Shown here one piece after another: positions 1 to 64,000 of a stretch of DNA of 64,000 nucleotides. How positions within the stretch are numbered: position 1 is the stretch's first letter; each line of letters starts with the position of its first letter. Source of the DNA: Paludibacteraceae bacterium. GTDB taxonomy: Bacteria > Bacteroidota > Bacteroidia > Bacteroidales > Paludibacteraceae. Made by a program: the position numbers and the translations under genes. The stretch is taken from NCBI GenBank assembly GCA_017448985.1, contig JAFSKL010000019.1, positions 16,933 to 80,932 of the forward strand. The letters run 5' to 3'. A model generated the notes under the pieces. The model had not been told where the DNA came from, ran no database searches, and saw only the letters and a program-made list of their open reading frames with translations.

Positions 1-149
1 ATGAGTACTTCCGTCGTACATTGTGCAACGTCCTCGGCAACGACATCGAGAACGGCATGATCCCGTACACCGGTTACGAGAAAGCCCGCGTTCAACAGAT
101 GGTCGAAGACATCTGCTACAACAACGCAAAGAATTACTTCAAGTTCTAA
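1..149 (+). CDS. uxaC: Uronate isomerase, C-terminal end only (gene enters from the left)
   Basis: The reading frame runs from the window edge (first full codon at base 3) to a TAA at 147-149 and gives 48 residues. The end contains [16 protein letters not shown] and stops in NYFKF, which matches the C-terminus of uronate isomerases, enzymes that interconvert glucuronate/fructuronate and galacturonate/tagaturonate. The identity rests on a short tail, but the kdgK, kdgA and hexuronate transporter genes 2.7-6.2 kb downstream belong to the same pathway. The start and catalytic domain lie outside the window. Confidence 0.8.
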
Positions 150-160
150 TAGATTTCACA

Positions 161-192
161 CCCGCTTGCCTCTAATAGTGGAGGTAAGCGGG
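161..192 (+). terminator. Hairpin after uxaC, probable terminator
   Basis: A 12-base arm (CCCGCTTGCCTC) pairs with GAGGTAAGCGGG around an 8-base loop, one mismatch, 11 bases after the uxaC stop. No strong T-run follows, so it may be a weak terminator or an RNA-stabilising hairpin. Confidence 0.5.
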
Positions 193-284
193 GAGTGATT
201 AACGTGTAGATTTTGCACGTTATGTAAAGGAAATCTCGGTTGTCGCATATTTTGCGAGTACCAAGAAGAACAAATTCTTGCCAT

Positions 285-299
285 GTGCAAATTTTGCAC
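285..299. promoter_or_regulatory. Perfect 15-bp palindrome before the RhuM-Fic gene
   Basis: GTGCAAATTTTGCAC has 7-base arms around one central base and lies 23 bases before the chosen start at 323. A related half site (ATTTTGCACGTT) occurs near 213. The placement fits an operator, possibly for autoregulation, but no protein can be assigned. Confidence 0.4.
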
Positions 300-322
300 T
301 ACCCAAGAAAGAATGGAATAGA

Positions 323-1333
323 ATGGACGAGAAACCTATTGAAAATAGAGGCGAAATTATCATCTATCGTGCGGAAGACAACACGGTCCAACTCGATGTG
401 CGCATGGAGAACGAAACCGTGTGGTTGACAGCCTCGCAAATGGCACATTTATTTGGCAGAGATGTCAAAACCATACGTAAGCACATCAATAATGCTTTAC
501 GTGAAGAACTGGCAGATGAAGTGGTAGGCGCAAAATTTGCGTCCACCACTCAACATGGAGCGATGGAAGGTAAAACTCAAACCAACGAGGTGATGTTTTA
601 TAACTTGGAAATGATCACTTCTATTGGCTTTAGAGTAAAGAGTAAAAGAGGTATTCAATTCCGTAAATGGGCTAATAAGATTCTTAAAGATTACCTCGTT
701 AAAGGCTACGCCATCAATGAGAAGATTCGTCGTGAGCAGTTGTCGGATCTGCGGCAGTTGGTTCAGATTGTAGGACGCACGGTACAAAGCAAAGCGGTAG
801 AGAGTGAAGATGAGACTCAGGCTATTTTTGATGTGGTTTTGGATTATACGTACGCGTTGGACACGCTCGATAATTATGATTACGAGCGTTTGACGGTCAA
901 AGAGACGACACCCGAAGAGCGCTTCCATGCCACATACGAGAATGCAATGCAGACGATTAGTGCGTTGCGTGAGAAATTCGGCGGTAGTACTTTGTTTGGC
1001 AACGAAAAAGATGATTCATTCAAAAGCAGTATAGGTCAGATTTATCAGACTTTCGGAGGAACGGATTTATATCCGAGTGTGGAGGAGAAAGCAGCCATGT
1101 TGCTGTATTTAGTGACCAAGAACCACTCATTCTCTGACGGCAATAAACGTATAGCAGCTACGTTGTTCCTGTGGTTCCTAAACAATAACGGCATTCTATA
1201 CCGCGAGGATGGCACCAAGCGTTTGGCGGATAACACCCTTGTCGCCTTAACCCTCATGATTGCCGAGAGCCGCACAGAAGAAAAAGACACCATGGTCAAA
1301 GTAGTGGTGAATTTAATAAACCAGAAGAACTAA
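323..1333 (+). CDS. RhuM-type N-terminal domain fused to a Fic/Doc domain
   Basis: 336 residues from the ATG at 323. A start 45 bases upstream (278) is open, but those residues overlap the palindrome and look non-coding. Residues about 5-125 match the RhuM virulence-protein family (VWLTASQMAHLFGRD, then FYNLEMITSIGFRVKSKRG). The C-terminal third has a Fic-type catalytic loop, HSFSDGNKR, with the histidine, acidic residue, glycine and asparagine in place. Fic enzymes usually transfer AMP or another nucleotide part to proteins; Doc-type members act as toxins. No separate antitoxin gene is seen, so the RhuM part may control the Fic part or bind DNA. The gene stands between uxaC and kdgK and does not belong to uronate metabolism. 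Confidence 0.8.
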   Translation: MDEKPIENRGEIIIYRAEDNTVQLDVRMENETVWLTASQMAHLFGRDVKTIRKHINNALREELADEVVGAKFASTTQHGAMEGKTQTNEVMFYNLEMITSIGFRVKSKRGIQFRKWANKILKDYLVKGYAINEKIRREQLSDLRQLVQIVGRTVQSKAVESEDETQAIFDVVLDYTYALDTLDNYDYERLTVKETTPEERFHATYENAMQTISALREKFGGSTLFGNEKDDSFKSSIGQIYQTFGGTDLYPSVEEKAAMLLYLVTKNHSFSDGNKRIAATLFLWFLNNNGILYREDGTKRLADNTLVALTLMIAESRTEEKDTMVKVVVNLINQKN

Positions 1334-1356
1334 AACTATAAAAACAACACTCGATA

Positions 1357-2277
1357 ATGAGAAAACTATATTCAATATTGAGAGGATTTTTTGCAATAAT
1401 AGGCATTTTGTCTTCTGTGGCAATAATACTATTCTGGGCAAAAAAGGATGACTTTACTATTTCTGTTGATAGTTTGTATAGTCTGTACGAGCAACGCGTA
1501 GACACTCTTCGTGCGGCTGGAAGTTTCGAACCGGACACAGCAAACTTCTCATTTACTATCATTCAAGACACTTTGCAAGCAAAGAAAATCAAAGAATATT
1601 TCTGTTTGGACACTCTTTATTCAGGGTCCGATGACACTTGGACAAAAGCGCTCGCAATTGGCAATTTTGTTGCAACCAATATTCCTCACGCTAATCAGAC
1701 TAAATGGCCCGAACAAAAGAATGCTATCGGTCTTTGGGAATACACTAGGGATGTAGAGCCGGCTTTCAATTGTCGCTTGCATAGTATTCTGATGTTTGAG
1801 TTGTTGTTAGCAGCCGATATTCCTGCACGTTTTGTAACTTGTTTGCCGCAAGATAAAGATGATAACGATTGTCATGTCGTCAATGAAGTTTGGCTCCCCG
1901 AAAAGCAAAAATGGGTCATGTTAGATACCGATATGGGAGGACATTATGTGACGGACAAACAAGGTAATCTGCTGTCTTTGAGAGAGATAAGAGAACACTA
2001 TGTAGGTGGAAAGAAAATGCTTATGTATCCCGAGTTTAAGAACGGCAGCAACAAGATAAATTATTACTACGCTTATTTGGCGAAGGATACCTATTGGTTC
2101 CAATGTTGGGGAACAATGTCCTATTTTCAAGAAGAATGGAATAAAGAAGATGTTGTCCGCAATAGTTATATTGTCCTTGTCCCGAAAGGCTTTGAACCGT
2201 TTAACATCGGAGGAGGCAACACTATTACGACAAACGCAGATCTCTTCTGGTCAGAGCCTAAAATATTGCTGAAATAA
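1357..2277 (+). CDS. Membrane-anchored transglutaminase-like (papain-fold) protein
   Basis: 306 residues. A basic start and hydrophobic stretch (residues about 8-27) form a signal anchor, so the domain should lie outside the inner membrane. The transglutaminase-like triad is visible: cysteine in FNCRLHS (about residue 140), histidine in CHVVNEVW and aspartate in MLDTDMG. Members of this superfamily are proteases, amidases or protein cross-linkers; the substrate cannot be told here. The gene follows the RhuM-Fic gene by 23 bases and appears richer in A+T than the kdg genes, consistent with an accessory origin. Confident for the superfamily, not for the activity. Confidence 0.7.
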   Translation: MRKLYSILRGFFAIIGILSSVAIILFWAKKDDFTISVDSLYSLYEQRVDTLRAAGSFEPDTANFSFTIIQDTLQAKKIKEYFCLDTLYSGSDDTWTKALAIGNFVATNIPHANQTKWPEQKNAIGLWEYTRDVEPAFNCRLHSILMFELLLAADIPARFVTCLPQDKDDNDCHVVNEVWLPEKQKWVMLDTDMGGHYVTDKQGNLLSLREIREHYVGGKKMLMYPEFKNGSNKINYYYAYLAKDTYWFQCWGTMSYFQEEWNKEDVVRNSYIVLVPKGFEPFNIGGGNTITTNADLFWSEPKILLK

Positions 2278-2287
2278 TGTACATTAA

Positions 2288-2635
2288 ATGAAAGCGAAGT
2301 GGGTGAATATTGTGGATAGTTTGCAGGGGAAGGTAGATGAGAGACACTATGCACGGCGGATTCCGGGAAATGGGGAATACGGGGCGGTGTGTGCGAAGCC
2401 GGAGTTGAGCAAGAAGACAAAGAAAGCAAAAGCGGAGCACCCGACGGCAAAAGCCTTTGCGGAACTGATGACGGAGACAAAGGCAATCATGCATGATCCG
2501 GAGCGCAAGGCGGAATGGCAGGCACGATATGAGGAGGCACTAAAGAAAGCAAGGAAATATAACAAGCCTATACAAGGACGGCTGTACGATTATATCAAGC
2601 ATGAGTTGAGTGAAGAGCGTAAGGGTAAAGGATAA
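2288..2635 (+). CDS. Hypothetical protein, basic, 115 residues
   Basis: Not assigned to a family. The protein is rich in Lys, Glu and Ala, has no signal peptide or membrane segment, and its second half (ERKAEWQARYEEALKKARKY) should be helical. It starts 10 bases after the transglutaminase-like gene and so is probably co-transcribed. Its charge pattern suggests a small nucleic-acid- or protein-binding protein, but nothing in the sequence proves a function. Confidence 0.5.
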   Translation: MKAKWVNIVDSLQGKVDERHYARRIPGNGEYGAVCAKPELSKKTKKAKAEHPTAKAFAELMTETKAIMHDPERKAEWQARYEEALKKARKYNKPIQGRLYDYIKHELSEERKGKG

Positions 2636-2636
2636 A

Positions 2637-2675
2637 GGACGGCCTGCGGCCTACAGGACGCGGCAAGCCGCTACA
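2637..2675. repeat. Two tandem 19-20-bp hairpin units
   Basis: Two adjacent units begin GGACG and end CTACA, and each holds a small GC stem (GGCCtgcGGCC; GCGGCaaGCCGC). They begin inside the stop region of the preceding gene. Intergenic repeat of unknown role. Confidence 0.5.
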
Positions 2676-2736
2676 GGGGAAAGTGAAAGGATGAAAGCAG
2701 GGTATTCTCCCGTAGATGTCAGGGTGACGTCATATT

Positions 2737-2816
2737 GAGCACCCGATGAGCATCCGATGAGCACCCGATGAGCATCCGATGGAGACAGGTGGAAGACAGG
2801 TGGAAGACAGGTGGAG
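2737..2816. repeat. Two consecutive 11-bp tandem repeat arrays
   Basis: GAGCAYCCGAT occurs four times in a row (2737-2780), followed after 3 bases by three copies of GACAGGTGGAR (2784-2816). Both arrays have the same 11-base period with unrelated units. This is part of a 272-base gap before kdgK; the rest of the gap holds the preceding hairpin units, a palindrome and an A+T-rich stretch without a recognised promoter. Confidence 0.7.
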
Positions 2817-2819
2817 ATA

Positions 2820-2836
2820 TGTCGGAAATTCCGACA
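2820..2836. promoter_or_regulatory. 17-bp perfect palindrome upstream of kdgK
   Basis: TGTCGGAAATTCCGACA is a perfect palindrome around one base, directly after the 11-bp arrays and 71 bases before kdgK. The near-zero loop argues against a terminator and for a protein binding site, possibly a uronate regulator. No regulator gene is in the window. Confidence 0.4.
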
Positions 2837-2907
2837 AACCACTTGAAAGAGAAAACAAATAGCAATTAATAATTAACACAAATATAAATCATTAAAATTT
2901 TAGATCT

Positions 2908-3933
2908 ATGGCTAAAATTATTACGTTGGGTGAGATTATGCTCCGCCTGAGTCCGGAAGGACAAGACCGTTTCATTCAATCCGATCATTTCCGTATCATC
3001 CCGGGTGGCGGAGAGGCAAACGTGGCTATCTCGTGCGCTAACTACGGTCACGAGGCGTATTTGGTAACGAAACTGCCGAAGCATGAGATCGGTCAGATTG
3101 CCGTGAATGCGCTTCGTCGGTATGGCGTGAAAGACGATTACATCGTTCGTGGCGGCGACCGTATCGGTCTGTATTACTGCGAGACAGGTGCTTCGATGCG
3201 TCCGTCGAAGGTTATTTATGACCGTGCTCACAGCGCTATCGCTGAGGCTGATCCGAAGGACTTTGACTTCGACAAGATCATGGAAGGCGCAGCATGGTTC
3301 CACTGGAGCGGTATCACTCCGGCTATCTCGGACAAGGCTGCTGAGATCACGAAGCTCGCTTGCGAGGCTGCAAAACGTCACGGCGTTTGCGTGAGTGTGG
3401 ACCTCAACTTCCGTAAGAAACTGTGGACCAGCGAGAAAGCTATCTCGATCATGCGTCCGTTGATGAAGTATGTCGATGTATGTATCGGTAACGAGGAAGA
3501 CGCAGAGCTCTGTCTCGGCTTCAAGCCCGATGCAGATGTAGAAGGCGGCGAGACCAACGCTGAGGGCTACAAGGGCATCTTCGAGCAGATGATGAAAGAG
3601 TTCGGCTTCAAGTATGTTGTTTCGACGCTTCGTGAGAGCTACAGCGCGACGTTCAACGGCTGGAAGGCTATGATCTACAACGGCAAGGAGTTCTATCAGA
3701 GCAAACGCTATGAGATTAACCCGATCATCGACCGCGTAGGTGGTGGTGACTCGTTCTCCGGCGGTCTGATTCACGGAATGCTCAAGTATCCGGGCGACCA
3801 AGGTGCAGCTCTTGAGTTCGCTGTGGCTGCGAGTGCATTGAAGCACACGATTAATGGCGACTTCAACCTTGTCAGCGAGGATGAGGTATTGAGCCTCGCA
3901 GGTGGTAACGCGAATGGGCGAGTACAAAGATAA
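2908..3933 (+). CDS. kdgK: 2-dehydro-3-deoxygluconokinase (KDG kinase)
   Basis: 341 residues, full length for a PfkB-family sugar kinase. It phosphorylates 2-keto-3-deoxygluconate to KDPG with ATP in the cytoplasm. The N-terminal PfkB signature GGGEANVA is at about residues 33-40 and the second signature, with catalytic Asp and anion hole (DRVGGGDSFSGG), is at about residue 275. KDG specificity rather than fructokinase is inferred from the following KDPG aldolase and hexuronate transporter genes. The ATG at 2908 follows an A+T-rich leader; no other start fits. Confidence 0.9.
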   Translation: MAKIITLGEIMLRLSPEGQDRFIQSDHFRIIPGGGEANVAISCANYGHEAYLVTKLPKHEIGQIAVNALRRYGVKDDYIVRGGDRIGLYYCETGASMRPSKVIYDRAHSAIAEADPKDFDFDKIMEGAAWFHWSGITPAISDKAAEITKLACEAAKRHGVCVSVDLNFRKKLWTSEKAISIMRPLMKYVDVCIGNEEDAELCLGFKPDADVEGGETNAEGYKGIFEQMMKEFGFKYVVSTLRESYSATFNGWKAMIYNGKEFYQSKRYEINPIIDRVGGGDSFSGGLIHGMLKYPGDQGAALEFAVAASALKHTINGDFNLVSEDEVLSLAGGNANGRVQR

Positions 3934-3965
3934 TAACCCCTCCCAACCTCCCCTCAAGGGAGGCG
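3930..3965. repeat. GC-rich inverted repeat, left copy
   Basis: Starting at the kdgK stop, this segment has CCCCTCCCAACC followed by a small hairpin (CCTCCC ctcaa GGGAGG). A related copy in the opposite orientation lies at 4014-4048, so the pair frames the kdgK-kdgA gap. Either copy could fold as a hairpin in RNA; a dispersed intergenic repeat is the likelier explanation. Confidence 0.55.
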
Positions 3966-4013
3966 AAAGAATCGACTGAAATTAATAATACTATACCCCT
4001 GCACCCTCGCAGG

Positions 4014-4048
4014 TTCATCCCCCTTGAGGGGGGAACGAGGGGGGTTAA
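4014..4048. repeat. GC-rich inverted repeat, right copy
   Basis: CCCCCTTGAGGGGGG followed by AACGAGGGGGGTTAA is close to the reverse complement of 3930-3965 and ends one base before the kdgA start codon, so it supplies the whole ribosome-binding region of that gene. Confidence 0.55.
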
Positions 4049-4717
4049 ATGGCAAAGTTTGATAAGTTTCAGGTGATGGCCAAGATTAAGGCCGCTCCTA
4101 TGGTTCCTGTGTTCTACCACAAGGATGTGGAGGTTTGCAAGAACGTGATTAAGGCTTGTTACGAAGGCGGCGTGCGTGCTTTCGAGTTCACCAACCGTGG
4201 CGATTTTGCACACGAGGTGTTTGGCGAACTGAGCAAGTGGGTGGGTGTTGAGTGTCCGGAACTGGCACTCGGTATCGGTAGCGTAGTAGATGCTCCGACA
4301 GCAGCGCTGTACTTGCAGTTAGGTGCGAACTTCGTTGTGGGTCCGTTGTTCAACAAGGATATCGCGGTTGTCTGCAACCGTCGTTGCGTGACCTATTGTC
4401 CGGGTTGCCTGACTCCGAGTGAGATCGGTGCAGCACAGGAAGTAGGCTGTGACTTTACGAAGGTCTTCCCGGGCGATGTGGTTGGTCCGAATCTCGTGAA
4501 AGGTCTGATGGCTCCGATGCCGTGGTCGAAGATCATGGTTACCGGTGGTGTAGCTCCCGAGAAAGAGAACCTGGAGAAATGGTTCGCAGCAGGTGTTTAC
4601 TGCGTGGGTATGGGCAGCAAGCTCTTCCCATCCGACAAAGTAAAAGCCGGCGACTGGGCTTATGTTACGGCAAAATGCCAAGAATGCTTCGATATTATTT
4701 CCGCGTGCCGGAAATAA
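4049..4717 (+). CDS. kdgA: KDPG / 4-hydroxy-2-oxoglutarate aldolase
   Basis: 222 residues. It cleaves KDPG to pyruvate and glyceraldehyde 3-phosphate, the step after KdgK, as a class I (Schiff-base) aldolase. The catalytic glutamate is in AFEFTNRG (about residue 47), the Schiff-base lysine in DFTKVFPG (about residue 137), and the phosphate-binding glycines in VTGGV. Length is typical of the family with a short extension. The start codon sits directly on the right copy of an inverted repeat, so translation signals are unusual. Also known as eda in other genomes. Confidence 0.9.
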   Translation: MAKFDKFQVMAKIKAAPMVPVFYHKDVEVCKNVIKACYEGGVRAFEFTNRGDFAHEVFGELSKWVGVECPELALGIGSVVDAPTAALYLQLGANFVVGPLFNKDIAVVCNRRCVTYCPGCLTPSEIGAAQEVGCDFTKVFPGDVVGPNLVKGLMAPMPWSKIMVTGGVAPEKENLEKWFAAGVYCVGMGSKLFPSDKVKAGDWAYVTAKCQECFDIISACRK

Positions 4718-4722
4718 TATCA

Positions 4723-4750
4723 ATTGAAAATTGAAAATTGAAAATTGAAA
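4723..4750. repeat. Four exact 7-bp tandem repeats before the hexuronate transporter
   Basis: ATTGAAA is repeated four times without error in the 37-base gap between kdgA and the transporter, ending 4 bases before its ATG. Changes in copy number would alter the ribosome-binding region. Confidence 0.85.
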
Positions 4751-4754
4751 AATT

Positions 4755-6197
4755 ATGAGTGACATTAAGAAAGCGGTCATGACCAACTGGCGTTGGGTCA
4801 TGTGTGCGATGCTTTTCTTCGCCACCACGGTCAACTATATGGACCGCCAAGTGCTGTCGTTGACCTTTAAAGAGTTTATTCAACCCGAGTTCCACTGGAC
4901 CGATTCCGACTACGGAACGATCACCGGTGTGTTCTCGATTGCCTACGCTATCTTCTGCCTATTTGCCGGTAAGTTCATCGACTGGATGGGCACAAAGAAA
5001 GGCTACCTGATTGCCATCATCGTTTGGTCGTTAGGTGCCGTGATGCACGCAGGCTGCGGATGGGTGACCGAACAAATCGTGGGTGTGGCTGACAAAGCCG
5101 CTTTGTTAGAAGCGACAGGTGCGATAGTGAGTACCATCTCGATGGTGAGTGTGTGGCTGTTCCTTGTCTGCCGGTTGATTCTCGGACTTGGCGAGGCGGG
5201 TAACTTCCCTGCTGCCATCAAGGTGACGGCGGAGTACTTCCCGAAGAAAGACCGTGCTTTTGCCACGGCGCTCTTCAACGCAGGTGCATCGGTCGGTGCG
5301 CTGGCTGCTCCGGCTACTATTCCTCTGCTGGCCAAGAGCCTCGGCTGGGAATGGGCGTTCATCATCATCGGTGCGCTCGGTTTCATCTGGGCAGGTATCT
5401 GGATCTTTGTCTATGACAAACCGACAGAGAGCAAGCATGTGAACGAGGCGGAACTCGAGTATATTCATCAGGACGAGAAAGATGCTCTCAAAGAAGAAGC
5501 CAAAGAAGAAAAACAAATGTCCTTCGCAGAGGCTTTCAAGCACAAACAGACTTGGTCGTTTGCGTTCGGTAAGTTCATGACCGACGGCGTTTGGTGGTTC
5601 TTCTTGTTCTGGGCACCGGCGTATTTCCAGGACCAGTTCGGTATCAAAGCTTCTGACCCGCAAGGTATCGCGCTCATTTTCACGCTCTATGCGATTGTGA
5701 CAGTGGTATCGCTGTTTGGCGGTTATCTGCCGAAGATCTTCGTGGAGAAGAAAGGTATGGAGCCGTACGCCGGTCGAATGCGTGCGATGTTGATTTTCGC
5801 GTTCTTCCCGATCTTTGCATTGTTTGCTCAACCGCTTGGCGGTGTCTATGGCCCATGGGCAGTAGCCATCATCATCGGTATCGTGGGTGCAGCTCATCAG
5901 AGCTGGAGTGCGAACATCTTCTCCACCACGGGCGACATGTTCCCTAAATCGGCTGTAGCCACCATCACCGGAATCGGAGCGATGGCCGGCGGTGTAGGAT
6001 CCTTCCTCATCAACAAAGGTTCGGGTATGCTGTTTGACCATGCCGCAGGATTAGGCGATGCTTTCCAATTCATGGGCTTTAGCGGCAAACCCGCAGGTTA
6101 TATGATCATCTTCTGCATCTGCGCCGTGGCTTACCTGATCGGCTGGAGCGTAATGAAAACCCTTGTACCGAAATACCAACCGGTAATCGTGAAATAA
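4755..6197 (+). CDS. exuT: Hexuronate-type MFS transporter
   Basis: 480 residues with about 12 hydrophobic segments and a cytoplasmic charged loop near residues 215-260 (EEAKEEKQ region). The N-terminal FFATTVNYMDRQVL motif is characteristic of the anion:cation symporter branch of the major facilitator superfamily that includes ExuT. It should import glucuronate/galacturonate by proton symport across the inner membrane. Neighbouring kdgK and kdgA and the upstream uxaC support the substrate. The gene symbol is by family and context; related carriers for other sugar acids cannot be excluded. Confidence 0.8.
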   Translation: MSDIKKAVMTNWRWVMCAMLFFATTVNYMDRQVLSLTFKEFIQPEFHWTDSDYGTITGVFSIAYAIFCLFAGKFIDWMGTKKGYLIAIIVWSLGAVMHAGCGWVTEQIVGVADKAALLEATGAIVSTISMVSVWLFLVCRLILGLGEAGNFPAAIKVTAEYFPKKDRAFATALFNAGASVGALAAPATIPLLAKSLGWEWAFIIIGALGFIWAGIWIFVYDKPTESKHVNEAELEYIHQDEKDALKEEAKEEKQMSFAEAFKHKQTWSFAFGKFMTDGVWWFFLFWAPAYFQDQFGIKASDPQGIALIFTLYAIVTVVSLFGGYLPKIFVEKKGMEPYAGRMRAMLIFAFFPIFALFAQPLGGVYGPWAVAIIIGIVGAAHQSWSANIFSTTGDMFPKSAVATITGIGAMAGGVGSFLINKGSGMLFDHAAGLGDAFQFMGFSGKPAGYMIIFCICAVAYLIGWSVMKTLVPKYQPVIVK

Positions 6198-7886
6198 ATG
6201 AAACGATGTCTATTTCTCATGGCGGGCCTTGTGTCCGCCATGGTCGTTTGGTCGGCAGGCATCAATTATGACGGCACTAACTTGGAACTGAACACCGAGT
6301 TCACTCGTACCGAATGCGGCACGGCGTACAAGAAAGTGATCAAAGAGGTCAGTGGTCTGGCGTGTAGCCGTCAGACGCCCGGTTATCTCTGGGCGCATGG
6401 CGACGAGGATGTGGATGATAACCGCAAGATAGTGGCTATTTCTCCCGCCGGCGATTTGGCTATGACCGTCATGATTAACACGAAAGGCTCCGACCGTGAC
6501 GACTGGGAAGACATAGCCACGGGCGTCTATGACGGCAAGAACTATGTGTTCATCGGTGCGATCGGCGATAACGACTGTACGTATAAAGACCAGTATTACA
6601 TCTACTATTTCGAAGAACCCGCCATCACGTCCGGTACCATCACCGTGGAAGCGCAAGCCATCCGTTTCGGTTATCCCGACGGCAAAGCCTATAACACGGA
6701 AACGCTGCTATACGACAACATTGAGCAGGTGTTCTATATCGCCAACAAAGTGGAAGACAGCGCCTGTTCGCTTTATAGCCTACCCTTCCGCACGGACTAC
6801 AACGGTTTGCAGCAACTGACGCATGTGTGTGCGCTGGGTAACGGGGAGAACTTCCACACGCTGACCGGCGGAGATATCACGCCTGACGGACAATGGATGG
6901 CCATCAAGAACGAGAAATATCTCCTTCTGTGGGCTCGTCAGGACAATGAGAGCCTCAGCGTGACGGTGAAACGCAAGCCGGTACAAGTGGCTGCGTACAA
7001 GAAAGAGGCGCAGGGCGAATCGATTGCCTGGCTCGATGCCAACACCTTCTACACCACCAGCGACCAGAAGAAAGATACTCCTATTTATAAATACGCGCGC
7101 ACGGGAAGTACACCGCCTGATGACCCGGACCCTGAACCGACGCCGGTGGATTCGACGCTCAAGGCGGTGAACGAAGTGATTCTATCCAACCACTACAGCG
7201 CCTATATCAATGAAGGCGAGACGGTGATTCGTGGCTGGTACTTGGCCGGAACAGAGAAACCGGACGTGCAGAGTTATCAACTCAGCGAAGGCGCCACATG
7301 GACGCAAGAAGGCGATGAAGTTACTATCACCGCCTTGGACGGTTCGAAAGCATTCTATACGCTCGACATCCAACCTGTGATGCCGGTTGCTTTTACCTCC
7401 GAAGAGATGGTTTTTGATGGTTCGGACGATGAGGCGGCATGGCTCAAGAGTGCGTACGGATGGGCGGACGACAAGAAATGGAAGTTCTCCAAGACCGATG
7501 ACGATTTTAGTCGTGAGATAGCCGGCAAGACGCATATCGAGCTCTTTTTGCCTGCTTGCGACACGGTTGTGCTCAAGTCGATGAGCAAAGAGCGTGATGT
7601 GCGGTTCTATGTCAACGGCGTGCAGTTTGGCGAAAAGGTCAAACTCGCCGTAGCCGGCAATGCGTTAGCGGTACGACAGGGCGCGCCGTTCATGCTCACT
7701 GTCGCTTCCGCACAAAGTAGCGGTGACGGAGGTATAGCCGCTATCCGCATGGCTCGCGCTAAAACGACGGATATAGAAAGCATTCCGCATTCGGATGTCA
7801 GCATTCAGAAAGTGCTGAACGAAGGGACGCTGTATATCCTCGTAGATGACAAGCTATACGACGCTACCGGCAAGCGAATCCGATGA
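6198..7886 (+). CDS. Secreted beta-propeller protein with short C-terminal sorting-like tail
   Basis: 562 residues; the ATG abuts the transporter stop codon, so it is the last gene of the uronate run. A signal peptide (MKRCLFLMAGLVSAMVVWSA) is followed by a propeller-like region (about 25-300) with VSGLA, DWEDIA and GDN motifs typical of SdiA-regulated/esterase-like-phytase propellers. A Pro/Asp linker (PPDDPDPEPTP, about 315) leads to a second beta-rich module (about 390-525). The last 25 residues (ILVDDKLYDATGKRI) resemble those of the three giant proteins further on, suggesting shared sorting, perhaps type IX. The propeller may bind or process a uronic-acid glycan, but no catalytic site was identified. 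Confidence 0.6.
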   Translation: MKRCLFLMAGLVSAMVVWSAGINYDGTNLELNTEFTRTECGTAYKKVIKEVSGLACSRQTPGYLWAHGDEDVDDNRKIVAISPAGDLAMTVMINTKGSDRDDWEDIATGVYDGKNYVFIGAIGDNDCTYKDQYYIYYFEEPAITSGTITVEAQAIRFGYPDGKAYNTETLLYDNIEQVFYIANKVEDSACSLYSLPFRTDYNGLQQLTHVCALGNGENFHTLTGGDITPDGQWMAIKNEKYLLLWARQDNESLSVTVKRKPVQVAAYKKEAQGESIAWLDANTFYTTSDQKKDTPIYKYARTGSTPPDDPDPEPTPVDSTLKAVNEVILSNHYSAYINEGETVIRGWYLAGTEKPDVQSYQLSEGATWTQEGDEVTITALDGSKAFYTLDIQPVMPVAFTSEEMVFDGSDDEAAWLKSAYGWADDKKWKFSKTDDDFSREIAGKTHIELFLPACDTVVLKSMSKERDVRFYVNGVQFGEKVKLAVAGNALAVRQGAPFMLTVASAQSSGDGGIAAIRMARAKTTDIESIPHSDVSIQKVLNEGTLYILVDDKLYDATGKRIR

Positions 7887-7904
7887 TAAATCAGCAACAA
7901 AAAT

Positions 7905-7929
7905 GAAGGAGCCCGCAAAGGACTCCTTC
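7905..7929. terminator. Terminator between the converging uronate genes and pckA
   Basis: GAAGGAG pairs with CTCCTTC around an 11-base loop and is followed on the plus strand by TTTTCTTTT. It lies 19 bases after the plus-strand stop and 23 bases after the pckA stop; the flanking A's on the other side are weaker, so it mainly serves the plus strand. Confidence 0.65.
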
Positions 7930-7951
7930 TTTTCTTTTATACCTTCAACGA

Positions 7952-9556
7952 TTAGAGTTGCGGGCCGGCAGCAACGAGTGCCTTACCTGCTTCGTTCGAA
8001 GTATATTTGTCGAAGTTCTTGATGAAACGAGCAGCCAGATCTTTGGCCTTTGCTTCCCACTCAGCGGCATCTTTGTACGTGTCGCGCGGGTCGAGGATAG
8101 CAGGATCAACGCCCGGCAGAGCCGTCGGAACTTCGAAGTTGAAGAACGGAATCTTCTTAGTCGGAGCGGTGAGGATATCGCCACCGAGAATAGCATCGAT
8201 GATACCGCGGGTGTCGCGAATCGAGATACGCTTGCCGGTACCATTCCAACCGGTGTTCACGAGATAAGCCTTCGCGCCGGATTTCTCCATGCGTTTTACC
8301 AACTCCTCTGCATATTTGGTCGGGTGCAACTCCAAGAATGCTTGTCCGAAGCAAGCGGAGAAGGTCGGAGTCGGCTCGGTGATACCGCGCTCGGTTCCTG
8401 CCAACTTAGCAGTAAAACCGCTCAGGAAGTAGTACTTGGTCTGCTCCGGCGTCAGGATCGATACAGGAGGCAGCACGCCGAAAGCGTCCGCACTCAGGAA
8501 GATGACGTTCTTGGCAGCCGGCCCTGCACTAATCGGCTTAACAATCTTCTCGATGTGGTTGATCGGGTAGGAAACACGGGTGTTCTCGGTCACGCTCTTG
8601 TCAGCGAAATCGATCTTGCCATTCTCGTCAACCGTCACGTTCTCCAGAAGGGCGTTACGACGGATAGCAGCGTAGATGTCCGGCTCGGACTCTTTGTCGA
8701 GGTTGATAACTTTTGCATAGCAACCGCCTTCGAAGTTGAACACACCTTGGTCGTCCCATCCGTGCTCGTCGTCACCGATGAGCAGACGTTTCGGGTCAGT
8801 ACTCAGAGTGGTTTTACCGGTACCGGAGAGGCCGAAGAAGATAGCGGTGTTCTTGCCTTCCATGTCGGTGTTAGCCGAGCAGTGCATCGAGGCGATACCC
8901 TTCAGCGGCAAGTAGTAGTTCATCATCGAGAACATACCTTTCTTCATCTCGCCGCCATACCAGGTGTTGAGGATAACCTGCTCACGGCTCGTGGTGTTGA
9001 AAGCGACGCAAGTCTCGGAGTTGAGGCCGAGTTCTTTGAAGTTCTCAACTTTTGCCAGCGAAGCATTGTAGATTACGAAATCGGGCTCAAAAGCCTCAAG
9101 TTCAGCCTCGGAAGGTTGGATGAACATGTTCTTCACGAAGTGTGCCTGCCAAGCCACCTCCACGATGAAACGAACGGCCATGCGGGTGTCTTTGTTAGCA
9201 CCGCAGAAAGCGTCCACTACATACAGGTTCTTGTTACAGAGCTCTTTGATAGCCAACTCTTTTACCTTTGCCCAAACTTCCTCGGACATCGGGTGGTTGT
9301 CGTTCTTGTAACCCTCGCTGGTCCACCAAACGGTGTCCTTCGAGTTCTCGTCCATGACGATGTATTTGTCCTTAGGTGAACGGCCGGTGTAGATTCCGGT
9401 CATCACGTTAACAGCGTTGAGTTCGGTGTTCTGGCCCTTGGCAAATCCGGTCAATTCCGGCTTCGTCTCCTCGGCGAACAGGTACTCATAGGACGGATTG
9501 TGAGCAATCACAGTTGCGCCTGTGATGCCGTACTTGGTAAGATCTAATTCTTTCAT
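7952..9556 (-). CDS. pckA: Phosphoenolpyruvate carboxykinase (ATP)
   Basis: 534 residues, normal length. It interconverts oxaloacetate + ATP and PEP + CO2 + ADP; in anaerobic Bacteroidales it is used largely in the PEP-carboxylating direction toward succinate. The kinase-specific P-loop GLSGTGKT is at about residue 245, followed by [11 protein letters not shown] (metal-binding aspartates) and, earlier, the substrate/metal region [11 protein letters not shown]-terminal TGRSPKDK is also typical. Convergent with the uronate genes and divergent from the tsaC-like gene, with its own promoter. Confidence 0.97.
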
Positions 9557-9606
9557 TTTGATATATAGTTTTGATTGTTTGTAATTCGTGCATACTTAAG
9601 CGGCTA

Positions 9607-9637
9607 CAAAATTACTACATTTTTTGCAAATGTGCAA
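9607..9637 (-). promoter_or_regulatory. pckA promoter, Bacteroidota type
   Basis: On the minus strand TTG (9635-9637), 20 bases, then TAATTTTG (9607-9614), matching the TTG / TAnnTTTG consensus. It sits 51 bases before the pckA ATG. Confidence 0.75.
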
Positions 9638-9684
9638 GAGAGAAGTGATTTTTTTAAGAATTTTTCTTAAAAATGGTAGTTTTG

Positions 9685-9716
9685 TTTGTCAAATTCGATT
9701 ATTTATTGTAATTTTG
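9685..9716 (+). promoter_or_regulatory. Promoter of the tsaC-like gene run, Bacteroidota type
   Basis: TTTG (9685-9688), 20 bases, then TAATTTTG (9709-9716), 27 bases before the ATG. It probably drives the closely spaced genes up to 13325. Confidence 0.75.
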
Positions 9717-9743
9717 CAGCCGTAAATTGGGAAATATGCGTGT

Positions 9744-10340
9744 ATGGATGTGCTGCGGTATGATAAGAAGGATTTGGCGGAGGCGCTGCGCGTGTTGCGT
9801 AGCGGTGGTGTTATCGTCTATCCGACGGACACCGTTTGGGGCATAGGATGCGATGCTACGAACGAGGAAGCGGTACAGCGTATCTACACGCTCAAACGCA
9901 GAGCCGACAGCAAGTCGATGCTGGTTCTGATCGACAGTCCCGCCAAACTGCCGTACTATGTCGGCGAGGTGCCGGATACCGCCTGGACATTGTTAGACGC
10001 AACGAATGATGACGAGACCTCGAAACCGCTGACGATCATCTATCCCCACGCCCGCAATCTCGCGCCGAACCTTATCGCCGAGGATGGTTCGGTGGGAATA
10101 CGCATCACGAACGAGCCGTTCAGCAAGGCGCTCTGCGCGCAGTTACGCCATCCGCTCGTATCCACCAGTGCGAACATTAGCGGGCAACCGGCTGCACGCT
10201 GTTTCAGCGAGATAGCGCAAGAGATACTCGACGGCGCCGATTATGTATGCCGGTTCAGGAGAGATGATGACTCGGAACACGAACCGAGTTCGATAATAAA
10301 AGTGAATGCCGATAATACATTCAGTATTATCCGAAGTTAG
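9744..10340 (+). CDS. Threonylcarbamoyl-AMP synthase family protein (TsaC/Sua5/YciO)
   Basis: 198 residues, a single YrdC-type domain without the extra Sua5 C-terminal domain. Enzymes of this family make threonylcarbamoyl-AMP from threonine, bicarbonate and ATP for the t6A base in tRNAs reading ANN codons. Visible motifs are GGVIVYPTDTVWGIGCDA, the lysine/arginine-rich loop KRRADSKSM, and STSANISG near residue 140. YciO paralogues share these motifs, so the exact role depends on whether another copy exists in the genome. First gene after a good promoter. Confidence 0.85.
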   Translation: MDVLRYDKKDLAEALRVLRSGGVIVYPTDTVWGIGCDATNEEAVQRIYTLKRRADSKSMLVLIDSPAKLPYYVGEVPDTAWTLLDATNDDETSKPLTIIYPHARNLAPNLIAEDGSVGIRITNEPFSKALCAQLRHPLVSTSANISGQPAARCFSEIAQEILDGADYVCRFRRDDDSEHEPSSIIKVNADNTFSIIRS

Positions 10341-10350
10341 AAGTGCGATT

Positions 10351-11622
10351 ATGACCCTACGGAGAAAGCAACAGTTGTTATACGTCATGGCAGACCTCAT
10401 CAGCAGTGAGTTGGTGTGGCTGTGTTTCCTCATCTTCCGCTGGGTGGTGTACGACGGCCGTGTAGAGTTTCTCGAGGACGTGCTTATTCCGGCCTTCGAT
10501 TTCCGTCTGCCCTTGCTCGTTTATCCCTTGGTTTGTTTGGGCGTTTACTACCTGTCGGGTTATTATCTGCGGCCCTTCCAGAAACCTCTCTGGCGCGAGT
10601 TCATGCGGACATTCACTTCGGCTGCCGTCATCTCGTTGCTGTTCTTTTTCATCATCATCATCGATGACCCGACGGAGAACTACCGGCGTTACCTGGTATC
10701 CTTAAGCGTGCTCTTCGGCTTGCAGTTCACGCTCAGCTATATTCCTCGTCTCACAATCACGCTGCTATCCCGTCGTCGCGGTATCCAGCGCTCAAAGACC
10801 GTGCATTCGAAAGAGGAGGCCGAACACTTGAAAGCAGGTGAGCAGGACGAGGTAATCCTAGACCTTCCCCCTCATTATACCGATAGAGACTTGTACGAAC
10901 TCATTGCCTGCCTGTATCCGCTGTCGTGCGAAATCAGCATGGTACCACGGGTGTACGACATGCTTACCGGTGCAGCGCGTATCGGACATCTGGATCGGCC
11001 GTCGCTCATCCGTATCACCGAGCAGAACATGTCCGATTCGGAACTATGCATCAAGCGGGCTTTCGACATCGTGACATCCTTCATCAGCATGGTTCTTCTC
11101 TCGCCGTTGATGGCCGTCATCGCCTTGCAAGTCAAGGCTTCGTCCAAAGGTTCGGTCATCTATAGCCAGGAGCGTGTCGGCCTGTACGGCATACCCTTCC
11201 GCATCTATAAATTCCGCACGATGATAGACAATGCCGAAGCAGACGGTGTGCCGCAACTGACGCTGGACGACGATCCGCGTATCACGCCCATTGGTCATTG
11301 GCTGCGCAAATACCGCTTGGACGAGCTGCCGCAGCTATGGAACATCCTTCGCGGCGACATGTCGATTGTCGGTCCGCGTCCGGAACGGCCCTATTTCGTG
11401 CAGCAGATCATGAAAGATGCCCCATACTACTGCCTGCTTTACAAAGTGCGTCCGGGCTTGACCAGTTGGGGACCGATTCGCGTGGGCTACACCGATACGA
11501 TGGAGAAGATGATTGAGCGCCTCAACGCTGACGTCGTTTATGTGGAGAACATGTCGCTGCTGCTCGATATGAAGATCCTGTTCTATACCATCGGCGTCAT
11601 ATTGAGCGGAAAAGGAAAATAG
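10351..11622 (+). CDS. Polyprenyl-phosphate sugar-1-phosphate transferase
   Basis: 423 residues from the ATG at 10351; an upstream in-frame ATG at 10306 would overlap the preceding gene by 35 bases and adds no conserved sequence. Four or five hydrophobic segments lie in residues 10-150, then a soluble region, then a bacterial sugar transferase domain from about residue 225 (KRAFDIVTS, a membrane hairpin, KFRTM, DELPQLWNIL, MSIVGPRPE). Such enzymes start exopolysaccharide or capsule units on undecaprenyl phosphate at the inner membrane (WcaJ/WbaP type). No other capsule genes are adjacent apart from the radical SAM gene. Confidence 0.88.
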   Translation: MTLRRKQQLLYVMADLISSELVWLCFLIFRWVVYDGRVEFLEDVLIPAFDFRLPLLVYPLVCLGVYYLSGYYLRPFQKPLWREFMRTFTSAAVISLLFFFIIIIDDPTENYRRYLVSLSVLFGLQFTLSYIPRLTITLLSRRRGIQRSKTVHSKEEAEHLKAGEQDEVILDLPPHYTDRDLYELIACLYPLSCEISMVPRVYDMLTGAARIGHLDRPSLIRITEQNMSDSELCIKRAFDIVTSFISMVLLSPLMAVIALQVKASSKGSVIYSQERVGLYGIPFRIYKFRTMIDNAEADGVPQLTLDDDPRITPIGHWLRKYRLDELPQLWNILRGDMSIVGPRPERPYFVQQIMKDAPYYCLLYKVRPGLTSWGPIRVGYTDTMEKMIERLNADVVYVENMSLLLDMKILFYTIGVILSGKGK

Positions 11623-11624
11623 GA

Positions 11625-12668
11625 TTGAAGACTGATATTTATCACATATTACGGCGATTTGCGCATTTGGGCGGTAGCCGGATGAAGATGGCGGCACTAT
11701 GGTTACTGCACGTCACGCGAAGACGCTATGTAGGCGTGTTTATCGACTCGGTACTGGCGTGCAACTACCGCTGCCGCATGTGCTATTTCAGCAGCGAGGC
11801 GGAGCGGAAGAAACGTCACGGCAGACTGAGCAAGGAACAGATAGCACATATAGCCGATTCCGTTTTTCACCGGACGCTCAAACTGCAAATCGGCTGCGGA
11901 GCCGAACCGACGATGGACATAGAGGGAGCGCTGGAGTTAGTGCGGCAAGGCAAAGCGCACGGCATACCGTACATAGCCATGACGAGCAACGGCGCAAGGC
12001 TGAGCTACGAGCAAATGAACGAGTTGGTGGAAGCAGGGTTGAACGAGTTGACCATTTCGCTGCATGGTATCCGTCGGGAGACATATGAGAACATGATGGG
12101 TCCTACTGCTAACTATGATGCCTTCCTCGAGTTGCTGCAATCCGTCAAGCGCATCAAAGCACATCAACCGGGTTTCAACGTTCGCGTCAACTATACGATG
12201 AATGCCGACAACGTGGATGAGTTAGCGGACTTTGACATTCTCTTTGCGGACGTGCCGATCGATCAGCTGCAACTGAGACCTGTACGCCAAATAGGAGAAT
12301 CGGATTACACCAATTTCGACCTGACGCATGTGTCCGAATGCTTGGAAACGGTCATTCGACCCTTAGCGGAACGATGCCAAAAGAAAGGTATCACGGTGCT
12401 CTTCCCCGAGCAGAGCCACATAGAGCGGTTCGAAGGCAAAGAGACCACTGACCCGCGCGAGAACCTCATTCCGCTGTTCACGTATATCAACGTCACGCCG
12501 ATGAGTTACGAACGGCACGACATACGGTTTGAGAGCGAACGATATGAAGACTACAGCCGCAGAATGCATATAGGACGACAACTGTTCCGCAGTATTTGGG
12601 CCTCGCAGGCATCCTGCGCACAAATAGAAACGACACTGACCAATTCACTCAATTATGACATACGATGA
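11625..12668 (+). CDS. Radical SAM protein
   Basis: 347 residues using a TTG start 3 bases after the preceding stop (next in-frame ATG at 11682). The CNYRCRMC motif (CxxxCxxC, residues about 47-54) binds the 4Fe-4S cluster that cleaves S-adenosylmethionine; SNGARLS and LTISLHG fit the partial TIM barrel. A C-terminal SPASM-type cysteine cluster is absent, only one cysteine (QASCAQ) remains near the end, so auxiliary clusters are unlikely. Coupled with the sugar transferase, it may modify a sugar or lipid carrier, but the substrate is unknown. Confidence 0.75.
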   Translation: MKTDIYHILRRFAHLGGSRMKMAALWLLHVTRRRYVGVFIDSVLACNYRCRMCYFSSEAERKKRHGRLSKEQIAHIADSVFHRTLKLQIGCGAEPTMDIEGALELVRQGKAHGIPYIAMTSNGARLSYEQMNELVEAGLNELTISLHGIRRETYENMMGPTANYDAFLELLQSVKRIKAHQPGFNVRVNYTMNADNVDELADFDILFADVPIDQLQLRPVRQIGESDYTNFDLTHVSECLETVIRPLAERCQKKGITVLFPEQSHIERFEGKETTDPRENLIPLFTYINVTPMSYERHDIRFESERYEDYSRRMHIGRQLFRSIWASQASCAQIETTLTNSLNYDIR

Positions 12669-12807
12669 AGCCATCCAACGCGCTGAGAACATCATCGCGC
12701 ATCTGGAACAAGCTGAAGCCATCAGCATGGACGAATACAAGCGGCAAGCCAAAGAAGCAACCGAATTGCTGCAGTTTTGTAAAACCCAAATAGAAAACAT
12801 GATATGA
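12655..12807 (+). CDS. xseB: Exodeoxyribonuclease VII small subunit
   Basis: 50 residues (MTYDEAIQRAENIIAHLEQA at the start, then a second helix ending in KTQIENMI). The pattern of an N-terminal YDEA-like segment, I..LE helix and SMDEY..QAKEATELL helix matches XseB, the small helical subunit that binds the long coiled coil of XseA in the nuclease that degrades single-stranded DNA. It overlaps the radical SAM gene by 14 bases and the next gene by 4 (ATGA), indicating translational coupling. xseA is not in the window. Confidence 0.8.
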   Translation: MTYDEAIQRAENIIAHLEQAEAISMDEYKRQAKEATELLQFCKTQIENMI

Positions 12808-13325
12808 GTACTGCTACCGATAACTCCACTCTAAGGACCATGTACCGCCGCTGGGCATACATGGCGATTGCTATTCTGGCCTCGTGCCTGCTTTTCCTCA
12901 AACCCGTGTTCAAGTTCAACGATGACAAGGGTATCATCTACGTGCGTAGTTTCAATATGGACCAAACGCATTTCTGGGTAACGCAAACCGAACTGGACAC
13001 CGGTATCGAACACATAACCGCCGTCATGTCTGTCAAATGGCTCTACCGCATCAACAAAGCCATGCTTTGGGGCAGTATTATCTGCCTGCTTTGCTTCTGG
13101 AGCAACCGATGGCGTTTCTGGATTGCGCTCATAACAGCCTGTATAGCAGGAGCTTACTATGTCTTCATGGCCTTTTACGCGATGAAAATATCCGAAGACC
13201 ACTATGCCACTTTATACCCGACCATAACTGCCTTTTTGCCCGCTATCGTGCTACAGATGATGATACTCGTCCAGCAAAACGTCCGACGCGAAGGCATGTA
13301 TCGGGACGAAGAAGTGCAGGAATAA
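12804..13325 (+). CDS. Four-helix membrane protein, DUF4293-like
   Basis: 173 residues with four hydrophobic segments (about 18-36, 82-100, 103-123, 137-155) and a non-membrane loop between the first two. Size and topology fit the Bacteroidota family DUF4293, of unknown function. The start codon overlaps the xseB stop. A basic and acidic tail (VRREGMYRDEEVQE) ends the protein. Confidence 0.65.
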   Translation: MSTATDNSTLRTMYRRWAYMAIAILASCLLFLKPVFKFNDDKGIIYVRSFNMDQTHFWVTQTELDTGIEHITAVMSVKWLYRINKAMLWGSIICLLCFWSNRWRFWIALITACIAGAYYVFMAFYAMKISEDHYATLYPTITAFLPAIVLQMMILVQQNVRREGMYRDEEVQE

Positions 13326-13335
13326 ACAATTATTA

Positions 13336-13411
13336 ACCATTCGGGGTGCTTTTCGCTTGCGAGGCTGAGATCATACCCGTAGAACTTGAGCAGGTAATGC
13401 TGCTAAAGAAA
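13336..13411 (+). ncRNA. TPP riboswitch (THI element)
   Basis: The conserved parts occur in order and spacing: GGGGTGC (13343-13349), CTGAGA (13365-13370), ACCCGT (13375-13380), GAACTTGA (13382-13389) and GCAGGTAATGCTGC. These are the pyrimidine- and pyrophosphate-sensing regions of the thiamin pyrophosphate aptamer. The aptamer ends at the receptor ATG. CATT (13338-13341) can pair with AATG (13411-13414), so the closing stem may include the start codon and block translation when TPP is bound. Confidence 0.92.
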
Positions 13412-15703
13412 ATGAACAAACATTTCCATTTTTCCATTCGCCATTTGGCCGTTTATTGTGCCATTGGTTCATTTATTGCGCCGGTTGGGGCGCAAAGTTC
13501 TGACACTATTCTGATTCAGGGACGGGACATTCCCGAAGTAGCCGTCATTGCACGCGTGGAGCAACCGTCCGACACGCACAAGCAACTGAACAAGGAGGAC
13601 CTGAATCGCGACAACACGGGGCAGAATCTTCCCTATTTGCTATCCGTTACGCCTTCGCTCATCGCCACCAGCGATGACGGTTTGGGCATCGGTTACACCT
13701 ATTTTCGTGTGCGCGGCACAGACCATACGCGCATCAACATGACCGTCAATGATGTGCCGTTGAACGATGCAGAGAGCCAGACCGTGTTCTGGGTGAACAT
13801 GACGGATATGGCCTCGAGCCTCAGCAGCATCAACGTGCAACGCGGTGTAGGTACGAGTACCAACGGCTCGTCCTCGTTCGGAGCGTCGGTCAACATGAGC
13901 ACGCTGCCTTCGCAACAAATGCTCAACGACAGTGCCCGTGCACATGTCACCATCGGTTTCAACGGCGGTATGTACCGCACTTTTCGCGAGATGGTCAGTG
14001 CACAAGTTCAACTGCCGCGTAACTGGTGTGTGGAAGCACGGCTGAGTAAGGTGAACTCTGACGGATACCTGTATCGCGCCGCCTCGGACCTATTCTCTTA
14101 CCATATGGCGGTGGGCTATTACGGCAAGAACACCAACGTCACGCTTTCCGCTTTCGGCGGGACGGAGAAGACCTACATGGCCTGGGATGGTGTGTCGGCA
14201 ACCGACCTGCTGACCGACCGGCGCTATAACCCTGCCGGCGAGTATATAGACAAAAACGGCGACATAGCCTATTATCCGAATCAGAACGACAACTACCGCC
14301 AGCAGCATTTTCAGCTCAACCTCAAGCAGCGTCTGGCACCCAAATGGAGCCTCAACGCCACGCTTCACTATACGCATGGCGGCGGATACTACGAGCAGAT
14401 GAAAGCAGACAAGAAATACAGTGCGTTTGGACTGCCTAACTTCCAACCGGATGAGACAACTACCGTCAAACGCTCCAATTTCATTCGCTACAAGAACCTC
14501 GACAACCATTATTACGGCGGCGTTTTCAGCGTCAACTATCGTTCCGAACCGACAGATGTGACCATTGGAGGAGCAGGAAGTCATTATCTGGGCGAACACT
14601 GGGGTCTTGTGACGGACGACCTCTATCGGACGGTTACAGCGCATGAGTTCTACCGTAGTCATGGCACGAAAGCGGAGGGAAACATCTATGCCAAGGCCAA
14701 TTGGCGCATCATTAACAAGGCAAAACGGCGCCTGACGCTATACGGCGACCTGCAGTATAGGTATGTCTATTATCACTTGGACGGCATCAACGACGAGGAC
14801 TTGCAGGAACTGGTAGCCACACGGCATTACCATTTCTTCAACCCGAAGGCCGGTCTAACCTATGAAGACCACGGGCATCAGGCCTATTTCAACTTCGCCA
14901 TTGCTAACCGTGAGCCAAGCCGTAAGAACTTCACCGAAGCCGGCGAACATGACATTCCTCTGCCGGAACGGTTGTACGATTATGAATTAGGCTACACCTA
15001 CGCGGGCACGCGCTGGCACGTGGGCGCGAACCTATATTATATGGATTATAAGAACCAGCTGGTGTTGACCGGCAAGTACTCCGACACGGGCGCGTACCTC
15101 ACGCGCAATGTGGATAAGAGTTATCGAATGGGAATTGAACTGACAGGATTGTGGCAACCCGCCGAGTGGTTCCAATGGGCGGCTAACCTGACGCTGTCCC
15201 GCAACAAGATACCGAACTACACTGACTGGGTTTCTATCTATGATGCCGACTGGAATGAACTGCGGCAAGACGAAATCCACTTCGGCAATGTGACTATCGC
15301 TTTCTCGCCGACGGTTATCTTTAGCAATGTGTTCACCTTCGATTATGCCGGTTTCCGCGCGGACATACAGACAATTGCGGTTAGCAAGCAGTATCTCGAC
15401 AACACGATGTCGGAAGAGGCGATTCTCAAGCCCTACACTGTCACCAACCTCACGCTGCATTACACATTGCCTATCCAACAGCGACAGCGGTCTAACAGCG
15501 ACAGCGGTCTCACAGTGCAACGGTCTCGCTTCCTACCCAAAATAACCCTCATGGCACAAGCGAACAACCTCTTCAATACCGCGTATGAGTCCAACGGAGG
15601 CAACTGGATGTGCCAATTCGAAGACGGCAGTCGTTACTACAGTCCTTGGTTCTATGCCCAAGCTGGCATCAATATCCACGCCGGCTTTGTCGTCGCGTGG
15701 TAG
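13412..15703 (+). CDS. TonB-dependent outer-membrane receptor, probably for thiamin
   Basis: 763 residues. The ATG at 13412 is chosen because it directly follows the riboswitch and begins a signal peptide; upstream in-frame codons are aptamer sequence. The plug domain is at about residues 45-170 (FRVRGTDHTRINMTVNDVPL; VQRGVGTSTNGSSSFGASVN), followed by a 22-strand-type barrel ending in a terminal aromatic residue (FVVAW). The riboswitch makes thiamin, its phosphates or a precursor the likely cargo. No inner-membrane thiamin carrier (PnuT type) follows. The signal peptide is encoded by 7-base-periodic DNA, and a 17-bp tandem duplication lies in a late loop. Confidence 0.88.
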   Translation: MNKHFHFSIRHLAVYCAIGSFIAPVGAQSSDTILIQGRDIPEVAVIARVEQPSDTHKQLNKEDLNRDNTGQNLPYLLSVTPSLIATSDDGLGIGYTYFRVRGTDHTRINMTVNDVPLNDAESQTVFWVNMTDMASSLSSINVQRGVGTSTNGSSSFGASVNMSTLPSQQMLNDSARAHVTIGFNGGMYRTFREMVSAQVQLPRNWCVEARLSKVNSDGYLYRAASDLFSYHMAVGYYGKNTNVTLSAFGGTEKTYMAWDGVSATDLLTDRRYNPAGEYIDKNGDIAYYPNQNDNYRQQHFQLNLKQRLAPKWSLNATLHYTHGGGYYEQMKADKKYSAFGLPNFQPDETTTVKRSNFIRYKNLDNHYYGGVFSVNYRSEPTDVTIGGAGSHYLGEHWGLVTDDLYRTVTAHEFYRSHGTKAEGNIYAKANWRIINKAKRRLTLYGDLQYRYVYYHLDGINDEDLQELVATRHYHFFNPKAGLTYEDHGHQAYFNFAIANREPSRKNFTEAGEHDIPLPERLYDYELGYTYAGTRWHVGANLYYMDYKNQLVLTGKYSDTGAYLTRNVDKSYRMGIELTGLWQPAEWFQWAANLTLSRNKIPNYTDWVSIYDADWNELRQDEIHFGNVTIAFSPTVIFSNVFTFDYAGFRADIQTIAVSKQYLDNTMSEEAILKPYTVTNLTLHYTLPIQQRQRSNSDSGLTVQRSRFLPKITLMAQANNLFNTAYESNGGNWMCQFEDGSRYYSPWFYAQAGINIHAGFVVAW
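13421..13480. repeat. 7-bp-periodic DNA encoding the receptor signal peptide
   Basis: Variants of CATTTCC/CCATTTG recur every 7 bases for about 60 bases within the signal-peptide coding region. The same periodicity and similar units occur at 62289-62351 in non-coding DNA. Confidence 0.55.
15477..15510. repeat. 17-bp tandem duplication in the receptor gene
   Basis: AACAGCGACAGCGGTCT occurs twice in tandem, with a degraded third unit to 15526. 17 is not a multiple of 3, so the two copies are read in different frames (QRQRSNS / DSGLTVQ), giving a hydrophilic insert before the last barrel strands. Confidence 0.7.
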
Positions 15704-15726
15704 ATTCGTCTCTCTTAATAGAAGTA

Positions 15727-15755
15727 AAAACCATGCGTTATTTGCGCATGGTTTT
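15727..15755. terminator. Bidirectional terminator between the receptor and the 262-residue gene
   Basis: AAAACCATGCG pairs perfectly with CGCATGGTTTT around a 7-base loop, with A-rich and T-rich flanks. It lies 24 bases after the receptor stop and overlaps the last codons of the minus-strand gene that ends at 15738. Confidence 0.8.
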
Positions 15756-16526
15756 ACGTTTCAGCAGCATTTTCGTGCTGACATATGCCATCACCAAAAG
15801 TAGCATCCATGTCCACGGTGCATCGCCTATGGGCACACCAGGATCTTGTTGATCACCTACAGGAACCCATGCGCCATCTCTATAAACGTATGTTATTCCG
15901 TCCACAATTTTAGTCGATCCATTAGGAATAGTAAGCGACCATCCTTCTCCATCCCAGGTCCACTCTCCTTCGCCATCCACAGCTGTTTCACCTTCCCATG
16001 TTCCATCATAGCCTGGAATGCGCCTAAAACCTCCGCCACGAGACATGGAAGATTGTGCTCCATAAGCCGGTGTAGCCAAAGCTAGTGTCGGCATAGACAC
16101 CGAACCGCCGCTATATTGGATGCCTTTAGAAGAAGTACCTCCATAAGACGAACTGCCGCTCATGGAGCCGCCTCCGCCGGAACCGATTAAATGCACCGAA
16201 GCCGAAGACGTGGTGTACATTTTGAAGCCGGAACCCGAAGCGGAAGACTTCGGCATCGATGCATGACCATTATACGCATAACTGCGTATCGCGCCGCCGC
16301 TCAGCATCGGAGCACTACTCTGCATAGGTACGGCCAAGGCTTGCGGATGAACCGTGGATACCGTGCCATAATTGGCAGATGCAGGAGATAGATGTACACT
16401 GTGCCCTAAGTCCGTTCGCTGCTCATAGGCACTAAAGAATGCAATGCCAAAGATAGCAGTGAACACAAAGGACACAAACACTATTACTCCTTTGCGTGGA
16501 GGTCTTGTATAGTTATAATTATTCAT
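15738..16526 (-). CDS. Ser/Gly-rich envelope protein with hydrophobic C-terminal tail
   Basis: 262 residues, family not recognised. Residues about 13-33 form a membrane segment after a basic start. The middle (about 40-165) is a low-complexity Ser/Gly/Ala region without cysteine. A Trp/Glu-rich part (GTWEGETAVDGEGEWTWDG) precedes a tripartite tail: PIGDAPW, a hydrophobic stretch, then basic KRKTMRK. This layout resembles sorting tails recognised by membrane transpeptidases, or it may simply be a second membrane helix. It starts 16 bases after the stop of the 3704-residue protein and is probably made together with it. Confidence 0.5.
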   Translation of the reverse strand: MNNYNYTRPPRKGVIVFVSFVFTAIFGIAFFSAYEQRTDLGHSVHLSPASANYGTVSTVHPQALAVPMQSSAPMLSGGAIRSYAYNGHASMPKSSASGSGFKMYTTSSASVHLIGSGGGGSMSGSSSYGGTSSKGIQYSGGSVSMPTLALATPAYGAQSSMSRGGGFRRIPGYDGTWEGETAVDGEGEWTWDGEGWSLTIPNGSTKIVDGITYVYRDGAWVPVGDQQDPGVPIGDAPWTWMLLLVMAYVSTKMLLKRKTMRK

Positions 16527-16542
16527 TTCTCACCATCCTTCC

Positions 16543-19500
16543 TTATTTATCATTCACCAGTTTGCCCGTTGCGTCATAACGACGACCATTCACATCGATG
16601 TATATCTTATCATCGATTAGCAACTTGCGCGCCATTCTCGATTCATCATTCATCATTCCATCATTCTGAAGGTCAGTCGTCACCTTTGGAGCAAAGACAC
16701 CTTCGATGAAGAACCGTCCTGCTGTCGTGCCTTCGGTTGCATAGAAACTGTACTCGTCGGTCAGCAAGTCGGTGCGTATACCCGTCTCCTTGTCAATCAG
16801 CCATACATACTCCATACGGTTGAGCCAGTTGTTCTCACGCATAGAGATAGTCAGGCTTTGTGCGCTCGGACTATAAATGGTCAGCGCCACACCCTTTTCG
16901 AGGAGCGAATCTGCAACTCCGGCAAATGCCATTTCTCCATATGCGTGCGAACTATAGATTAACGCACGCGAAGCCGTGAACGACTGTTTGGCCACATCGA
17001 TACCCGTCTTGTATGCTTCCTCATATCGTGTCGGGTGAGACAAGATACTGGTCTCATCACCATGTCCTTCATCATCATTCACAAACAAGCGTAGCCACTG
17101 TAGGCGAACGAATTCCTCTGTAGCCGGCATACGACGCCGCGGAGCAGACAATGCTTCCGTCAGTTCCGTACCACTAAAGTCTAATACTCCATTTTTGCCG
17201 GCTTGATAGGAGAATGGAATAGCCGCAGGTATCTCATCTGGTGCATACTGCAAGTACGAGCCATCCGTTTGCAACTCGCTTATCTTAAGTGCTGTCTCGA
17301 TATCTTCGAACTTGTTCTCGTATGTTCCCATAAGCGGCGAGCAAATAATATTCCAACCTGCGTGATTTGCTCCTTTGGGGCTTTCGTGATATGATACAGT
17401 CGTTGTTGTACCTAACGATGCCGAGTTGACTGCGCCTACCGGGAAGTAGAACTCACGGTAGTAATTGGAGTTGGAGGACATCTCGTAGCCTACGCCACCT
17501 TGGATATGATAGGTCTCTTTCTCTTTTTCTTCCATTGCTACTGCTACCCAGTTATCTCCTGATGCTCCATTGGTAGATCGAGATTCCTCGCTGTAGTACT
17601 TCAACAACCATGTGTTGCCGTATGGTGTGTTCGCGCCATGCGACACATGAATCTCACTCAACGGCACCGTACAATCAAGCGGTAAAGCAAACTGATAATA
17701 GCTTGCCGATTCGTAGGTGATCTCTCCACCTGGGCCGCTTATCGTGCGATTGTTCGGAGCAATACGTGTGTACCAAGTCTCGGAAGTAGTGAAGTTACCG
17801 CTGATAGCCGCAGCCTGCCACGGCAGGGTGCGGAGAACGAGCTTACCGATTTCCAACGTGCCGCCGGTGATGTTTACACTTGCCTCCGGACGGACATACA
17901 AACCGCCTACGTTAGTCAGAGTGCTTGCATCAATATCCAACGTACCCGAGTTGACATAGATAGTGTCCGCTTCGGTAACGCCCTCTGTAGTGCCGATAAA
18001 CGGTATCCGGTACTTATGAAGAGAGATAATATTGGACTCCTTATCCTTCAACGTGAGCGACAAGTCCTCACCGGCAGAACTGCTGTAGTTGATAGTCAGC
18101 GTACGATCCGCCGCACGGGCGCCCTTCTCGTAGGACGTACCGTTGATGGAGTACGGCCATCCCGATGCCTTCCAGCCGTTCGCATTGATGGTCAGTGTCG
18201 AAGACGTCCAGTCCACGATATCCAGACGGTCACCTACTATATCCACCTTCCATGTAGCCGTATAGGTCGTGTTAGCCGCAGGCATGGTAGCCGCTACGGC
18301 AGGAGACCAACCGTCGAAGGTATAGCCCGTCTTGGTTACAACAGGAGCAGTGATAGATGCACCTGCTTTCACTATTGTATTCGGCGCGTCTGTTGCATCT
18401 ACAGCGGCACCGGTGCCGGCTGTGGTGACCGTTCCGCCGTCGAGATCCCATGTCAGGGTGTATGCCTCGGCTACTTCGTACTTGTACGGATCTTCGCCCT
18501 CCAGCGGCAGAACATGGTAGTTGCAACTCTTCGTCGGAGCGGTATATTTGTCTTCGATATTCGATGTCTCAGAGGCATCCGTTCGCTTCGTATTATAATA
18601 TCCACCTTGAACAACCAGTCTTGCTGCCGTTGTCGCAGAATTCATAGCGTATGCCGTTGCATTAGCATCTCCCATGGATTCTACTTTGAATTTACCACCA
18701 GTAACAGTGCCTAATGGTATTCTTGCTGTCGTTCCCACTGTTCCGGATTCAGACTTTGCTTTTGCTACTACAATACCAAATGCTCCGGTCGTGGTTGCTT
18801 TGACATTAAACGTACCATCGTTGACAACGAGAATACCCGGCATATAATGCAAGCCCGGAACGGTATCATTGGTAGCGCTACATGAGCGCAAGTCACGTGA
18901 TGCTAATCCTGCGTATGCACCCCATGCTGTCTCTGCTGTGGACGTCACATTAAAGGTTCCTCCATTGATTTCAATGGTTCCTGAATACTTTCCTGTTCCT
19001 TTCTTGCCGATAGTACCATACGCGAGTGCTCCGTATGCCGTTGTGGAACCGGCTGTGACATTGAATGTCGGATTGCCATTGATGGTAATTGTGCCTCTTG
19101 CAGAATAGATACCATAAGCATTGGTAGTAGCAGCGTTTGCTGTAAATGTACCTCCCGATATAGTTATGTTTCCACTCGAATTGACACAATAAGCCGTTTT
19201 TCCTGTCTTTGTCTTAGCAGTAAAGGTACCTCCTGCAATCGTATTACCGGTAGATCCTCCTCCTACAAAAATGGCATACGATGTGGTAGTCCGCGCTTTT
19301 GCAAACACGTTCACCGTAGATGTGGACGGAATCGTCAGCACTCCTTTGTACGTACTATTGTAATAGTTTACATAGATACCATAAGTAGTCGTTGATCCTT
19401 TATTATCGGTAGTATCGTTGGTAGCTTCAATAGTACCGCCATTAATTGTGCCATGACCTCCGTACAGATAAATACCATAAGCGGTGGTCGTCCAGGCATG

Positions 19501-22500
19501 AGCAACAATATGTCCGCCGTTAACAGTTAATCCCTTACCCAAATTGTATATTCCGGCCGCAGTAGTAGATTTCGTTGTTCTACCTTTTACAAGTCCATTC
19601 TTGATAGTTACCGTAGAGGTTCCTCTTGCCATGTAGATAGCATACGAAGCATACTGCGATGCACTCTCCACCGTACCATTCTCCATCGTGAATGTCTGTC
19701 CACTTGCAACGTAAACTGCAGTTGCTGCCGAGGACTTATTGGCAGTGGCAGAAGAATATGTATGTGGGTTGGTCGAATAGATGGCTCCGTTCTGCAGTTT
19801 GAACGTTCCGGCAGTAAGAACGACACCATAAACACGCTCATTAGCATTGTAATTATTATCCACCTTGCCACCTTTGGCTACCGATTTATCCGTAATAATG
19901 AAAGTACTTTTGGCAAGTTTGACATCTATCAACCTACCAAGCTCGCCTGATAGCGTACAGTTATTCAAATCAAATGTACAAGTAATTGCCGCGGCCGGAG
20001 TAAATACCAGCGAAGCCGCAGCCGTGGTATTGCGTAATAACTTCAACTCCGTATTGGCCGTCTGCAGATTCACATGTGCAAACGCCGCATCAATCGTCGT
20101 ATAATACGTAGTTGTACTACCAACTTTCACACTTGCCACCGTAGGTGTCGTAGCAAAATGCGCCGTATAGGTAACCGCACCGCTGACAGCTGGCAATGCA
20201 TCTGCCGCATAAACATTCGTGCCATCATCCCATCCATCGAAAGTATAACCGTATGTAGCATCCGTTGCTTTGGTCGGTGTCTCACCATCAAAGGAAGGCG
20301 CAGAGCCTATCGTAACACCCTCATCCGTTTCTATGACAGTATCACCGTTCTTCCAAAGGACAGTAACGGTATTAAGTATCCATTTTGCCCAATACTCTTT
20401 GTTGCCTGTAGCGCTTGTGGAGATGATCGTTACGGCATCACCTGCGAAACCGCTGTTGTCGTACCAGCCGCCAAAGTCATAACTCGTCCGAGTTATATCG
20501 GTCGGTAGAGTCGCACCCACGCCATATGTGTAACCCGTTACATCGCCGGAGTTGATTGTTCCGCTATTGGTGTTCAATGTTACAGTATAGGTTGATGCTG
20601 TCCATTTTGCCCAATACTCCTTGTCGCCTGTAACGCTTGCAGAGATGATCGTTACGGCATCACCTTCGAAACCGCTGTTGTCGTACCAGCCGCCAAAGTC
20701 ATAACCCGTCCGAGTTATATCGGTCGGTAACGTTGCACCAACGCCATACGTGTAACCCGCTACATCGCCAGTGTTGATTGTTCCGCTGTTGGTGTTCAAG
20801 GTTACGGTATAGGTCGAAGCTGTCCATTTTGCCCAATACTCTTTGTCGCCAGTAGCACTTGTGGAGATGATCGTTACTGCATCACCTTCGAAACCGCTGT
20901 TGTCGTACCAGCCACCAAAGTCATAACCTGTGCGAGTTATATCGGTCGGTAGAGTCGCACCCACGCCATATGTGTAACCCGTTACATCGCCGGAGTTGAT
21001 TGTTCCGCTATTAGTGTTCAATGTTACAGAATAGGAACGCGGCGTGCGCGTGAAGACAGCTTGGACATTCGTTGCTTCGATTACTGATGCAGGCGTCTCC
21101 CAATGGTCAAACGCATAGGTATATTGAGCAGTCGTTTCTGCCGGAGTAGCTGTAACCGTTGTCCCGTTCACCGTCAAGGTGTTCTCGCTCGTGGTGATGG
21201 CTGTACCATACGGCACGCCTGCTACTGAAGATTCGGAAACTTGTCCCCACTCTGCATCATTGGCAGCAATGGAAACGGTATAGGTTCGCACCGTTTTCGT
21301 GTAGTGCGCATAGTATGTCGCATCGGCAGATACAGCAGGAAGGGACTCTAATTTGTCGCCTTCGTCCGCTATTGACCAACCGTCGAAGGTATATGTATAC
21401 TGCGCATCAGTCTTGGCAGGTGTTTCACCATAGTACACAGGCGTTATTCCCAACTCAAACAAGTTAGGCGCTGAGGTTAGTGTTGCAGATCCATTCTTCC
21501 ATGTAATCAAAGCGCCATCACCCACCTTGTAAAGATATGTCGGATAGTTTGGATTCTGGTCATTGAGCGTGATGACTTGTTTGGGGGATACAACATAAGT
21601 TGGAAGATTTGTTTTCAGATTGTAATAACCTCCTGACACACCAAAGTTGGCCACTGCAGCTGCTGTATTTGTCGCATATGCAGTAGCGTTAGCATCTGTA
21701 GTACTCTCCATCTTAAACTTACCACCATTTATCGTTGCTTGCGGAGTGGCATATGCAGCAGGATAGGTGACTGAACTCTGCGTAAATGCCGCATAGCCGC
21801 TTCTCGCAGCAACTACAATACCATATGCATTTGTAGTAGCATTGATATCAAATTCACCACCATTAGCAGTTATATTACCTGCCGATGCATATGCCCCAAC
21901 ATAATTACCGGAAGAAGTAGAAGTAACCTTGCGCCTACTTGCAAAGGCATACAGACCGTAAGCCGTTCCTGTTGAATTAGCCGTAACAATAAACATACCG
22001 GCATTAACAACAACCGTTCCATTGTAAGTTAATCCCGTTTTATCTGCCGGTTGTTCACCTGCCCTAATTCCAAATGCAGACTCTGTAGCCGTAACATTGA
22101 AGGTTGGCGTTTCTACATCATCGTTGATGGTCGTTGTGCCCGCATACGCACGCACACCAAATGCCGAGGTTGTCTTTGGAGTTACATTGAATGTTCCTCC
22201 GGAGATGGTGGTTGTTCCGTGCGAACGAACCCCTTCCGCCGTTGTGGTACCAAGGGTACTTACATTGAACGTACCACCATTAATATTGAGCATACCATAA
22301 CTGAATTTTGAGAATGTATTGGGCTTCGTATTGGCCGAGATGTAGTTACGTCCCGACATTGCCCCTATAGCTGTAGTCGTGTTAGCTACCACATTAAATG
22401 TTCCGCCATTTACCGTCAATTCTGCTGTACTGTAATAATCACCGGCATAGTCACCTGAAGCAATCACACGCGGCGCTGGAGCCGCAGCGTAAGCTCCACA

Positions 22501-25500
22501 TGCAGTGGTTGCTCCTGTTGTGGACACGTTGTAGGTTCCCCCATTAACCGTCATGTGACTATTGTAAGTTAAACCTGTTGTGGAATTCGCTGCATCAGCT
22601 TGTGCCACAACACCATATGCTCCGGTATATGATTTAACTGTAATCTCAGGAGTGCCGCTAATCGTTGTTTCGTCATCCAAGGTATATACACCATATGCAG
22701 TATTTGCATTAGCGGCAGTAGTTGAGTTAGCGGCTGTCACATCGAATGTTCCACCTGTGATAGTAGTTGGTCCGTATGTCTGCACACCGGCAACTATTTT
22801 GCTTTTTGTATGTACCGAAGTCGCAACCGTAAAATCTCCGTCATTAATGGTTAATTCGCCTTTTGTAACATATCGGTTGGCTTGTACATCGCGCTTCACA
22901 TAAGCTCCTACAGCATTGAGTGTTTGGGTAGTTACCTCAAATGTGCCACCATCGACTGTAGCACGACCTATACTACTATAATCACCCGGGAAATAACCTT
23001 CTGCCGTACTCGTTATGACACGACCGGAGGCATTCACATAGAGTCCGTATGCATCAGAAGTAACAGCATCTACGGTGAATGTACCACCTCCGATAGTCAA
23101 ATCACCTTGGCAAGGTAATCCCGTTTTGTCTGCCGGTTGACTCACATCTGCCACAGCACCATAAGCATTAGTCGTAGTTGCATTTACCGTAAACGTAGGA
23201 TTACCACTGGTTGTACCAATGCCATCCATTACACGAAAGCCGTATGCATACGTAGCACCGGAAGAAACAGTAAAATCACCGCCATTAACATGTGTTATTC
23301 CATAAGAACGAATTGCTTCTGCATTAGCTCCGGAACCGGTTGTCACTTCAAACGTACCATCATTGATCGTCAGAGTCGGGCGATACCATTCTGCAACCGT
23401 ATTGGTACCTGTCTCGAAACGATAATTACAAGCCACATAGGCTCCCCATGCCTCTTTGGTAGTCGAGTGAACATCGAACACACCGTCATGTATCGTAACG
23501 GTTGGCACACTGGAATACACACCGGCATAATAGCCTTCTTCCGTGCTCGTTATAACACGGCTATTACAATCCACATGAATACCATAAGAAGGAGTAGAAG
23601 TAGTGGCGGTCACATTAAATGTACCATTATTAACAATCACATTCGGATTGTACGGGCGTCCGGTTTTGTCAGCAGGTTGTGCGCCATTGGCATAGATACC
23701 TTTCGCCGTTGCAGTTGCGTTCACATTAAACGTTCCGCTATTGACGGTGGTTGTACCATCTTGAACAAACAATCCGTAACCGGTTGTTGTTTTAGGTGTT
23801 ACATTGAATGTCGCATTTGAAATAGTTGTCGTACCGAGAGAGAGAACACCGTAAGCGGTCGTTGTGCCATTGGTAATCACATTAAATGTTCCACCGGAAA
23901 TATTGGCCACCGCACGATAGGTCCCGGATATCGCATTCGGTGATGTTTTCGTAAAGGCATAGGTACCGCCAACATACACTCCATATGCCGTTTTCGTTGT
24001 TGCAGTAGCATTCACCTCGCCGCCCGTCATATTGAGCTTTCCCCAATAACCGCTCGTAGTCGCATCTAAATAAATACCATATGCTGCTTCTGTTTTGGTA
24101 GTAGCATTGATAGTCACACCGTTTTTTATCGTAGTTGTACCACCAATAGAATAGATGCCCATTGCCGTAGTTTTTGAAGTCGTGTTGGCGGTAATCGTTC
24201 CAGCATTAAGAGTAACCGTTGCATTCGCAGACGCAGAACCATCCACATTAATTGCTCTTGGATAATAAGGAGATTCAACATATATTGCACCTCCTTCCAT
24301 GGTAAAACTCTTGCCTGGTGCAATATATATACCTTTTATCATACCGGAATTCGAGGTAGATGAATATGCGTATGTATTGGACAACTTGACCGTTCCTGCT
24401 TCCAAAACTAATGAGCCATCAAGCACAGCGATTCCTCTACATGCATTAGCAACTTTATCGATTTTTATACTTGTGGTTATTTCTAATTGCCCGTCCTTGT
24501 CATCACTCTCGTCGGTAATAGTAAATGTTCCGTTTGGCATATTGATTGCAAACAGGTTCACCGAACTACCGCTACCCGTTACCTTTATCGTTGCCTTATG
24601 CCCGTTCAAATTCCATGTATAAGTAGTATTCTTGGTTGTACAGGATATGGGCGACATCGTAGCGCTGACATCTTTCAATAACTTAATAGTAGCATTCTTC
24701 TTGCTAAAGGCAACGGTTAGCGCCTCCGGCAGGAAGTAGAACATACGGGGATGTTCTTCGGTATCGATGGCGTCCGTCACTTGTACACATGGAGAAGCCA
24801 AAACCCATACGTTGTTTTCATAGGTATAGTATTGCTTTACATTCTGCGCATTACGGACATAGAAATAGGGTGATTCACGCTCTACAAGCAACCAATCGTT
24901 ATTGTACCAAATATAGTTTCCTCCCTCCACCATATAGGCCTTTTCTTCTCCCTCATACTTGGTTGCATGATGCCATACACATCCGGTGAAACTTACATAA
25001 TACTCCTCCACATCTGCCGAATTATGCCACGCCTCATCATTCTCGTTCTTTTCCAGAGCCACAAAGGAACCGTCAACAAGGGCTTTCTTTACCGGAGTAC
25101 CTTCGTCATCGATGGTATAGAGGCAGTCCTCATCCACCGAACCGAGTGAACTGATCGTACACCCGTCTTGCGCATAGAGATTGTTATCCGAACCACCATA
25201 CACATTGGCGGTCTCTGTAGTCAGTAGCTGTAGCCAGTCGGTTGTTTTATAGGTGTATTTAATATCACTTGCGGCTACACCATTGAGCGATTGCGTTGCA
25301 TTATAAATACTCGTACATGTGGCATCCTGCTCCACATTGCACCATTTCCTACCGGCCACAAGACCTGTCTGATCCGGAGCATAGACTGCCGGAATGGCTG
25401 GATTGGTACTGGTTCCGGTGATTCCGCTTACTGCGCCGCTGCTGATATAGGTAAAAGCATATGTATGATTCGCTTTCTCATCTTTTTCTGTCGCCACAAA

Positions 25501-27657
25501 CCAACGCCCCCATCTATTGTGGAAGGTCTCGGACGCTATAGATTTGGTATATGACCCATCCTCATTATGCAGGTTCGCTGATGCCACTGCTACGTTCTCG
25601 TTAGTAGAGACACCCGTACACATAACAATATTGGTAGCGGAAGGCAAGGTCCCCAAACTTACAGTTCCCGCATTATCTCCCATTATATCTGCGCCACCGG
25701 ATGAGGTGTACAGACTACCTGTTACGTTTAGAGCGCCGTTAACAATTAACCGGGCATCATCCAACGCATCTTTAGATTTACCATTGCCTCTATTCTTATG
25801 AATGGTCAAATTGTCAATAGAGCGGAAATATAACCCATTGCAATAAAGCCCCCAGTTATCATTATCAAATAAATATGCTTTGGATGAACAGGTTAATGAA
25901 GCATCGCTTTTGATTTCTATAACAGCTCCCGGTTGTACTATCATCGGCTTGGATAGCGTCATATTGCAATTAGTCAATATGATGTGCATGTTGCTCGTTA
26001 TAGGCAAATTATAGTCACTTGAACCAATGCTTATTCCCATAACCGACAAATTAAGTGCATCAATATTGGCTGTACCACTCAATTCATAACATACAAGATC
26101 AGTCGTTGGATCGTACCACTTGCGAACAACCGATTGTGCGTCATTCATGATAAATAAAGATCCCGATTTGGCAATAAGAGGGAATGTCACTTCGTTTGCA
26201 CTTCCATCTCCGAACACATTACAGTAATTCTGTTCCTTCGCTCCATACTCATATCTCACGGGCACCTCTATGTTTTGAACCGTATAACTCTGGAACGGGA
26301 AGAATTTCCAACTGCTTCTGCTATTATAAATAGATTGACATGCCGTACCGCCACGCCAATCGCCGACAGCAAACATTTCCCATACTTCAGAATTATTCTT
26401 TGCAGTAATTGAGCCTACGCCAACCGTATTATTTCCCTGGTTCATGTCCTGCCCCTTGATAAATCCCCAGCAATAAAGCTTAGCGCCACTATTCAAATCT
26501 ATATGGCCGCCGGAAGACATATCAATCATTCCACAAGGACCCGTTGGATAGGCAGAAGGTTTACCGCCACCGGCAGACATAATCTTTCCTCCAACGCAGA
26601 TACTTCCATTACATGTTATATTAGCGCCATCCATCATAGTCAACCGGCGATAAACGGACAATGTGGCTGATGCTGTGACAACTTCAGGCGTGGTTTGTGT
26701 CGCATTTGACTTGTTATATGGAATAAATAATGTAACATTGGACGGGATGGTATAGTTACCGCTTACCAAACGTCCGTCTTGTGCAACCTTCACTACATAG
26801 GGAGAGCGGCTGCTGGCTTCCGTAATGGCATCGGGCAGATTATTGTGCATTCCTCCGTTCACCACGTAAAAGAGAGCACTTCCATTATCCTCCATAAAGA
26901 CTGCACCAACGGTAACGTCGGTAGTAAAAGTCAAATCTAACTCAGGGTCAAAGGAGAAAAAACCTTTCGTCGTCCCACCGTCTGTCGTTGTAAACCAGCC
27001 TGCGAACCTATATCCATCATCAGGCAACGCCACCAAATGAACAACACCGTCTGCCAATATTGTTCCATAGCCGGAAACGGGAGTTCCGTTGTTGGTAATG
27101 GTGAAAACGCCATGCTCCGGCGCCACGAATGAATAGGAAACACGCTGAATAAACTCCGCGTAGCAATTAACATCCGTATATACATCACTATTTCCGGTAG
27201 GTGCCGCTCCTGTTTTCTTGGTTACTGTATACGTTGCTTCGGTTGTTAACAAATTATAGGTATCATCCGTGTTCTTTGAATACCATCCTGTAAATTTATA
27301 ACTATCACTCCTTACTTTGGCCTGAAAGGTGAAGGTCATGGATGTACTGGCTCCTTCCACTTGCGCAGAAACAGCCGTTGTCGAACTGGTACAATTTTTC
27401 CATCCGGAGTTATTCGAAGTCGAAGAACTCGCTACACTTACATACACTTGTCCGGCACCGGTTGGGCTACCATCTTTTAGAAAAGCCTGACCACGCCCAT
27501 ACCTGACAGGGTCGGAGGCTTGAGCAGACTGCATTCCACCCAGCACACACAACAACGCAACCATCGCCGCATAGCGGAAAAGGCTTAGGCTTTTTCCACT
27601 GCAATTCTTCCGACTAAACAAATTCATTCTCATATCGCTTTTTGTCTTAAATTTCAT
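16543..27657 (-). CDS. Giant secreted repeat protein with InlB-type and AYG-type repeats (3704 residues)
   Basis: A signal peptide ends at about residue 47 (MQSAQA). Residues about 265-600 form a region shared with the two other giant proteins (NYTIPSNVTLFIPY, LYCWGF, VGDWRG, DYNLPITSNM). From about 1050 to 2000 short beta-strand units of the type ISGGTFNV..TTTAYGV recur dozens of times, grouped in about 183-residue super-repeats carrying QPADKTG. Then come Listeria-Bacteroides (InlB B) repeats, including three nearly identical 74-residue copies, more AYG units, and a C-terminal module. The last residues (KLLIDDKIYIDVNGRRYDAT) form a tail shared with other secreted proteins here. Likely a surface fibre or adhesin exported by Sec and an outer-membrane system; the binding partner is unknown. 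Confidence 0.75.
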   Translation of the reverse strand: MKFKTKSDMRMNLFSRKNCSGKSLSLFRYAAMVALLCVLGGMQSAQASDPVRYGRGQAFLKDGSPTGAGQVYVSVASSSTSNNSGWKNCTSSTTAVSAQVEGASTSMTFTFQAKVRSDSYKFTGWYSKNTDDTYNLLTTEATYTVTKKTGAAPTGNSDVYTDVNCYAEFIQRVSYSFVAPEHGVFTITNNGTPVSGYGTILADGVVHLVALPDDGYRFAGWFTTTDGGTTKGFFSFDPELDLTFTTDVTVGAVFMEDNGSALFYVVNGGMHNNLPDAITEASSRSPYVVKVAQDGRLVSGNYTIPSNVTLFIPYNKSNATQTTPEVVTASATLSVYRRLTMMDGANITCNGSICVGGKIMSAGGGKPSAYPTGPCGMIDMSSGGHIDLNSGAKLYCWGFIKGQDMNQGNNTVGVGSITAKNNSEVWEMFAVGDWRGGTACQSIYNSRSSWKFFPFQSYTVQNIEVPVRYEYGAKEQNYCNVFGDGSANEVTFPLIAKSGSLFIMNDAQSVVRKWYDPTTDLVCYELSGTANIDALNLSVMGISIGSSDYNLPITSNMHIILTNCNMTLSKPMIVQPGAVIEIKSDASLTCSSKAYLFDNDNWGLYCNGLYFRSIDNLTIHKNRGNGKSKDALDDARLIVNGALNVTGSLYTSSGGADIMGDNAGTVSLGTLPSATNIVMCTGVSTNENVAVASANLHNEDGSYTKSIASETFHNRWGRWFVATEKDEKANHTYAFTYISSGAVSGITGTSTNPAIPAVYAPDQTGLVAGRKWCNVEQDATCTSIYNATQSLNGVAASDIKYTYKTTDWLQLLTTETANVYGGSDNNLYAQDGCTISSLGSVDEDCLYTIDDEGTPVKKALVDGSFVALEKNENDEAWHNSADVEEYYVSFTGCVWHHATKYEGEEKAYMVEGGNYIWYNNDWLLVERESPYFYVRNAQNVKQYYTYENNVWVLASPCVQVTDAIDTEEHPRMFYFLPEALTVAFSKKNATIKLLKDVSATMSPISCTTKNTTYTWNLNGHKATIKVTGSGSSVNLFAINMPNGTFTITDESDDKDGQLEITTSIKIDKVANACRGIAVLDGSLVLEAGTVKLSNTYAYSSTSNSGMIKGIYIAPGKSFTMEGGAIYVESPYYPRAINVDGSASANATVTLNAGTITANTTSKTTAMGIYSIGGTTTIKNGVTINATTKTEAAYGIYLDATTSGYWGKLNMTGGEVNATATTKTAYGVYVGGTYAFTKTSPNAISGTYRAVANISGGTFNVITNGTTTAYGVLSLGTTTISNATFNVTPKTTTGYGLFVQDGTTTVNSGTFNVNATATAKGIYANGAQPADKTGRPYNPNVIVNNGTFNVTATTSTPSYGIHVDCNSRVITSTEEGYYAGVYSSVPTVTIHDGVFDVHSTTKEAWGAYVACNYRFETGTNTVAEWYRPTLTINDGTFEVTTGSGANAEAIRSYGITHVNGGDFTVSSGATYAYGFRVMDGIGTTSGNPTFTVNATTTNAYGAVADVSQPADKTGLPCQGDLTIGGGTFTVDAVTSDAYGLYVNASGRVITSTAEGYFPGDYSSIGRATVDGGTFEVTTQTLNAVGAYVKRDVQANRYVTKGELTINDGDFTVATSVHTKSKIVAGVQTYGPTTITGGTFDVTAANSTTAANANTAYGVYTLDDETTISGTPEITVKSYTGAYGVVAQADAANSTTGLTYNSHMTVNGGTYNVSTTGATTACGAYAAAPAPRVIASGDYAGDYYSTAELTVNGGTFNVVANTTTAIGAMSGRNYISANTKPNTFSKFSYGMLNINGGTFNVSTLGTTTAEGVRSHGTTTISGGTFNVTPKTTSAFGVRAYAGTTTINDDVETPTFNVTATESAFGIRAGEQPADKTGLTYNGTVVVNAGMFIVTANSTGTAYGLYAFASRRKVTSTSSGNYVGAYASAGNITANGGEFDINATTNAYGIVVAARSGYAAFTQSSVTYPAAYATPQATINGGKFKMESTTDANATAYATNTAAAVANFGVSGGYYNLKTNLPTYVVSPKQVITLNDQNPNYPTYLYKVGDGALITWKNGSATLTSAPNLFELGITPVYYGETPAKTDAQYTYTFDGWSIADEGDKLESLPAVSADATYYAHYTKTVRTYTVSIAANDAEWGQVSESSVAGVPYGTAITTSENTLTVNGTTVTATPAETTAQYTYAFDHWETPASVIEATNVQAVFTRTPRSYSVTLNTNSGTINSGDVTGYTYGVGATLPTDITRTGYDFGGWYDNSGFEGDAVTIISTSATGDKEYWAKWTASTYTVTLNTNSGTINTGDVAGYTYGVGATLPTDITRTGYDFGGWYDNSGFEGDAVTIISASVTGDKEYWAKWTASTYTVTLNTNSGTINSGDVTGYTYGVGATLPTDITRTSYDFGGWYDNSGFAGDAVTIISTSATGNKEYWAKWILNTVTVLWKNGDTVIETDEGVTIGSAPSFDGETPTKATDATYGYTFDGWDDGTNVYAADALPAVSGAVTYTAHFATTPTVASVKVGSTTTYYTTIDAAFAHVNLQTANTELKLLRNTTAAASLVFTPAAAITCTFDLNNCTLSGELGRLIDVKLAKSTFIITDKSVAKGGKVDNNYNANERVYGVVLTAGTFKLQNGAIYSTNPHTYSSATANKSSAATAVYVASGQTFTMENGTVESASQYASYAIYMARGTSTVTIKNGLVKGRTTKSTTAAGIYNLGKGLTVNGGHIVAHAWTTTAYGIYLYGGHGTINGGTIEATNDTTDNKGSTTTYGIYVNYYNSTYKGVLTIPSTSTVNVFAKARTTTSYAIFVGGGSTGNTIAGGTFTAKTKTGKTAYCVNSSGNITISGGTFTANAATTNAYGIYSARGTITINGNPTFNVTAGSTTAYGALAYGTIGKKGTGKYSGTIEINGGTFNVTSTAETAWGAYAGLASRDLRSCSATNDTVPGLHYMPGILVVNDGTFNVKATTTGAFGIVVAKAKSESGTVGTTARIPLGTVTGGKFKVESMGDANATAYAMNSATTAARLVVQGGYYNTKRTDASETSNIEDKYTAPTKSCNYHVLPLEGEDPYKYEVAEAYTLTWDLDGGTVTTAGTGAAVDATDAPNTIVKAGASITAPVVTKTGYTFDGWSPAVAATMPAANTTYTATWKVDIVGDRLDIVDWTSSTLTINANGWKASGWPYSINGTSYEKGARAADRTLTINYSSSAGEDLSLTLKDKESNIISLHKYRIPFIGTTEGVTEADTIYVNSGTLDIDASTLTNVGGLYVRPEASVNITGGTLEIGKLVLRTLPWQAAAISGNFTTSETWYTRIAPNNRTISGPGGEITYESASYYQFALPLDCTVPLSEIHVSHGANTPYGNTWLLKYYSEESRSTNGASGDNWVAVAMEEKEKETYHIQGGVGYEMSSNSNYYREFYFPVGAVNSASLGTTTTVSYHESPKGANHAGWNIICSPLMGTYENKFEDIETALKISELQTDGSYLQYAPDEIPAAIPFSYQAGKNGVLDFSGTELTEALSAPRRRMPATEEFVRLQWLRLFVNDDEGHGDETSILSHPTRYEEAYKTGIDVAKQSFTASRALIYSSHAYGEMAFAGVADSLLEKGVALTIYSPSAQSLTISMRENNWLNRMEYVWLIDKETGIRTDLLTDEYSFYATEGTTAGRFFIEGVFAPKVTTDLQNDGMMNDESRMARKLLIDDKIYIDVNGRRYDATGKLVNDK
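16641..16669. repeat. 7-bp repeats in the tail of the 3704-residue protein gene
   Basis: ATTCATC/ATTCCATC/ATTCTGA units recur four times, encoding the Met/Asn/Asp-rich linker (NDGMMNDESRMAR) directly before the C-terminal tail. One unit is 8 bases long, which keeps the frame. Confidence 0.65.
20379..21044. repeat. Three tandem 222-bp repeats within the 3704-residue protein gene
   Basis: Units at 20379-20600, 20601-20822 and 20823-21044 are almost identical and encode three 74-residue InlB-type domains (LNTNSGTIN; GYDFGGWYDNSGF; EYWAKW). The low divergence suggests recent duplication or gene conversion. Confidence 0.9.
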
Positions 27658-27709
27658 ACACTTTTTCTTAAATGCGCGCGCATATACAACACACGCACAA
27701 AATACGCTG

Positions 27710-27740
27710 CAAATTTACAACATATTTTTTAAATTACAAA
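27710..27740 (-). promoter_or_regulatory. Promoter of the 3704-residue protein gene
   Basis: On the minus strand TTTG (27737-27740), 19 bases, then TAAATTTG (27710-27717), followed by an A+T-rich leader of about 50 bases to the ATG. Confidence 0.7.
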
Positions 27741-27792
27741 AAACAAAGAACTAAAAATGTTGGAATTTTACAATTTGCAACATCTAAATTAC

Positions 27793-27828
27793 AAAAAAAG
27801 GAAACCTTGTATTCATACAAGGCTTCCT
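27793..27828 (-). terminator. Strong terminator after the 608-residue secreted protein gene
   Basis: 14-base arms (27799-27812 and 27815-27828) with one mismatch and a 2-base turn, followed on the minus strand by seven T's. It closes the transcription unit holding the 2073-residue protein, the 47-residue protein and the 608-residue protein. Confidence 0.88.
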
Positions 27829-27851
27829 ATGAAATACATATGAGCGAACTT

Positions 27852-29678
27852 TTATGGCACAAAAATGGTCAACTTCTCGTTTTCTCCTTGGAGAACATAC
27901 GAACCGGATTCCAGACTAATCGCCTTGGTTTCTCCCGGTGCGGCATCCCACTCTTCCACAACTCCGCCGTCACCACTAACCGTGACATGCTGTGCCTCCG
28001 ATACGCTCACTGTGATATTTTTGCCTGATTCGTCCTCACAAGCCACTTTGATAGTTGTATGCGGATAGACGGGGTCTGTCTCCTCCGGCGCATCAGTAGA
28101 GATAATCATCTCCGACTTTTGATTAATATCTGCATAAATGAGCACATACAAATAACCATCCGGATCTACTCGGTCTGCCCATTGCTCCAACACATCAGGC
28201 GTGATTTCCCAAGTTCCACCTTTTTTAGGTATGCTATGGGTTGCCACCACATGCACATCGGTATTCTTAGGTTTGAAATCACAGGTATCTCCAATATAAG
28301 CATCACAAGCCTTCGTATTATTATTCCACGTAAATACCATTGTACCTTGACGCCAATCATTGTAATAGAAGCGATAGAATTTAGCTCCTGCCGAATATCT
28401 ATCAACAGTTAACTTATTCTCTCCCCTGTTAAGCAGTGGTTTCGTTGCACAATCGGACGGGCCCCACTCGGAAGCAATAAGTGAAGTACGCACTGAACAT
28501 TCAAACCGAACATAAAGATATTGTTCGTTTGTATGTTTCCATAAAGCCAGCATTTCCTCTTCCAGCAAGCCCAACCAGTGTCCTTTTTCGGAAGCAAGGA
28601 ACTGATAAGAAGCGATGGCATCCTTGAGGAAGAAATCAGGATCTGTACCTATGTACATGCGGAAGACATGGTCTGTAGGTGTGGTAAAGATAGTAGCCGT
28701 ATCCCATGACATAGGAATAGCATACAAAGCCGTTGTGTCATTCGCCTTGAGAACAACTCGCTGATTATACTTCAGTACTGTAGCTCCGCCACGCGGAGGG
28801 GCCTGCGGCACACGGTTCACAGTAAGCAAACCGTCCTTCGAAGAATAGAACTTCGCATAGAACATACCCGACCCGTTCTCGCTCTTCGCAACATAGTTTT
28901 TCAGCTCGGCGCTGGACACCTTAAGCGAATCTTTGGATTTGATTTGCTTAATCTGCAGAATGTTCTCATCTGCTCCAAGTTCATCATCCGTCGGATCGTA
29001 ATCGCAGAGGGAACCAACCGTCAGTTTAAGGTTGGATTCTCCCAACCATTTATAGTAAATGGAGTCATACTGCCATTGGACATAGGGTACTACCACATGA
29101 CGGTCCTTGTCATTGGCTTTCACTTGAATAGTATCGCCAAACTGCAAGAATTCTGTTCCGCTCATACAGCTGGAGAAGAACATATCATCCGGTGCGATAG
29201 AAATCGTTCCTTTGGACTTGAAGGTTACTTTAACAAATACTTCTACATTATAGGAAATACCGGAACTCAACAAAAGATTGCGGTATCCCTTACCCATCTT
29301 AATGAAGTACACTAACTTACCATCTATAGTGGCCGTCTCAAGTGGCGGACGATAAGGCATCGAGAATTCGACAGCACCGGGATTATCTTTGCAGAACAAA
29401 CTACAGATGATACTATCTTTATATACACCTGAGGTACACGAGAAATCCATCTCCACTTCAGGTGCCGGATCGTTCTCGTTTTGAGGCGTAAAATAGACAG
29501 CCAAAGGAAGGTCGAAAGTCCAAGCCGTATACCACACGGTTCTCGGCCCGGATATCTCCGCCTTATAATCTTTTCCCAACGGGATAGCATCCGTACATGC
29601 AGCACCTGATTGTGCGTGCATGTTGGACACTAATCCCAATAGGAAAATCATTATGCCTAAAAGATGCTTCGTTCTCAT
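27852..29678 (-). CDS. Secreted protein of unknown function, 608 residues
   Basis: The ATG at 29678 is chosen because it begins a clear signal peptide (MRTKHLLGIMIFLLGLVSNM, cleavage near HAQ); an upstream in-frame ATG at 29771 would overlap the 47-residue gene. No family was recognised. The mature protein is beta-rich, with repeated segments of the kind V..Y.W.YDS and IGTDPDF / YIGDTCDF, suggesting two or three related modules, and scattered cysteines (CTSGV, SSCMSG, SLCDYD). It lacks the C-terminal tail of the giant proteins and ends in KLTIFVP. It starts 14 bases after the 47-residue gene and ends at a strong terminator, so it is the third gene of that unit. Confidence 0.6.
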   Translation of the reverse strand: MRTKHLLGIMIFLLGLVSNMHAQSGAACTDAIPLGKDYKAEISGPRTVWYTAWTFDLPLAVYFTPQNENDPAPEVEMDFSCTSGVYKDSIICSLFCKDNPGAVEFSMPYRPPLETATIDGKLVYFIKMGKGYRNLLLSSGISYNVEVFVKVTFKSKGTISIAPDDMFFSSCMSGTEFLQFGDTIQVKANDKDRHVVVPYVQWQYDSIYYKWLGESNLKLTVGSLCDYDPTDDELGADENILQIKQIKSKDSLKVSSAELKNYVAKSENGSGMFYAKFYSSKDGLLTVNRVPQAPPRGGATVLKYNQRVVLKANDTTALYAIPMSWDTATIFTTPTDHVFRMYIGTDPDFFLKDAIASYQFLASEKGHWLGLLEEEMLALWKHTNEQYLYVRFECSVRTSLIASEWGPSDCATKPLLNRGENKLTVDRYSAGAKFYRFYYNDWRQGTMVFTWNNNTKACDAYIGDTCDFKPKNTDVHVVATHSIPKKGGTWEITPDVLEQWADRVDPDGYLYVLIYADINQKSEMIISTDAPEETDPVYPHTTIKVACEDESGKNITVSVSEAQHVTVSGDGGVVEEWDAAPGETKAISLESGSYVLQGENEKLTIFVP

Positions 29679-29691
29679 AGGTTTTCGATTT

Positions 29692-29835
29692 TTAGAAGAC
29701 AGGGGCACTTCCATGACGACCAGCGATACCGGAAGGTCCGGGAGGAGGAACCGGAAGCGAAGATGTACCAAGAATCGTTGCGGACGAAAGAATCATCACT
29801 ACCTCTGTCTGAGGGAAAATATATTGCTTTTTCAT
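29692..29835 (-). CDS. Small protein (47 residues) of the YxFP...APVF type, copy 1
   Basis: Reads MKKQYIFPQTEVV, then a short Ile/Leu/Ser/Thr stretch, then a Pro/Gly-rich part (VPPPGPSG), ending in SAPVF. It lies 35 bases after the stop of the 2073-residue protein and 14 bases before the 608-residue gene, on the same strand. A second small protein with the same start (M-x-K-x-x-Y-x-FP-x-x-E) and the same last four residues follows the 2270-residue protein. The paired position and shared ends argue that it is a real gene. Function unknown: a peptide precursor, a chaperone-like partner, or a regulatory peptide are all possible. Confidence 0.65.
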   Translation of the reverse strand: MKKQYIFPQTEVVMILSSATILGTSSLPVPPPGPSGIAGRHGSAPVF

Positions 29836-29870
29836 ATTCGTATTTTTTTTCTATTAGTTAATACACAATA

Positions 29871-32800
29871 TTATTTCAATAATTTTCCATCAATGGTATA
29901 AACCCTGTCACCACGGATGATCAATACCTGATTGTCTATCAGCACTTTGGTTGCTACTGCATCTTTGCTATCCACAATAGCTGCGTCAATGGCTGTTGAA
30001 ATCTGAGAACTCTTCGCGATTACGCGTAATCCATATTCACTGGTATTACCACTTTGGAGCATCAACGTATAATTGCCATCGCTGAGGTTGGTCACAGCCT
30101 CACCGTCACGCATGAGATAGAGGGCATACTCGGCATTGGCGTTGGCATTGACACAGGAAATCTGATACTCTCCTGCAACAGGAGCATAGATGCTTAACGG
30201 ATATTCAGCGCGTTCATTTGTCAGAGCAACTGTATTGACGCAGAGTTTCGCATCATAGCGGTCAATCCACATCTGTGCCACCTTGCTGCTGACGCCAAAC
30301 TTAGCGAGGTCCTGACCAATGACATACCGGTCTTCCTTCTCGTCAGTTGTCTCTACAATGAGACGGTCTGACATCTTGTTATCGCGAGCAATCTCTACCA
30401 CAAACTTCGACTCATTCTCTGCCTGCGGAGCACGGCGATATGCAGGAGCAGGAGACGATCCGGAGTGAACAGTAGCATAAACCGTACCCGGAGTAGCCAT
30501 CTGTACAAAGATCGGTTTCGCAACAATCAAACCGGAGGTCGCCCCATCGACTACCGTATAACTCTGGGCTCCGTTGTTGTCATATGTCTGATATTTTGCA
30601 ACACCGGTGCTCAAATCTGCCGTATAAAGGGCAGGGTTCGAGATGGCGTTCCAGTTAGCAAAATTCGCACCGGCACTACCGCTTGCCGTCGAAACGGTGA
30701 GGTTGCGTGTCTGGAGTGCCGCTCCGGCTTTCTTATGGAAGTCAAGCTTCGACTGACCTGATGCCAGATAGATCATATACAGTTTACCCGGAACCATCTC
30801 GGCGCCCGTCTCGTGGAGGAACTTCCAATACTGGTAGGTGTCATCCGTTCCGCCAACCTTGGCATAGGCAGCACCGTCAAACTCAATGATGTATATCTGA
30901 CTGCCTGAACTCAAGCGGCTGCTTGTACCATAGATACCCGTTGCCGGATTCACTCTCCACGGCACTGCTACGGCATACCATTGACCGGCATCAAAGGAAT
31001 GATTCAGCCGATAGATAGCTTCACCAATGATAGTTAGGTTCTCCGGATTCAGCAACTGACCGCAAGCAGAACCGTCGGAAGTGATAATAAGATCTTTCAC
31101 TTCACTATTTTCAGGAACATCCCATGTTTCACCCGTTGCAACCGTCTTATCTGCAATAGCAATCGGCGTGAAGTTTGCTGTAAGCGTAATATTCTCTGTC
31201 AGCGTGAAACTCGGGTGAGCAGCTTCAGTCTCGCCATCACTCCAACCATCAAAGGTATATTTCTCATCATTGTAACTTACTGCGACATTCGTAACATTCG
31301 TTCCGTAGTCAAATGTACCGGCACCCGTGAATGTACATACGCCGCTAAGGTTACTCTTCAAGGTAATTGTGTACTGGTTTAAAGTACCGGTAAACACTGC
31401 CTTGTAGTCAGCAGCAGCTTTGACTGTCTCAACCGTCTTGGTAGGATCTGCCGTATTCTGCCATACATACGTGTATGAATAGCCTTCAGCCGGATTTTGC
31501 TTTTCTACACCGCTTGTCGGAACGGTCGGCATTGCACCATAGGCCAACGACTGGGTTGTTCCGATCTGAGTAGTACCATCCTCTTGATAGAAGCGGATAT
31601 TGAAAGTCTTTGCCACTTCACGATAAACAGCGGTGTACGATTTTGCACTGGTATCAGAAACAGCCTCAGGAGCTGGCGACCAATGATCAAACTCATAGGT
31701 AAACTCGTTGGTGGCAGGTTTGCCTCCAAATGACTCATCTTCTTTCTGCGGTTTTCCATTAACAATAGCAGGAGCTACAGGCATAGCACCGACAGCCACA
31801 TCGCCTTGTTTGAGTACCGTAGTTCCGTTATAATCAAAGAATGTAACAGCATACTCCGTAGGAGGATCTTCTACGAAGGTAGCGGTATAGGTAGCATCTC
31901 CGGTAACTGCTGCCAAAGCAGGACTCCAAATAAGTGTATGACCTATTTTTGTCGGGGTGTTCTCACACTCAGGCCACTCATTATGGGTCAAGAACTGCGT
32001 TTCAATCAAAGAACCGCCTTCATTCCGGAAAGTAATGGTGTACATACGCGGTTTCTCGGTAAAGGTTGCCGTATAGGTCACATCACCTGTTACGCGTCCG
32101 GGAGTAGGTGACCAGCCCGTGAAATCATAGGTATAGTCGATATTGGACTCACGAGTGGGGTTCGTTCCCAAGAATTCAACTTCTGTACCGTAAGGAACTT
32201 CGTATTCATCTACCAAATCGCCAAATTTATCTGTCGTCTTAACGATTGTACCATCCCAGTTCTTCCATGTGATAGTACATGTCTTTTCTTTCCAGGACTT
32301 TGAATCATCATCCCAATAGTAATAGGTATCATTTTCGGGGTGGAGACAGTGGTAGAGATTATCCACATTTTCAACCTCCCACCATTGACAATCGTCCATC
32401 AGGATAAACAATCTTCCTGCACCGGCAGCATCGCTGAAGGTGTAATCCGCATTTCCGGATATGACACCCGCTGTTTTGGTCGCAGATACAGCCACATATC
32501 CTTGCGGTTTGGCATAATATACATCGCCTGTAGTTACATTGTGTTTAACCATGAAGCACTCATCCACCACCATGTCATCCCATTTGTCATTCTGATAGCA
32601 ATATGCATCACCTTCATGGGCATAATTATCTTCATCTGTGTAGGACTCTTTATAGGTTCCGTCACCATTCCGCAGTTTAGCAGGATAGAATGTCCTGTTC
32701 TCGAAAGTCCCGCTTCCTTTTACATTGTAAACAGGTCTCTCGCCCGCTTCAGAAGCGTCATCGTTGAAGATAAAAGTACCGGCATCTTCGTTAGAAGAGA

Positions 32801-35800
32801 AGATATTTGCGCCACTCGCAGAGGTATAAACAAAACCGGAAGCCGTTGCGAATGTACCATGCACATTAATAGCAGCATCCTGAGGACAAACCTGCTCATT
32901 GCGTACATCAGGTTTACCCGGAGTGGTACCTTTGTCTTCCCAACTCGGAGCATAGCGTACTGTCTTGGTGTAAGCCTCACTCTTAACCATATTAAGACCG
33001 TCATACTCATTGCAGTATGCATATTTATCCCAATCCTCGGCATCATACACATAAAGCGCACCGGTGTAAGATACCGGTTCATCGTCCACTTTTCCTCCTT
33101 CTACCCACGCATCGTAAGCATCCTTTTCATCTTCATCCATTGCTACCGTAACCGTAGATTCTTTATCCACCTCCACTTCTGCTCCCGGCAGCAGACTCGT
33201 GTTTTGCAGGAAGTCCATCGTACCGGAAAGCAAATGAATCTTAAAGTTGCATGTGAGCGGCAAGTCAAAGTGCGCCGAATTGAGACGGACAGGAATTGAA
33301 TATCCCATCAAAGATAAGTATCCTAAGTCAATTTCCATGGAGCCAATGTGTGCTGCACTATTGACATCATAAACTTGGATATCATTTTCTACATCATACC
33401 ATTTGCGGATCCATGTATTGTCGGCATCCGCTCCGTTGTCCAGCAAGAATATAGCATCATCATTCACACCGGATGTTCTATTAGCCACGCCTACCACTTT
33501 AATATCCGGTGCCATCATAGATACACTCAAGCCATATGATGCAATACCCTCCGACACAGCTGCTGAGGTGGAAAGTACTGCTCCCGGGTGATACTTCACC
33601 GGAGACTCTACGTTCTGGATAAAGTATTGGGTTACCGGGAATATTTTCTTATCGCTATCATCTCCTATTTGCAGCGGGAAATCATCCGGAATCATACCTG
33701 TAATCTTGACCGAAGTCATAGCTCCTTTCCAATCGCCCATCTGGAACATCTCACGCACCTTTGCATCACGTCGGGCGTCTGTTTCGCCCTTACCGGTCAT
33801 ATATCCCCAAGCGCGTATTTCGGAATTTGCCATAAGCGTCATGTGACTTCCTTCTTCCAGCACCAGATGTCCGTACGCTCCGGTAGGTTGACCGGTATAT
33901 GCCTCATTGCTGGCAAGTTGGGTACATGTCATTTCAATAGCACCGAAAACATCCATGTTCACACCCGAGGCAAATGTCAAACGTCTAAATTCGGTCGGTT
34001 GCACATAAGTATTTTGAGTATTTAAATCATTAAACACAATACGCGGCGGGAAATCATTAATCTCCTTAGCCTGCGTATCGCTCATCGGAACAACAATCGT
34101 TGCGTTTGCCGGTAAGGTATAATATCCGGCAGGCAAAGTATAATCATTCGTCATGAATATGACGATATTCTCTACAGATGGATTGTTGTTTGCATAAGCA
34201 ATCGCGTCCTCCAATTTTGCATAAGACACTTCGCCAATACGACAAACACCTGCACCGTTAGCTACAGCAGCTTCCTCAGTACCGATAAAATAACGATAGC
34301 CCTCGTTATATTCCACACCGGCCGAAACAAGCATCTCGGTTAAGCCGGAGGTAGATATTCCGTAAGTATTCGTTTTGAAATATCCGGAAGTGAAGTTAAT
34401 CGTTCCATACAACGGACCATCGAACTTACCGCATTCAACTTTTAGCGTACCTCCCGTACGCTGTGCGGAATAGGTCGCGCCCTTGATAGCCGCGAGTTTC
34501 TTTGTAGTTGCGGTACCGCCTTTGACTTCCAGACCGCAAGTGGTTCCTTCGATAGTTCCACGATTGATAGTCGCAGTACCGCCGGAAACAGTAACAGCCG
34601 TAGTTCCTTTAAACGTACCGCCTTTCATCACCAAGGTCTTGCTGGATGTCAAACCGCCATTAATCGTTCCCTGGATAGTGGTCAGCGAACCTTTATTGGT
34701 TGCTGCGCCGGTAATGGTTGCACCGTTCTGCTCTACCGTACCGCTTGCACCGATAGTGAGCGAACCAAATGTACCGCCATTAAGAATAGTTTTACCACCG
34801 TCCACGGTCAGAGCCGCTGCCGAACCGCCGAACGAACTATATGCGATAGTCACATTGCCGCTGGAAATAGTGATATCCTGTGCTATATTACCGTTCAAGT
34901 CCAGCGTAAAATCCTTTCCTGAGAATGTAAGGTCATCTGTAACAGGCTTGTTGATTTTCAGGATAGGATTGGTATAACTGCTAATATCCGTTCCAAGGAT
35001 TTCAGCCAAAGTACCGCTTACCGGACTTGCATCATCTTTACCTTCCAACAAGAAAGCTTCCGGACGGGCTGGATCCAAAGCAACAACATTGAGCGAAATA
35101 TTCAGCGATGAAGGACTATCACCTGCCATACTAACGGTCATGGTTGAATTTCTCGTACCATACCCGCCTCCTTTGTAGGTATAAGTCACAGGAATGGTAA
35201 TTCTTACCTTTTGTGCAGAAATCTCTTCCTTGTCGGCTAAGGCAGCCGCCAAATTATAGGTCCATTCGCTGCTACCGTTATTAGTAAAGGTGAAAGTCGC
35301 GAAGTCCGCTGCATCCAACGAAGCAGGATCTCCTTCCACCTCTACTGTTACCGACAAATTAGCAGTAGCATTTACAACGGCTTCCACATTGGCACTCGTT
35401 GCCACTGGATTACCAAGCAGGTACTTATTGAATACGGCATAAAGATTATTCGGATTACCCACTGCACCGGCATATGCTTCTTCCAAACCCGTAACCGTAG
35501 CGGGAGGAACCATATACATCACATTAGCGGAGTTTGGCAACACTTTGAAGTATGCACTTTCAGGCGCTGACTTATCCATAGCGGTATCCTGTCTCCAAAC
35601 TCGTGCATCATTGAAAGTCCAACCGTCGAAATAAGATCCGTCATCCCCTTGCGCATCGGCTTTAAAGTATGCAAATGGTGTCATAAAGAGATGGCTATCG
35701 TCAGCTCCGGCTTTTCTCATCATATTGCGTAAAATCGAGTTTACCTTGCTTGTTGGATTCGAATCTTCCACACTCTCCGTAGCCGTCAATGTCGCGCCAA

Positions 35801-36092
35801 TCACCATTGCATCATCATCAAAAGTGTCACCATTGGTAGGGTTTCCTGTGCCATAGGGCATAGCCATAGGCGGGTTATTGTAATTCAACCAAGCCACTGC
35901 AGTATTGTCAAAAAGCTCTCCCTGTGCATCCACCCAAGTCAGCTTGACTGTTCCCGAGCCCGTGGATGCGGATGATGTTTGAGCCTTAAACGCTGCAAGA
36001 TACACCGTCTGTCCCTCTTGCCCCCAAGTTGCACTCACGCCCATTGAGAGCACGAATAGGAGGGCTGATAATTTAAGAAATAATTTTCTCAT
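29871..36092 (-). CDS. Giant secreted protein with InlB-type repeats (2073 residues)
   Basis: A signal peptide ends near residue 25 (ATWGQ). Residues about 380-620 hold beta-solenoid-like units (GGTFKGTTAVTVSGGTATIN). Residues about 650-1020 are the region shared with the other two giants (AGYYTLPANATIVVP, IRAWGYMTG, QMGDWKG, FIQNVESPVKY). About 1340-1640 are five or more InlB/Flg_new-type repeats (YTYDFTGWSPTPG; TYEFDHWSPAPE). The C-terminal 400 residues resemble those of the 2270-residue protein (GKLYMIYLASG, NWNAISNP, DRLIVETTD, QMWIDRYD) and end in the tail KVLIDNQVLIIRGDRVYTID. Likely a surface-exposed binding protein. No promoter is seen in the 47-base gap upstream, so it is probably co-transcribed with the RelA/SpoT-domain gene. 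Confidence 0.75.
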   Translation of the reverse strand: MRKLFLKLSALLFVLSMGVSATWGQEGQTVYLAAFKAQTSSASTGSGTVKLTWVDAQGELFDNTAVAWLNYNNPPMAMPYGTGNPTNGDTFDDDAMVIGATLTATESVEDSNPTSKVNSILRNMMRKAGADDSHLFMTPFAYFKADAQGDDGSYFDGWTFNDARVWRQDTAMDKSAPESAYFKVLPNSANVMYMVPPATVTGLEEAYAGAVGNPNNLYAVFNKYLLGNPVATSANVEAVVNATANLSVTVEVEGDPASLDAADFATFTFTNNGSSEWTYNLAAALADKEEISAQKVRITIPVTYTYKGGGYGTRNSTMTVSMAGDSPSSLNISLNVVALDPARPEAFLLEGKDDASPVSGTLAEILGTDISSYTNPILKINKPVTDDLTFSGKDFTLDLNGNIAQDITISSGNVTIAYSSFGGSAAALTVDGGKTILNGGTFGSLTIGASGTVEQNGATITGAATNKGSLTTIQGTINGGLTSSKTLVMKGGTFKGTTAVTVSGGTATINRGTIEGTTCGLEVKGGTATTKKLAAIKGATYSAQRTGGTLKVECGKFDGPLYGTINFTSGYFKTNTYGISTSGLTEMLVSAGVEYNEGYRYFIGTEEAAVANGAGVCRIGEVSYAKLEDAIAYANNNPSVENIVIFMTNDYTLPAGYYTLPANATIVVPMSDTQAKEINDFPPRIVFNDLNTQNTYVQPTEFRRLTFASGVNMDVFGAIEMTCTQLASNEAYTGQPTGAYGHLVLEEGSHMTLMANSEIRAWGYMTGKGETDARRDAKVREMFQMGDWKGAMTSVKITGMIPDDFPLQIGDDSDKKIFPVTQYFIQNVESPVKYHPGAVLSTSAAVSEGIASYGLSVSMMAPDIKVVGVANRTSGVNDDAIFLLDNGADADNTWIRKWYDVENDIQVYDVNSAAHIGSMEIDLGYLSLMGYSIPVRLNSAHFDLPLTCNFKIHLLSGTMDFLQNTSLLPGAEVEVDKESTVTVAMDEDEKDAYDAWVEGGKVDDEPVSYTGALYVYDAEDWDKYAYCNEYDGLNMVKSEAYTKTVRYAPSWEDKGTTPGKPDVRNEQVCPQDAAINVHGTFATASGFVYTSASGANIFSSNEDAGTFIFNDDASEAGERPVYNVKGSGTFENRTFYPAKLRNGDGTYKESYTDEDNYAHEGDAYCYQNDKWDDMVVDECFMVKHNVTTGDVYYAKPQGYVAVSATKTAGVISGNADYTFSDAAGAGRLFILMDDCQWWEVENVDNLYHCLHPENDTYYYWDDDSKSWKEKTCTITWKNWDGTIVKTTDKFGDLVDEYEVPYGTEVEFLGTNPTRESNIDYTYDFTGWSPTPGRVTGDVTYTATFTEKPRMYTITFRNEGGSLIETQFLTHNEWPECENTPTKIGHTLIWSPALAAVTGDATYTATFVEDPPTEYAVTFFDYNGTTVLKQGDVAVGAMPVAPAIVNGKPQKEDESFGGKPATNEFTYEFDHWSPAPEAVSDTSAKSYTAVYREVAKTFNIRFYQEDGTTQIGTTQSLAYGAMPTVPTSGVEKQNPAEGYSYTYVWQNTADPTKTVETVKAAADYKAVFTGTLNQYTITLKSNLSGVCTFTGAGTFDYGTNVTNVAVSYNDEKYTFDGWSDGETEAAHPSFTLTENITLTANFTPIAIADKTVATGETWDVPENSEVKDLIITSDGSACGQLLNPENLTIIGEAIYRLNHSFDAGQWYAVAVPWRVNPATGIYGTSSRLSSGSQIYIIEFDGAAYAKVGGTDDTYQYWKFLHETGAEMVPGKLYMIYLASGQSKLDFHKKAGAALQTRNLTVSTASGSAGANFANWNAISNPALYTADLSTGVAKYQTYDNNGAQSYTVVDGATSGLIVAKPIFVQMATPGTVYATVHSGSSPAPAYRRAPQAENESKFVVEIARDNKMSDRLIVETTDEKEDRYVIGQDLAKFGVSSKVAQMWIDRYDAKLCVNTVALTNERAEYPLSIYAPVAGEYQISCVNANANAEYALYLMRDGEAVTNLSDGNYTLMLQSGNTSEYGLRVIAKSSQISTAIDAAIVDSKDAVATKVLIDNQVLIIRGDRVYTIDGKLLK

Positions 36093-36139
36093 GATTTTTT
36101 GTTTTTTAGTTAATATTTTTGTTAATTAATTTTCGTTCT

Positions 36140-37186
36140 TTAGTTGCGGTACACCGTACATGATGCGTTGAATGCCTCCAGCGCCAATAGGAACTCCTTC
36201 GTGTCCAGGAAGTAACTCGGATACGCCTCGCGCAACTCCTGCATCTTCTCAATCGACACCAGGATTACTGCCTCGTCCCCACTCAGGCTCTGCTCCGTCT
36301 GCGTAAACATAACCGATGCCTCATCCTCTTGCTCCAGCGTGTATGGACGTCCCGTCACTATCTGGTTCCGGAAGTTGATCAGCAGCACGCAGTACCCCGT
36401 GTTACTCTGCGCAAACGTCTTCTCGTCGTTCACCGTCACACGCAGCGCTTGCAACTGATCCAGCAGCTTATGCTTGTCCAAAAACTCAATATATTCGCGG
36501 CAGTACTGCTCATGCGTATAGTCCGCATAACGTGCATTCACAGCACAAGCTTCTTTCTGCGCAAAGATCGCACTCACCAGCCGGAAAAACTCCCTCCAGA
36601 TGCTGTTGTCGTCAATGTTCGCCTTCAGCGATGTACGCGAAATCAGACTCGCTGTCTCCACGGCCATCGCCCAACTATGCTCCAAACGCGTACGGATCTG
36701 CAGTTCCACGCGCAGTCCGTCATAATCCGCATTCTCCGAGTGGTATTTATATACGTAATGAATGCTCCGGTAGCCGCTATCTTTCGGCGCAACAATATAG
36801 TTGTTCACCTTCTCCAACTCGAAATGCACCGGACTAAAAGTCGCCAATGCCGCTTCACAGGCATGCATATCCTCCAGCGTCTCAAATACAAACCGCGCAC
36901 CACCTATATCCTGCAATCCACCCAGCCGCATACCGGTTGCCTCGTTATTGCGAAGCTTCTCAATGATCGATGTCATTCGCTTGACGCGCTGCGAGTAGAA
37001 AGCATATTTGACGTTTTGCTCAGCCAAATAGCCGGTCAGGCTCTCCACGAACTCACGAAGCACCGGCAAATGGGTCATTCGCCAATCACCTACCACCTTA
37101 ACTGCTTCTGCGCGTTGGAAGGCATCCACACCGTCCGCATACAAGTAGGTTCCTATTCTATTTAGTTGACTCCGCGAGTATTTCAT
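36140..37186 (-). CDS. RelA/SpoT-domain nucleotidyltransferase-like protein
   Basis: 348 residues. A small-alarmone-synthetase-type domain is at about residues 40-190: R67/K69 with TSIIEKL, D93 in DIGGARFVF, YRSIHYVY at 139-146 and ELQIRTRLEHSWA from 161. These are the ATP- and acceptor-binding residues of (p)ppGpp synthetases. There is no hydrolase (HD) domain, no TGS or ACT domain. The C-terminal 150 residues are not recognised. It could make alarmones or, like toxic SAS proteins, modify tRNA or adenine nucleotides. It has its own promoter, and the giant 2073-residue gene follows after 47 bases. Confidence 0.8.
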   Translation of the reverse strand: MKYSRSQLNRIGTYLYADGVDAFQRAEAVKVVGDWRMTHLPVLREFVESLTGYLAEQNVKYAFYSQRVKRMTSIIEKLRNNEATGMRLGGLQDIGGARFVFETLEDMHACEAALATFSPVHFELEKVNNYIVAPKDSGYRSIHYVYKYHSENADYDGLRVELQIRTRLEHSWAMAVETASLISRTSLKANIDDNSIWREFFRLVSAIFAQKEACAVNARYADYTHEQYCREYIEFLDKHKLLDQLQALRVTVNDEKTFAQSNTGYCVLLINFRNQIVTGRPYTLEQEDEASVMFTQTEQSLSGDEAVILVSIEKMQELREAYPSYFLDTKEFLLALEAFNASCTVYRN

Positions 37187-37208
37187 TACGCTTTACACTT
37201 TGAGCGTG

Positions 37209-37239
37209 CAAAGTTACAAATAAATTTTTAAATACACAA
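37209..37239 (-). promoter_or_regulatory. Promoter of the RelA/SpoT-domain gene
   Basis: On the minus strand TTG (37237-37239), 20 bases, TAACTTTG (37209-37216). The surrounding 70 bases (37204-37275) resemble the promoter region of the ORF6N gene at 46851-46920. Confidence 0.75.
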
Positions 37240-37317
37240 GTATTTATTAATAAAAGTACAAAAAATCCACAAATTGATACATAAATGTTGCAAAAAGGAG
37301 TTATCGAAACTGCGCGT

Positions 37318-38616
37318 TTACAACACTTCGCCTCTAACCAAATCCAATTGTTTCCGGATTGGTTGTTTCATCCAATCAGGAATAGTGTCACCGATGTACT
37401 CGCCAAAACGCCCGATTACATCCAATGTTCGGCCGATAATCTCATTGGCTTTGGCCGCTTTTATTCCCGCTTCTGCTGCTACAGCCAACAAATCGTTGCG
37501 CGTGATATGCAGGCGCTTCCCATTCACCGACATCTGATGCCTACGCGTATATCCTTGTCCCACCGCATACGATATATCGAATGCAGGAGATAATTTCCAA
37601 ACACCATCCGTGTCCATCAGAAACTCCACATTTTTCGTATGGTCATCTTGGTTACACCCAATCACATTGAATACCATCCGCCGATACGCTTGCTCCATCT
37701 CCGGCTGTGTCAACCTAAGGCCTCGCATCACGCGGAACAGCTGCTCGTACGACCACGCATCGGGTTGGTTATAGTCATAGTGCGCCATGCCGCAAAGCGA
37801 CACCATATGCACGCGATGACTGCCTCCTATCCGGTCGAAACGCTTGGTCATGAAATGATGCCGTTTCCCGTCTTCCAGCAGCCGCGACTCCATCATCTCT
37901 ATCCCGCAATCCAACACCATCCGATAGTACGCATACTCCAGGCAGCCATAGTTCGTCGTCTCGCTATACGAACCAGGATTATTCTCATCCACGCCATCCA
38001 ACTTCAACAGCCAATGCTCATATCCTTCCGGTGCGTTCACCTGCCCCGAACGCAAATCTCCCGTTTCTTTGTTGTACGCCACAACGGCTTTCGGTCTGGC
38101 ACCACCGGCTGAGGTACCTACGCGCAAGATGGTCAACAACGCCTCTTCGTTTGTCTTGAGGTTCGTATCAAATTGAATTCGCTCTCCCAATACCTCCGCG
38201 GTTGCAGCAATCATTCCTTCCAAATCAATCGCCACCTGCTTGTTCAGATCCTTGCGCTCCTGTGGTTCAAAACGCAGCGCCCCCATTGCTCGCGAGCCCT
38301 GATAGAGCAAGCGTTCAATGGTGGTATAGCTGTCTTTCGAACGACCGGATTTCTCCAGCCAATGATTGATGATTGCCGTACCGAACTTATCCGGCAGACA
38401 GTCGGCGATGAAACCGGGCAGACCTTTGAACGTTCCGAACGGCAGTTGTGAGAACTCATAGACCTTATCTTTTTCCGGAGTCACAAAAAGAGGCGACGGG
38501 TTGTAGCCACTGCTGACAAACTCGGGCGTGTACGCCATTGTGATACGCCCGGACTCATCTTCCGAGAGGGATGCCATATGCAAATCCCAAAGATAAACAT
38601 TCGCAAAATTAATCAT
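37318..38616 (-). CDS. hipA: HipA-type serine/threonine kinase toxin
   Basis: 432 residues from the ATG at 38616, which overlaps the hipB stop by 8 bases; a start 45 bases upstream would lie entirely in hipB. The HipA kinase fold is supported by GTSAGGARPKAVV (nucleotide-binding loop region), HWLLKLDG, the catalytic loop NQDDHTKN and the metal-binding LSPAFDISY. HipA toxins phosphorylate glutamyl-tRNA synthetase or other targets and cause growth arrest; HipB neutralises them. The full-length protein with intact catalytic loop suggests an active module. Confidence 0.88.
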   Translation of the reverse strand: MINFANVYLWDLHMASLSEDESGRITMAYTPEFVSSGYNPSPLFVTPEKDKVYEFSQLPFGTFKGLPGFIADCLPDKFGTAIINHWLEKSGRSKDSYTTIERLLYQGSRAMGALRFEPQERKDLNKQVAIDLEGMIAATAEVLGERIQFDTNLKTNEEALLTILRVGTSAGGARPKAVVAYNKETGDLRSGQVNAPEGYEHWLLKLDGVDENNPGSYSETTNYGCLEYAYYRMVLDCGIEMMESRLLEDGKRHHFMTKRFDRIGGSHRVHMVSLCGMAHYDYNQPDAWSYEQLFRVMRGLRLTQPEMEQAYRRMVFNVIGCNQDDHTKNVEFLMDTDGVWKLSPAFDISYAVGQGYTRRHQMSVNGKRLHITRNDLLAVAAEAGIKAAKANEIIGRTLDVIGRFGEYIGDTIPDWMKQPIRKQLDLVRGEVL

Positions 38617-38914
38617 GACGTGGGCGAATACGTTTAGGGGTCTTACCTTCCTGCTTGGCAATCAGCAACGGACTAACCAGTGCGTGCGTCTCGAAGTTAT
38701 TGAGAATCTCCAGTTTGTTGAGCACACGCAGCATCGCCACTACGGACTCCAATTTCATTCCTTTTCCATTCTCCACTTGCGTGACCGTAGAGCGTGACAG
38801 GCCTGCGCGTTCCGCTAATTGCTGTTGGCTCAATCGCGCATTGATTCGCATCTGCCGCATCTGTTTGCCCACATACTGCAAGAGCGCTTCATTGGTCATA
38901 AAATAGTCTATCAT
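38609..38914 (-). CDS. hipB: HipB-type HTH antitoxin and repressor
   Basis: 101 residues, with a Cro/C1-type helix-turn-helix at about 20-75 (QQQLAERAGLSRSTVTQVENG). A basic tail (GKTPKRIRPRHD) ends the protein. The start could also be at the second Met (residue 6). Gene order hipB-hipA and the 8-base overlap are as in known HipBA systems. Two palindromic sequences in its promoter region are candidate operators. Confidence 0.85.
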   Translation of the reverse strand: MIDYFMTNEALLQYVGKQMRQMRINARLSQQQLAERAGLSRSTVTQVENGKGMKLESVVAMLRVLNKLEILNNFETHALVSPLLIAKQEGKTPKRIRPRHD

Positions 38915-38926
38915 AACGCCTACTTT

Positions 38927-38963
38927 TTAATGCATTAACAATCATTTTTACATTTAATGATTG
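38927..38963. promoter_or_regulatory. Candidate HipB operators
   Basis: A perfect 12-bp palindrome TTAATGCATTAA (38927-38938) is followed at once by an inverted repeat CAATCATT / AATGATTG (38939-38946 and 38956-38963). Both lie between the hipB start and its -7 box, fitting autorepression. Confidence 0.55.
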
Positions 38964-38985
38964 CTATTTCAATCAAAAACCGCTG

Positions 38986-39017
38986 CAAATGTACTACAAT
39001 TATTTGACATATGCAAA
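38986..39017 (-). promoter_or_regulatory. hipBA promoter
   Basis: On the minus strand TTTG (39014-39017), 20 bases, TACATTTG (38986-38993). The segment 38981-39058 is similar over about 78 bases to the direct repeats at 49410 and 54623. Confidence 0.75.
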
Positions 39018-39090
39018 TTTTTTGCACAAAAAAATCAAATTCATTTGAAGTTTTTGCCCATTTTCAGCCGATCCAGGGTACACAAACACG

Positions 39091-39116
39091 AAACGGGCGG
39101 CAAGAGCCACCCGTTT
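39091..39116 (-). terminator. Terminator after the 51-residue protein gene
   Basis: AAACGGGCGGC pairs with GCCACCCGTTT around AAGA with one mismatch, 21 bases after the stop on the minus strand. The 223-base gap up to hipB also contains the hipBA promoter and operators. Confidence 0.7.
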
Positions 39117-39137
39117 ACGCGAGATAGGTATTCCGGA

Positions 39138-39293
39138 TTAGAAGACAGGAGCTTCATCCGGTTTGCCAGGTCGTCTCGCAGGAGCACCGCCAGGGTTAGA
39201 GGCTCCGGTAGAAAAATCTTCAGAGAACATCAAATAACGAGTGTTCAAACAAGTTATTTCCACACTGGGGAATGTATATACTTTCTTTTCCAT
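39138..39293 (-). CDS. Small protein (51 residues) of the YxFP...APVF type, copy 2
   Basis: Begins MEKKVYTFPSVEITCLNT and ends PDEAPVF, with a Gly/Pro/Arg-rich second half (NPGGAPARRPGK). The ATG at 39293 lies 10 bases after the stop of the 2270-residue giant protein; the longer frame to 39344 would overlap that gene. It shares its beginning (M-x-K-x-x-Y-x-FP-x-x-E) and last four residues with the 47-residue protein behind the 2073-residue giant. No signal peptide or membrane helix. Last gene of its unit, closed by a hairpin. Function unknown. Confidence 0.68.
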   Translation of the reverse strand: MEKKVYTFPSVEITCLNTRYLMFSEDFSTGASNPGGAPARRPGKPDEAPVF

Positions 39294-39303
39294 ATTCACA
39301 TCA

Positions 39304-42300
39304 TTATTTAATGGTTTGACCTGTGATCGTATAAACCGCACCATTGCGGAAGATATACACTTTATCGTCTATCAACAACTTCTGTGCCGAAGATTGTTCC
39401 GTTGCCTGAACAGGATCAATGTCCGTAGGTACATTTCTGCGTACGAGCAACAAGCCATAGTGCTGCGTTGTACCCTTCTCCAGATTAGCCGTATACGGGC
39501 CATAATAGAGATTCCATATCGGACGGCCGTCGAAGGTCAGATAGAGCACCGCATCTTCTTCGGGACGCTCATTGATATAAATCTCATACTCACCTGCATT
39601 GGGAACAGAGATGCCTAACGGATAAACGGCTTGATTATTAATCATCGTAGCTGTGTTCTTACAGAGTTGCTCGCCGTACTTTTCCACCCACATCTGTGCG
39701 CGCACAGGACTGATGCCGGCCTTAGCGAGGTCGGCTACAATGATGTATTCCTCCGCTTTGTCCTCATCTGCGAGAATGAACAAACGGTCCGCCATCTCGC
39801 CATCCACAGGTGCAATCTGCACATCGTAACGCTCTGCGTTTGTTTGCGTTTTCGCACGACGTGGAGCAGTTTTGATAGCTATCTCACTTTCGTCATCAGC
39901 CTTGTTGACAACAACAGGATCTTGATGATTCGGCACCTGAACGAAGACGGCTTTGCCAACGATGAACTTCTTAGCATCCATATCATACGTCTGGTAGCCA
40001 TCATTACCAAACGCTCCACCATCATGCACCTGACATTCCGTTACGCCTGCTCCAAGCAATGCATGGAAAGTCTTCGGGTTAGCGATACCATTCCAGTTAT
40101 TATTGCCGCCTTTTTCGCCGGTGGTGATCAACTCGACATCTTCGTTATAGTCAATCGTTGCGCCGGAAGCTTTCGTAAAGCGGAGAACATTGACATGACC
40201 AACATGCTTGTCAAAGGCAATCATATACAACTTACCGGGGTATAACTTATGCTCAGACTGAGCATCAATATATTTCCAGCAGTTTTTGCTCGGTCCATTC
40301 GATGCCCGTTCTTCCGTATCGTAATAGATTATATCGTAATCATCCGAACCAAGGATATTAAGAGATGCTGTCTTTTCCTTGAGCGGAGCCACTTCATCCA
40401 AGTCAATCACGAACGGTACACCGAATGCATTCCAATGCCATGGATCGGTATTAAACTCATAATCGAAATAAGCATGACCATTGACTTTAAGTAGAACACG
40501 ATTGACATCCAGAATATTTCCGGAATCGTCATTGGAAGCCTCCAAGATGAGATCCTCAGTGGTTAACATGCTACCCTCCTCAACCGTTAAATTTCCTTTT
40601 ACCTTTACAATAGTAACATTAACAGTAGTGTTCTCCGTTATTTCAATCGGGTTCTCCGCTGTTGCCACCAATTCGGTAATGGACTCAAATTGGGCAGTAA
40701 AGGTAACCTCCTTGCCGGCTGCTATCGCCTCATCTTGATTATCCCATCCTATCCATCTGTACATTTGACCATCAGTGGTAGGACGAGTTGGTGCATCACC
40801 TCCATATTCAGGAAGCGGAGTATATCCATAGGTTCGTGTACTACTATCCAAGAGGTCTCCGTTCCAGTTTATCCATTTAATATCATACTCCACCTCTTCT
40901 TTACTATAACGAGCATAGAAAGTTTTGGTGCACGATTCAGAAGCCGTACCTAATGATGTGAGGACTTCGCCCTCCGCACCCGTAACTGCAGTTTCTGACC
41001 ATCCGATAAACGTATATTCATATTGATTCGTAGAAGGACGTGTAGGCTCTGGACCATTATACACTATTTCTGCACCTTCTGCAAACGGTTCACTCCAGCA
41101 CTCACTCCATTCTTCATTATCAAAATTCATGAAAGTTATAGTGTAAGTCTCTACCCACAAAGCCGTGATTGTCAAATCTTCATCAGGCATGGTCTCGGGA
41201 TTACCACTCGGCGAGCTACTCCATCCACTGAGTTGATAACCATCCTTGGTTACTGTTGTCGGATAAGTGATTGTGCTGCCATATGCCAACGTATTGTTCG
41301 CCTCCGTGTAAGAGCCTGACGGGGTTCCACCATCAAAGTTCCATAATAACTTGTGAGTGTTAATAGCAAATATCGGAGTGTAAACATTACTTGTTCCAAC
41401 CGTAATAGTACGCGGGTTATCAGTAATGTGGTCACTCCACTCTACAAAGTGATAATGTTCAGCAGGAACGGCCTCAATTGTCTGCTCTGAGCCTTCCGGA
41501 TATGAATTACCGCTTACTACACCCGTTACGGTACCGCCTTCATCAGGGATGGTTATAGTAATAGGTTGCGTATTCCTTGTAAATGTAGCACTTATTGTTA
41601 CATCAGCATCCGGCATTGTGAATTGATTATTGGTAACAGTCACTGCGTTTTCGCCGGCTGTAACACTCCAAGAAGTGAACGAATAATAAGAATCTGCCGT
41701 TGCTGACAAAGTAACTGTCTGACCAAATTTGCCACTTACTACTTCTACACCTCCAACTTTAACCGTGTACGAACCACCACTCGCAGGAGAAGAAGTAATA
41801 TTATTGGTATTGCGGTCATAGTAGATATTAACTACCGTACCGCTAACAGCAATCGTTACTTGCTCAAACGACCGTGCCGTGAAGCCTTCGTAAGTCTTGG
41901 CTTCTGCAGCCGTTTGTTCACCAATCGTTCCGGAAGTGGTTTGCCTGTCAGCCTCTACTTCGTCATATCCGTCAGCAGTCAGGTTCTGCTGCCAGTGTTT
42001 AACCGTATAGTTTGCTATATCGGCCTCAAATGTAGCAGTATATGTTACACCTCCTACCGGAATCGTCACTTCACGCGAAGCGTTCGTGTTATCGTCATCC
42101 CACTTCACGAACTTGAAACCGGACTTCGGGGTAGCGGTAATAGTAACATTGGTACCATAATCATACAATCCATCACCGGTTACGGTACCCATAGTCTCAT
42201 CAGCAGACAAGACAGTCAAAGTATATTGATCAATGGTCCAACTTGCCGTAATCGTCAAGTCTGCATCCGGCATAGAAGTTGCATCACTGCTCCAACCCGC

Positions 42301-45300
42301 AAATGTGTACCCCGTCTTACTTAAAGTCGGATAAGTAATCGCACTGCCATATGCCAACGCATTGTTCGCCTCCGTGTAAGAGCCGGAAGGTGTTCCGCCA
42401 TCAAAGTTCCATGCAAACTTATGAGTGTTCACTGTCCACTTAGCATACAGCGTGATATCTTTTGTAAAGGCGGTTGCTCCGAGAGAAGTTACCTTTGATT
42501 CTGCCTTGCAATTCGAAAGCGTATGCCAGCCGTCAAATGTATATCCGGATTTATTATTAACGCCATTCAAGGTCGTAGTCGTACCATAGGTATGCTTCGT
42601 CGGGTGCGCATCCGGGGTGTCAATATGCGTGCTGGAGAATGCAGCCTTGCCTTGGTCCATATAAGTAATATCATACTGCTTTTGTGTCCAATGCGCATAA
42701 TAGGTTGCATTAGCAGTTACTTTGGTAGTCTGGGTTATCTGCGTTCCTCCCGACTCCGTAGTAAACCAACCTGCTAATGTATAACCATCCCGATAAGCAG
42801 CAGGTAATTCTCCGATAAAGGCGTCTTGGGAATATGCCATAGTAGTTGCCTCCGTAGTACCACCATTCGCATTCCAAGTTACCGTCTTCGGATTCTTCAT
42901 CCATTTATTCAAGTTCTTACTATAGATGAATTTATCTCCGGAGACAGCCCCTGCAGTCGCTAAATAACTGCCATCGCCATTGAGTAGTTGGGCAGGAGTC
43001 ATGGGAACATTTACAGATGTACCCAATTTATTACTTGCATATTGGATATCATTAGAATTACCAGGTGCTGCTGCGGATAAATTGATGGTGCCAGTTCCAT
43101 TAGATGAGATGATAGCAGCGCCATTACTGGTTGTGTATAACGAGCCACTAACGCTCATTGTACCATTCAGATCAACTTTTGCATCCACCAAATCTGCCTT
43201 TGTGCGAGTATAAGTACGTGTCGGAGTAAATGAAGAACGGCTCCAATTCGTCCCTCCGCTATAGAGGTTAAATTCAGCAAAACCTTTATCTATCCATTCA
43301 TCTCGATCATAAATGATTAGTTTACTGGAAATATTTACAGTTACTCCCTCATCAACTATAAGTTCTGCTCCGGGTAAAAATGACACCGCATATGGGACAC
43401 TAAATGTGGAAGCAGATCCGTTAAGAGTATGACATTTAACCGACATATTACTCGTTATAGGAAGGACATAGTTTCTCGTATCTATAGTCATTGTATATAT
43501 GGTCATGCTTATGTAGTTCAACTTTGCATTACCGTAAATATCATAAGTAGTTCTATCCGTAGCAGGATTATATGTTCTTACTAAATAAGATCCGGATGAA
43601 GTCAGACCAAACAATCCCGTATCATTTGTTCCCACTAAAGCTGCATTGACATTTTTAATCGAACCAGAAGGTACCGTCATCTGGGCATACACAGTTTCGG
43701 TAGCACCATATTCAATTTTTAGCGGGGATTCAACATTCTGAACATAGTACTGATTTAAAAAGAATGCTTTTTCATTCCAACCAGATGCCGCAGAGCCACC
43801 AGGATTATTTTGATGTTGGAACACCTCATGAACTTTGCCACCATTCTTCACAGTAACAAGTCCCTGGATTCCCGTAACAAACCCCCAACAATAGAGATTA
43901 GCGCTATTATTGATTGTTATAGTACTATTTTTTGACATTTCAATACGTCCAAAGGCTGTTGCAGGAGCTCCGCTTCCCGCACCGCCACCATTCGGTGCGC
44001 ATAAATCGGCCATCACATACAAACTGCCCGCTACGGTTATGTTTGCGCCAGAGCCAAGAGTAAGCAGTACATATTGACTTGCACTTGAATAAGCCTGATT
44101 TTTCTCATAGGTCGACGAAGGCGATGTGTATGTTGCGCCTGTTGATTCGTATGGTACAATCAATGACACCCCACTCGGAATGGTATAATCCCCGGCCTCA
44201 ACATACGCATTCTGCACCACGGTGATTTTTCCACTGCTGCCTACTGCAGTCAATGCCTCTCTGAGTGTCGCATACTGCGTACTATTCGTGCTTACCAAGA
44301 ATGGTTTAGCATCACCAAACGTAACACCTACCGTCTTTGCCGCAGTACCCGTTGTCTCGTATAGGCTGGATGGTGTAGTTTTGGGTGTGCTTCCGTCCGT
44401 CCATGATGTAACACCATAGCCAGTCTTTGGAGTTGCTTCCAAGCGAAGCACATCGGTCTTGTGTTGCGCTTGTGTCGTGTTAGCTGTTTTTCCAACTGAG
44501 GTAAATACTTCTGTGAACGTCCATACATACTCATCATCTACTTCAACTATATCCAACACAGAAGCGGTATATTCACCTTTCGTTTGATCAGGCTTATTAT
44601 AGGTGATGTTTATGGTTGTAGCATCTTCCACAAACTTCGCGTAAAGCGTAATCGTATCAGGATTTAAAGGGTCGGTACTTGCCGTGCTCGAAGCCGTATA
44701 TTTACCATCGGAAGCCACAGATGCTGCAACTGTGCATGCTGCATCCGTGTACCATCCGCTTAGTTTGTATCCATATTTAGGTTTGGCATATACATAGACA
44801 TCCGTTGTATGCGTTACCCGATATGCATAGGCGAATTGCGACGACTCGCTTGAAAATTCCGTATATGCCGGTGATGTCAACTTCGTATCACTTACCAGCA
44901 CCATACCCAATCCCGGTGTAGCCGGTTGAGCTTGTACCTCCATATAGTAGAGGTTGAAATCAAATGCTGCATAAACCGTTTTTGTCGTCGGGCTACCTTC
45001 TGCATGCGAACTAACCGCAAACGTATATGCCCAACTTGCATTAGTACTCAGCGGAGTGCCTGTACAGGTCGCATTATCATACCAGCCGCGGAACACATAG
45101 CGCTTATCATTAGGCTGGGCATACAGATAATACGTTTGATTAACACTTGCAGGAGGAGTAGCATCACTATTATACGTTGTAATCTTCGCCGTTTGTGGAT
45201 TTTCCGAGAATGTTACACCGCTCGTTCCTTCAATATCGGAAATATAGATAGTTCCTCCACCCGGCATACTATACGGAACGGCTGCAATACTGGCATCCAG

Positions 45301-46116
45301 TTGACCAAAATATTTTGTTGCGGTTTTGAATTTGGCATATACAGATGTCTCGCCACTTACCGTAAATGTATACGATGAGTTAGTTTCAAGAGCCGTTCCT
45401 GTAAACGAAGCATTGTTGTACCACCCATCAAAATTGGATGCGTCGGACGAAACCGTAACCACATCACCCGCATAGGATGTTTGTTGACCGGATGCAGCAG
45501 TCGAACTCTCAGTCATGGAGAAATTATAACCTCCGGTGGTAAAAGCATTATTTTCAATAGTCGTATAGGAATACGATACCGTGTAAGAACCATCTACCGG
45601 TACACCGAACGTAACGGTAACAGTATTTGGATCTGTTTTCCATTTAGCAGTCGCCGTTCCGGTGTTAGTGTCATCTGCCTTATTTGAAGTAACCGTAATC
45701 TTGGCGCCAGCAGCTTTACTGGTATTGTCAATAGTCACACCTTCATAAGATCCACTTACTGTCCATCCGTCGAATGCATACCCACGAGCTGCCTTTGCCC
45801 ATGCGTAATAGGAATTCGTCTTGGACGATCCTCCTGTATCACTGGATTGCCCAACGCTTCCAGATGCACCATATTGGCTATCTTCGGTTGGAGCAGTATT
45901 GTTATTGACCGTCGAAGGAGTATACACCAATCCCTTACCGGTGTCATTGGATGTAACATTAAAAGCTGTATAATAATTACTTCCAGCCCACATCTTCCCT
46001 ACACCGAGAAGGATGATCATAGTAAGGATTAGGCTTCTCGTCACAAACTTGTTTTGCGTTGTGATCAATTTCTTTGCCACACTTGTGGCTTGTGTAAATG
46101 TTGTTTTCATATTCAT
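39304..46116 (-). CDS. Giant secreted protein with InlB-type repeats (2270 residues)
   Basis: A long N-region precedes a hydrophobic segment and cleavage site near residue 44 (GKMWAGS). Residues about 45-620 contain loosely repeated beta modules with KYGYKLSGWYTD-like motifs. Residues about 640-940 are the region shared by all three giants (AGDYTIPSGVSLIVPY, NLYCWGF, YVQNVESPLKIEYGA). From about 1080 to 1800 there are ten or so InlB repeats; one unit (NFDGGTPSGSYTEANN) occurs twice almost unchanged. The C-terminal 430 residues align with those of the 2073-residue protein and end in the tail KLLIDDKVYIFRNGAVYTIT. Probable surface adhesin. No promoter is seen in the 30-base gap to the upstream ORF6N gene. 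Confidence 0.75.
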   Translation of the reverse strand: MNMKTTFTQATSVAKKLITTQNKFVTRSLILTMIILLGVGKMWAGSNYYTAFNVTSNDTGKGLVYTPSTVNNNTAPTEDSQYGASGSVGQSSDTGGSSKTNSYYAWAKAARGYAFDGWTVSGSYEGVTIDNTSKAAGAKITVTSNKADDTNTGTATAKWKTDPNTVTVTFGVPVDGSYTVSYSYTTIENNAFTTGGYNFSMTESSTAASGQQTSYAGDVVTVSSDASNFDGWYNNASFTGTALETNSSYTFTVSGETSVYAKFKTATKYFGQLDASIAAVPYSMPGGGTIYISDIEGTSGVTFSENPQTAKITTYNSDATPPASVNQTYYLYAQPNDKRYVFRGWYDNATCTGTPLSTNASWAYTFAVSSHAEGSPTTKTVYAAFDFNLYYMEVQAQPATPGLGMVLVSDTKLTSPAYTEFSSESSQFAYAYRVTHTTDVYVYAKPKYGYKLSGWYTDAACTVAASVASDGKYTASSTASTDPLNPDTITLYAKFVEDATTINITYNKPDQTKGEYTASVLDIVEVDDEYVWTFTEVFTSVGKTANTTQAQHKTDVLRLEATPKTGYGVTSWTDGSTPKTTPSSLYETTGTAAKTVGVTFGDAKPFLVSTNSTQYATLREALTAVGSSGKITVVQNAYVEAGDYTIPSGVSLIVPYESTGATYTSPSSTYEKNQAYSSASQYVLLTLGSGANITVAGSLYVMADLCAPNGGGAGSGAPATAFGRIEMSKNSTITINNSANLYCWGFVTGIQGLVTVKNGGKVHEVFQHQNNPGGSAASGWNEKAFFLNQYYVQNVESPLKIEYGATETVYAQMTVPSGSIKNVNAALVGTNDTGLFGLTSSGSYLVRTYNPATDRTTYDIYGNAKLNYISMTIYTMTIDTRNYVLPITSNMSVKCHTLNGSASTFSVPYAVSFLPGAELIVDEGVTVNISSKLIIYDRDEWIDKGFAEFNLYSGGTNWSRSSFTPTRTYTRTKADLVDAKVDLNGTMSVSGSLYTTSNGAAIISSNGTGTINLSAAAPGNSNDIQYASNKLGTSVNVPMTPAQLLNGDGSYLATAGAVSGDKFIYSKNLNKWMKNPKTVTWNANGGTTEATTMAYSQDAFIGELPAAYRDGYTLAGWFTTESGGTQITQTTKVTANATYYAHWTQKQYDITYMDQGKAAFSSTHIDTPDAHPTKHTYGTTTTLNGVNNKSGYTFDGWHTLSNCKAESKVTSLGATAFTKDITLYAKWTVNTHKFAWNFDGGTPSGSYTEANNALAYGSAITYPTLSKTGYTFAGWSSDATSMPDADLTITASWTIDQYTLTVLSADETMGTVTGDGLYDYGTNVTITATPKSGFKFVKWDDDNTNASREVTIPVGGVTYTATFEADIANYTVKHWQQNLTADGYDEVEADRQTTSGTIGEQTAAEAKTYEGFTARSFEQVTIAVSGTVVNIYYDRNTNNITSSPASGGSYTVKVGGVEVVSGKFGQTVTLSATADSYYSFTSWSVTAGENAVTVTNNQFTMPDADVTISATFTRNTQPITITIPDEGGTVTGVVSGNSYPEGSEQTIEAVPAEHYHFVEWSDHITDNPRTITVGTSNVYTPIFAINTHKLLWNFDGGTPSGSYTEANNTLAYGSTITYPTTVTKDGYQLSGWSSSPSGNPETMPDEDLTITALWVETYTITFMNFDNEEWSECWSEPFAEGAEIVYNGPEPTRPSTNQYEYTFIGWSETAVTGAEGEVLTSLGTASESCTKTFYARYSKEEVEYDIKWINWNGDLLDSSTRTYGYTPLPEYGGDAPTRPTTDGQMYRWIGWDNQDEAIAAGKEVTFTAQFESITELVATAENPIEITENTTVNVTIVKVKGNLTVEEGSMLTTEDLILEASNDDSGNILDVNRVLLKVNGHAYFDYEFNTDPWHWNAFGVPFVIDLDEVAPLKEKTASLNILGSDDYDIIYYDTEERASNGPSKNCWKYIDAQSEHKLYPGKLYMIAFDKHVGHVNVLRFTKASGATIDYNEDVELITTGEKGGNNNWNGIANPKTFHALLGAGVTECQVHDGGAFGNDGYQTYDMDAKKFIVGKAVFVQVPNHQDPVVVNKADDESEIAIKTAPRRAKTQTNAERYDVQIAPVDGEMADRLFILADEDKAEEYIIVADLAKAGISPVRAQMWVEKYGEQLCKNTATMINNQAVYPLGISVPNAGEYEIYINERPEEDAVLYLTFDGRPIWNLYYGPYTANLEKGTTQHYGLLLVRRNVPTDIDPVQATEQSSAQKLLIDDKVYIFRNGAVYTITGQTIK

Positions 46117-46146
46117 TTTGTATCTTTAATATTTCTGCTATTTGGT

Positions 46147-46767
46147 TTATTTCTTTTCGTCTTTATTGCCACGGATTACTTTATGACGGATCTTTACCAT
46201 CGCAAAATTCAATTCCACTTCCGTCTCTGTGCCCACAGTTTCGTATTGCGACCCCAAAATATCTCCAATCAATTCTCCGCTCTTTTGCATCAGGCTCTTC
46301 TTTTGTTTCTCATCCTCAGCTTGTACCGCAGACTGCATCGTCCTTGCCAACTCACGTATCTGCACAAAAGTTTCAATAATCGCCAAAGTCGTTTGCGTCG
46401 CCCGCGGACTCTTCAAAATCGTTGCCAACATATAGAGACCGCGCTCCGTAAAAGCAGTAGGGATCTTACGAGCACCGCCCCAACTTGAAGTCAAATTTTT
46501 CGACCGCAAGTCTGTAAGTTCCTGATTATCAGTCAATTGCGAACTTGATGTCAAAATTTTTGATTTCAAGTCTGCTACTTCTTGCTTATCAAGTTTAAAC
46601 AAATATCCGACAGGGAACTTATCCGGATTATTCTTTACCGCTTGATTAACCACTCTGGTCTCTACACCATATAACTGAGCCACATCGGCATCCAACAATA
46701 CCGGCTCGCCGCGCAGAACAATAATCCTATCCTTTACTTGTTCGTATTTAACGATTTCGTTTGTCAT
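46147..46767 (-). CDS. ORF6N-domain protein
   Basis: 206 residues from the ATG at 46767 (MTNEIVKYEQ); a start at 46806 adds 13 basic residues and is less likely. The N-terminal ORF6N domain has VLLDADVAQLYGVETRVVNQ and, later, AFTERGLYMLATILKS. Such domains occur in phage and accessory DNA-binding proteins. Between the two halves is an internal duplication (LKSKILTSS / LRSKNLTSS). The C-terminal half is helical (ELARTMQSAVQAEDEKQK). It precedes the 2270-residue giant gene by 30 bases, in the position taken by the RelA/SpoT-domain gene before the 2073-residue giant. Confidence 0.8.
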   Translation of the reverse strand: MTNEIVKYEQVKDRIIVLRGEPVLLDADVAQLYGVETRVVNQAVKNNPDKFPVGYLFKLDKQEVADLKSKILTSSSQLTDNQELTDLRSKNLTSSWGGARKIPTAFTERGLYMLATILKSPRATQTTLAIIETFVQIRELARTMQSAVQAEDEKQKKSLMQKSGELIGDILGSQYETVGTETEVELNFAMVKIRHKVIRGNKDEKK

Positions 46768-46855
46768 CTCGTTTCTCTTTCTTCGTTGTTGCTTTTTATG
46801 CCTCATTCACACGTGCAAGTACACACGAATCATAAAGCTTTGCACAAAAAGCGTG

Positions 46856-46886
46856 CAAAGTTACAAAAATGAAATGATATACACAA
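46856..46886 (-). promoter_or_regulatory. Promoter of the ORF6N gene
   Basis: On the minus strand TTG (46884-46886), 20 bases, TAACTTTG (46856-46863). The region resembles 37204-37275 before the RelA/SpoT-domain gene. Confidence 0.72.
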
Positions 46887-47025
46887 TACTTTTATAAATA
46901 AAAGTGCAAAAAATCTTAAATTTGCTACTTATAAATATCAATTAGTAGCACTGCCGAACATTTCTGCTACAAAGGACATTTTTGCCGATTTTTCAATTTG
47001 AAATGAACTGATTTAACAGCATTCG

Positions 47026-47817
47026 CTAGTCTTTAGCAGGGACATGCTCAATAACCGAGTTCGGTAGAGGATTTATGACGGACATAATTGGACCGATGAT
47101 GGTAGCCTTGACACTCGATTTCTCGAAGGCGCGATCAGCATCGGGTGCGAAGGTGCAATCTTCAAGGATGAGGTTTTGGCAATAGCAGAGCGGTTGCGTG
47201 CCGGAGATACGGCAGCGAACAAGACGAAGGTTGCGACTATACCAACCGAGGTACTCGCCGTTTATTTCAGAGTCATAAACGGTGCAGTTTTCACTCTCCC
47301 AGAACGCATCTTTGGTATCGAGTACGGCATTGTGGATCTCGATATTGCGGGCGTATTGAAAAACATACCTTCCAATCAACCATAATTGGCTGATTTTAAG
47401 GTCGTTAGAATGCATAAAGGCATAGATTCCCTGCTCTATTCGCAGGTCGGAGATTTGCCCGTCTCGGCATTGCCAGAAGGCCTCTTCGCCGTTCGTAATA
47501 CGGATGCGTTCAAGCGTCAGATGATCCACTTCGCGGAAAGGTTTGGGGGCATCGATAAGACAATCGGAGAAACGGAGATTACGGCTATACCAAATCGGTG
47601 CCCTATTCGACTCTGCGAAATGGCTATTACGACAAACGACATCTTCGCACTCCCAAAGGGCATACTTGCCTTGGAAGTCGCTGTCGATGGCTTCTATCCG
47701 TCGAGATTCCTTGAGTCCCGATTCGCCTTCGCCGATGGTCACGCGCTCCAAACGCAAGTCGCGGCTCTCATACAAAGGCCGCTCGCCTTCGAAATATTGA
47801 TTGGATATCGTGTTCAT
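47026..47817 (-). CDS. DUF3737 family protein
   Basis: 263 residues. The whole protein is built of right-handed beta-helix-like turns of about 20 residues (ALWECEDVVCRNSHF, PIWYSRNLRFSDCLI, AFWESENCTVYDSEI, LGWYSRNLRLVRCRI), the pattern of the uncharacterised family DUF3737. It has no signal peptide, so it is probably cytoplasmic. The gene lies 66 bases after the 494-residue ATPase gene on the same strand. Function unknown. Confidence 0.8.
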   Translation of the reverse strand: MNTISNQYFEGERPLYESRDLRLERVTIGEGESGLKESRRIEAIDSDFQGKYALWECEDVVCRNSHFAESNRAPIWYSRNLRFSDCLIDAPKPFREVDHLTLERIRITNGEEAFWQCRDGQISDLRIEQGIYAFMHSNDLKISQLWLIGRYVFQYARNIEIHNAVLDTKDAFWESENCTVYDSEINGEYLGWYSRNLRLVRCRISGTQPLCYCQNLILEDCTFAPDADRAFEKSSVKATIIGPIMSVINPLPNSVIEHVPAKD

Positions 47818-47883
47818 TTGTCAAAAAGTAACGAAACCACAATGTTAATCTAACTTAATATTAATCGTCATTTACACATTTCC

Positions 47884-49368
47884 CTATTTCCCTAATTCTT
47901 TAAACAAATCATCCATCGTTATCACATTCACGAAGTCTCCTGAATATTCATTGTATGTTAGACCATACGTGGTTACAAGTACGCTATGAATAGCCGTTTT
48001 ACGGTTAACGTGCTCCACCAGCATATTAGTGCGGTGTACCAGTTTCATGTGATACGATTTCTTTACTGCAAAAGGCTCGCTGTAGAACTTCATTTCACAC
48101 ATATTGATCACATTATCTGCCCGTTCTATCAACATATCTATCTGTGTTCCATCTTGTTCATCATCACCAATAACAGCCCATGACGATTGGTTAGACGATA
48201 TACCGCTTATGCCCAATGCACGCTTGATATTATCAACATGTCGCATACATAAGTCCTCAAACGCATATCCGCGCCATACCTTTATCTTGTCTGACTTCAC
48301 ATTGCTCATCCAGAACGAAGGATCTATCGCCTTCTGTTCGTCCACAAACCGCAGATAGAACAAGCAGAAAGGATCTGTCAACTTGTAGTAATCAGTACGT
48401 TTGCTTTCACCAAAAGGAGCATATCTCTCTATGAAATCACTTGCCACCAACGCATTCAGCCATTTTGACAAATCTCCATTATAGAACAAGCCTGTTCCTT
48501 TGGCAATCTCTTCTCGCGTGAACCCTTTCCGTCTTGTTGACAAAAACCGCACTATCTTCTCCAATTCCTCGGGCTGTGTGAACACCGACTCAAACAATCG
48601 CTTAAACTCGCCACGTAGTTTCCCGTTCGGATTGAAGAACATTGCATCTATATTCTGTGCCAGACTCCGCTCACGTGATATATAATTCATGTAATATGGT
48701 ATCCCGCCAAGCATCATATACGCTTGCGCAATGTCGTAACGCGACATGACAACGCCCTTGCTCTTATAGAACAACTCACACTCTGCCAGCGTGAAAGGCG
48801 ATAATTTGATTTCGTATGTTGTACGACCATACAAGCCTCCATGGTTGTTAACCAGATTATCCAACATCCAAGAATTGGCACTGCCACACACCACTAACAT
48901 CATATTATGGCGATGACAAGCCCAGCCATTCCAGAATGCCTCCAGTGCCGTTACGAATCCGCTCCTCGGCGTATCTAACCAAGGTAACTCATCGATGAAC
49001 ACTACTTGACGTTTGCCATTATCTATCGTCTGTAAGTGCATTTCAAGCATAAAGAACGCCTCCAACCAGTTCTTCGGGCAGTGACTTTTCTTCACTCCAT
49101 GAAGCAACAACGATTGGTAGAAATGCTGCAACTGCTTCTTAAGGTTGTTCGCCTTACCATTTGCATCCACAGGGCTCAATCCTGCATGGCGAAACGTAAT
49201 CTTACCATTCAGGGCTTCGTCCACAAGAAATGTCTTTCCGACGCGCCTACGTCCGTATATTGCTATGAACTCTGCTCTTCCACTTAAGTACTGCGTTTTC
49301 AGTTCATTGATTTCGTTTTTTCTTCCAATTATTGCTTCCATATTACACTTATATTTCTCCATAAACAC
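47884..49368 (-). CDS. AAA-type ATPase (archaeal ATPase / DUF234 type)
   Basis: 494 residues; an internal Met at residue 10 (MEAIIGRKNEI) matches the usual family start and would place the ATG at 49341. Walker A is IYGRRRVGKT (about 40-49), Walker B VVFIDELPWLD (about 125), followed by a sensor serine/asparagine in VCGSAN. A winged-helix part (RKGFTREEIAKGTGL) and a C-terminal DUF234-type nuclease-like domain (GYAFEDLCMRHV, then CEMKFYSEPFAVKKSY with E-x-K) follow. Proteins of this kind are common, often mobile, and of unclear function. The promoter lies in a 200-bp direct repeat shared with another ATPase gene. Confidence 0.85.
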   Translation of the reverse strand: MFMEKYKCNMEAIIGRKNEINELKTQYLSGRAEFIAIYGRRRVGKTFLVDEALNGKITFRHAGLSPVDANGKANNLKKQLQHFYQSLLLHGVKKSHCPKNWLEAFFMLEMHLQTIDNGKRQVVFIDELPWLDTPRSGFVTALEAFWNGWACHRHNMMLVVCGSANSWMLDNLVNNHGGLYGRTTYEIKLSPFTLAECELFYKSKGVVMSRYDIAQAYMMLGGIPYYMNYISRERSLAQNIDAMFFNPNGKLRGEFKRLFESVFTQPEELEKIVRFLSTRRKGFTREEIAKGTGLFYNGDLSKWLNALVASDFIERYAPFGESKRTDYYKLTDPFCLFYLRFVDEQKAIDPSFWMSNVKSDKIKVWRGYAFEDLCMRHVDNIKRALGISGISSNQSSWAVIGDDEQDGTQIDMLIERADNVINMCEMKFYSEPFAVKKSYHMKLVHRTNMLVEHVNRKTAIHSVLVTTYGLTYNEYSGDFVNVITMDDLFKELGK

Positions 49369-49409
49369 CTAAATTTACTTGTTCGTGGAGGATTATCCAG
49401 TCGTTTTGA

Positions 49410-49609
49410 CGCTGCAAAATTACTACAAATATTTGAATTATACAAGGATTTTATGGAAAAAATCAAATTTATTTGGTGTTTTTACAGAAAAGACTTGTTA
49501 TTTGCACAACTGTGCGAACGTAATTTCGAGGTGGGATTGCTTGCAATGTCGGTGCCCTCGAAGTTACTATAAATATTTGTTTGTTTTTTTGATTTTTTTA
49601 GGCGATTTT
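49410..49609. repeat. 200-bp direct repeat, copy A
   Basis: 175 bases (49410-49584) match 54623-54797 with one difference; weaker similarity continues to GGCGATTTT at 49609. It fills most of the 297-base gap between the 494-residue ATPase gene and the FAD oxidoreductase gene; the remaining bases hold nothing recognisable. Confidence 0.95.
49415..49445 (-). promoter_or_regulatory. Promoter of the 494-residue ATPase gene, within direct repeat A
   Basis: On the minus strand TTG (49443-49445), 20 bases, TAATTTTG (49415-49422), 47 bases before the first ATG. Confidence 0.78.
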
Positions 49610-49665
49610 GGGCGTAATTACTTATACAAATACCTTTTAATCATCTGTTTCTCAGTGCGGGCTAC

Positions 49666-51120
49666 TTAGACTTTTGCTATTTCTTCGATTAGGCTTCTGC
49701 CAAGGATTGTTTCTGCTACTATAATTGAGGTTGTAGCTATTCCAGCAACACCTTGATTTTGAACTGCCTGACCCGTCATGAATAAATTTTTCACTCTCGT
49801 CTTTATAGGCACATATAGGCCTTGCTGTCCATAAACGGCCCCATGCGGATTTCCGTAGAAATCGCGAATAGTTAAAGGGGAAGCAACATAAAAAGAATCT
49901 ATAGCATCTTTAATTTTAGGATAATATTTCGATACCAGTTCTATCATTTCGTTCGCAACTTTAAGTTTCATTTTATTATAATCATCCCCTCGGTGCTCAA
50001 CAATAGTTCCAGCCCACTTTCTCACCCCATCAAAAGTTGCGGGGATGTATATATCCATCGTTTGAGCCCAGATTTGATTTTCTTCAAGAGGTTGAGTAAA
50101 TAAAAATGCAATTGGTGGGAAATGGGTGTCATCAGAAGGCTTTGAAATATACACAGAGCTATTAATAAAAGGAAATTTCTTGTCCTTAAGTTTGCAGTTT
50201 ATAATATAACCGGTAAATGGATTTACGTATTTACTTATTCGCTCCATCATAGAAGGACGAAATATTTTTTCCTCGCTTATGGACAAAAGAATTTGGGGCG
50301 AACATGCCCATACAAAACACTCGCCTTCCCACCTCCTGCCATCTTCTGAATACACACTACTTAAACTTCTATCATTTATCACAATTTTACATACTTTGGT
50401 ATTATTAATAACAACTCCATTATTTTGATGTATGATCTCTACCAAAGCATCTACTAACTGCATTGACCCTCCCACAAATCTATGAGAATCTGTTATATAC
50501 AATGTTAACATCATACAAAACTCTAATGCAGGCATCGTTTCCATACTATGACCAGACGTACCTCCTATGTAAGCAAAAAGCGATAATAATGTTTTATCCT
50601 TTATATATTGCGACATAAATTCATAAGCAGACATGTATGCGTATCGAACATTTTCTTCATGGCGTTGTATTTTATTTAAGAACAAATAATCGTAAGTATG
50701 TCCTATTTTAAAGACTTCATTAATCAAATCTTTTATTCCATCACTTTCATGAGGGAAATTTTTGATTAGATATTCTTCATACGCTTGTCGTCCTTTAGGT
50801 AAAAGATAGCAATGATCTCTGTCTAACCAAACTATTTCTTGTGCCTCGCTATCAGCGGATAATATCTTCAGTTTATCAATTATCTTTAGGTATTTAAAAA
50901 AATTGTATGTTATCATTTCTTTTTCATACCCAGTAAACACCTGCATTCCGGTATTAAAAACAGCATCACCTCGACGGAAAGACTGCAGTCCACCGCCTAT
51001 GATATGGTTTTTCTCAAGGATGGTCACTTGATAGCCATTTTTTGCAAGGATCGCCCCTGTGAAGAGTCCACTCATTCCGCCGCCGATAATACAAACTGTA
51101 TGTGGATTGGATTCACTCAT
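49666..51120 (-). CDS. FAD-dependent desaturase/isomerase-like oxidoreductase
   Basis: 484 residues of the phytoene desaturase / carotenoid isomerase / retinol saturase superfamily. The dinucleotide-binding fold is at the start (CIIGGGMSGLFTGAILA, then TILEKN) and a second FAD-binding region at the end (FMTGQAVQNQGVAGIATTS). The ATG overlaps the acyl carrier protein stop by 8 bases, so the substrate may be an acyl chain or polyene attached to that carrier or released from it. The gene appears clearly richer in A+T than its neighbours, suggesting a different history. Substrate not determinable. Confidence 0.8.
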   Translation of the reverse strand: MSESNPHTVCIIGGGMSGLFTGAILAKNGYQVTILEKNHIIGGGLQSFRRGDAVFNTGMQVFTGYEKEMITYNFFKYLKIIDKLKILSADSEAQEIVWLDRDHCYLLPKGRQAYEEYLIKNFPHESDGIKDLINEVFKIGHTYDYLFLNKIQRHEENVRYAYMSAYEFMSQYIKDKTLLSLFAYIGGTSGHSMETMPALEFCMMLTLYITDSHRFVGGSMQLVDALVEIIHQNNGVVINNTKVCKIVINDRSLSSVYSEDGRRWEGECFVWACSPQILLSISEEKIFRPSMMERISKYVNPFTGYIINCKLKDKKFPFINSSVYISKPSDDTHFPPIAFLFTQPLEENQIWAQTMDIYIPATFDGVRKWAGTIVEHRGDDYNKMKLKVANEMIELVSKYYPKIKDAIDSFYVASPLTIRDFYGNPHGAVYGQQGLYVPIKTRVKNLFMTGQAVQNQGVAGIATTSIIVAETILGRSLIEEIAKV

Positions 51121-51376
51121 TTGTTTGCTCAGGTTCGTTTAGTTTTTTCTCAATAAAATCATAGAAATCGCCCAATGTTACCACGAGGTTCATTTCTGAC
51201 GGAGCAGGCATGATACCAAAGACTTTGTTCACCGTTACCATCAAATCCATATAGTCTAGACTATTTAAATCCAGATCTTCACGGAAACGTGCCTCAGGTT
51301 TGAGTAATGTCGGTTCTTTCTCATATTCATCGATGAGAAAAGCATTCGTTTTGTCAATAATTTCTTGCTTGGTCAT
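51113..51376 (-). CDS. Acyl carrier protein
   Basis: 87 residues, acidic and helical. The phosphopantetheine site is the serine of LDLNSLDYMDL (about residue 38), with Asn in place of the usual Asp before it. It lies between the ketosynthase gene (60-base gap) and the FAD oxidoreductase gene (8-base overlap), so it is a pathway-specific carrier rather than the housekeeping AcpP. Confidence 0.88.
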   Translation of the reverse strand: MTKQEIIDKTNAFLIDEYEKEPTLLKPEARFREDLDLNSLDYMDLMVTVNKVFGIMPAPSEMNLVVTLGDFYDFIEKKLNEPEQTNE

Positions 51377-51400
51377 ATTGATGTAATATTTAATGTTTAA

Positions 51401-51440
51401 CGAGTTAATGAGTTAAAGAATTAATGTATTAGGGAGTTAG
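51401..51440. repeat. Five 8-bp tandem repeats at the ketosynthase stop codon
   Basis: Degenerate units CGAGTTAA / TGAGTTAA / AGAATTAA / TGTATTAG / GGAGTTAG run in tandem between the ketosynthase and acyl carrier genes; the last unit contains the ketosynthase stop codon. A similar ATTAGGGAGTTAG sits at the stop of the 376-residue ATPase gene (about 53441-53450). Confidence 0.65.
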
Positions 51441-52672
51441 ATTTTTCTAAACACCAATACGCAGTTGGTACCGCCGAAGCCGAAGGAATTGGAGAGTGCG
51501 ATGTTAATCTGTGCTTCTTGTGTTTCGCGAACAATATTGAGGTCTTTCGCCGCATCATCCAATTCTTCTATATTGATAGATGGAGCCAGAAATGAGTTCT
51601 GCATCATCAAAATCGAATACACCGCCTCACTCGCTCCTGCCATCCAACACTCGTGTCCGGTGAGCGATTTCGTGGACGAAATCATTGGAGATTGCAGATT
51701 ACAGATTGAAGATTGAATAAACAACCGTTTTATTGCTTCTGCTTCAGCAATATCGCCGGAAACAGTAGAGGTCGCATGGGCATTGATATAGTCTATATCT
51801 TGCGGTTGAAGGTTCGCATTATGGAGTGCATTGAGCATCGCCTTGTACTCTCCGTCAGCAGAAGGTTGGCCGAGAGGCGTCTCATTCTGCGAAAAGCCGA
51901 AACCGGCAATCTCTGCATATATCATCGCTCCGCGAGCAACTGCATGTTCATATTCCTCCAACACCAAAACCGCAGCCCCACCACTTGGTACGAGTCCGTC
52001 ACGGTTCTTATCAAAGGGTCGCGAAGCATGAGCAGGATTATCATTGCGTTTGGAGAGCGTATTGACTCCATCAAACGCAATCATCGATTTGTCATTCGTC
52101 TCTTGTGCTCCGCCTGCGATGATGATATCTTGTTGTCCGGATTGAATCAACATAGCGGCTAATGTTATAGATTGCGCTCCGGACGCACAAGCAGATGCGG
52201 TCGTAAAATTCGCTCCTCGTAGATGGAATATATTTGCCATATTCATCGCCACATTACAGGTAAGTGCCTGAAAGGCCATACCGGAACCCAGCATGAATGT
52301 ATTACCAGCTTCCACTGCTCCCAGATATGAAGCCAATACTGCTTGATTGGAAGTATCATTACCGAATACCACACCTATTTCGTTTTGAAGGCAATAATCG
52401 TCATCTATATGTGCATTAATCAACGCCTCATGAGTTGCCATATAGGCATATTCTGCCTCTTCTGAAAGCGTATTACGCAAACGGCGATCCAGCAACGATT
52501 TCAAATCCGGACGAGGTACGATGCCGGACAATAAGGAGTGATAGCCCAAAGCCTTTCGTTCCGGGCGCATACCTATGCCCGAGTGCCCCAACTTAAGGCT
52601 CTCTGTCACGGACTGCAAGTCCTGCCCTATGCAGGACCAAATCCCCATTCCTGTAACTACTACACGTTTCAT
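51437..52672 (-). CDS. Beta-ketoacyl-ACP synthase (FabF-like ketosynthase)
   Basis: 411 residues from the ATG at 52672, which overlaps the ketoreductase stop (ATGA). Catalytic residues are present: Cys in TTASACASGAQS (about 170), His in INAHATSTVSGD (about 305) and His in KSLTGHECWMAGASE (about 345). It extends acyl chains by condensation with malonyl-ACP, working with the acyl carrier and ketoreductase next to it. Directly before the STKSLTGH motif the protein carries about eight extra residues (SSICNLQSPM) encoded by four 7-base repeats. Confidence 0.9.
   Translation of the reverse strand: MKRVVVTGMGIWSCIGQDLQSVTESLKLGHSGIGMRPERKALGYHSLLSGIVPRPDLKSLLDRRLRNTLSEEAEYAYMATHEALINAHIDDDYCLQNEIGVVFGNDTSNQAVLASYLGAVEAGNTFMLGSGMAFQALTCNVAMNMANIFHLRGANFTTASACASGAQSITLAAMLIQSGQQDIIIAGGAQETNDKSMIAFDGVNTLSKRNDNPAHASRPFDKNRDGLVPSGGAAVLVLEEYEHAVARGAMIYAEIAGFGFSQNETPLGQPSADGEYKAMLNALHNANLQPQDIDYINAHATSTVSGDIAEAEAIKRLFIQSSICNLQSPMISSTKSLTGHECWMAGASEAVYSILMMQNSFLAPSINIEELDDAAKDLNIVRETQEAQINIALSNSFGFGGTNCVLVFRKI
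51688..51715. repeat. Four 7-bp repeats inside the ketosynthase gene
   Basis: GAGATTG, CAGATTA, CAGATTG, AAGATTG in direct succession, read in frame on the opposite strand as part of the insertion before the second catalytic histidine. Confidence 0.8.
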
Positions 52673-53412
52673 AATGCTGCCCCGTTTATGCCTATTACTT
52701 GCCCTGAGATATAGTCCGCGCGATTGCTGCAAAGGAATGATACCAAATACGCTACCTCTTCCGGTTTACAGAGTCTGCGCATGGGATAGTTTTTAACATC
52801 CAAAAGTTCAGGACGCGTATATTCTTTACTTTGTTTTAATATATCAGTATCTGTAAGTCCGGGAGACACAGCGTTAACAGTTATATGGCGAGGAGCCAAC
52901 TCTGTGGCTAAAGCTTTAGTCACCCCTATCATTGCAGACTTAGCCGCAGAATAATTAACTTTACCGGGATAACCTGCTTGGCCACTTATTGACGAAATAT
53001 TAATAATTCGGCCATGATGATTCTCTACCATACCTTCTATCACGCGGCGGGTGCAGTAGAAGAAACCGTTGAGGTTGACATCTATGACACGATGCCATTG
53101 TTCCGGTTCCATCATAAGCATGATCTCGTCATCCACAATACCGGCATTATTGACCAGCACATCGATATAGTCATTCGGATGGGCTGCGAACCATGTATCT
53201 AACGCTGCATTGATAGCATCCGGTTGGCTGACATCAAAGGGCATGAGTTCCGCTTCGCCGCCCACCTCTTCGATGAGGTGCTTTGCCTCTTCCGCCGCAA
53301 CATGATTGCTCTTATAATTAAGCAATATAGAACATCCGTCTTTTGCCAACTCCACAGCAATTGCTCGTCCTATTCCCCGGCTTGCGCCGGTTACTAATGC
53401 ATATCGTTTCAT
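52669..53412 (-). CDS. 3-oxoacyl-ACP reductase (FabG-like, SDR family)
   Basis: 247 residues from the ATG at 53412; a longer frame to 53487 would overlap the ATPase gene. NADPH-binding TGASRGIGRA is at the start, NNAG near residue 90, and the catalytic Ser-Tyr-Lys set is in ISSISGQAGYPGKVNYSAAK. It reduces 3-oxoacyl groups on the acyl carrier protein after the ketosynthase step. Translationally coupled to the ketosynthase gene. Confidence 0.9.
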   Translation of the reverse strand: MKRYALVTGASRGIGRAIAVELAKDGCSILLNYKSNHVAAEEAKHLIEEVGGEAELMPFDVSQPDAINAALDTWFAAHPNDYIDVLVNNAGIVDDEIMLMMEPEQWHRVIDVNLNGFFYCTRRVIEGMVENHHGRIINISSISGQAGYPGKVNYSAAKSAMIGVTKALATELAPRHITVNAVSPGLTDTDILKQSKEYTRPELLDVKNYPMRRLCKPEEVAYLVSFLCSNRADYISGQVIGINGAAL

Positions 53413-53446
53413 GTGATTATTGATTTTTGATTGTCGAATTAGGGAG

Positions 53447-54577
53447 TTAGTACATTTTCTGAATCCAATAGTCCATGAAGATATCATAAACAGAATAGAC
53501 TCCTTTCTCCATCGTTACGAAGTCTTTTTCCAACAGCCCCTTCATAGCCGACTGCACCGTACTCGCCGATTGGAGGCTGTATTTCTCCACAAAAGCCGCA
53601 GAGGTAATGCTTTTAGTAGGTCCGTTTTTCGACAAAGCGATAAGCGTCATCGTCTGCTTCTCTGGCAAACGCGAGATGGTCTCCTCATAGACATAAGCCT
53701 GCGTCTTGAGGATATAGTCCAACGCTTCTTCTACATGCTCCACCTCACAAGTTGCTCCTTCGCGGGTAAAGCCATATAGCACATTGAAGAGTTTCTGCGT
53801 GTACCATGTCACACCGCGGCTTAATGCATAGACAGCCTCCGTCACGCCATCAGCCAAGGAACGATTACCTTCGGCAAAAAGCGCTTTAGCAAATGCATCA
53901 TAGGTAATCATGTCGATACTATCTATATGCATCAACGATACGCTTTGGTAGAATGGTCTTGATGCGCTGGTAAACATCGTGCTCATCGTATGGCGTTGGC
54001 TGCCAGAGAAGATAAACTGCGCATTATGGCATCGTTGCACATAGGTACGTAGCGTTGCTTCAATGTTTTTCTCCGGAAACTTGTCGATTTGCTGGAACTC
54101 GTCTATCGCAACGATGCATGGCTTATCTGCCAATTCCAGATAGCGGAAAATTTCCTCCAGAGTAGCTTCCGGTTCCTTAATATCCCCTATTTGCACCATA
54201 AATGTAGGTTCGCCCAATGGAGAAAAACTCATTCCTGATTGAATAGAACGCATCGTCTGCCAGAAACGCTCCATAGCACGAATGCCGAACGGCTTCAAAC
54301 GAATGAGGATCTCACGGCTCAGTTTGCGCACTAACTCACGCAACGACTTGGTATCATATATATCGATGAAGAACGTATAGTACCGCGCCTGTATCTCCGG
54401 CTGACTAAAATAATGCTCTATCAATCCGCTCTTGCCCATACGACGGGTAGCAATCAGTGCCACATTATTACCGTTCGCTATCTCATGACGCAGTTGCTCG
54501 GTCTCTGCTACACGGTCGCAAAAATAATGCGCTCCCTCGTAACCACTAATCACAAACGGATTATCCAATGTCCTCAT
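53447..54577 (-). CDS. AAA-type ATPase with C-terminal winged helix, 376 residues
   Basis: Walker A is LIATRRMGKSGL (about 42-53), Walker B CIVAIDEFQQID (about 155-166) and a sensor region FIFSGSQRH. The C-terminal part (KSITSAAFVEKYSLQSASTV) looks like a winged helix. It belongs to the archaeal-ATPase-like P-loop group but lacks the nuclease-like domain of the 494-residue protein at 47884. It separates the decarboxylase gene from the ketoreductase gene, and its promoter lies in direct repeat B. Nothing suggests a role in lipid synthesis. Confidence 0.8.
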   Translation of the reverse strand: MRTLDNPFVISGYEGAHYFCDRVAETEQLRHEIANGNNVALIATRRMGKSGLIEHYFSQPEIQARYYTFFIDIYDTKSLRELVRKLSREILIRLKPFGIRAMERFWQTMRSIQSGMSFSPLGEPTFMVQIGDIKEPEATLEEIFRYLELADKPCIVAIDEFQQIDKFPEKNIEATLRTYVQRCHNAQFIFSGSQRHTMSTMFTSASRPFYQSVSLMHIDSIDMITYDAFAKALFAEGNRSLADGVTEAVYALSRGVTWYTQKLFNVLYGFTREGATCEVEHVEEALDYILKTQAYVYEETISRLPEKQTMTLIALSKNGPTKSITSAAFVEKYSLQSASTVQSAMKGLLEKDFVTMEKGVYSVYDIFMDYWIQKMY

Positions 54578-54622
54578 AATTTTATCATTTTATAATTATT
54601 AAAAAGTAATAAAATTAAAATT

Positions 54623-54821
54623 CGCTGCAAAATTACTACAAATATTTGAATTATACAAGGATTTTGTGGAAAAAATCAAATTTATTTGGTGTTTTTACAG
54701 AAAAGACTTGTTATTTGCACAACTGTGCGAACGTAATTTCGAGGTGGGATTGCTTGCAATGTCGGTGCCCTCGAAGTTACTATAAATATTTGTTTGTATT
54801 TTTGCAATTTTAGGCGATTTT
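54623..54821. repeat. 200-bp direct repeat, copy B
   Basis: Matches 49410-49609 (offset 5213). It covers the gap between the 376-residue ATPase gene and the decarboxylase gene and runs across the decarboxylase stop codon (54810-54812) into its last codons. Confidence 0.95.
54628..54658 (-). promoter_or_regulatory. Promoter of the 376-residue ATPase gene, within direct repeat B
   Basis: Same TTG (54656-54658), 20 bases, TAATTTTG (54628-54635) as in copy A, 51 bases before the ATG. Confidence 0.78.
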
Positions 54822-55916
54822 TTCGCCGACTTTGACGGATTTGGTAGAAAAATAAGGAGCACGACCTGGTTCGAAGAAGAGGACAACGTCGCTGCCTCCG
54901 AAGAGGAAATGGCCGAGTTCTGCTCCTTTGGGGAGCACCACTGGATTAGGGATTAGGGAATTAGGGATTAGAGATTTTTGATTAGTGAGCGCAGGGTGAG
55001 TCCATTGGACGGAACTGACTTGTTGGACTCCGACGGGAACAATAGCCATCTTGCCGAAAGCTGGTGTGTCCACAATGAGGACACCACGAGTTTCTAACAT
55101 CTGGAAGTCCGTAACTCCAAGTCGGTCATACCGATAGCGGTTCTGCGACTCATCCCAGATGATGACACCGCCTCCGGCATGGATACCTTCAATGGTTTTG
55201 CACTCGAGCACAACGCCATCGCAGGGCATATGGAAACGATGATAATCAAAGACATCGAGGACGATGTGGGTAGTCTCCCCATCAGCAAAAACATCACGAT
55301 AAGGACTTTCGCCAAGCAAGTCAAGCCAGTTGGTTATCGTCGCTGTCTTAATCAGTCCTTCATCAGCAATAACTCCATCGCAAGGACTTATAAAGGTGAA
55401 GGGTGAAAGGTGAAAGGTGAAAGGACTTCGCAATTTCCTTGTGAAAAAGTCATTCCACGAATGCCAGTTATCGGGCGACTCGTAGCGGTTGGTGTTGAGT
55501 TCGAAACGCGGGTCGGAGAGGGCGAGTTGATAATAAGTATCGTTCCAACTATCCGGACTACTGAGCCATTCGCCCCAAGCGGTATTATATGCTTTGAGCC
55601 ACTCGGCAAAACGCGGTTCGTATTGAAGAGACGGATAGATATAACCTTTGTCGCGAAGAGCCTCTAAGGGCTGATCCAAGAGGAAATAGAAATAGCCTAT
55701 ATTTTGATCAATACGGCGAAAGAACGAAGCATCTTCACCAATATCCATCGTTTGCCACGGCATACTTTGCGCAAAGCGCTCCACATAGGCACACCACTGC
55801 TCTACCGTCCGCACGGGATTGGTCTCCACATGCGGATTAGCAAGGGCGGCTTGCGTAAGCGATTGCTCCAACAAATCGCGCAGGTCCGGATATTTAGTCA
55901 ATAAGCCATTCAACAT
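54810..55916 (-). CDS. Phosphatidylserine decarboxylase-like protein
   Basis: 368 residues, type with a long N-terminal region (about 1-160; FFTRKL near 157). The triad is in place: Asp in ISPCDGVIAD, His in DYHRFHMP and the self-cleavage site GGSD (HFLFGGSDVVLFF) whose serine becomes the pyruvoyl group. The family decarboxylates phosphatidylserine or related amino-acid headgroups. Two short insertions are encoded by 7-base repeats: SPFTFHLSPFTF before the Asp motif and SLIPNSLIPNP before the GGSD motif. It overlaps the condensation-domain gene by 23 bases, so the substrate may be special to this gene set rather than bulk phospholipid. Confidence 0.85.
   Translation of the reverse strand: MLNGLLTKYPDLRDLLEQSLTQAALANPHVETNPVRTVEQWCAYVERFAQSMPWQTMDIGEDASFFRRIDQNIGYFYFLLDQPLEALRDKGYIYPSLQYEPRFAEWLKAYNTAWGEWLSSPDSWNDTYYQLALSDPRFELNTNRYESPDNWHSWNDFFTRKLRSPFTFHLSPFTFISPCDGVIADEGLIKTATITNWLDLLGESPYRDVFADGETTHIVLDVFDYHRFHMPCDGVVLECKTIEGIHAGGGVIIWDESQNRYRYDRLGVTDFQMLETRGVLIVDTPAFGKMAIVPVGVQQVSSVQWTHPALTNQKSLIPNSLIPNPVVLPKGAELGHFLFGGSDVVLFFEPGRAPYFSTKSVKVGEKIA
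54944..54972. repeat. 7-bp repeats near the 3' end of the decarboxylase gene
   Basis: GGATTAG occurs four times, one unit with an extra A, encoding the LIPNS/LIPNP duplication. Confidence 0.8.
55395..55422. repeat. 7-bp repeats in the middle of the decarboxylase gene
   Basis: GGTGAAG followed by three GGTGAAA units; three units equal seven codons, giving the SPFTFHL/SPFTFIS repeat. Confidence 0.85.
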
Positions 55917-57036
55917 ATTTTCGAACTAAGTCGGCGAAACGACGGATAGATTCGGGTTTATAATGGGACGCGGAATAGCGATAAGCAATTACCAGATCAT
56001 CCTCATAAACATCCACATCCAACAGGGACATCGCCTGCCTTCTTTCTTCTATGTCCAATTGAACCGGAATAGGAGCATATTGAGTCAGCCTATCCTCCGT
56101 GATAGAAGTTAGCACATTGACCGCATAATTCCATATCTGATTCTGCGGAGCAAGAAGGGTGTATGGATATAAACTGTGCGCAATACTTTGTGTAAATTGT
56201 GTTTGTATCTGTTTTAACAAATCTTGCTTTTGAAGGCACACGGCCCCTCCCCTCCTAATCTGAATTGGCACATCGCGATGCAATGAACCAAAAATTGCCA
56301 TTTCCTCCATACTTTCACGGCCAAGATATGCCCACGTAAGTGCTGCGGAATCTGTGTCATTGTAATCCATAATAGACAAGGTTACGCACAAAGATATAAA
56401 TTGAGAAACAGAAAGTTTATATTGGTCGCAGACATGCTGAAATAAAGGTTTGAGTTCTGCTAAATCATCTATCAAAGTTGCTTCTTCCCCAAACTGACTT
56501 AATGGTTGATCCGTATCCACATTGGGACGCACAGAATAAGCGACTTCTCCAAAATTTTCTTCGTACCATTGTCGATCTTCTTCATACGGAGGAGTGGTCT
56601 TTAGTTGCTCATACTGTTTAAGAAACTCCAAATAATTATCCTCGAAAAGAGGCTTCCCTTTATAGGCACGGAAGATGTCCTGAAATAATAATCTAAAACT
56701 GAAGGAATCCCCTAATATGCGACTAACGTCAAACGACATGGTCAGTTTATTCTCTGCAAGTTGATATTCAACAGAGTGAAACTTTCCTTTTAAGATATTT
56801 TCGGAAGGTTGGTAATATTGCTCCCCTTGCTCTGTGATCATCATCGAAAAAACAGGATGATTCCGCAGCGCAATTTCTACTGACCCTTGCAAACGCGAGA
56901 CATCAATCGTTGACCTATCAAAGATTAATGAAATTTTATCGTGATAAATCTCGGGAATATACTGCATTTGTTCCCAAATTAATCGGGAAAAAGGCAAGAG
57001 AGGATATTTTTTTATTTGATATTGGAGATTTGACAT
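55894..57036 (-). CDS. Stand-alone condensation-domain-like protein
   Basis: 380 residues from the ATG at 57036, 7 bases after the preceding stop; a longer frame to 57147 would overlap that gene. The fold is that of NRPS condensation domains / CoA-dependent acyltransferases: YPLLPFSRLIWEQ at the start, ALRNHPVFSMMI, then FDVSRILGDSFSFRLLFQDI where the HHxxxDG motif belongs. Both histidines are replaced (SRILGDS) while Asp is kept. There are no adenylation or carrier domains. It may bind or transfer an acyl chain by another mechanism or act as a non-catalytic partner. Overlaps the decarboxylase gene. Confidence 0.75.
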   Translation of the reverse strand: MSNLQYQIKKYPLLPFSRLIWEQMQYIPEIYHDKISLIFDRSTIDVSRLQGSVEIALRNHPVFSMMITEQGEQYYQPSENILKGKFHSVEYQLAENKLTMSFDVSRILGDSFSFRLLFQDIFRAYKGKPLFEDNYLEFLKQYEQLKTTPPYEEDRQWYEENFGEVAYSVRPNVDTDQPLSQFGEEATLIDDLAELKPLFQHVCDQYKLSVSQFISLCVTLSIMDYNDTDSAALTWAYLGRESMEEMAIFGSLHRDVPIQIRRGGAVCLQKQDLLKQIQTQFTQSIAHSLYPYTLLAPQNQIWNYAVNVLTSITEDRLTQYAPIPVQLDIEERRQAMSLLDVDVYEDDLVIAYRYSASHYKPESIRRFADLVRKYVEWLID

Positions 57037-57043
57037 CGAAGAT

Positions 57044-57937
57044 TTATGAATTACGTCTACATACGAATGCCCAAACACATCCTCCGGCACAAACCAACAA
57101 TAGCAGTATTCCACATACTCGCGGTGTAAACCAAGGTTTTTGTACAATCACCGGCTCCGCTTCCACTAAATCACCCACGTAAGCAAGCATGGGTTCTCCG
57201 TCTATGGTAGCCGTTGACCACACCTCTAATAGATCCGTTGGAAAAATAACTTTCTCTTTTGGAGTTGTCAAGTTATTTATCTCCTTACCGGACCCCAAAC
57301 GCAAGATAAAAATGGTCCACGGATAATTCTCCAAATGTTCTTCCATTATCTCCATTGCTGATTTGGTTAAGAATTTCTCCGGCCAGTTGTATTCAATCTG
57401 GGTAGGCGATAAAGCGCGTTCTACATAACGAAGTAATGAATTGGCGCATCCGAACTTGACCAGATCCATCTGCATTTCTTGTTCTGCCAACATACGATTA
57501 TCCATCTGTTCCCACAAACGTTGTTCCGCTTCCGGCGGCATGTTGATACGATATTCATGCACAGCTCGTTTCCACACATGATAATCCTCTATATACTCTT
57601 CAGTAGGGAAAGCGAACATGCCCATTTTGAGTTTTCCCGTCAAATAGTCCCATAACTGTCCTTTGATTTTCTCACTCTCATAACTGAAGCAATAATCCAG
57701 GCCGAATGTCGGACACTGCAGACGCAAGAATGCATGTCCGGTCACTCCGAGGTAATCCTGCGTCATATCCGTAGGATCGGCGACACAGAGACTCACCAGG
57801 ACAAAATCGTCAGCAAGGCGATCGATGGTATCGTTGAAGCCCTGTTGCGCATTGCGTTCGGCTACCGTCAACTCTTGTGCATGCATGGCAAAAGAGCACA
57901 TAAGACCAATGCAAAGAAAGAACAATGTTTTTTTCAT
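57044..57937 (-). CDS. DUF4105-like (Lnb N-terminal-type) periplasmic protein
   Basis: 297 residues from the ATG at 57937, which begins a signal peptide (MKKTLFFLCIGLMCSFAM, HAQ). VTGHAFLRL with LDYCFSYES fits the DUF4105 family, related to the papain-like part of the lipoprotein N-acyltransferase Lnb; a possible catalytic cysteine is in KFGCANSLLRYV. A C-terminal membrane helix (GILLLLVCAGGCVWAF) with basic end anchors it. It heads the condensation-domain / decarboxylase run. Family assignment is moderate and activity unproven. Confidence 0.6.
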   Translation of the reverse strand: MKKTLFFLCIGLMCSFAMHAQELTVAERNAQQGFNDTIDRLADDFVLVSLCVADPTDMTQDYLGVTGHAFLRLQCPTFGLDYCFSYESEKIKGQLWDYLTGKLKMGMFAFPTEEYIEDYHVWKRAVHEYRINMPPEAEQRLWEQMDNRMLAEQEMQMDLVKFGCANSLLRYVERALSPTQIEYNWPEKFLTKSAMEIMEEHLENYPWTIFILRLGSGKEINNLTTPKEKVIFPTDLLEVWSTATIDGEPMLAYVGDLVEAEPVIVQKPWFTPRVCGILLLLVCAGGCVWAFVCRRNS

Positions 57938-57963
57938 CGTTTCGTGAATTTGGATTTCTGCGG

Positions 57964-57994
57964 CAAAGGTACAACTTTTTTTTGACATATGCAA
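57964..57994 (-). promoter_or_regulatory. Promoter of the DUF4105-like gene run
   Basis: On the minus strand TTG (57992-57994), 20 bases, TACCTTTG (57964-57971), 27 bases before the ATG. Confidence 0.78.
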
Positions 57995-58002
57995 GAAAAA
58001 CT

Positions 58003-58032
58003 AAAAAAAACGCCCTCTCGGACGTTTTTTTT
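58003..58032 (-). terminator. Terminator after aspS
   Basis: ACGCCC/GGACGT stem (one mismatch, TCTC loop) flanked by runs of A and T, overlapping the end of aspS. Confidence 0.7.
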
Positions 58033-59407
58033 AAGGAGCCACGCGATTGATGTCTCTTGGGAACATGGAGCATTCCTTGACGTTGGCGATGCCGAGGAAG
58101 CAGGCAGTGATGCGCTCGAGGCCGATGGCGAAGCCGCCGTGAGGGGGCATGCCGTTGCGGAAGGTGTCGAGGTAGAAACGGAAAGCATCCGGGTTCATGC
58201 CACGACGGAGCATCTTCTCGCGGTAGTCGGCTTCTTTATGGATACGCTGTCCGCCGGAGGTGATCTCGAGACCTCTCATGAGGAGGTCGAAGCTGAGTGT
58301 CAGACTCGGGTCCTCGGGGTCGTCCATTGCATAGAAAGCACGGTGCTCGGAGGGGAAGTGGGTGACGAAGACGAAATCACTTCCGTATTTGTCATATGCA
58401 TATTTGCAAATTGCCCTTTCTTCCTCAGGAGCCAAGTCGTCCTCGCCGCGGTGGTCCGCCTCGCAGAGGTGGTTCTCGAAGAGGATCTCATGCACTTCGC
58501 TCAGTTTCCAAGCCGGTACTTGCTCGGGCAATACGGGGTTGACCGCATTGAGGAGCTGGAGTTCGTGGGCACAGTCGCGTTCTACGACAGCGATGATATG
58601 GCGGAGCAAAGCAGCCTCGAGGGTCATGACATCTTCCTGTCCTTTGATGAAGCCCATCTCGACATCAAGGGAGATGTACTCATTGAGGTGACGGGAGGTA
58701 GCATGTTTCTCTGCGCGGTAGGCGGGCGCAATCTCGAAGACGCGCTCATAGACGCCGACGCCGATCTGTTTGTAGAACTGCGGCGATTGCGCGAGGTACA
58801 CCTGCTTGCCGAAATAATCCATCTTGAAGACGTTAGCGCCGCCTTCTGCGCCTTCGCTCACGATCTTCGGGGTGAAGATCTGGGTGAAGCCATTGGCGCT
58901 CAAGAACTCGCCGAAGGCACGTGCGATGGTCGATTGTACCTTGAGGATCGCCATATCCCGCGGGTTGCGGAGGGTGACCTGACGGTTGTCGAACTTATAG
59001 CGCAGGAGTGTCTCTTCGTCGCCGAACTTAAGGGCGTTCATGTCCACTACCTCGGCGGTTGTCGGGCGGGAGAGGACGCGGACCTCGGAGACAGCGATCT
59101 CAATGGTGTTGTAGAAGGCTGCGGGGTCTTTGATCTTCGCCTCGTTAACCGTACCGGTGAGGGTGATCGCCATCTCGCGGCAGAGGTCGTTCATCGCGAT
59201 CTCTGCGCCCTTCTCGTCGAAGAACTTGGAGGTGTCATTGGAGACTACTGCTTGGAGCAGGCCACGACTCTTACGGAGTACAATAAATCCGCCCCACTTG
59301 GTGACGCGGACATTATGGATCATGCCGGAAACGGTGACTTGCTCACCGACTTTGCAGTTGTCGATAGTGATACCTTGTGGTTGATGATTATTGACATCTA
59401 AAAACAT
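58031..59407 (-). CDS. aspS: Aspartyl-tRNA synthetase, archaeal/eukaryotic type
   Basis: 458 residues: an OB-fold anticodon-binding domain (about 15-115), then a class II catalytic core with motif 2 (FEIAPAYRAEKHATSRHLNEY, two pieces) and motif 3 (GFAIGLERI). The core lacks the large GAD insertion of ordinary bacterial AspRS, and the length (about 450 rather than 590) fits the archaeal branch, which is often non-discriminating and charges tRNA-Asn as well. An asparaginyl enzyme is an alternative; the HLNEYISLDVEM segment favours AspRS. A structured RNA precedes the gene. Confidence 0.82.
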   Translation of the reverse strand: MFLDVNNHQPQGITIDNCKVGEQVTVSGMIHNVRVTKWGGFIVLRKSRGLLQAVVSNDTSKFFDEKGAEIAMNDLCREMAITLTGTVNEAKIKDPAAFYNTIEIAVSEVRVLSRPTTAEVVDMNALKFGDEETLLRYKFDNRQVTLRNPRDMAILKVQSTIARAFGEFLSANGFTQIFTPKIVSEGAEGGANVFKMDYFGKQVYLAQSPQFYKQIGVGVYERVFEIAPAYRAEKHATSRHLNEYISLDVEMGFIKGQEDVMTLEAALLRHIIAVVERDCAHELQLLNAVNPVLPEQVPAWKLSEVHEILFENHLCEADHRGEDDLAPEEERAICKYAYDKYGSDFVFVTHFPSEHRAFYAMDDPEDPSLTLSFDLLMRGLEITSGGQRIHKEADYREKMLRRGMNPDAFRFYLDTFRNGMPPHGGFAIGLERITACFLGIANVKECSMFPRDINRVAP

Positions 59408-59441
59408 AGTTGACTGAATTTAGAAAAAAACATAAATGACA

Positions 59442-59562
59442 CCTCATTTTCTGTAGCACCTTCGTGCTCTGTGTATTTGCTTGCTTGATCATCTATGTAA
59501 ATAAATTTACCTATCTGCTCAATCAACCAAATCCACACTCCTTTGAGTACCAGAAAATGAGG
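59442..59562 (-). ncRNA. Structured RNA element, copy A, upstream of aspS
   Basis: 121 bases closed by a perfect 12-bp stem (59442-59453 with 59551-59562). Inside, read on the minus strand: an ACTC/GAGT hairpin, a long interrupted stem (GTG, ATTTG, TTGAT with ATCAA, CAAAT, CAC), conserved GAGCAG and AGATGATC segments, and the hairpin AGCAC gaag GTGCT. It ends 34 bases before the aspS ATG. A TTG (59594-59596), 20 bases, TATGTTTA (59566-59573) promoter-like pair begins 3 bases before the element. Together with the 59655-59676 hairpin it accounts for most of the 395-base gap between rplQ and aspS. Confidence 0.7.
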
Positions 59563-59654
59563 ATATAAACATACAAAACAATATTCACACAAGCAATCTC
59601 TACAGCAAGGTATTGAGGAGAAAATTGTTTTTTGTGTAAATTTCTGATTAATAA

Positions 59655-59676
59655 TTTTAATCTCGCAAGAGATGAG
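59655..59676 (-). other. Short conserved hairpin upstream of RNA element A
   Basis: ATCTCG ca AGAGAT-type stem (CTCATCTCT..CGAGATTAAA on the minus strand), repeated at 60519-60539 upstream of element B. Confidence 0.5.
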
Positions 59677-59802
59677 AATTATTTTGATAAGGTACATCGC
59701 AAATTCATTTGTGGATGGACATTAGCAAAATAAGACTCAGAGGTACGCAGTACTTAAAATTATTAATCAGTGTTTTGTTTGTTTTTTTCTTTCAAAGATC
59801 AA

Positions 59803-60279
59803 TTATTCTGCTGCGGGAGCCTCGGCTTCAGCTACTTCTTCTACGGCCTCTTTAACGGCTTTTTTGCCGGCACGGCGGGTAGCTTTCTTAGCAGCTTTCT
59901 TGGTCTCCTTGAGCATGTTCTCATTGTAGTCAACGAGCTCGATGATACACATCTCAGCAGCATCGCCCAGACGGAAGCCTGTGCGGAGGATACGGGTGTA
60001 ACCACCGGGGCGGTTAGCGATCTTCTCGCCTACATTCTGGAAGAGTTCGGTAACGACCTCTTTCTGTTTGAGGAGGGAGAAAGCCAAACGACGGTTGTTC
60101 ATGTTATCCTCTTTGGCACGTGTGAGGATCGGCTCCACGTAGATACGGAGCGCTTTAGCCTTAGCGAGGGTCGTGCTGATACGCTTGTGCATGATCAGCG
60201 AGCACGCCATGTTGGACAACATCGCTGCGCGATGGTTGGCCTTGCGGCTAAGGTGATTGAATTTTTTATTGTGTCTCAT
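59803..60279 (-). CDS. rplQ: 50S ribosomal protein L17
   Basis: 158 residues. The L17 core is at residues 1-115 ([20 protein letters not shown], then [19 protein letters not shown]). The C-terminal 40 residues are an Ala/Lys/Glu-rich extension ([19 protein letters not shown]) as often seen in Bacteroidota. It follows rpoA as usual, but a 383-base gap with a structured RNA separates them. Confidence 0.97.
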
Positions 60280-60319
60280 AATTTTGTTATTTTTTCTTTA
60301 GACAAAAACCTATAAAACC

Positions 60320-60445
60320 CCTCTTCGATTTTAAGCACCTTCGTGCTCTCGGGTCTTAGTATGGTAGATCATCTTCGTAAGCAAGCTTCCAAGCTGCTCT
60401 CCCATCCTAATCCCCCACTCTTTCAGAGTTTCAAACTCGAAGAGG
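60320..60445 (-). ncRNA. Structured RNA element, copy B, upstream of rplQ
   Basis: 126 bases closed by CCTCTTCGA / TCGAAGAGG. It has the same order of parts as copy A: ACTCT/AGAGT hairpin, interrupted long stem (GGG, TTAG, ATGG with CCAT, CTAA, CCC), GAGCAG and AGATGATC, and an identical AGCACgaagGTGCT hairpin. The paired segments differ from copy A but stay complementary. TAGGTTTA (60449-60456) begins 3 bases before it, as in copy A, though without a clear -33 TTG. It ends 40 bases before the rplQ ATG. The rest of the 383-base gap holds the hairpin at 60519-60539 and A+T-rich sequence. Confidence 0.7.
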
Positions 60446-60518
60446 AAATAAACCTAAAAAACATTCTTTCTCGTTGCGGATGATAAAATTGTTTTTATTG
60501 TTTATGTCCTTTGAAAAA

Positions 60519-60539
60519 TTTAATCTCGTAGAGATGAGG
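60519..60539 (-). other. Short conserved hairpin upstream of RNA element B
   Basis: ATCTC gt(a) GAGAT stem matching the one at 59655-59676 in sequence and position relative to the RNA element. Confidence 0.5.
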
Positions 60540-60662
60540 ATTTATTGTATCAGGCTATGTCAAATTTATTTGAAAATAGGATGATAGAATAAAGACTCAT
60601 TAAACTGTAAGTTTTAATTTTTCAAAGGGGTTTTTAATGTTTTTTTCTTATTCAATTAATAA

Positions 60663-61655
60663 TTAATCCAGCGCACGATAGCGCGAGATGTCCATACCGA
60701 AGGCGAGGCCGTTGCGCTCGAGCAGTTCGTCGAGTTCGGTGAGGGATTTCTTACCGAAGTTACGGAACTTGAGCAGGTCAGCGCGGTGGTACTTAACGAG
60801 TTCGCCAAGAGTCTCTACTTCAGCAGCCTTCAAGCAGTTGAGTGCACGCACGGAGAGGTCCATGTCTTGCAGTTTCTGGTTGAGGAGTTGACGCATGCGG
60901 AGGATCTCCTCGTCGAGTGCGTTGCTGTTCTTCTTGGTCTCCTCTTCGAGAACGATACGCTCGTCAGAGAAGAGCATGAAGTGGTAGATGAGAATCTTAG
61001 CGGCTTCGGTGAGTGCCTGTTGCGGGGCAATCGAGCCGTCCGTGGTAATCTCAATCGTCAGTTTCTCGTAGTCGGTACGTTGCTCGACACGGAACTGGTC
61101 AACCGAAATCATGACGTTACGGATAGGTGTGTAGATGGAGTCGATAGCGAGTGTGCCGATAGGCGCATCTTTCGCACGGGACTCATCACCGGGCACGTAT
61201 CCGCGACCCTTGTTGATGGTGATCTCAATCTCAAAATCGGCGGAGTCGTCCATCTCTGCGAGTTGGAGTTCGGGGTTGAGCACCTCGAAGTTCTGCAGGA
61301 CGGTATTGAACTCACCGGCGAGGAAGGCTTTCTGCTTGTGGACATGGAGTTTGACCGTTTCGGTGGTCTCGTCGATGCCCTCTTTGTGGAGGAAGCGAAC
61401 CTGCTTGAGGTTGAGGATAAGGTTGGTAACGTCAGTGATTACACCGGGGATCGTAGCAAATTCATGATCAATACCACTGATCTTGACAGAGCAGATGGCG
61501 TAGCCTTCGAGGCTACCCAGCAGTACGCGACGGATCGCGTTGCCTATCGTGATTCCATACCCCGGCTCGAGTGGGCGAAACTCAAAGATACCTTTGTTCG
61601 CACTCGAATCCAACATTATCACCTTGTCAGGTTTGATGAAATTTAATATTGCCAT
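60663..61655 (-). CDS. rpoA: RNA polymerase alpha subunit
   Basis: 330 residues, usual length. The N-terminal dimerisation domain ([20 protein letters not shown], split motif; LLGSLEGYA) assembles the polymerase core, and the C-terminal domain ([34 protein letters not shown]) contacts promoters and activators. Located between rpsD and rplQ as in most bacteria. Confidence 0.98.
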
Positions 61656-61666
61656 GAATTTAATGA

Positions 61667-62272
61667 TTATTTAGAGTACAACTCAACGATTAATTGCTCC
61701 TTGATGTTCTCCGGGATCTCAGCGCGAGCGGGAACATTGAGCAGCTTACCAGCCTTGTCGGCCTCGTTCCATTCGAGCCAACCGTACTTAGCGTGGTTGA
61801 AGCCCTGGAGGGACTCATTGATGACCTCAAGTGATTTAGCTTTTTCGCGAACAGCAACAACCTGGCCGGGTTTAACCTCGAAGGAAGGGATGTTCACTAC
61901 TTTGCCGTCCACAGTGATGTGGCGGTGGCTAACGAGCTGACGCGCAGCAGCACGAGTAGGAGCCATACCGAGACGATAAACGATATTGTCCAGGCGGCAC
62001 TCGAGAAGCTGGATCAGGATCTCACCGGTAATACCTTTGGTACGGGCAGCTTTCGCGAAGAGAAGACGGAACTGACGCTCGAGTACACCGTAGGTGTATT
62101 TAGCTTTCTGCTTCTCAGCGAGCTGAGTACCATACTCAGAGTTTTTCTTACGACGGTTAACGCCGTGTTGTCCGGGTGCGTACGGACGTTTTGCAAGCAC
62201 CTTATCCTCGCCGAAGATAGCCTCGCCGAAACGGCGTGCGATGCGAGATTTTGGGCCAATATATCTTGCCAT
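61667..62272 (-). CDS. rpsD: 30S ribosomal protein S4
   Basis: 201 residues. [17 protein letters not shown] at the start, and an S4 RNA-binding domain at about 90-150 ([35 protein letters not shown]). S4 starts assembly of the 30S body and in many bacteria represses its own operon. rpoA follows after 11 bases. Confidence 0.98.
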
Positions 62273-62288
62273 AACTTTATAAATTTAC

Positions 62289-62351
62289 GATTTGTTCATT
62301 TACCATTTGGTCATTTATTTGTTCATTGAACCATTTGACCATTTGGATGGA
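62289..62351. repeat. Nine 7-bp-periodic units between rpsK and rpsD
   Basis: CATTTGG/TCATTTA/CCATTTGA-like units repeat with a 7-base period and occupy nearly the whole 90-base gap. Within the most conserved operon of the genome this is an unexpected place for a tandem array. Confidence 0.75.
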
Positions 62352-62362
62352 TTTACGTTAAC

Positions 62363-62752
62363 TTAGACACGACGACGTTTCGGAGGACGGCAACCGTTGT
62401 GCGGCATGGGAGTAACGTCAACGATTTCAGTTACATCGATACCAGCGGCTACGCAAGCACGGATAGCCGACTCACGTCCTTGTCCGGGACCCTTAACGTA
62501 TGCTTTAACTTTACGCAGACCGAGGTCGAATGCGACCTTGCAGCAGTCAGCTGCTGCCATTTGTGCTGCGTACGGAGTATTCTTTTTGCTGCCACGGAAG
62601 CCCTGTTTACCAGCCGAAGACCAGCTGATTACTTGGCCGTCACCGTTAGCAACCGTAACGATTACATTGTTGAAAGAAGACATCACGTGAAGCTGGCCAA
62701 CGCCATCAATCTTCACTACGCGCTTCTTAGCTGCAATAGCTTTCTTTGCCAT
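62363..62752 (-). CDS. rpsK: 30S ribosomal protein S11
   Basis: 129 residues with the usual motifs (ATFNNVIVT-like [28 protein letters not shown], and the C-terminal [11 protein letters not shown]). It lines the mRNA exit on the 30S platform. Confidence 0.98.
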
Positions 62753-62836
62753 AATACTTGATGAATTTTAATTTTGTTGTTACAAAATGTTGCCTTCGTC
62801 TTAGCCCCAAGGGGCACGATTAAAGCAACTTCGTTA

Positions 62837-63217
62837 TTACTTCGTTGCTTTTTTCTTGTTTGCAACAGTTTTCTTACGTCCCTTGCGCGTGCGGGCGTTG
62901 TTCTTGGTGCTCTGTCCACGAACGGGAAGACCGATACGGTGACGTACACCACGGTAACAACCGATATCCATCAAGCGTTTGATATTCAATTGTGTTTCCG
63001 AACGAAGATCACCTTCTACTTTGAATTTAGCACCGATGATCTCACGGACTTTAGCTGCTTGGTCATCCGTCCAATTCTCTACCTTGATGCTTGGGTCAAT
63101 GCCTGCCTCTGCGAGAATTTTCTTTGCGCTTGAACGACCTATTCCGTAGATATAAGTCAGACTGACTTCGCCACATTTGTTCTGCGGTATATCTACACCG
63201 ACAATTCTTATAGCCAT
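62837..63217 (-). CDS. rpsM: 30S ribosomal protein S13
   Basis: 126 residues: ARIVGVDIP-type start ([17 protein letters not shown]), helix-hairpin regions, [20 protein letters not shown] and a basic tail. It bridges the 30S head and the 50S subunit. Confidence 0.98.
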
Positions 63218-63292
63218 AATTTAATACTAAGGATAATTTTGTTAAATAAATAATTGATTTTAGAAGTTGTTGATTCGAATTAAAGATTGCGC

Positions 63293-63409
63293 TTATCCTT
63301 GACGCATCTTCATTTTCGGATCCTTCTTGTTGATTACATACAAGTGCCCTTTGCGACGTACGATTTTGCAGTCTGCATTGCGCTTCTTGATAGATGCTCT
63401 AACTTTCAT
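63293..63409 (-). CDS. rpmJ: 50S ribosomal protein L36
   Basis: 38 residues, [20 protein letters not shown] to KMRQG. It retains only one cysteine (DC) and has [15 protein letters not shown], so it is a variant without the zinc-binding C-C-C-H set. It lies in its standard place between infA and rpsM. Confidence 0.95.
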
Positions 63410-63439
63410 TGCTGAATAGAGTTTAAAAAGTTTGTTAAT

Positions 63440-63658
63440 TTACTTGTAGCGGAAGGAGATACGTCCTTTCGTGAGGTCGTACGGACTCATTTCAACTTTG
63501 ACACGGTCACCGGCGAGGATCTTGATGTAATGCATACGCATCTTGCCGGAGATATGGGCGATGATGAGCGGTCCGTTCTCGAGTTGCACGCGGAACATAG
63601 CGTTGGACAGTGCCTCAACTACGGTTCCATCTACTTCGATGCTGTCTTGTTTTGCCAT
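63440..63658 (-). CDS. infA: Translation initiation factor IF-1
   Basis: 72 residues, a single S1-like OB fold ([47 protein letters not shown]). It binds the ribosomal A site during initiation. Confidence 0.98.
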
Positions 63659-63687
63659 AAGCTTAATGGGTTTACTATTTGTTAAAC

Positions 63688-64000
63688 TTAGATGAATCTG
63701 TCTCCCAAAACCTGTTGGATGTAGTCAAAGGTGGATAAGATATCGGCTTTGCCGTTACGCACGCACACGGATAATTCATAATGTGCGGCGGGTTTGCGGT
63801 CGATGGTTCGAGCGGTCCAGCCGTCTTCCTCGATGAGGACGTTACGACGTCCGAGGGTGATCATCGGCTCGATAGCAAGCGTCATACCACTCTTGAGGAC
63901 GATGCCGTTTCCGCGGCGACCATAGTTGCACACATCGGGTTCCTCGTGCATATCGCGTCCGATACCGTGTCCCACGAACTCGCGTACTACGCCGTAGCCA
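63688..64000 (-). CDS. map: Methionine aminopeptidase type I, C-terminal part (continues beyond the right edge)
   Basis: The open frame continues to the window edge ([16 protein letters not shown] across base 63976). Metal-binding residues are seen: His in VGHGIG, Glu in TLAIEPM and Glu in YELSV near the end. It removes the initiator methionine from new proteins. The map-infA-rpmJ order is standard. Confidence 0.95.

What the first reader, a model, noticed from the sequence alone, without database searches (positions are those of the whole stretch)
29692..46886. Two parallel cassettes: accessory gene, giant secreted protein, tiny APVF protein
Read on the minus strand, RelA/SpoT-domain gene > 2073-residue giant > 47-residue protein (> 608-residue secreted protein), and ORF6N gene > 2270-residue giant > 51-residue protein. 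Gaps are 47/35/14 and 30/10 bases, no promoter is visible between the members, the first genes share related promoters, and each unit ends in a terminator. A duplicated three-part arrangement with two different effector-like first genes suggests a functional unit joining surface display to a stress or regulatory enzyme.
Basis: partly seen in the sequence, partly recalled or inferred. Interest (0 to 1): 0.8.

Follow-up and report, generated by a model that had tools for sequence, protein, structure and literature searches.

The report
Giant surface proteins paired with leader peptides
In a group of gut bacteria, genes for giant secreted-type proteins are almost always followed by a gene for a tiny peptide that looks like the raw material of a modified-peptide pathway, which hints at an unrecognised link between peptide processing and the bacterial surface.

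Summary
Observation confirmed: ORFs and gaps are exact. The conserved core is giant + tiny protein: of 78 testable related giants (Bacteroidales/Paludibacteraceae genomes), 77 are followed within 400 nt by a small ORF with an N-terminal YxxP motif, against 4 of 399 control genes. The 608-aa protein is a recurrent third member (18 of 79 loci). The first genes (RelA/SpoT, ORF6N) are not part: upstream genes vary freely.

The tiny proteins look like RiPP-type precursors: a leader (KKxYxxPxxEVxxL) plus a Pro-rich core, often ending APxRRTxVF. All 56 genus genomes with profile-detected tiny genes have a PqqD-type RRE; 0 of 23 RRE-negative genomes have such matches. In 28 of 30 RRE loci a signal-peptidase-like gene is near. 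The RRE profile's best PDB hit is the lasso RRE TfuB1 (E 0.0018); the tiny profile's only hit is TfuB1's bound leader (E 0.37, weak). A genome of another family holds counterparts of all five genes of the 2026 'LPP' pathway.

Best reading: each giant is co-produced with its own peptide precursor, matured in trans. Binding, processing and the peptide's role are untested.

The parts
39304..46116 (-). giant secreted-type repeat protein, 2270 aa (unit 1)
   Evidence: ORF; InlB/List-Bact repeats; C-terminal domain shared with 3 paralogues in the genome
39138..39293 (-). tiny YxxP protein t51, ends DEAPVF (unit 1)
   Evidence: E 1.5e-14 with the family profile, of which it is itself a member
39091..39116 (-). 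terminator-like hairpin ending unit 1
29871..36092 (-). giant secreted-type protein, 2073 aa (unit 2)
29692..29835 (-). tiny YxxP protein t47, ends GSAPVF (unit 2)
   Evidence: E 5.8e-13; itself a member of the profile
27852..29677 (-). 608-aa secreted-type protein, recurrent third member
   Evidence: 43% identical to the protein after the C32 pair; homologues right after the tiny gene in 18 of 79 loci
27799..27828 (-). terminator-like hairpin ending unit 2
46147..46806 (-). ORF6N gene, variable accessory, not part of the core
   Evidence: PF10543; PADLOC candidate PDC-S05
36140..37186 (-). RelA/SpoT-domain gene, variable accessory, not part of the core
   Evidence: PF04607; PADLOC candidate PDC-S33; no homologue directly upstream of related giants
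46830..46940 (-). promoter-like region of the ORF6N unit
   Evidence: alignment
37188..37330 (-). promoter-like region of the RelA unit, related to the former
16543..27657 (-). third giant (3704 aa), same C-terminal class; no tiny gene follows, but a 262-aa gene
   Evidence: weak C-terminal match E 9.8e-6; APRRR linker; follower read

Best explanation
The conserved unit is a giant, probably T9SS-exported surface protein followed by the gene of its own RiPP-type precursor peptide, and in about a quarter of loci by a 608-aa-type protein. The tiny protein has a ~20-residue leader (KKxYxxPxxEVxxL...[LM]) and a 20-30-residue Pro-rich core that often ends APxRRTxVF. A PqqD-type RRE, usually one per genome and encoded elsewhere beside a signal-peptidase-I-like serine peptidase, binds the YxxP leaders of all these dispersed precursors in trans, and the peptidase removes the leader. 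The core peptide is then exported and acts with its giant at the cell surface. Shown: conserved giant-tiny linkage, conserved leader/core architecture, RRE-tiny co-occurrence, RRE-peptidase linkage, presence of a T9SS translocon gene. Inferred: binding, cleavage, export. Guessed: how the mature peptide serves the giant.
For: Tiny ORF after 77 of 78 testable giants; matched control 4 of 399; earlier controls 9 of 432 and 7 of 353 with the ORF chosen without the motif. Own genome: 9 of 9 tiny genes found at E<=1 follow a protein with the tail motif, 8 directly. So do 28 of 28 testable (of 29 loci fetched, best per genome) in other genus genomes, 7 of 7 in G345 and, with another tail type, 3 of 3 in G211. 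All 56 of 101 genus genomes with profile-detected tiny genes have PqqD; 0 of 23 PqqD-negative genomes do (Fisher p 1.3e-10). A peptidase-like gene lies within the ~1.5-kb flanks of PqqD in 28 of 30 loci, with Ser, His and Asp invariant in 21 aligned. RRE profile: best PDB hit TfuB1 6jx3_B, E 0.0018; tiny profile: only PDB hit the TfuA leader of the same entry, E 0.37. G211 carries HprK-like, peptidase, RRE, ABC exporter and, one gene further on the other strand, NTP_transf_5: the core set named for the LPP pathway (PMC13381572, section 6), whose RRE presents the leader to a SipW-like peptidase (passages). Pooled pN/pS 0.42 over 6 pairs.
Against: No binding, cleavage or product is shown. The 6jx3 leader match is weak (E 0.37, 11 positions). 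The peptidase matches its families only weakly in this genus (TIGR02228 E 0.0079) and below cut-off in G211 too (35.8 against 51.85 bits); no PDB relative. HprK in G211 is below its cut-off (37.3 against 200 bits). No HprK, NTP-transferase or exporter was noticed in the home loci of this genus; they were not searched for genome-wide. On the rpoB tree the co-occurrence goes the same way in 4.4 of 7 independent pairs on average and never the other way, which is not significant (median p 0.125; reverse test 4.5 of 8, p 0.03-0.125). G031 has a giant + tiny but no PqqD match (84% complete). Nine PqqD-positive genomes had neither a tiny match nor a strong giant. Many core C-termini are alike, whereas LPP precursors are reported to have highly variable ones. 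Other proteins with a tail-like end have a tiny gene in only 6 of 30 cases.
Confidence: 0.66

Rival explanations
1. The tiny protein is a cytosolic partner of its giant, a co-translated secretion pilot or chaperone for the C-terminal region, and the RRE is an adaptor that hands cargo to the secretion machine. No peptide product is made.
For: Tight linkage with the giants' C-terminal domain and weaker linkage with other tail proteins (6 of 30). No signal peptide is apparent in the tiny proteins (by eye). 37 of 72 tiny cores (looser pattern) and 33 of 47 giant C-termini (in a linker that is disordered in the model) hold an APxRR-like motif.
Against: Some proteins with the tail have no profile-detected tiny gene (e.g. 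L006, L008, L009), nor does the 3704-aa giant. With one strict pattern the giant and tiny motifs do not co-vary within pairs (8 both, 21 giant only, 4 tiny only, 8 neither). The leader/core layout and the peptidase next to the RRE fit processing better.
Confidence: 0.17
2. One reading: a three-part unit in which an effector-like first gene (RelA/SpoT, ORF6N) is functionally joined to the giant and tiny gene.
For: In the window the genes are 30-47 nt apart with related promoter-like regions. ORF6N, Bro-N, RhuM, AlbA_2 or YhcG genes also sit upstream of some other giants.
Against: 7 of 62 giants have a close same-strand upstream ORF; no RelA homologue is directly upstream of any. The window's two first genes match PADLOC candidate models and look like insertions. 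The apparent enrichment (13 of 37 homologues) is inflated: 12 of the 15 query proteins were themselves taken from upstream of giants, and 6 of the 13 are query genes.
Confidence: 0.05
3. The tiny proteins are peptide signals (pheromones) or bacteriocin-like products whose genes merely sit behind giants for co-expression.
For: Leader/core layout, RRE and peptidase, and in G211 an ABC exporter.
Against: Genomes have up to 11 tiny matches, many with a similar core end; those whose neighbour was read follow a tail-bearing protein.
Confidence: 0.12

Closest known systems
Linear polyphosphorylated peptides (LPP) of Bacillota (PMC13381572, 2026)
   Same: YxxP-type leader, small precursor, discrete RRE, SipW/archaeal-type signal peptidase as leader peptidase; in G211 also HprK-like kinase, NTP transferase and ABC exporter
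   Different: Bacteroidales; precursors dispersed, each behind a giant or other tail-bearing protein; leader reads YxxPxxEVxxL rather than YxxPxVLxHQxIxFETxxS; core end often alike; in this genus kinase and exporter not noticed at the locus
Lasso peptide RRE/leader pairs (TfuB1/TfuA, PDB 6jx3)
   Same: best PDB matches of the RRE and of the tiny profile (the latter weak)
   Different: no B2 protease (PF13471) match in this genome; cyclase not searched for
T9SS cargo with C-terminal sorting domain
   Same: huge secreted-type repeat proteins with conserved C-terminal region; SprA present in the genome
   Different: no CTD family among the hits of the Pfam and NCBIfam scans; C-terminal motif KVLIxxxVYIIRGxxVYxxxGQxVK

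Membership tests
LPP-type RiPP | small precursor with conserved YxxP N-terminus | tested here: met
LPP-type RiPP | published leader motif YxxPxVLxHQxIxFETxxS | tested here: not met
   anchored counts give YxxPxTEVxxL; no HQ or FET consensus; motif
LPP-type RiPP | discrete RRE | tested here: met
   one PqqD in own genome; 78 of 101 genus genomes
LPP-type RiPP | archaeal-type signal peptidase beside the RRE | tested here: inconclusive
   a conserved gene is there in 28 of 30 RRE loci (profile partly trained on the same genes) with invariant S/H/D, but matches to TIGR02228 stay below cut-off: E 0.0079 here, 6.7e-9 in G211
LPP-type RiPP | HprK-like kinase, NTP transferase, MsbA-like exporter | tested here: inconclusive
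   counterparts in one G211 region; not noticed in the listing of 20 home-locus stretches of this genus (partly cut, no family search); no genome-wide search
Lasso peptide system | B2 leader protease (Transglut_core3) | tested here: not met
   0 matches in own genome
RiPP in general | RRE binds the leader and a mature peptide is made | not testable with these tools
   needs biochemistry or mass spectrometry
T9SS cargo | genome encodes the translocon SprA | tested here: met
   PF14349 E 1.6e-184
T9SS cargo | type A or B CTD model match | tested here: inconclusive
   no CTD family among hits for the giants; that the libraries hold these models was not checked; the C-terminal profile touches gingipain CTD chains only at E 0.24-0.32 and not at its end
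Stringent-response or toxin unit with surface protein | RelA/SpoT-type gene conserved before the giant | tested here: not met
   no RelA homologue directly upstream of related giants

The most novel reading that the evidence does not exclude
The mature core peptide is joined to its own giant at the surface. After the RRE and the SipW-like peptidase free its amino end, the T9SS sortase, which is described as accepting short peptides as nucleophiles (PMC10202324, passage), links it to the giant when the C-terminal signal is cut off. Each giant would carry a dedicated peptide tag or anchor. The APxRR-like motif found in many tiny cores and in a linker about 190 residues before the giants' ends would be the common recognition element.
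Probability: 0.08. Interest if true: 0.93.

Novelty: new variant of a known kind. Interest (0 to 1): 0.68.

Why it matters
If right, a RiPP-type leader-recognition module serves not a compact biosynthetic cluster but a dispersed set of surface-protein operons, with usually one RRE for up to about ten precursors, each paired to a giant or other tail-bearing protein. It would extend an RRE/SipW-peptidase pathway described in Bacillota to Bacteroidales, explain a class of small proteins for which the Pfam and NCBIfam scans gave no family, and make testable what such peptides do for surface proteins.

Tried and rejected
Accessory first gene as part of the unit: rejected by the relatives. The enrichment of ORF6N/Bro-N/RhuM-type genes upstream of giants (13 of 37 homologues) is biased: 12 of the 15 query proteins came from upstream of giants (2 in the window, 10 in relatives) and 6 of the 13 are query genes themselves. 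By family, ORF6N queries hit 6 genes, 3 upstream (one the query itself); HipA 9 (0), DUF3737 3 (0), ATPase 1 (0), RelA 1 (0).

Earlier counts that I mended: the first scans left L076 and L084 without a tiny gene; a fixed-motif look within 400 nt shows one in each, leaving L078 alone. Of the 9 control hits, 7 follow tail-bearing proteins, six of them with a convincing tiny ORF. One search used a first tree with one wrong row (G034); one search replaces it.

Tiny and giant motif co-variation: none. The leader-end and core motifs were chosen after seeing the counts, so their contrast with shuffles is descriptive. Order-wide search with the tiny profile at E 1e-4 finds it in 3 of 247 genomes, one of them the own; the profile is built from the window's genome and its relatives, so distant forms are missed. 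All 14 genomes with a strong giant but no profile match turned out to have a tiny gene. The weak giants of PqqD-negative genomes were not read, so tiny-like genes there are not excluded.
Full report
1. Observation. Both units lie on the minus strand. The first genes carry RelA_SpoT and ORF6N domains. The 2270-aa giant has InlB-type repeats; the 2073-aa giant has one marginal repeat hit. A HipA gene with a HipB-like ORF and its own promoter-like sequence sits between the units. Terminator-like hairpins close both units, though the scan as a whole is at chance level.

2. Paralogues in the same genome. The C-terminal ~400 residues of the 2073-aa giant find three strong relatives in the genome: the 2270-aa giant, a 2855-aa giant on C32 and a 3088-aa giant on C3. 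Each of the four is followed directly by a 47-51 aa protein ending (A/V)PVF. On C32 a homologue of the 608-aa protein follows as well (43% identity). What precedes the giants differs: RelA, ORF6N, a gene like the resolvase of L067 (PF00239) with a promoter-like stretch between, and a PqqD gene followed by a hairpin with a T run (by eye).

3. Relatives. A profile of the four C-termini fetched 79 loci from Bacteroidales/Paludibacteraceae genomes, many from rumen or gut samples by their titles. In L087 the contig ends after 44 nt, leaving 78. A small ORF of 25-90 aa with [KRN]..Y..P near its start lies within 400 nt of 77 of 78; L078 alone has none. The same test on other ORFs of 200 aa or more in these loci gives 4 of 399, one of the four being a tail-bearing protein that my filter missed; other proteins with a tail-like end give 6 of 30. 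Earlier, less complete looks gave 73 of 79 by a strict pattern (one wrong pick; controls 9 of 432) and, with the ORF chosen without the motif, an ORF after 75 of 78 giants, 71 with YxxP in a fixed span and three more further in (controls: an ORF after 98 of 353, motif in 7). Median gap of 72 is 35 nt, 69 within 100 nt. Six close pairs give pooled pN/pS 0.42, which suggests purifying selection on a protein.

4. The converse. The tiny profile finds 9 genes in the own genome at E<=1, all behind a protein with the tail motif, 8 directly and one after an intervening gene. The same holds for 7 of 7 in G345, another genome of the genus, and for 28 of 28 testable among 29 fetched loci (best per genome); the 29th, L216, lies at a contig edge. 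In G211, a different family, 3 of 3 follow a protein with another tail (GKK(V/M)I-like), and the tiny proteins end differently.

5. What the tiny protein looks like. Over 68 nonredundant members the pattern anchored on Tyr is K-K-x-Y-I-x-P-x-x-E-V-x-x-[LIV], then often a hydrophobic-[LM] pair with Ser/Thr three residues later (41 of 72; shuffled mean 3.0), a Pro-rich core, APxRR-like in 37 of 72 (loose pattern; shuffled 0.4) and a final F/W in 51 of 72 (shuffled 2.8) (motifs chosen after seeing the counts). This is a leader/core layout. YxxP is a known recognition motif of lasso-type RREs (passages in PMC12710340, and PMC13381572). The only PDB sequence that the tiny profile touches is the TfuA leader (6jx3_A, E 0.37, weak).

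6. The matching RRE. The own genome holds one PqqD match. The RRE profile's best PDB hit is TfuB1, the RRE of that same 6jx3 entry (E 0.0018). Of 101 genus genomes, 78 have PqqD and 56 have profile-detected tiny genes; all 56 are PqqD-positive and none of the 23 PqqD-negative is (Fisher p 1.3e-10; 3 PqqD-negatives and 25 tiny-negatives were not listed and are inferred by elimination). Strong giants (E below 1e-50) occur in 62 PqqD-positive and 1 PqqD-negative genome. The 14 genomes with a strong giant but no tiny match were read: all 14 have a YxxP tiny ORF, including the PqqD-negative G031. So the fuller count is 69 of 70. On an rpoB tree of 70 genomes PqqD changes 9 times; independent pairs go the same way in 4.4 of 7 on average and never the other way, not significant. 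Outside the sample, G211 and G345 have tiny genes and PqqD; G141 and G251 have neither.

7. The home locus. In 20 stretches chosen because a giant and PqqD lie on one contig, a similar order recurs: secreted-type proteins, a ~150-aa peptidase-like gene (found by pattern in 19 of 20), PqqD (20 of 20), often another tail-bearing protein, sometimes accessory genes, then the giant (partly cut, and 82). The peptidase-like gene is near PqqD in 28 of 30 PqqD loci (its profile is partly trained on the same genes). It matches archaeal-type signal peptidase I only weakly here (E 0.0079) but keeps Ser30, His71 and Asp101 invariant in 21 sequences; its G211 relative matches at E 6.7e-9, still below cut-off. 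In G211 an HprK-related kinase (E 1.6e-9, below cut-off), the peptidase, PqqD and an ABC exporter adjoin, and NTP_transf_5 (E 1.4e-32) lies one gene further on the other strand.

8. Known counterpart. PMC13381572 (section 6 in full, start of the abstract and passages) describes linear polyphosphorylated peptides in Bacillota: peptidase homologous to SipW, discrete RRE, HprK-like kinase, NTP transferase, MsbA-like exporter, 35-200 aa precursors with YxxP. Its main text has no 'bacteroid'. The kinase there acts on Ser3; in the tiny proteins a Ser/Thr often stands three residues after the [LM] pair, which would fit if cleavage follows that pair. This is inference. A RiPP survey of 1,136 Bacteroidales genomes (PMC10352776, passages) has no 'signal peptidase' or 'YxxP'. 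I saw no paper that joins such peptides to T9SS cargo in the listings of searches (100 showed 10 of 173 papers, 109 showed 8 of 22); the library covers open-licence papers only.

9. The giants. The modelled C-terminus is nearly all beta with a low-confidence linker and a final hairpin, without a convincing known fold. The linker holds A(P/A/V)..RR in 33 of 47 aligned giants and nowhere else in 17,775 residues. The 3704-aa giant has it too; it is followed not by a tiny gene but by a 262-aa gene whose protein begins MNNYNYTRPP, which happens to contain YxxP. That the giants are T9SS cargo rests on secretion-like N-termini (by eye), huge repeat architecture and SprA; no CTD family was among their hits. 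The T9SS review PMC10202324 (passages) lists short peptides among the nucleophiles for the PorU sortase, the basis of the bold reading.

10. The accessory genes. ORF6N, RelA/SpoT and the ATPase at 47884-49368 match PADLOC candidate models (PDC-S05, S33, S27). Related genes recur before some giants, also in home loci, but variably. I read them as insertions on the giant's upstream side; this is inference.

11. Verdict. Observation confirmed; unit redefined as giant + RiPP-type precursor (+ 608-aa-type protein), served in trans by an RRE and a peptidase. Biochemistry is missing.

Noticed in passing
giant C-termini, e.g. window g2073 residue 1882, g2270 residue 2084, g3704 residue 3505: An APxRR-like motif sits in a linker 187-200 residues before the end of the giants and resembles the core ends of many tiny proteins; unexplained.
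   Followed up: partly
window 16543-27657 and 15738-16526: A 3704-aa giant is followed 16 nt later by a 262-aa membrane-type protein instead of a tiny gene; its N-terminus (MNNYNYTRPP) contains YxxP, perhaps by chance.
   Followed up: no
window 37318-38914: A HipA gene with HipB-like ORF sits between the two units; 9 HipA homologues occur in the 79 loci, none directly upstream of a giant.
   Followed up: partly
window 47884-49368: ATPase_2-type gene matching PADLOC candidate PDC-S27 (E 1.1e-196).
   Followed up: no
L180-L199 home loci: A ~180-aa secreted-type protein, often ending CNCFxYxPE, lies just before the peptidase-PqqD pair in many home loci; no informative family for the two tested.
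   Followed up: no
L033, L050, own C32 giant: A stretch like NRALxAKK lies between the start codon and the YxxP motif of two tiny proteins and also near the N-terminus of the C32 giant; possibly a mobile coding fragment.
   Followed up: no
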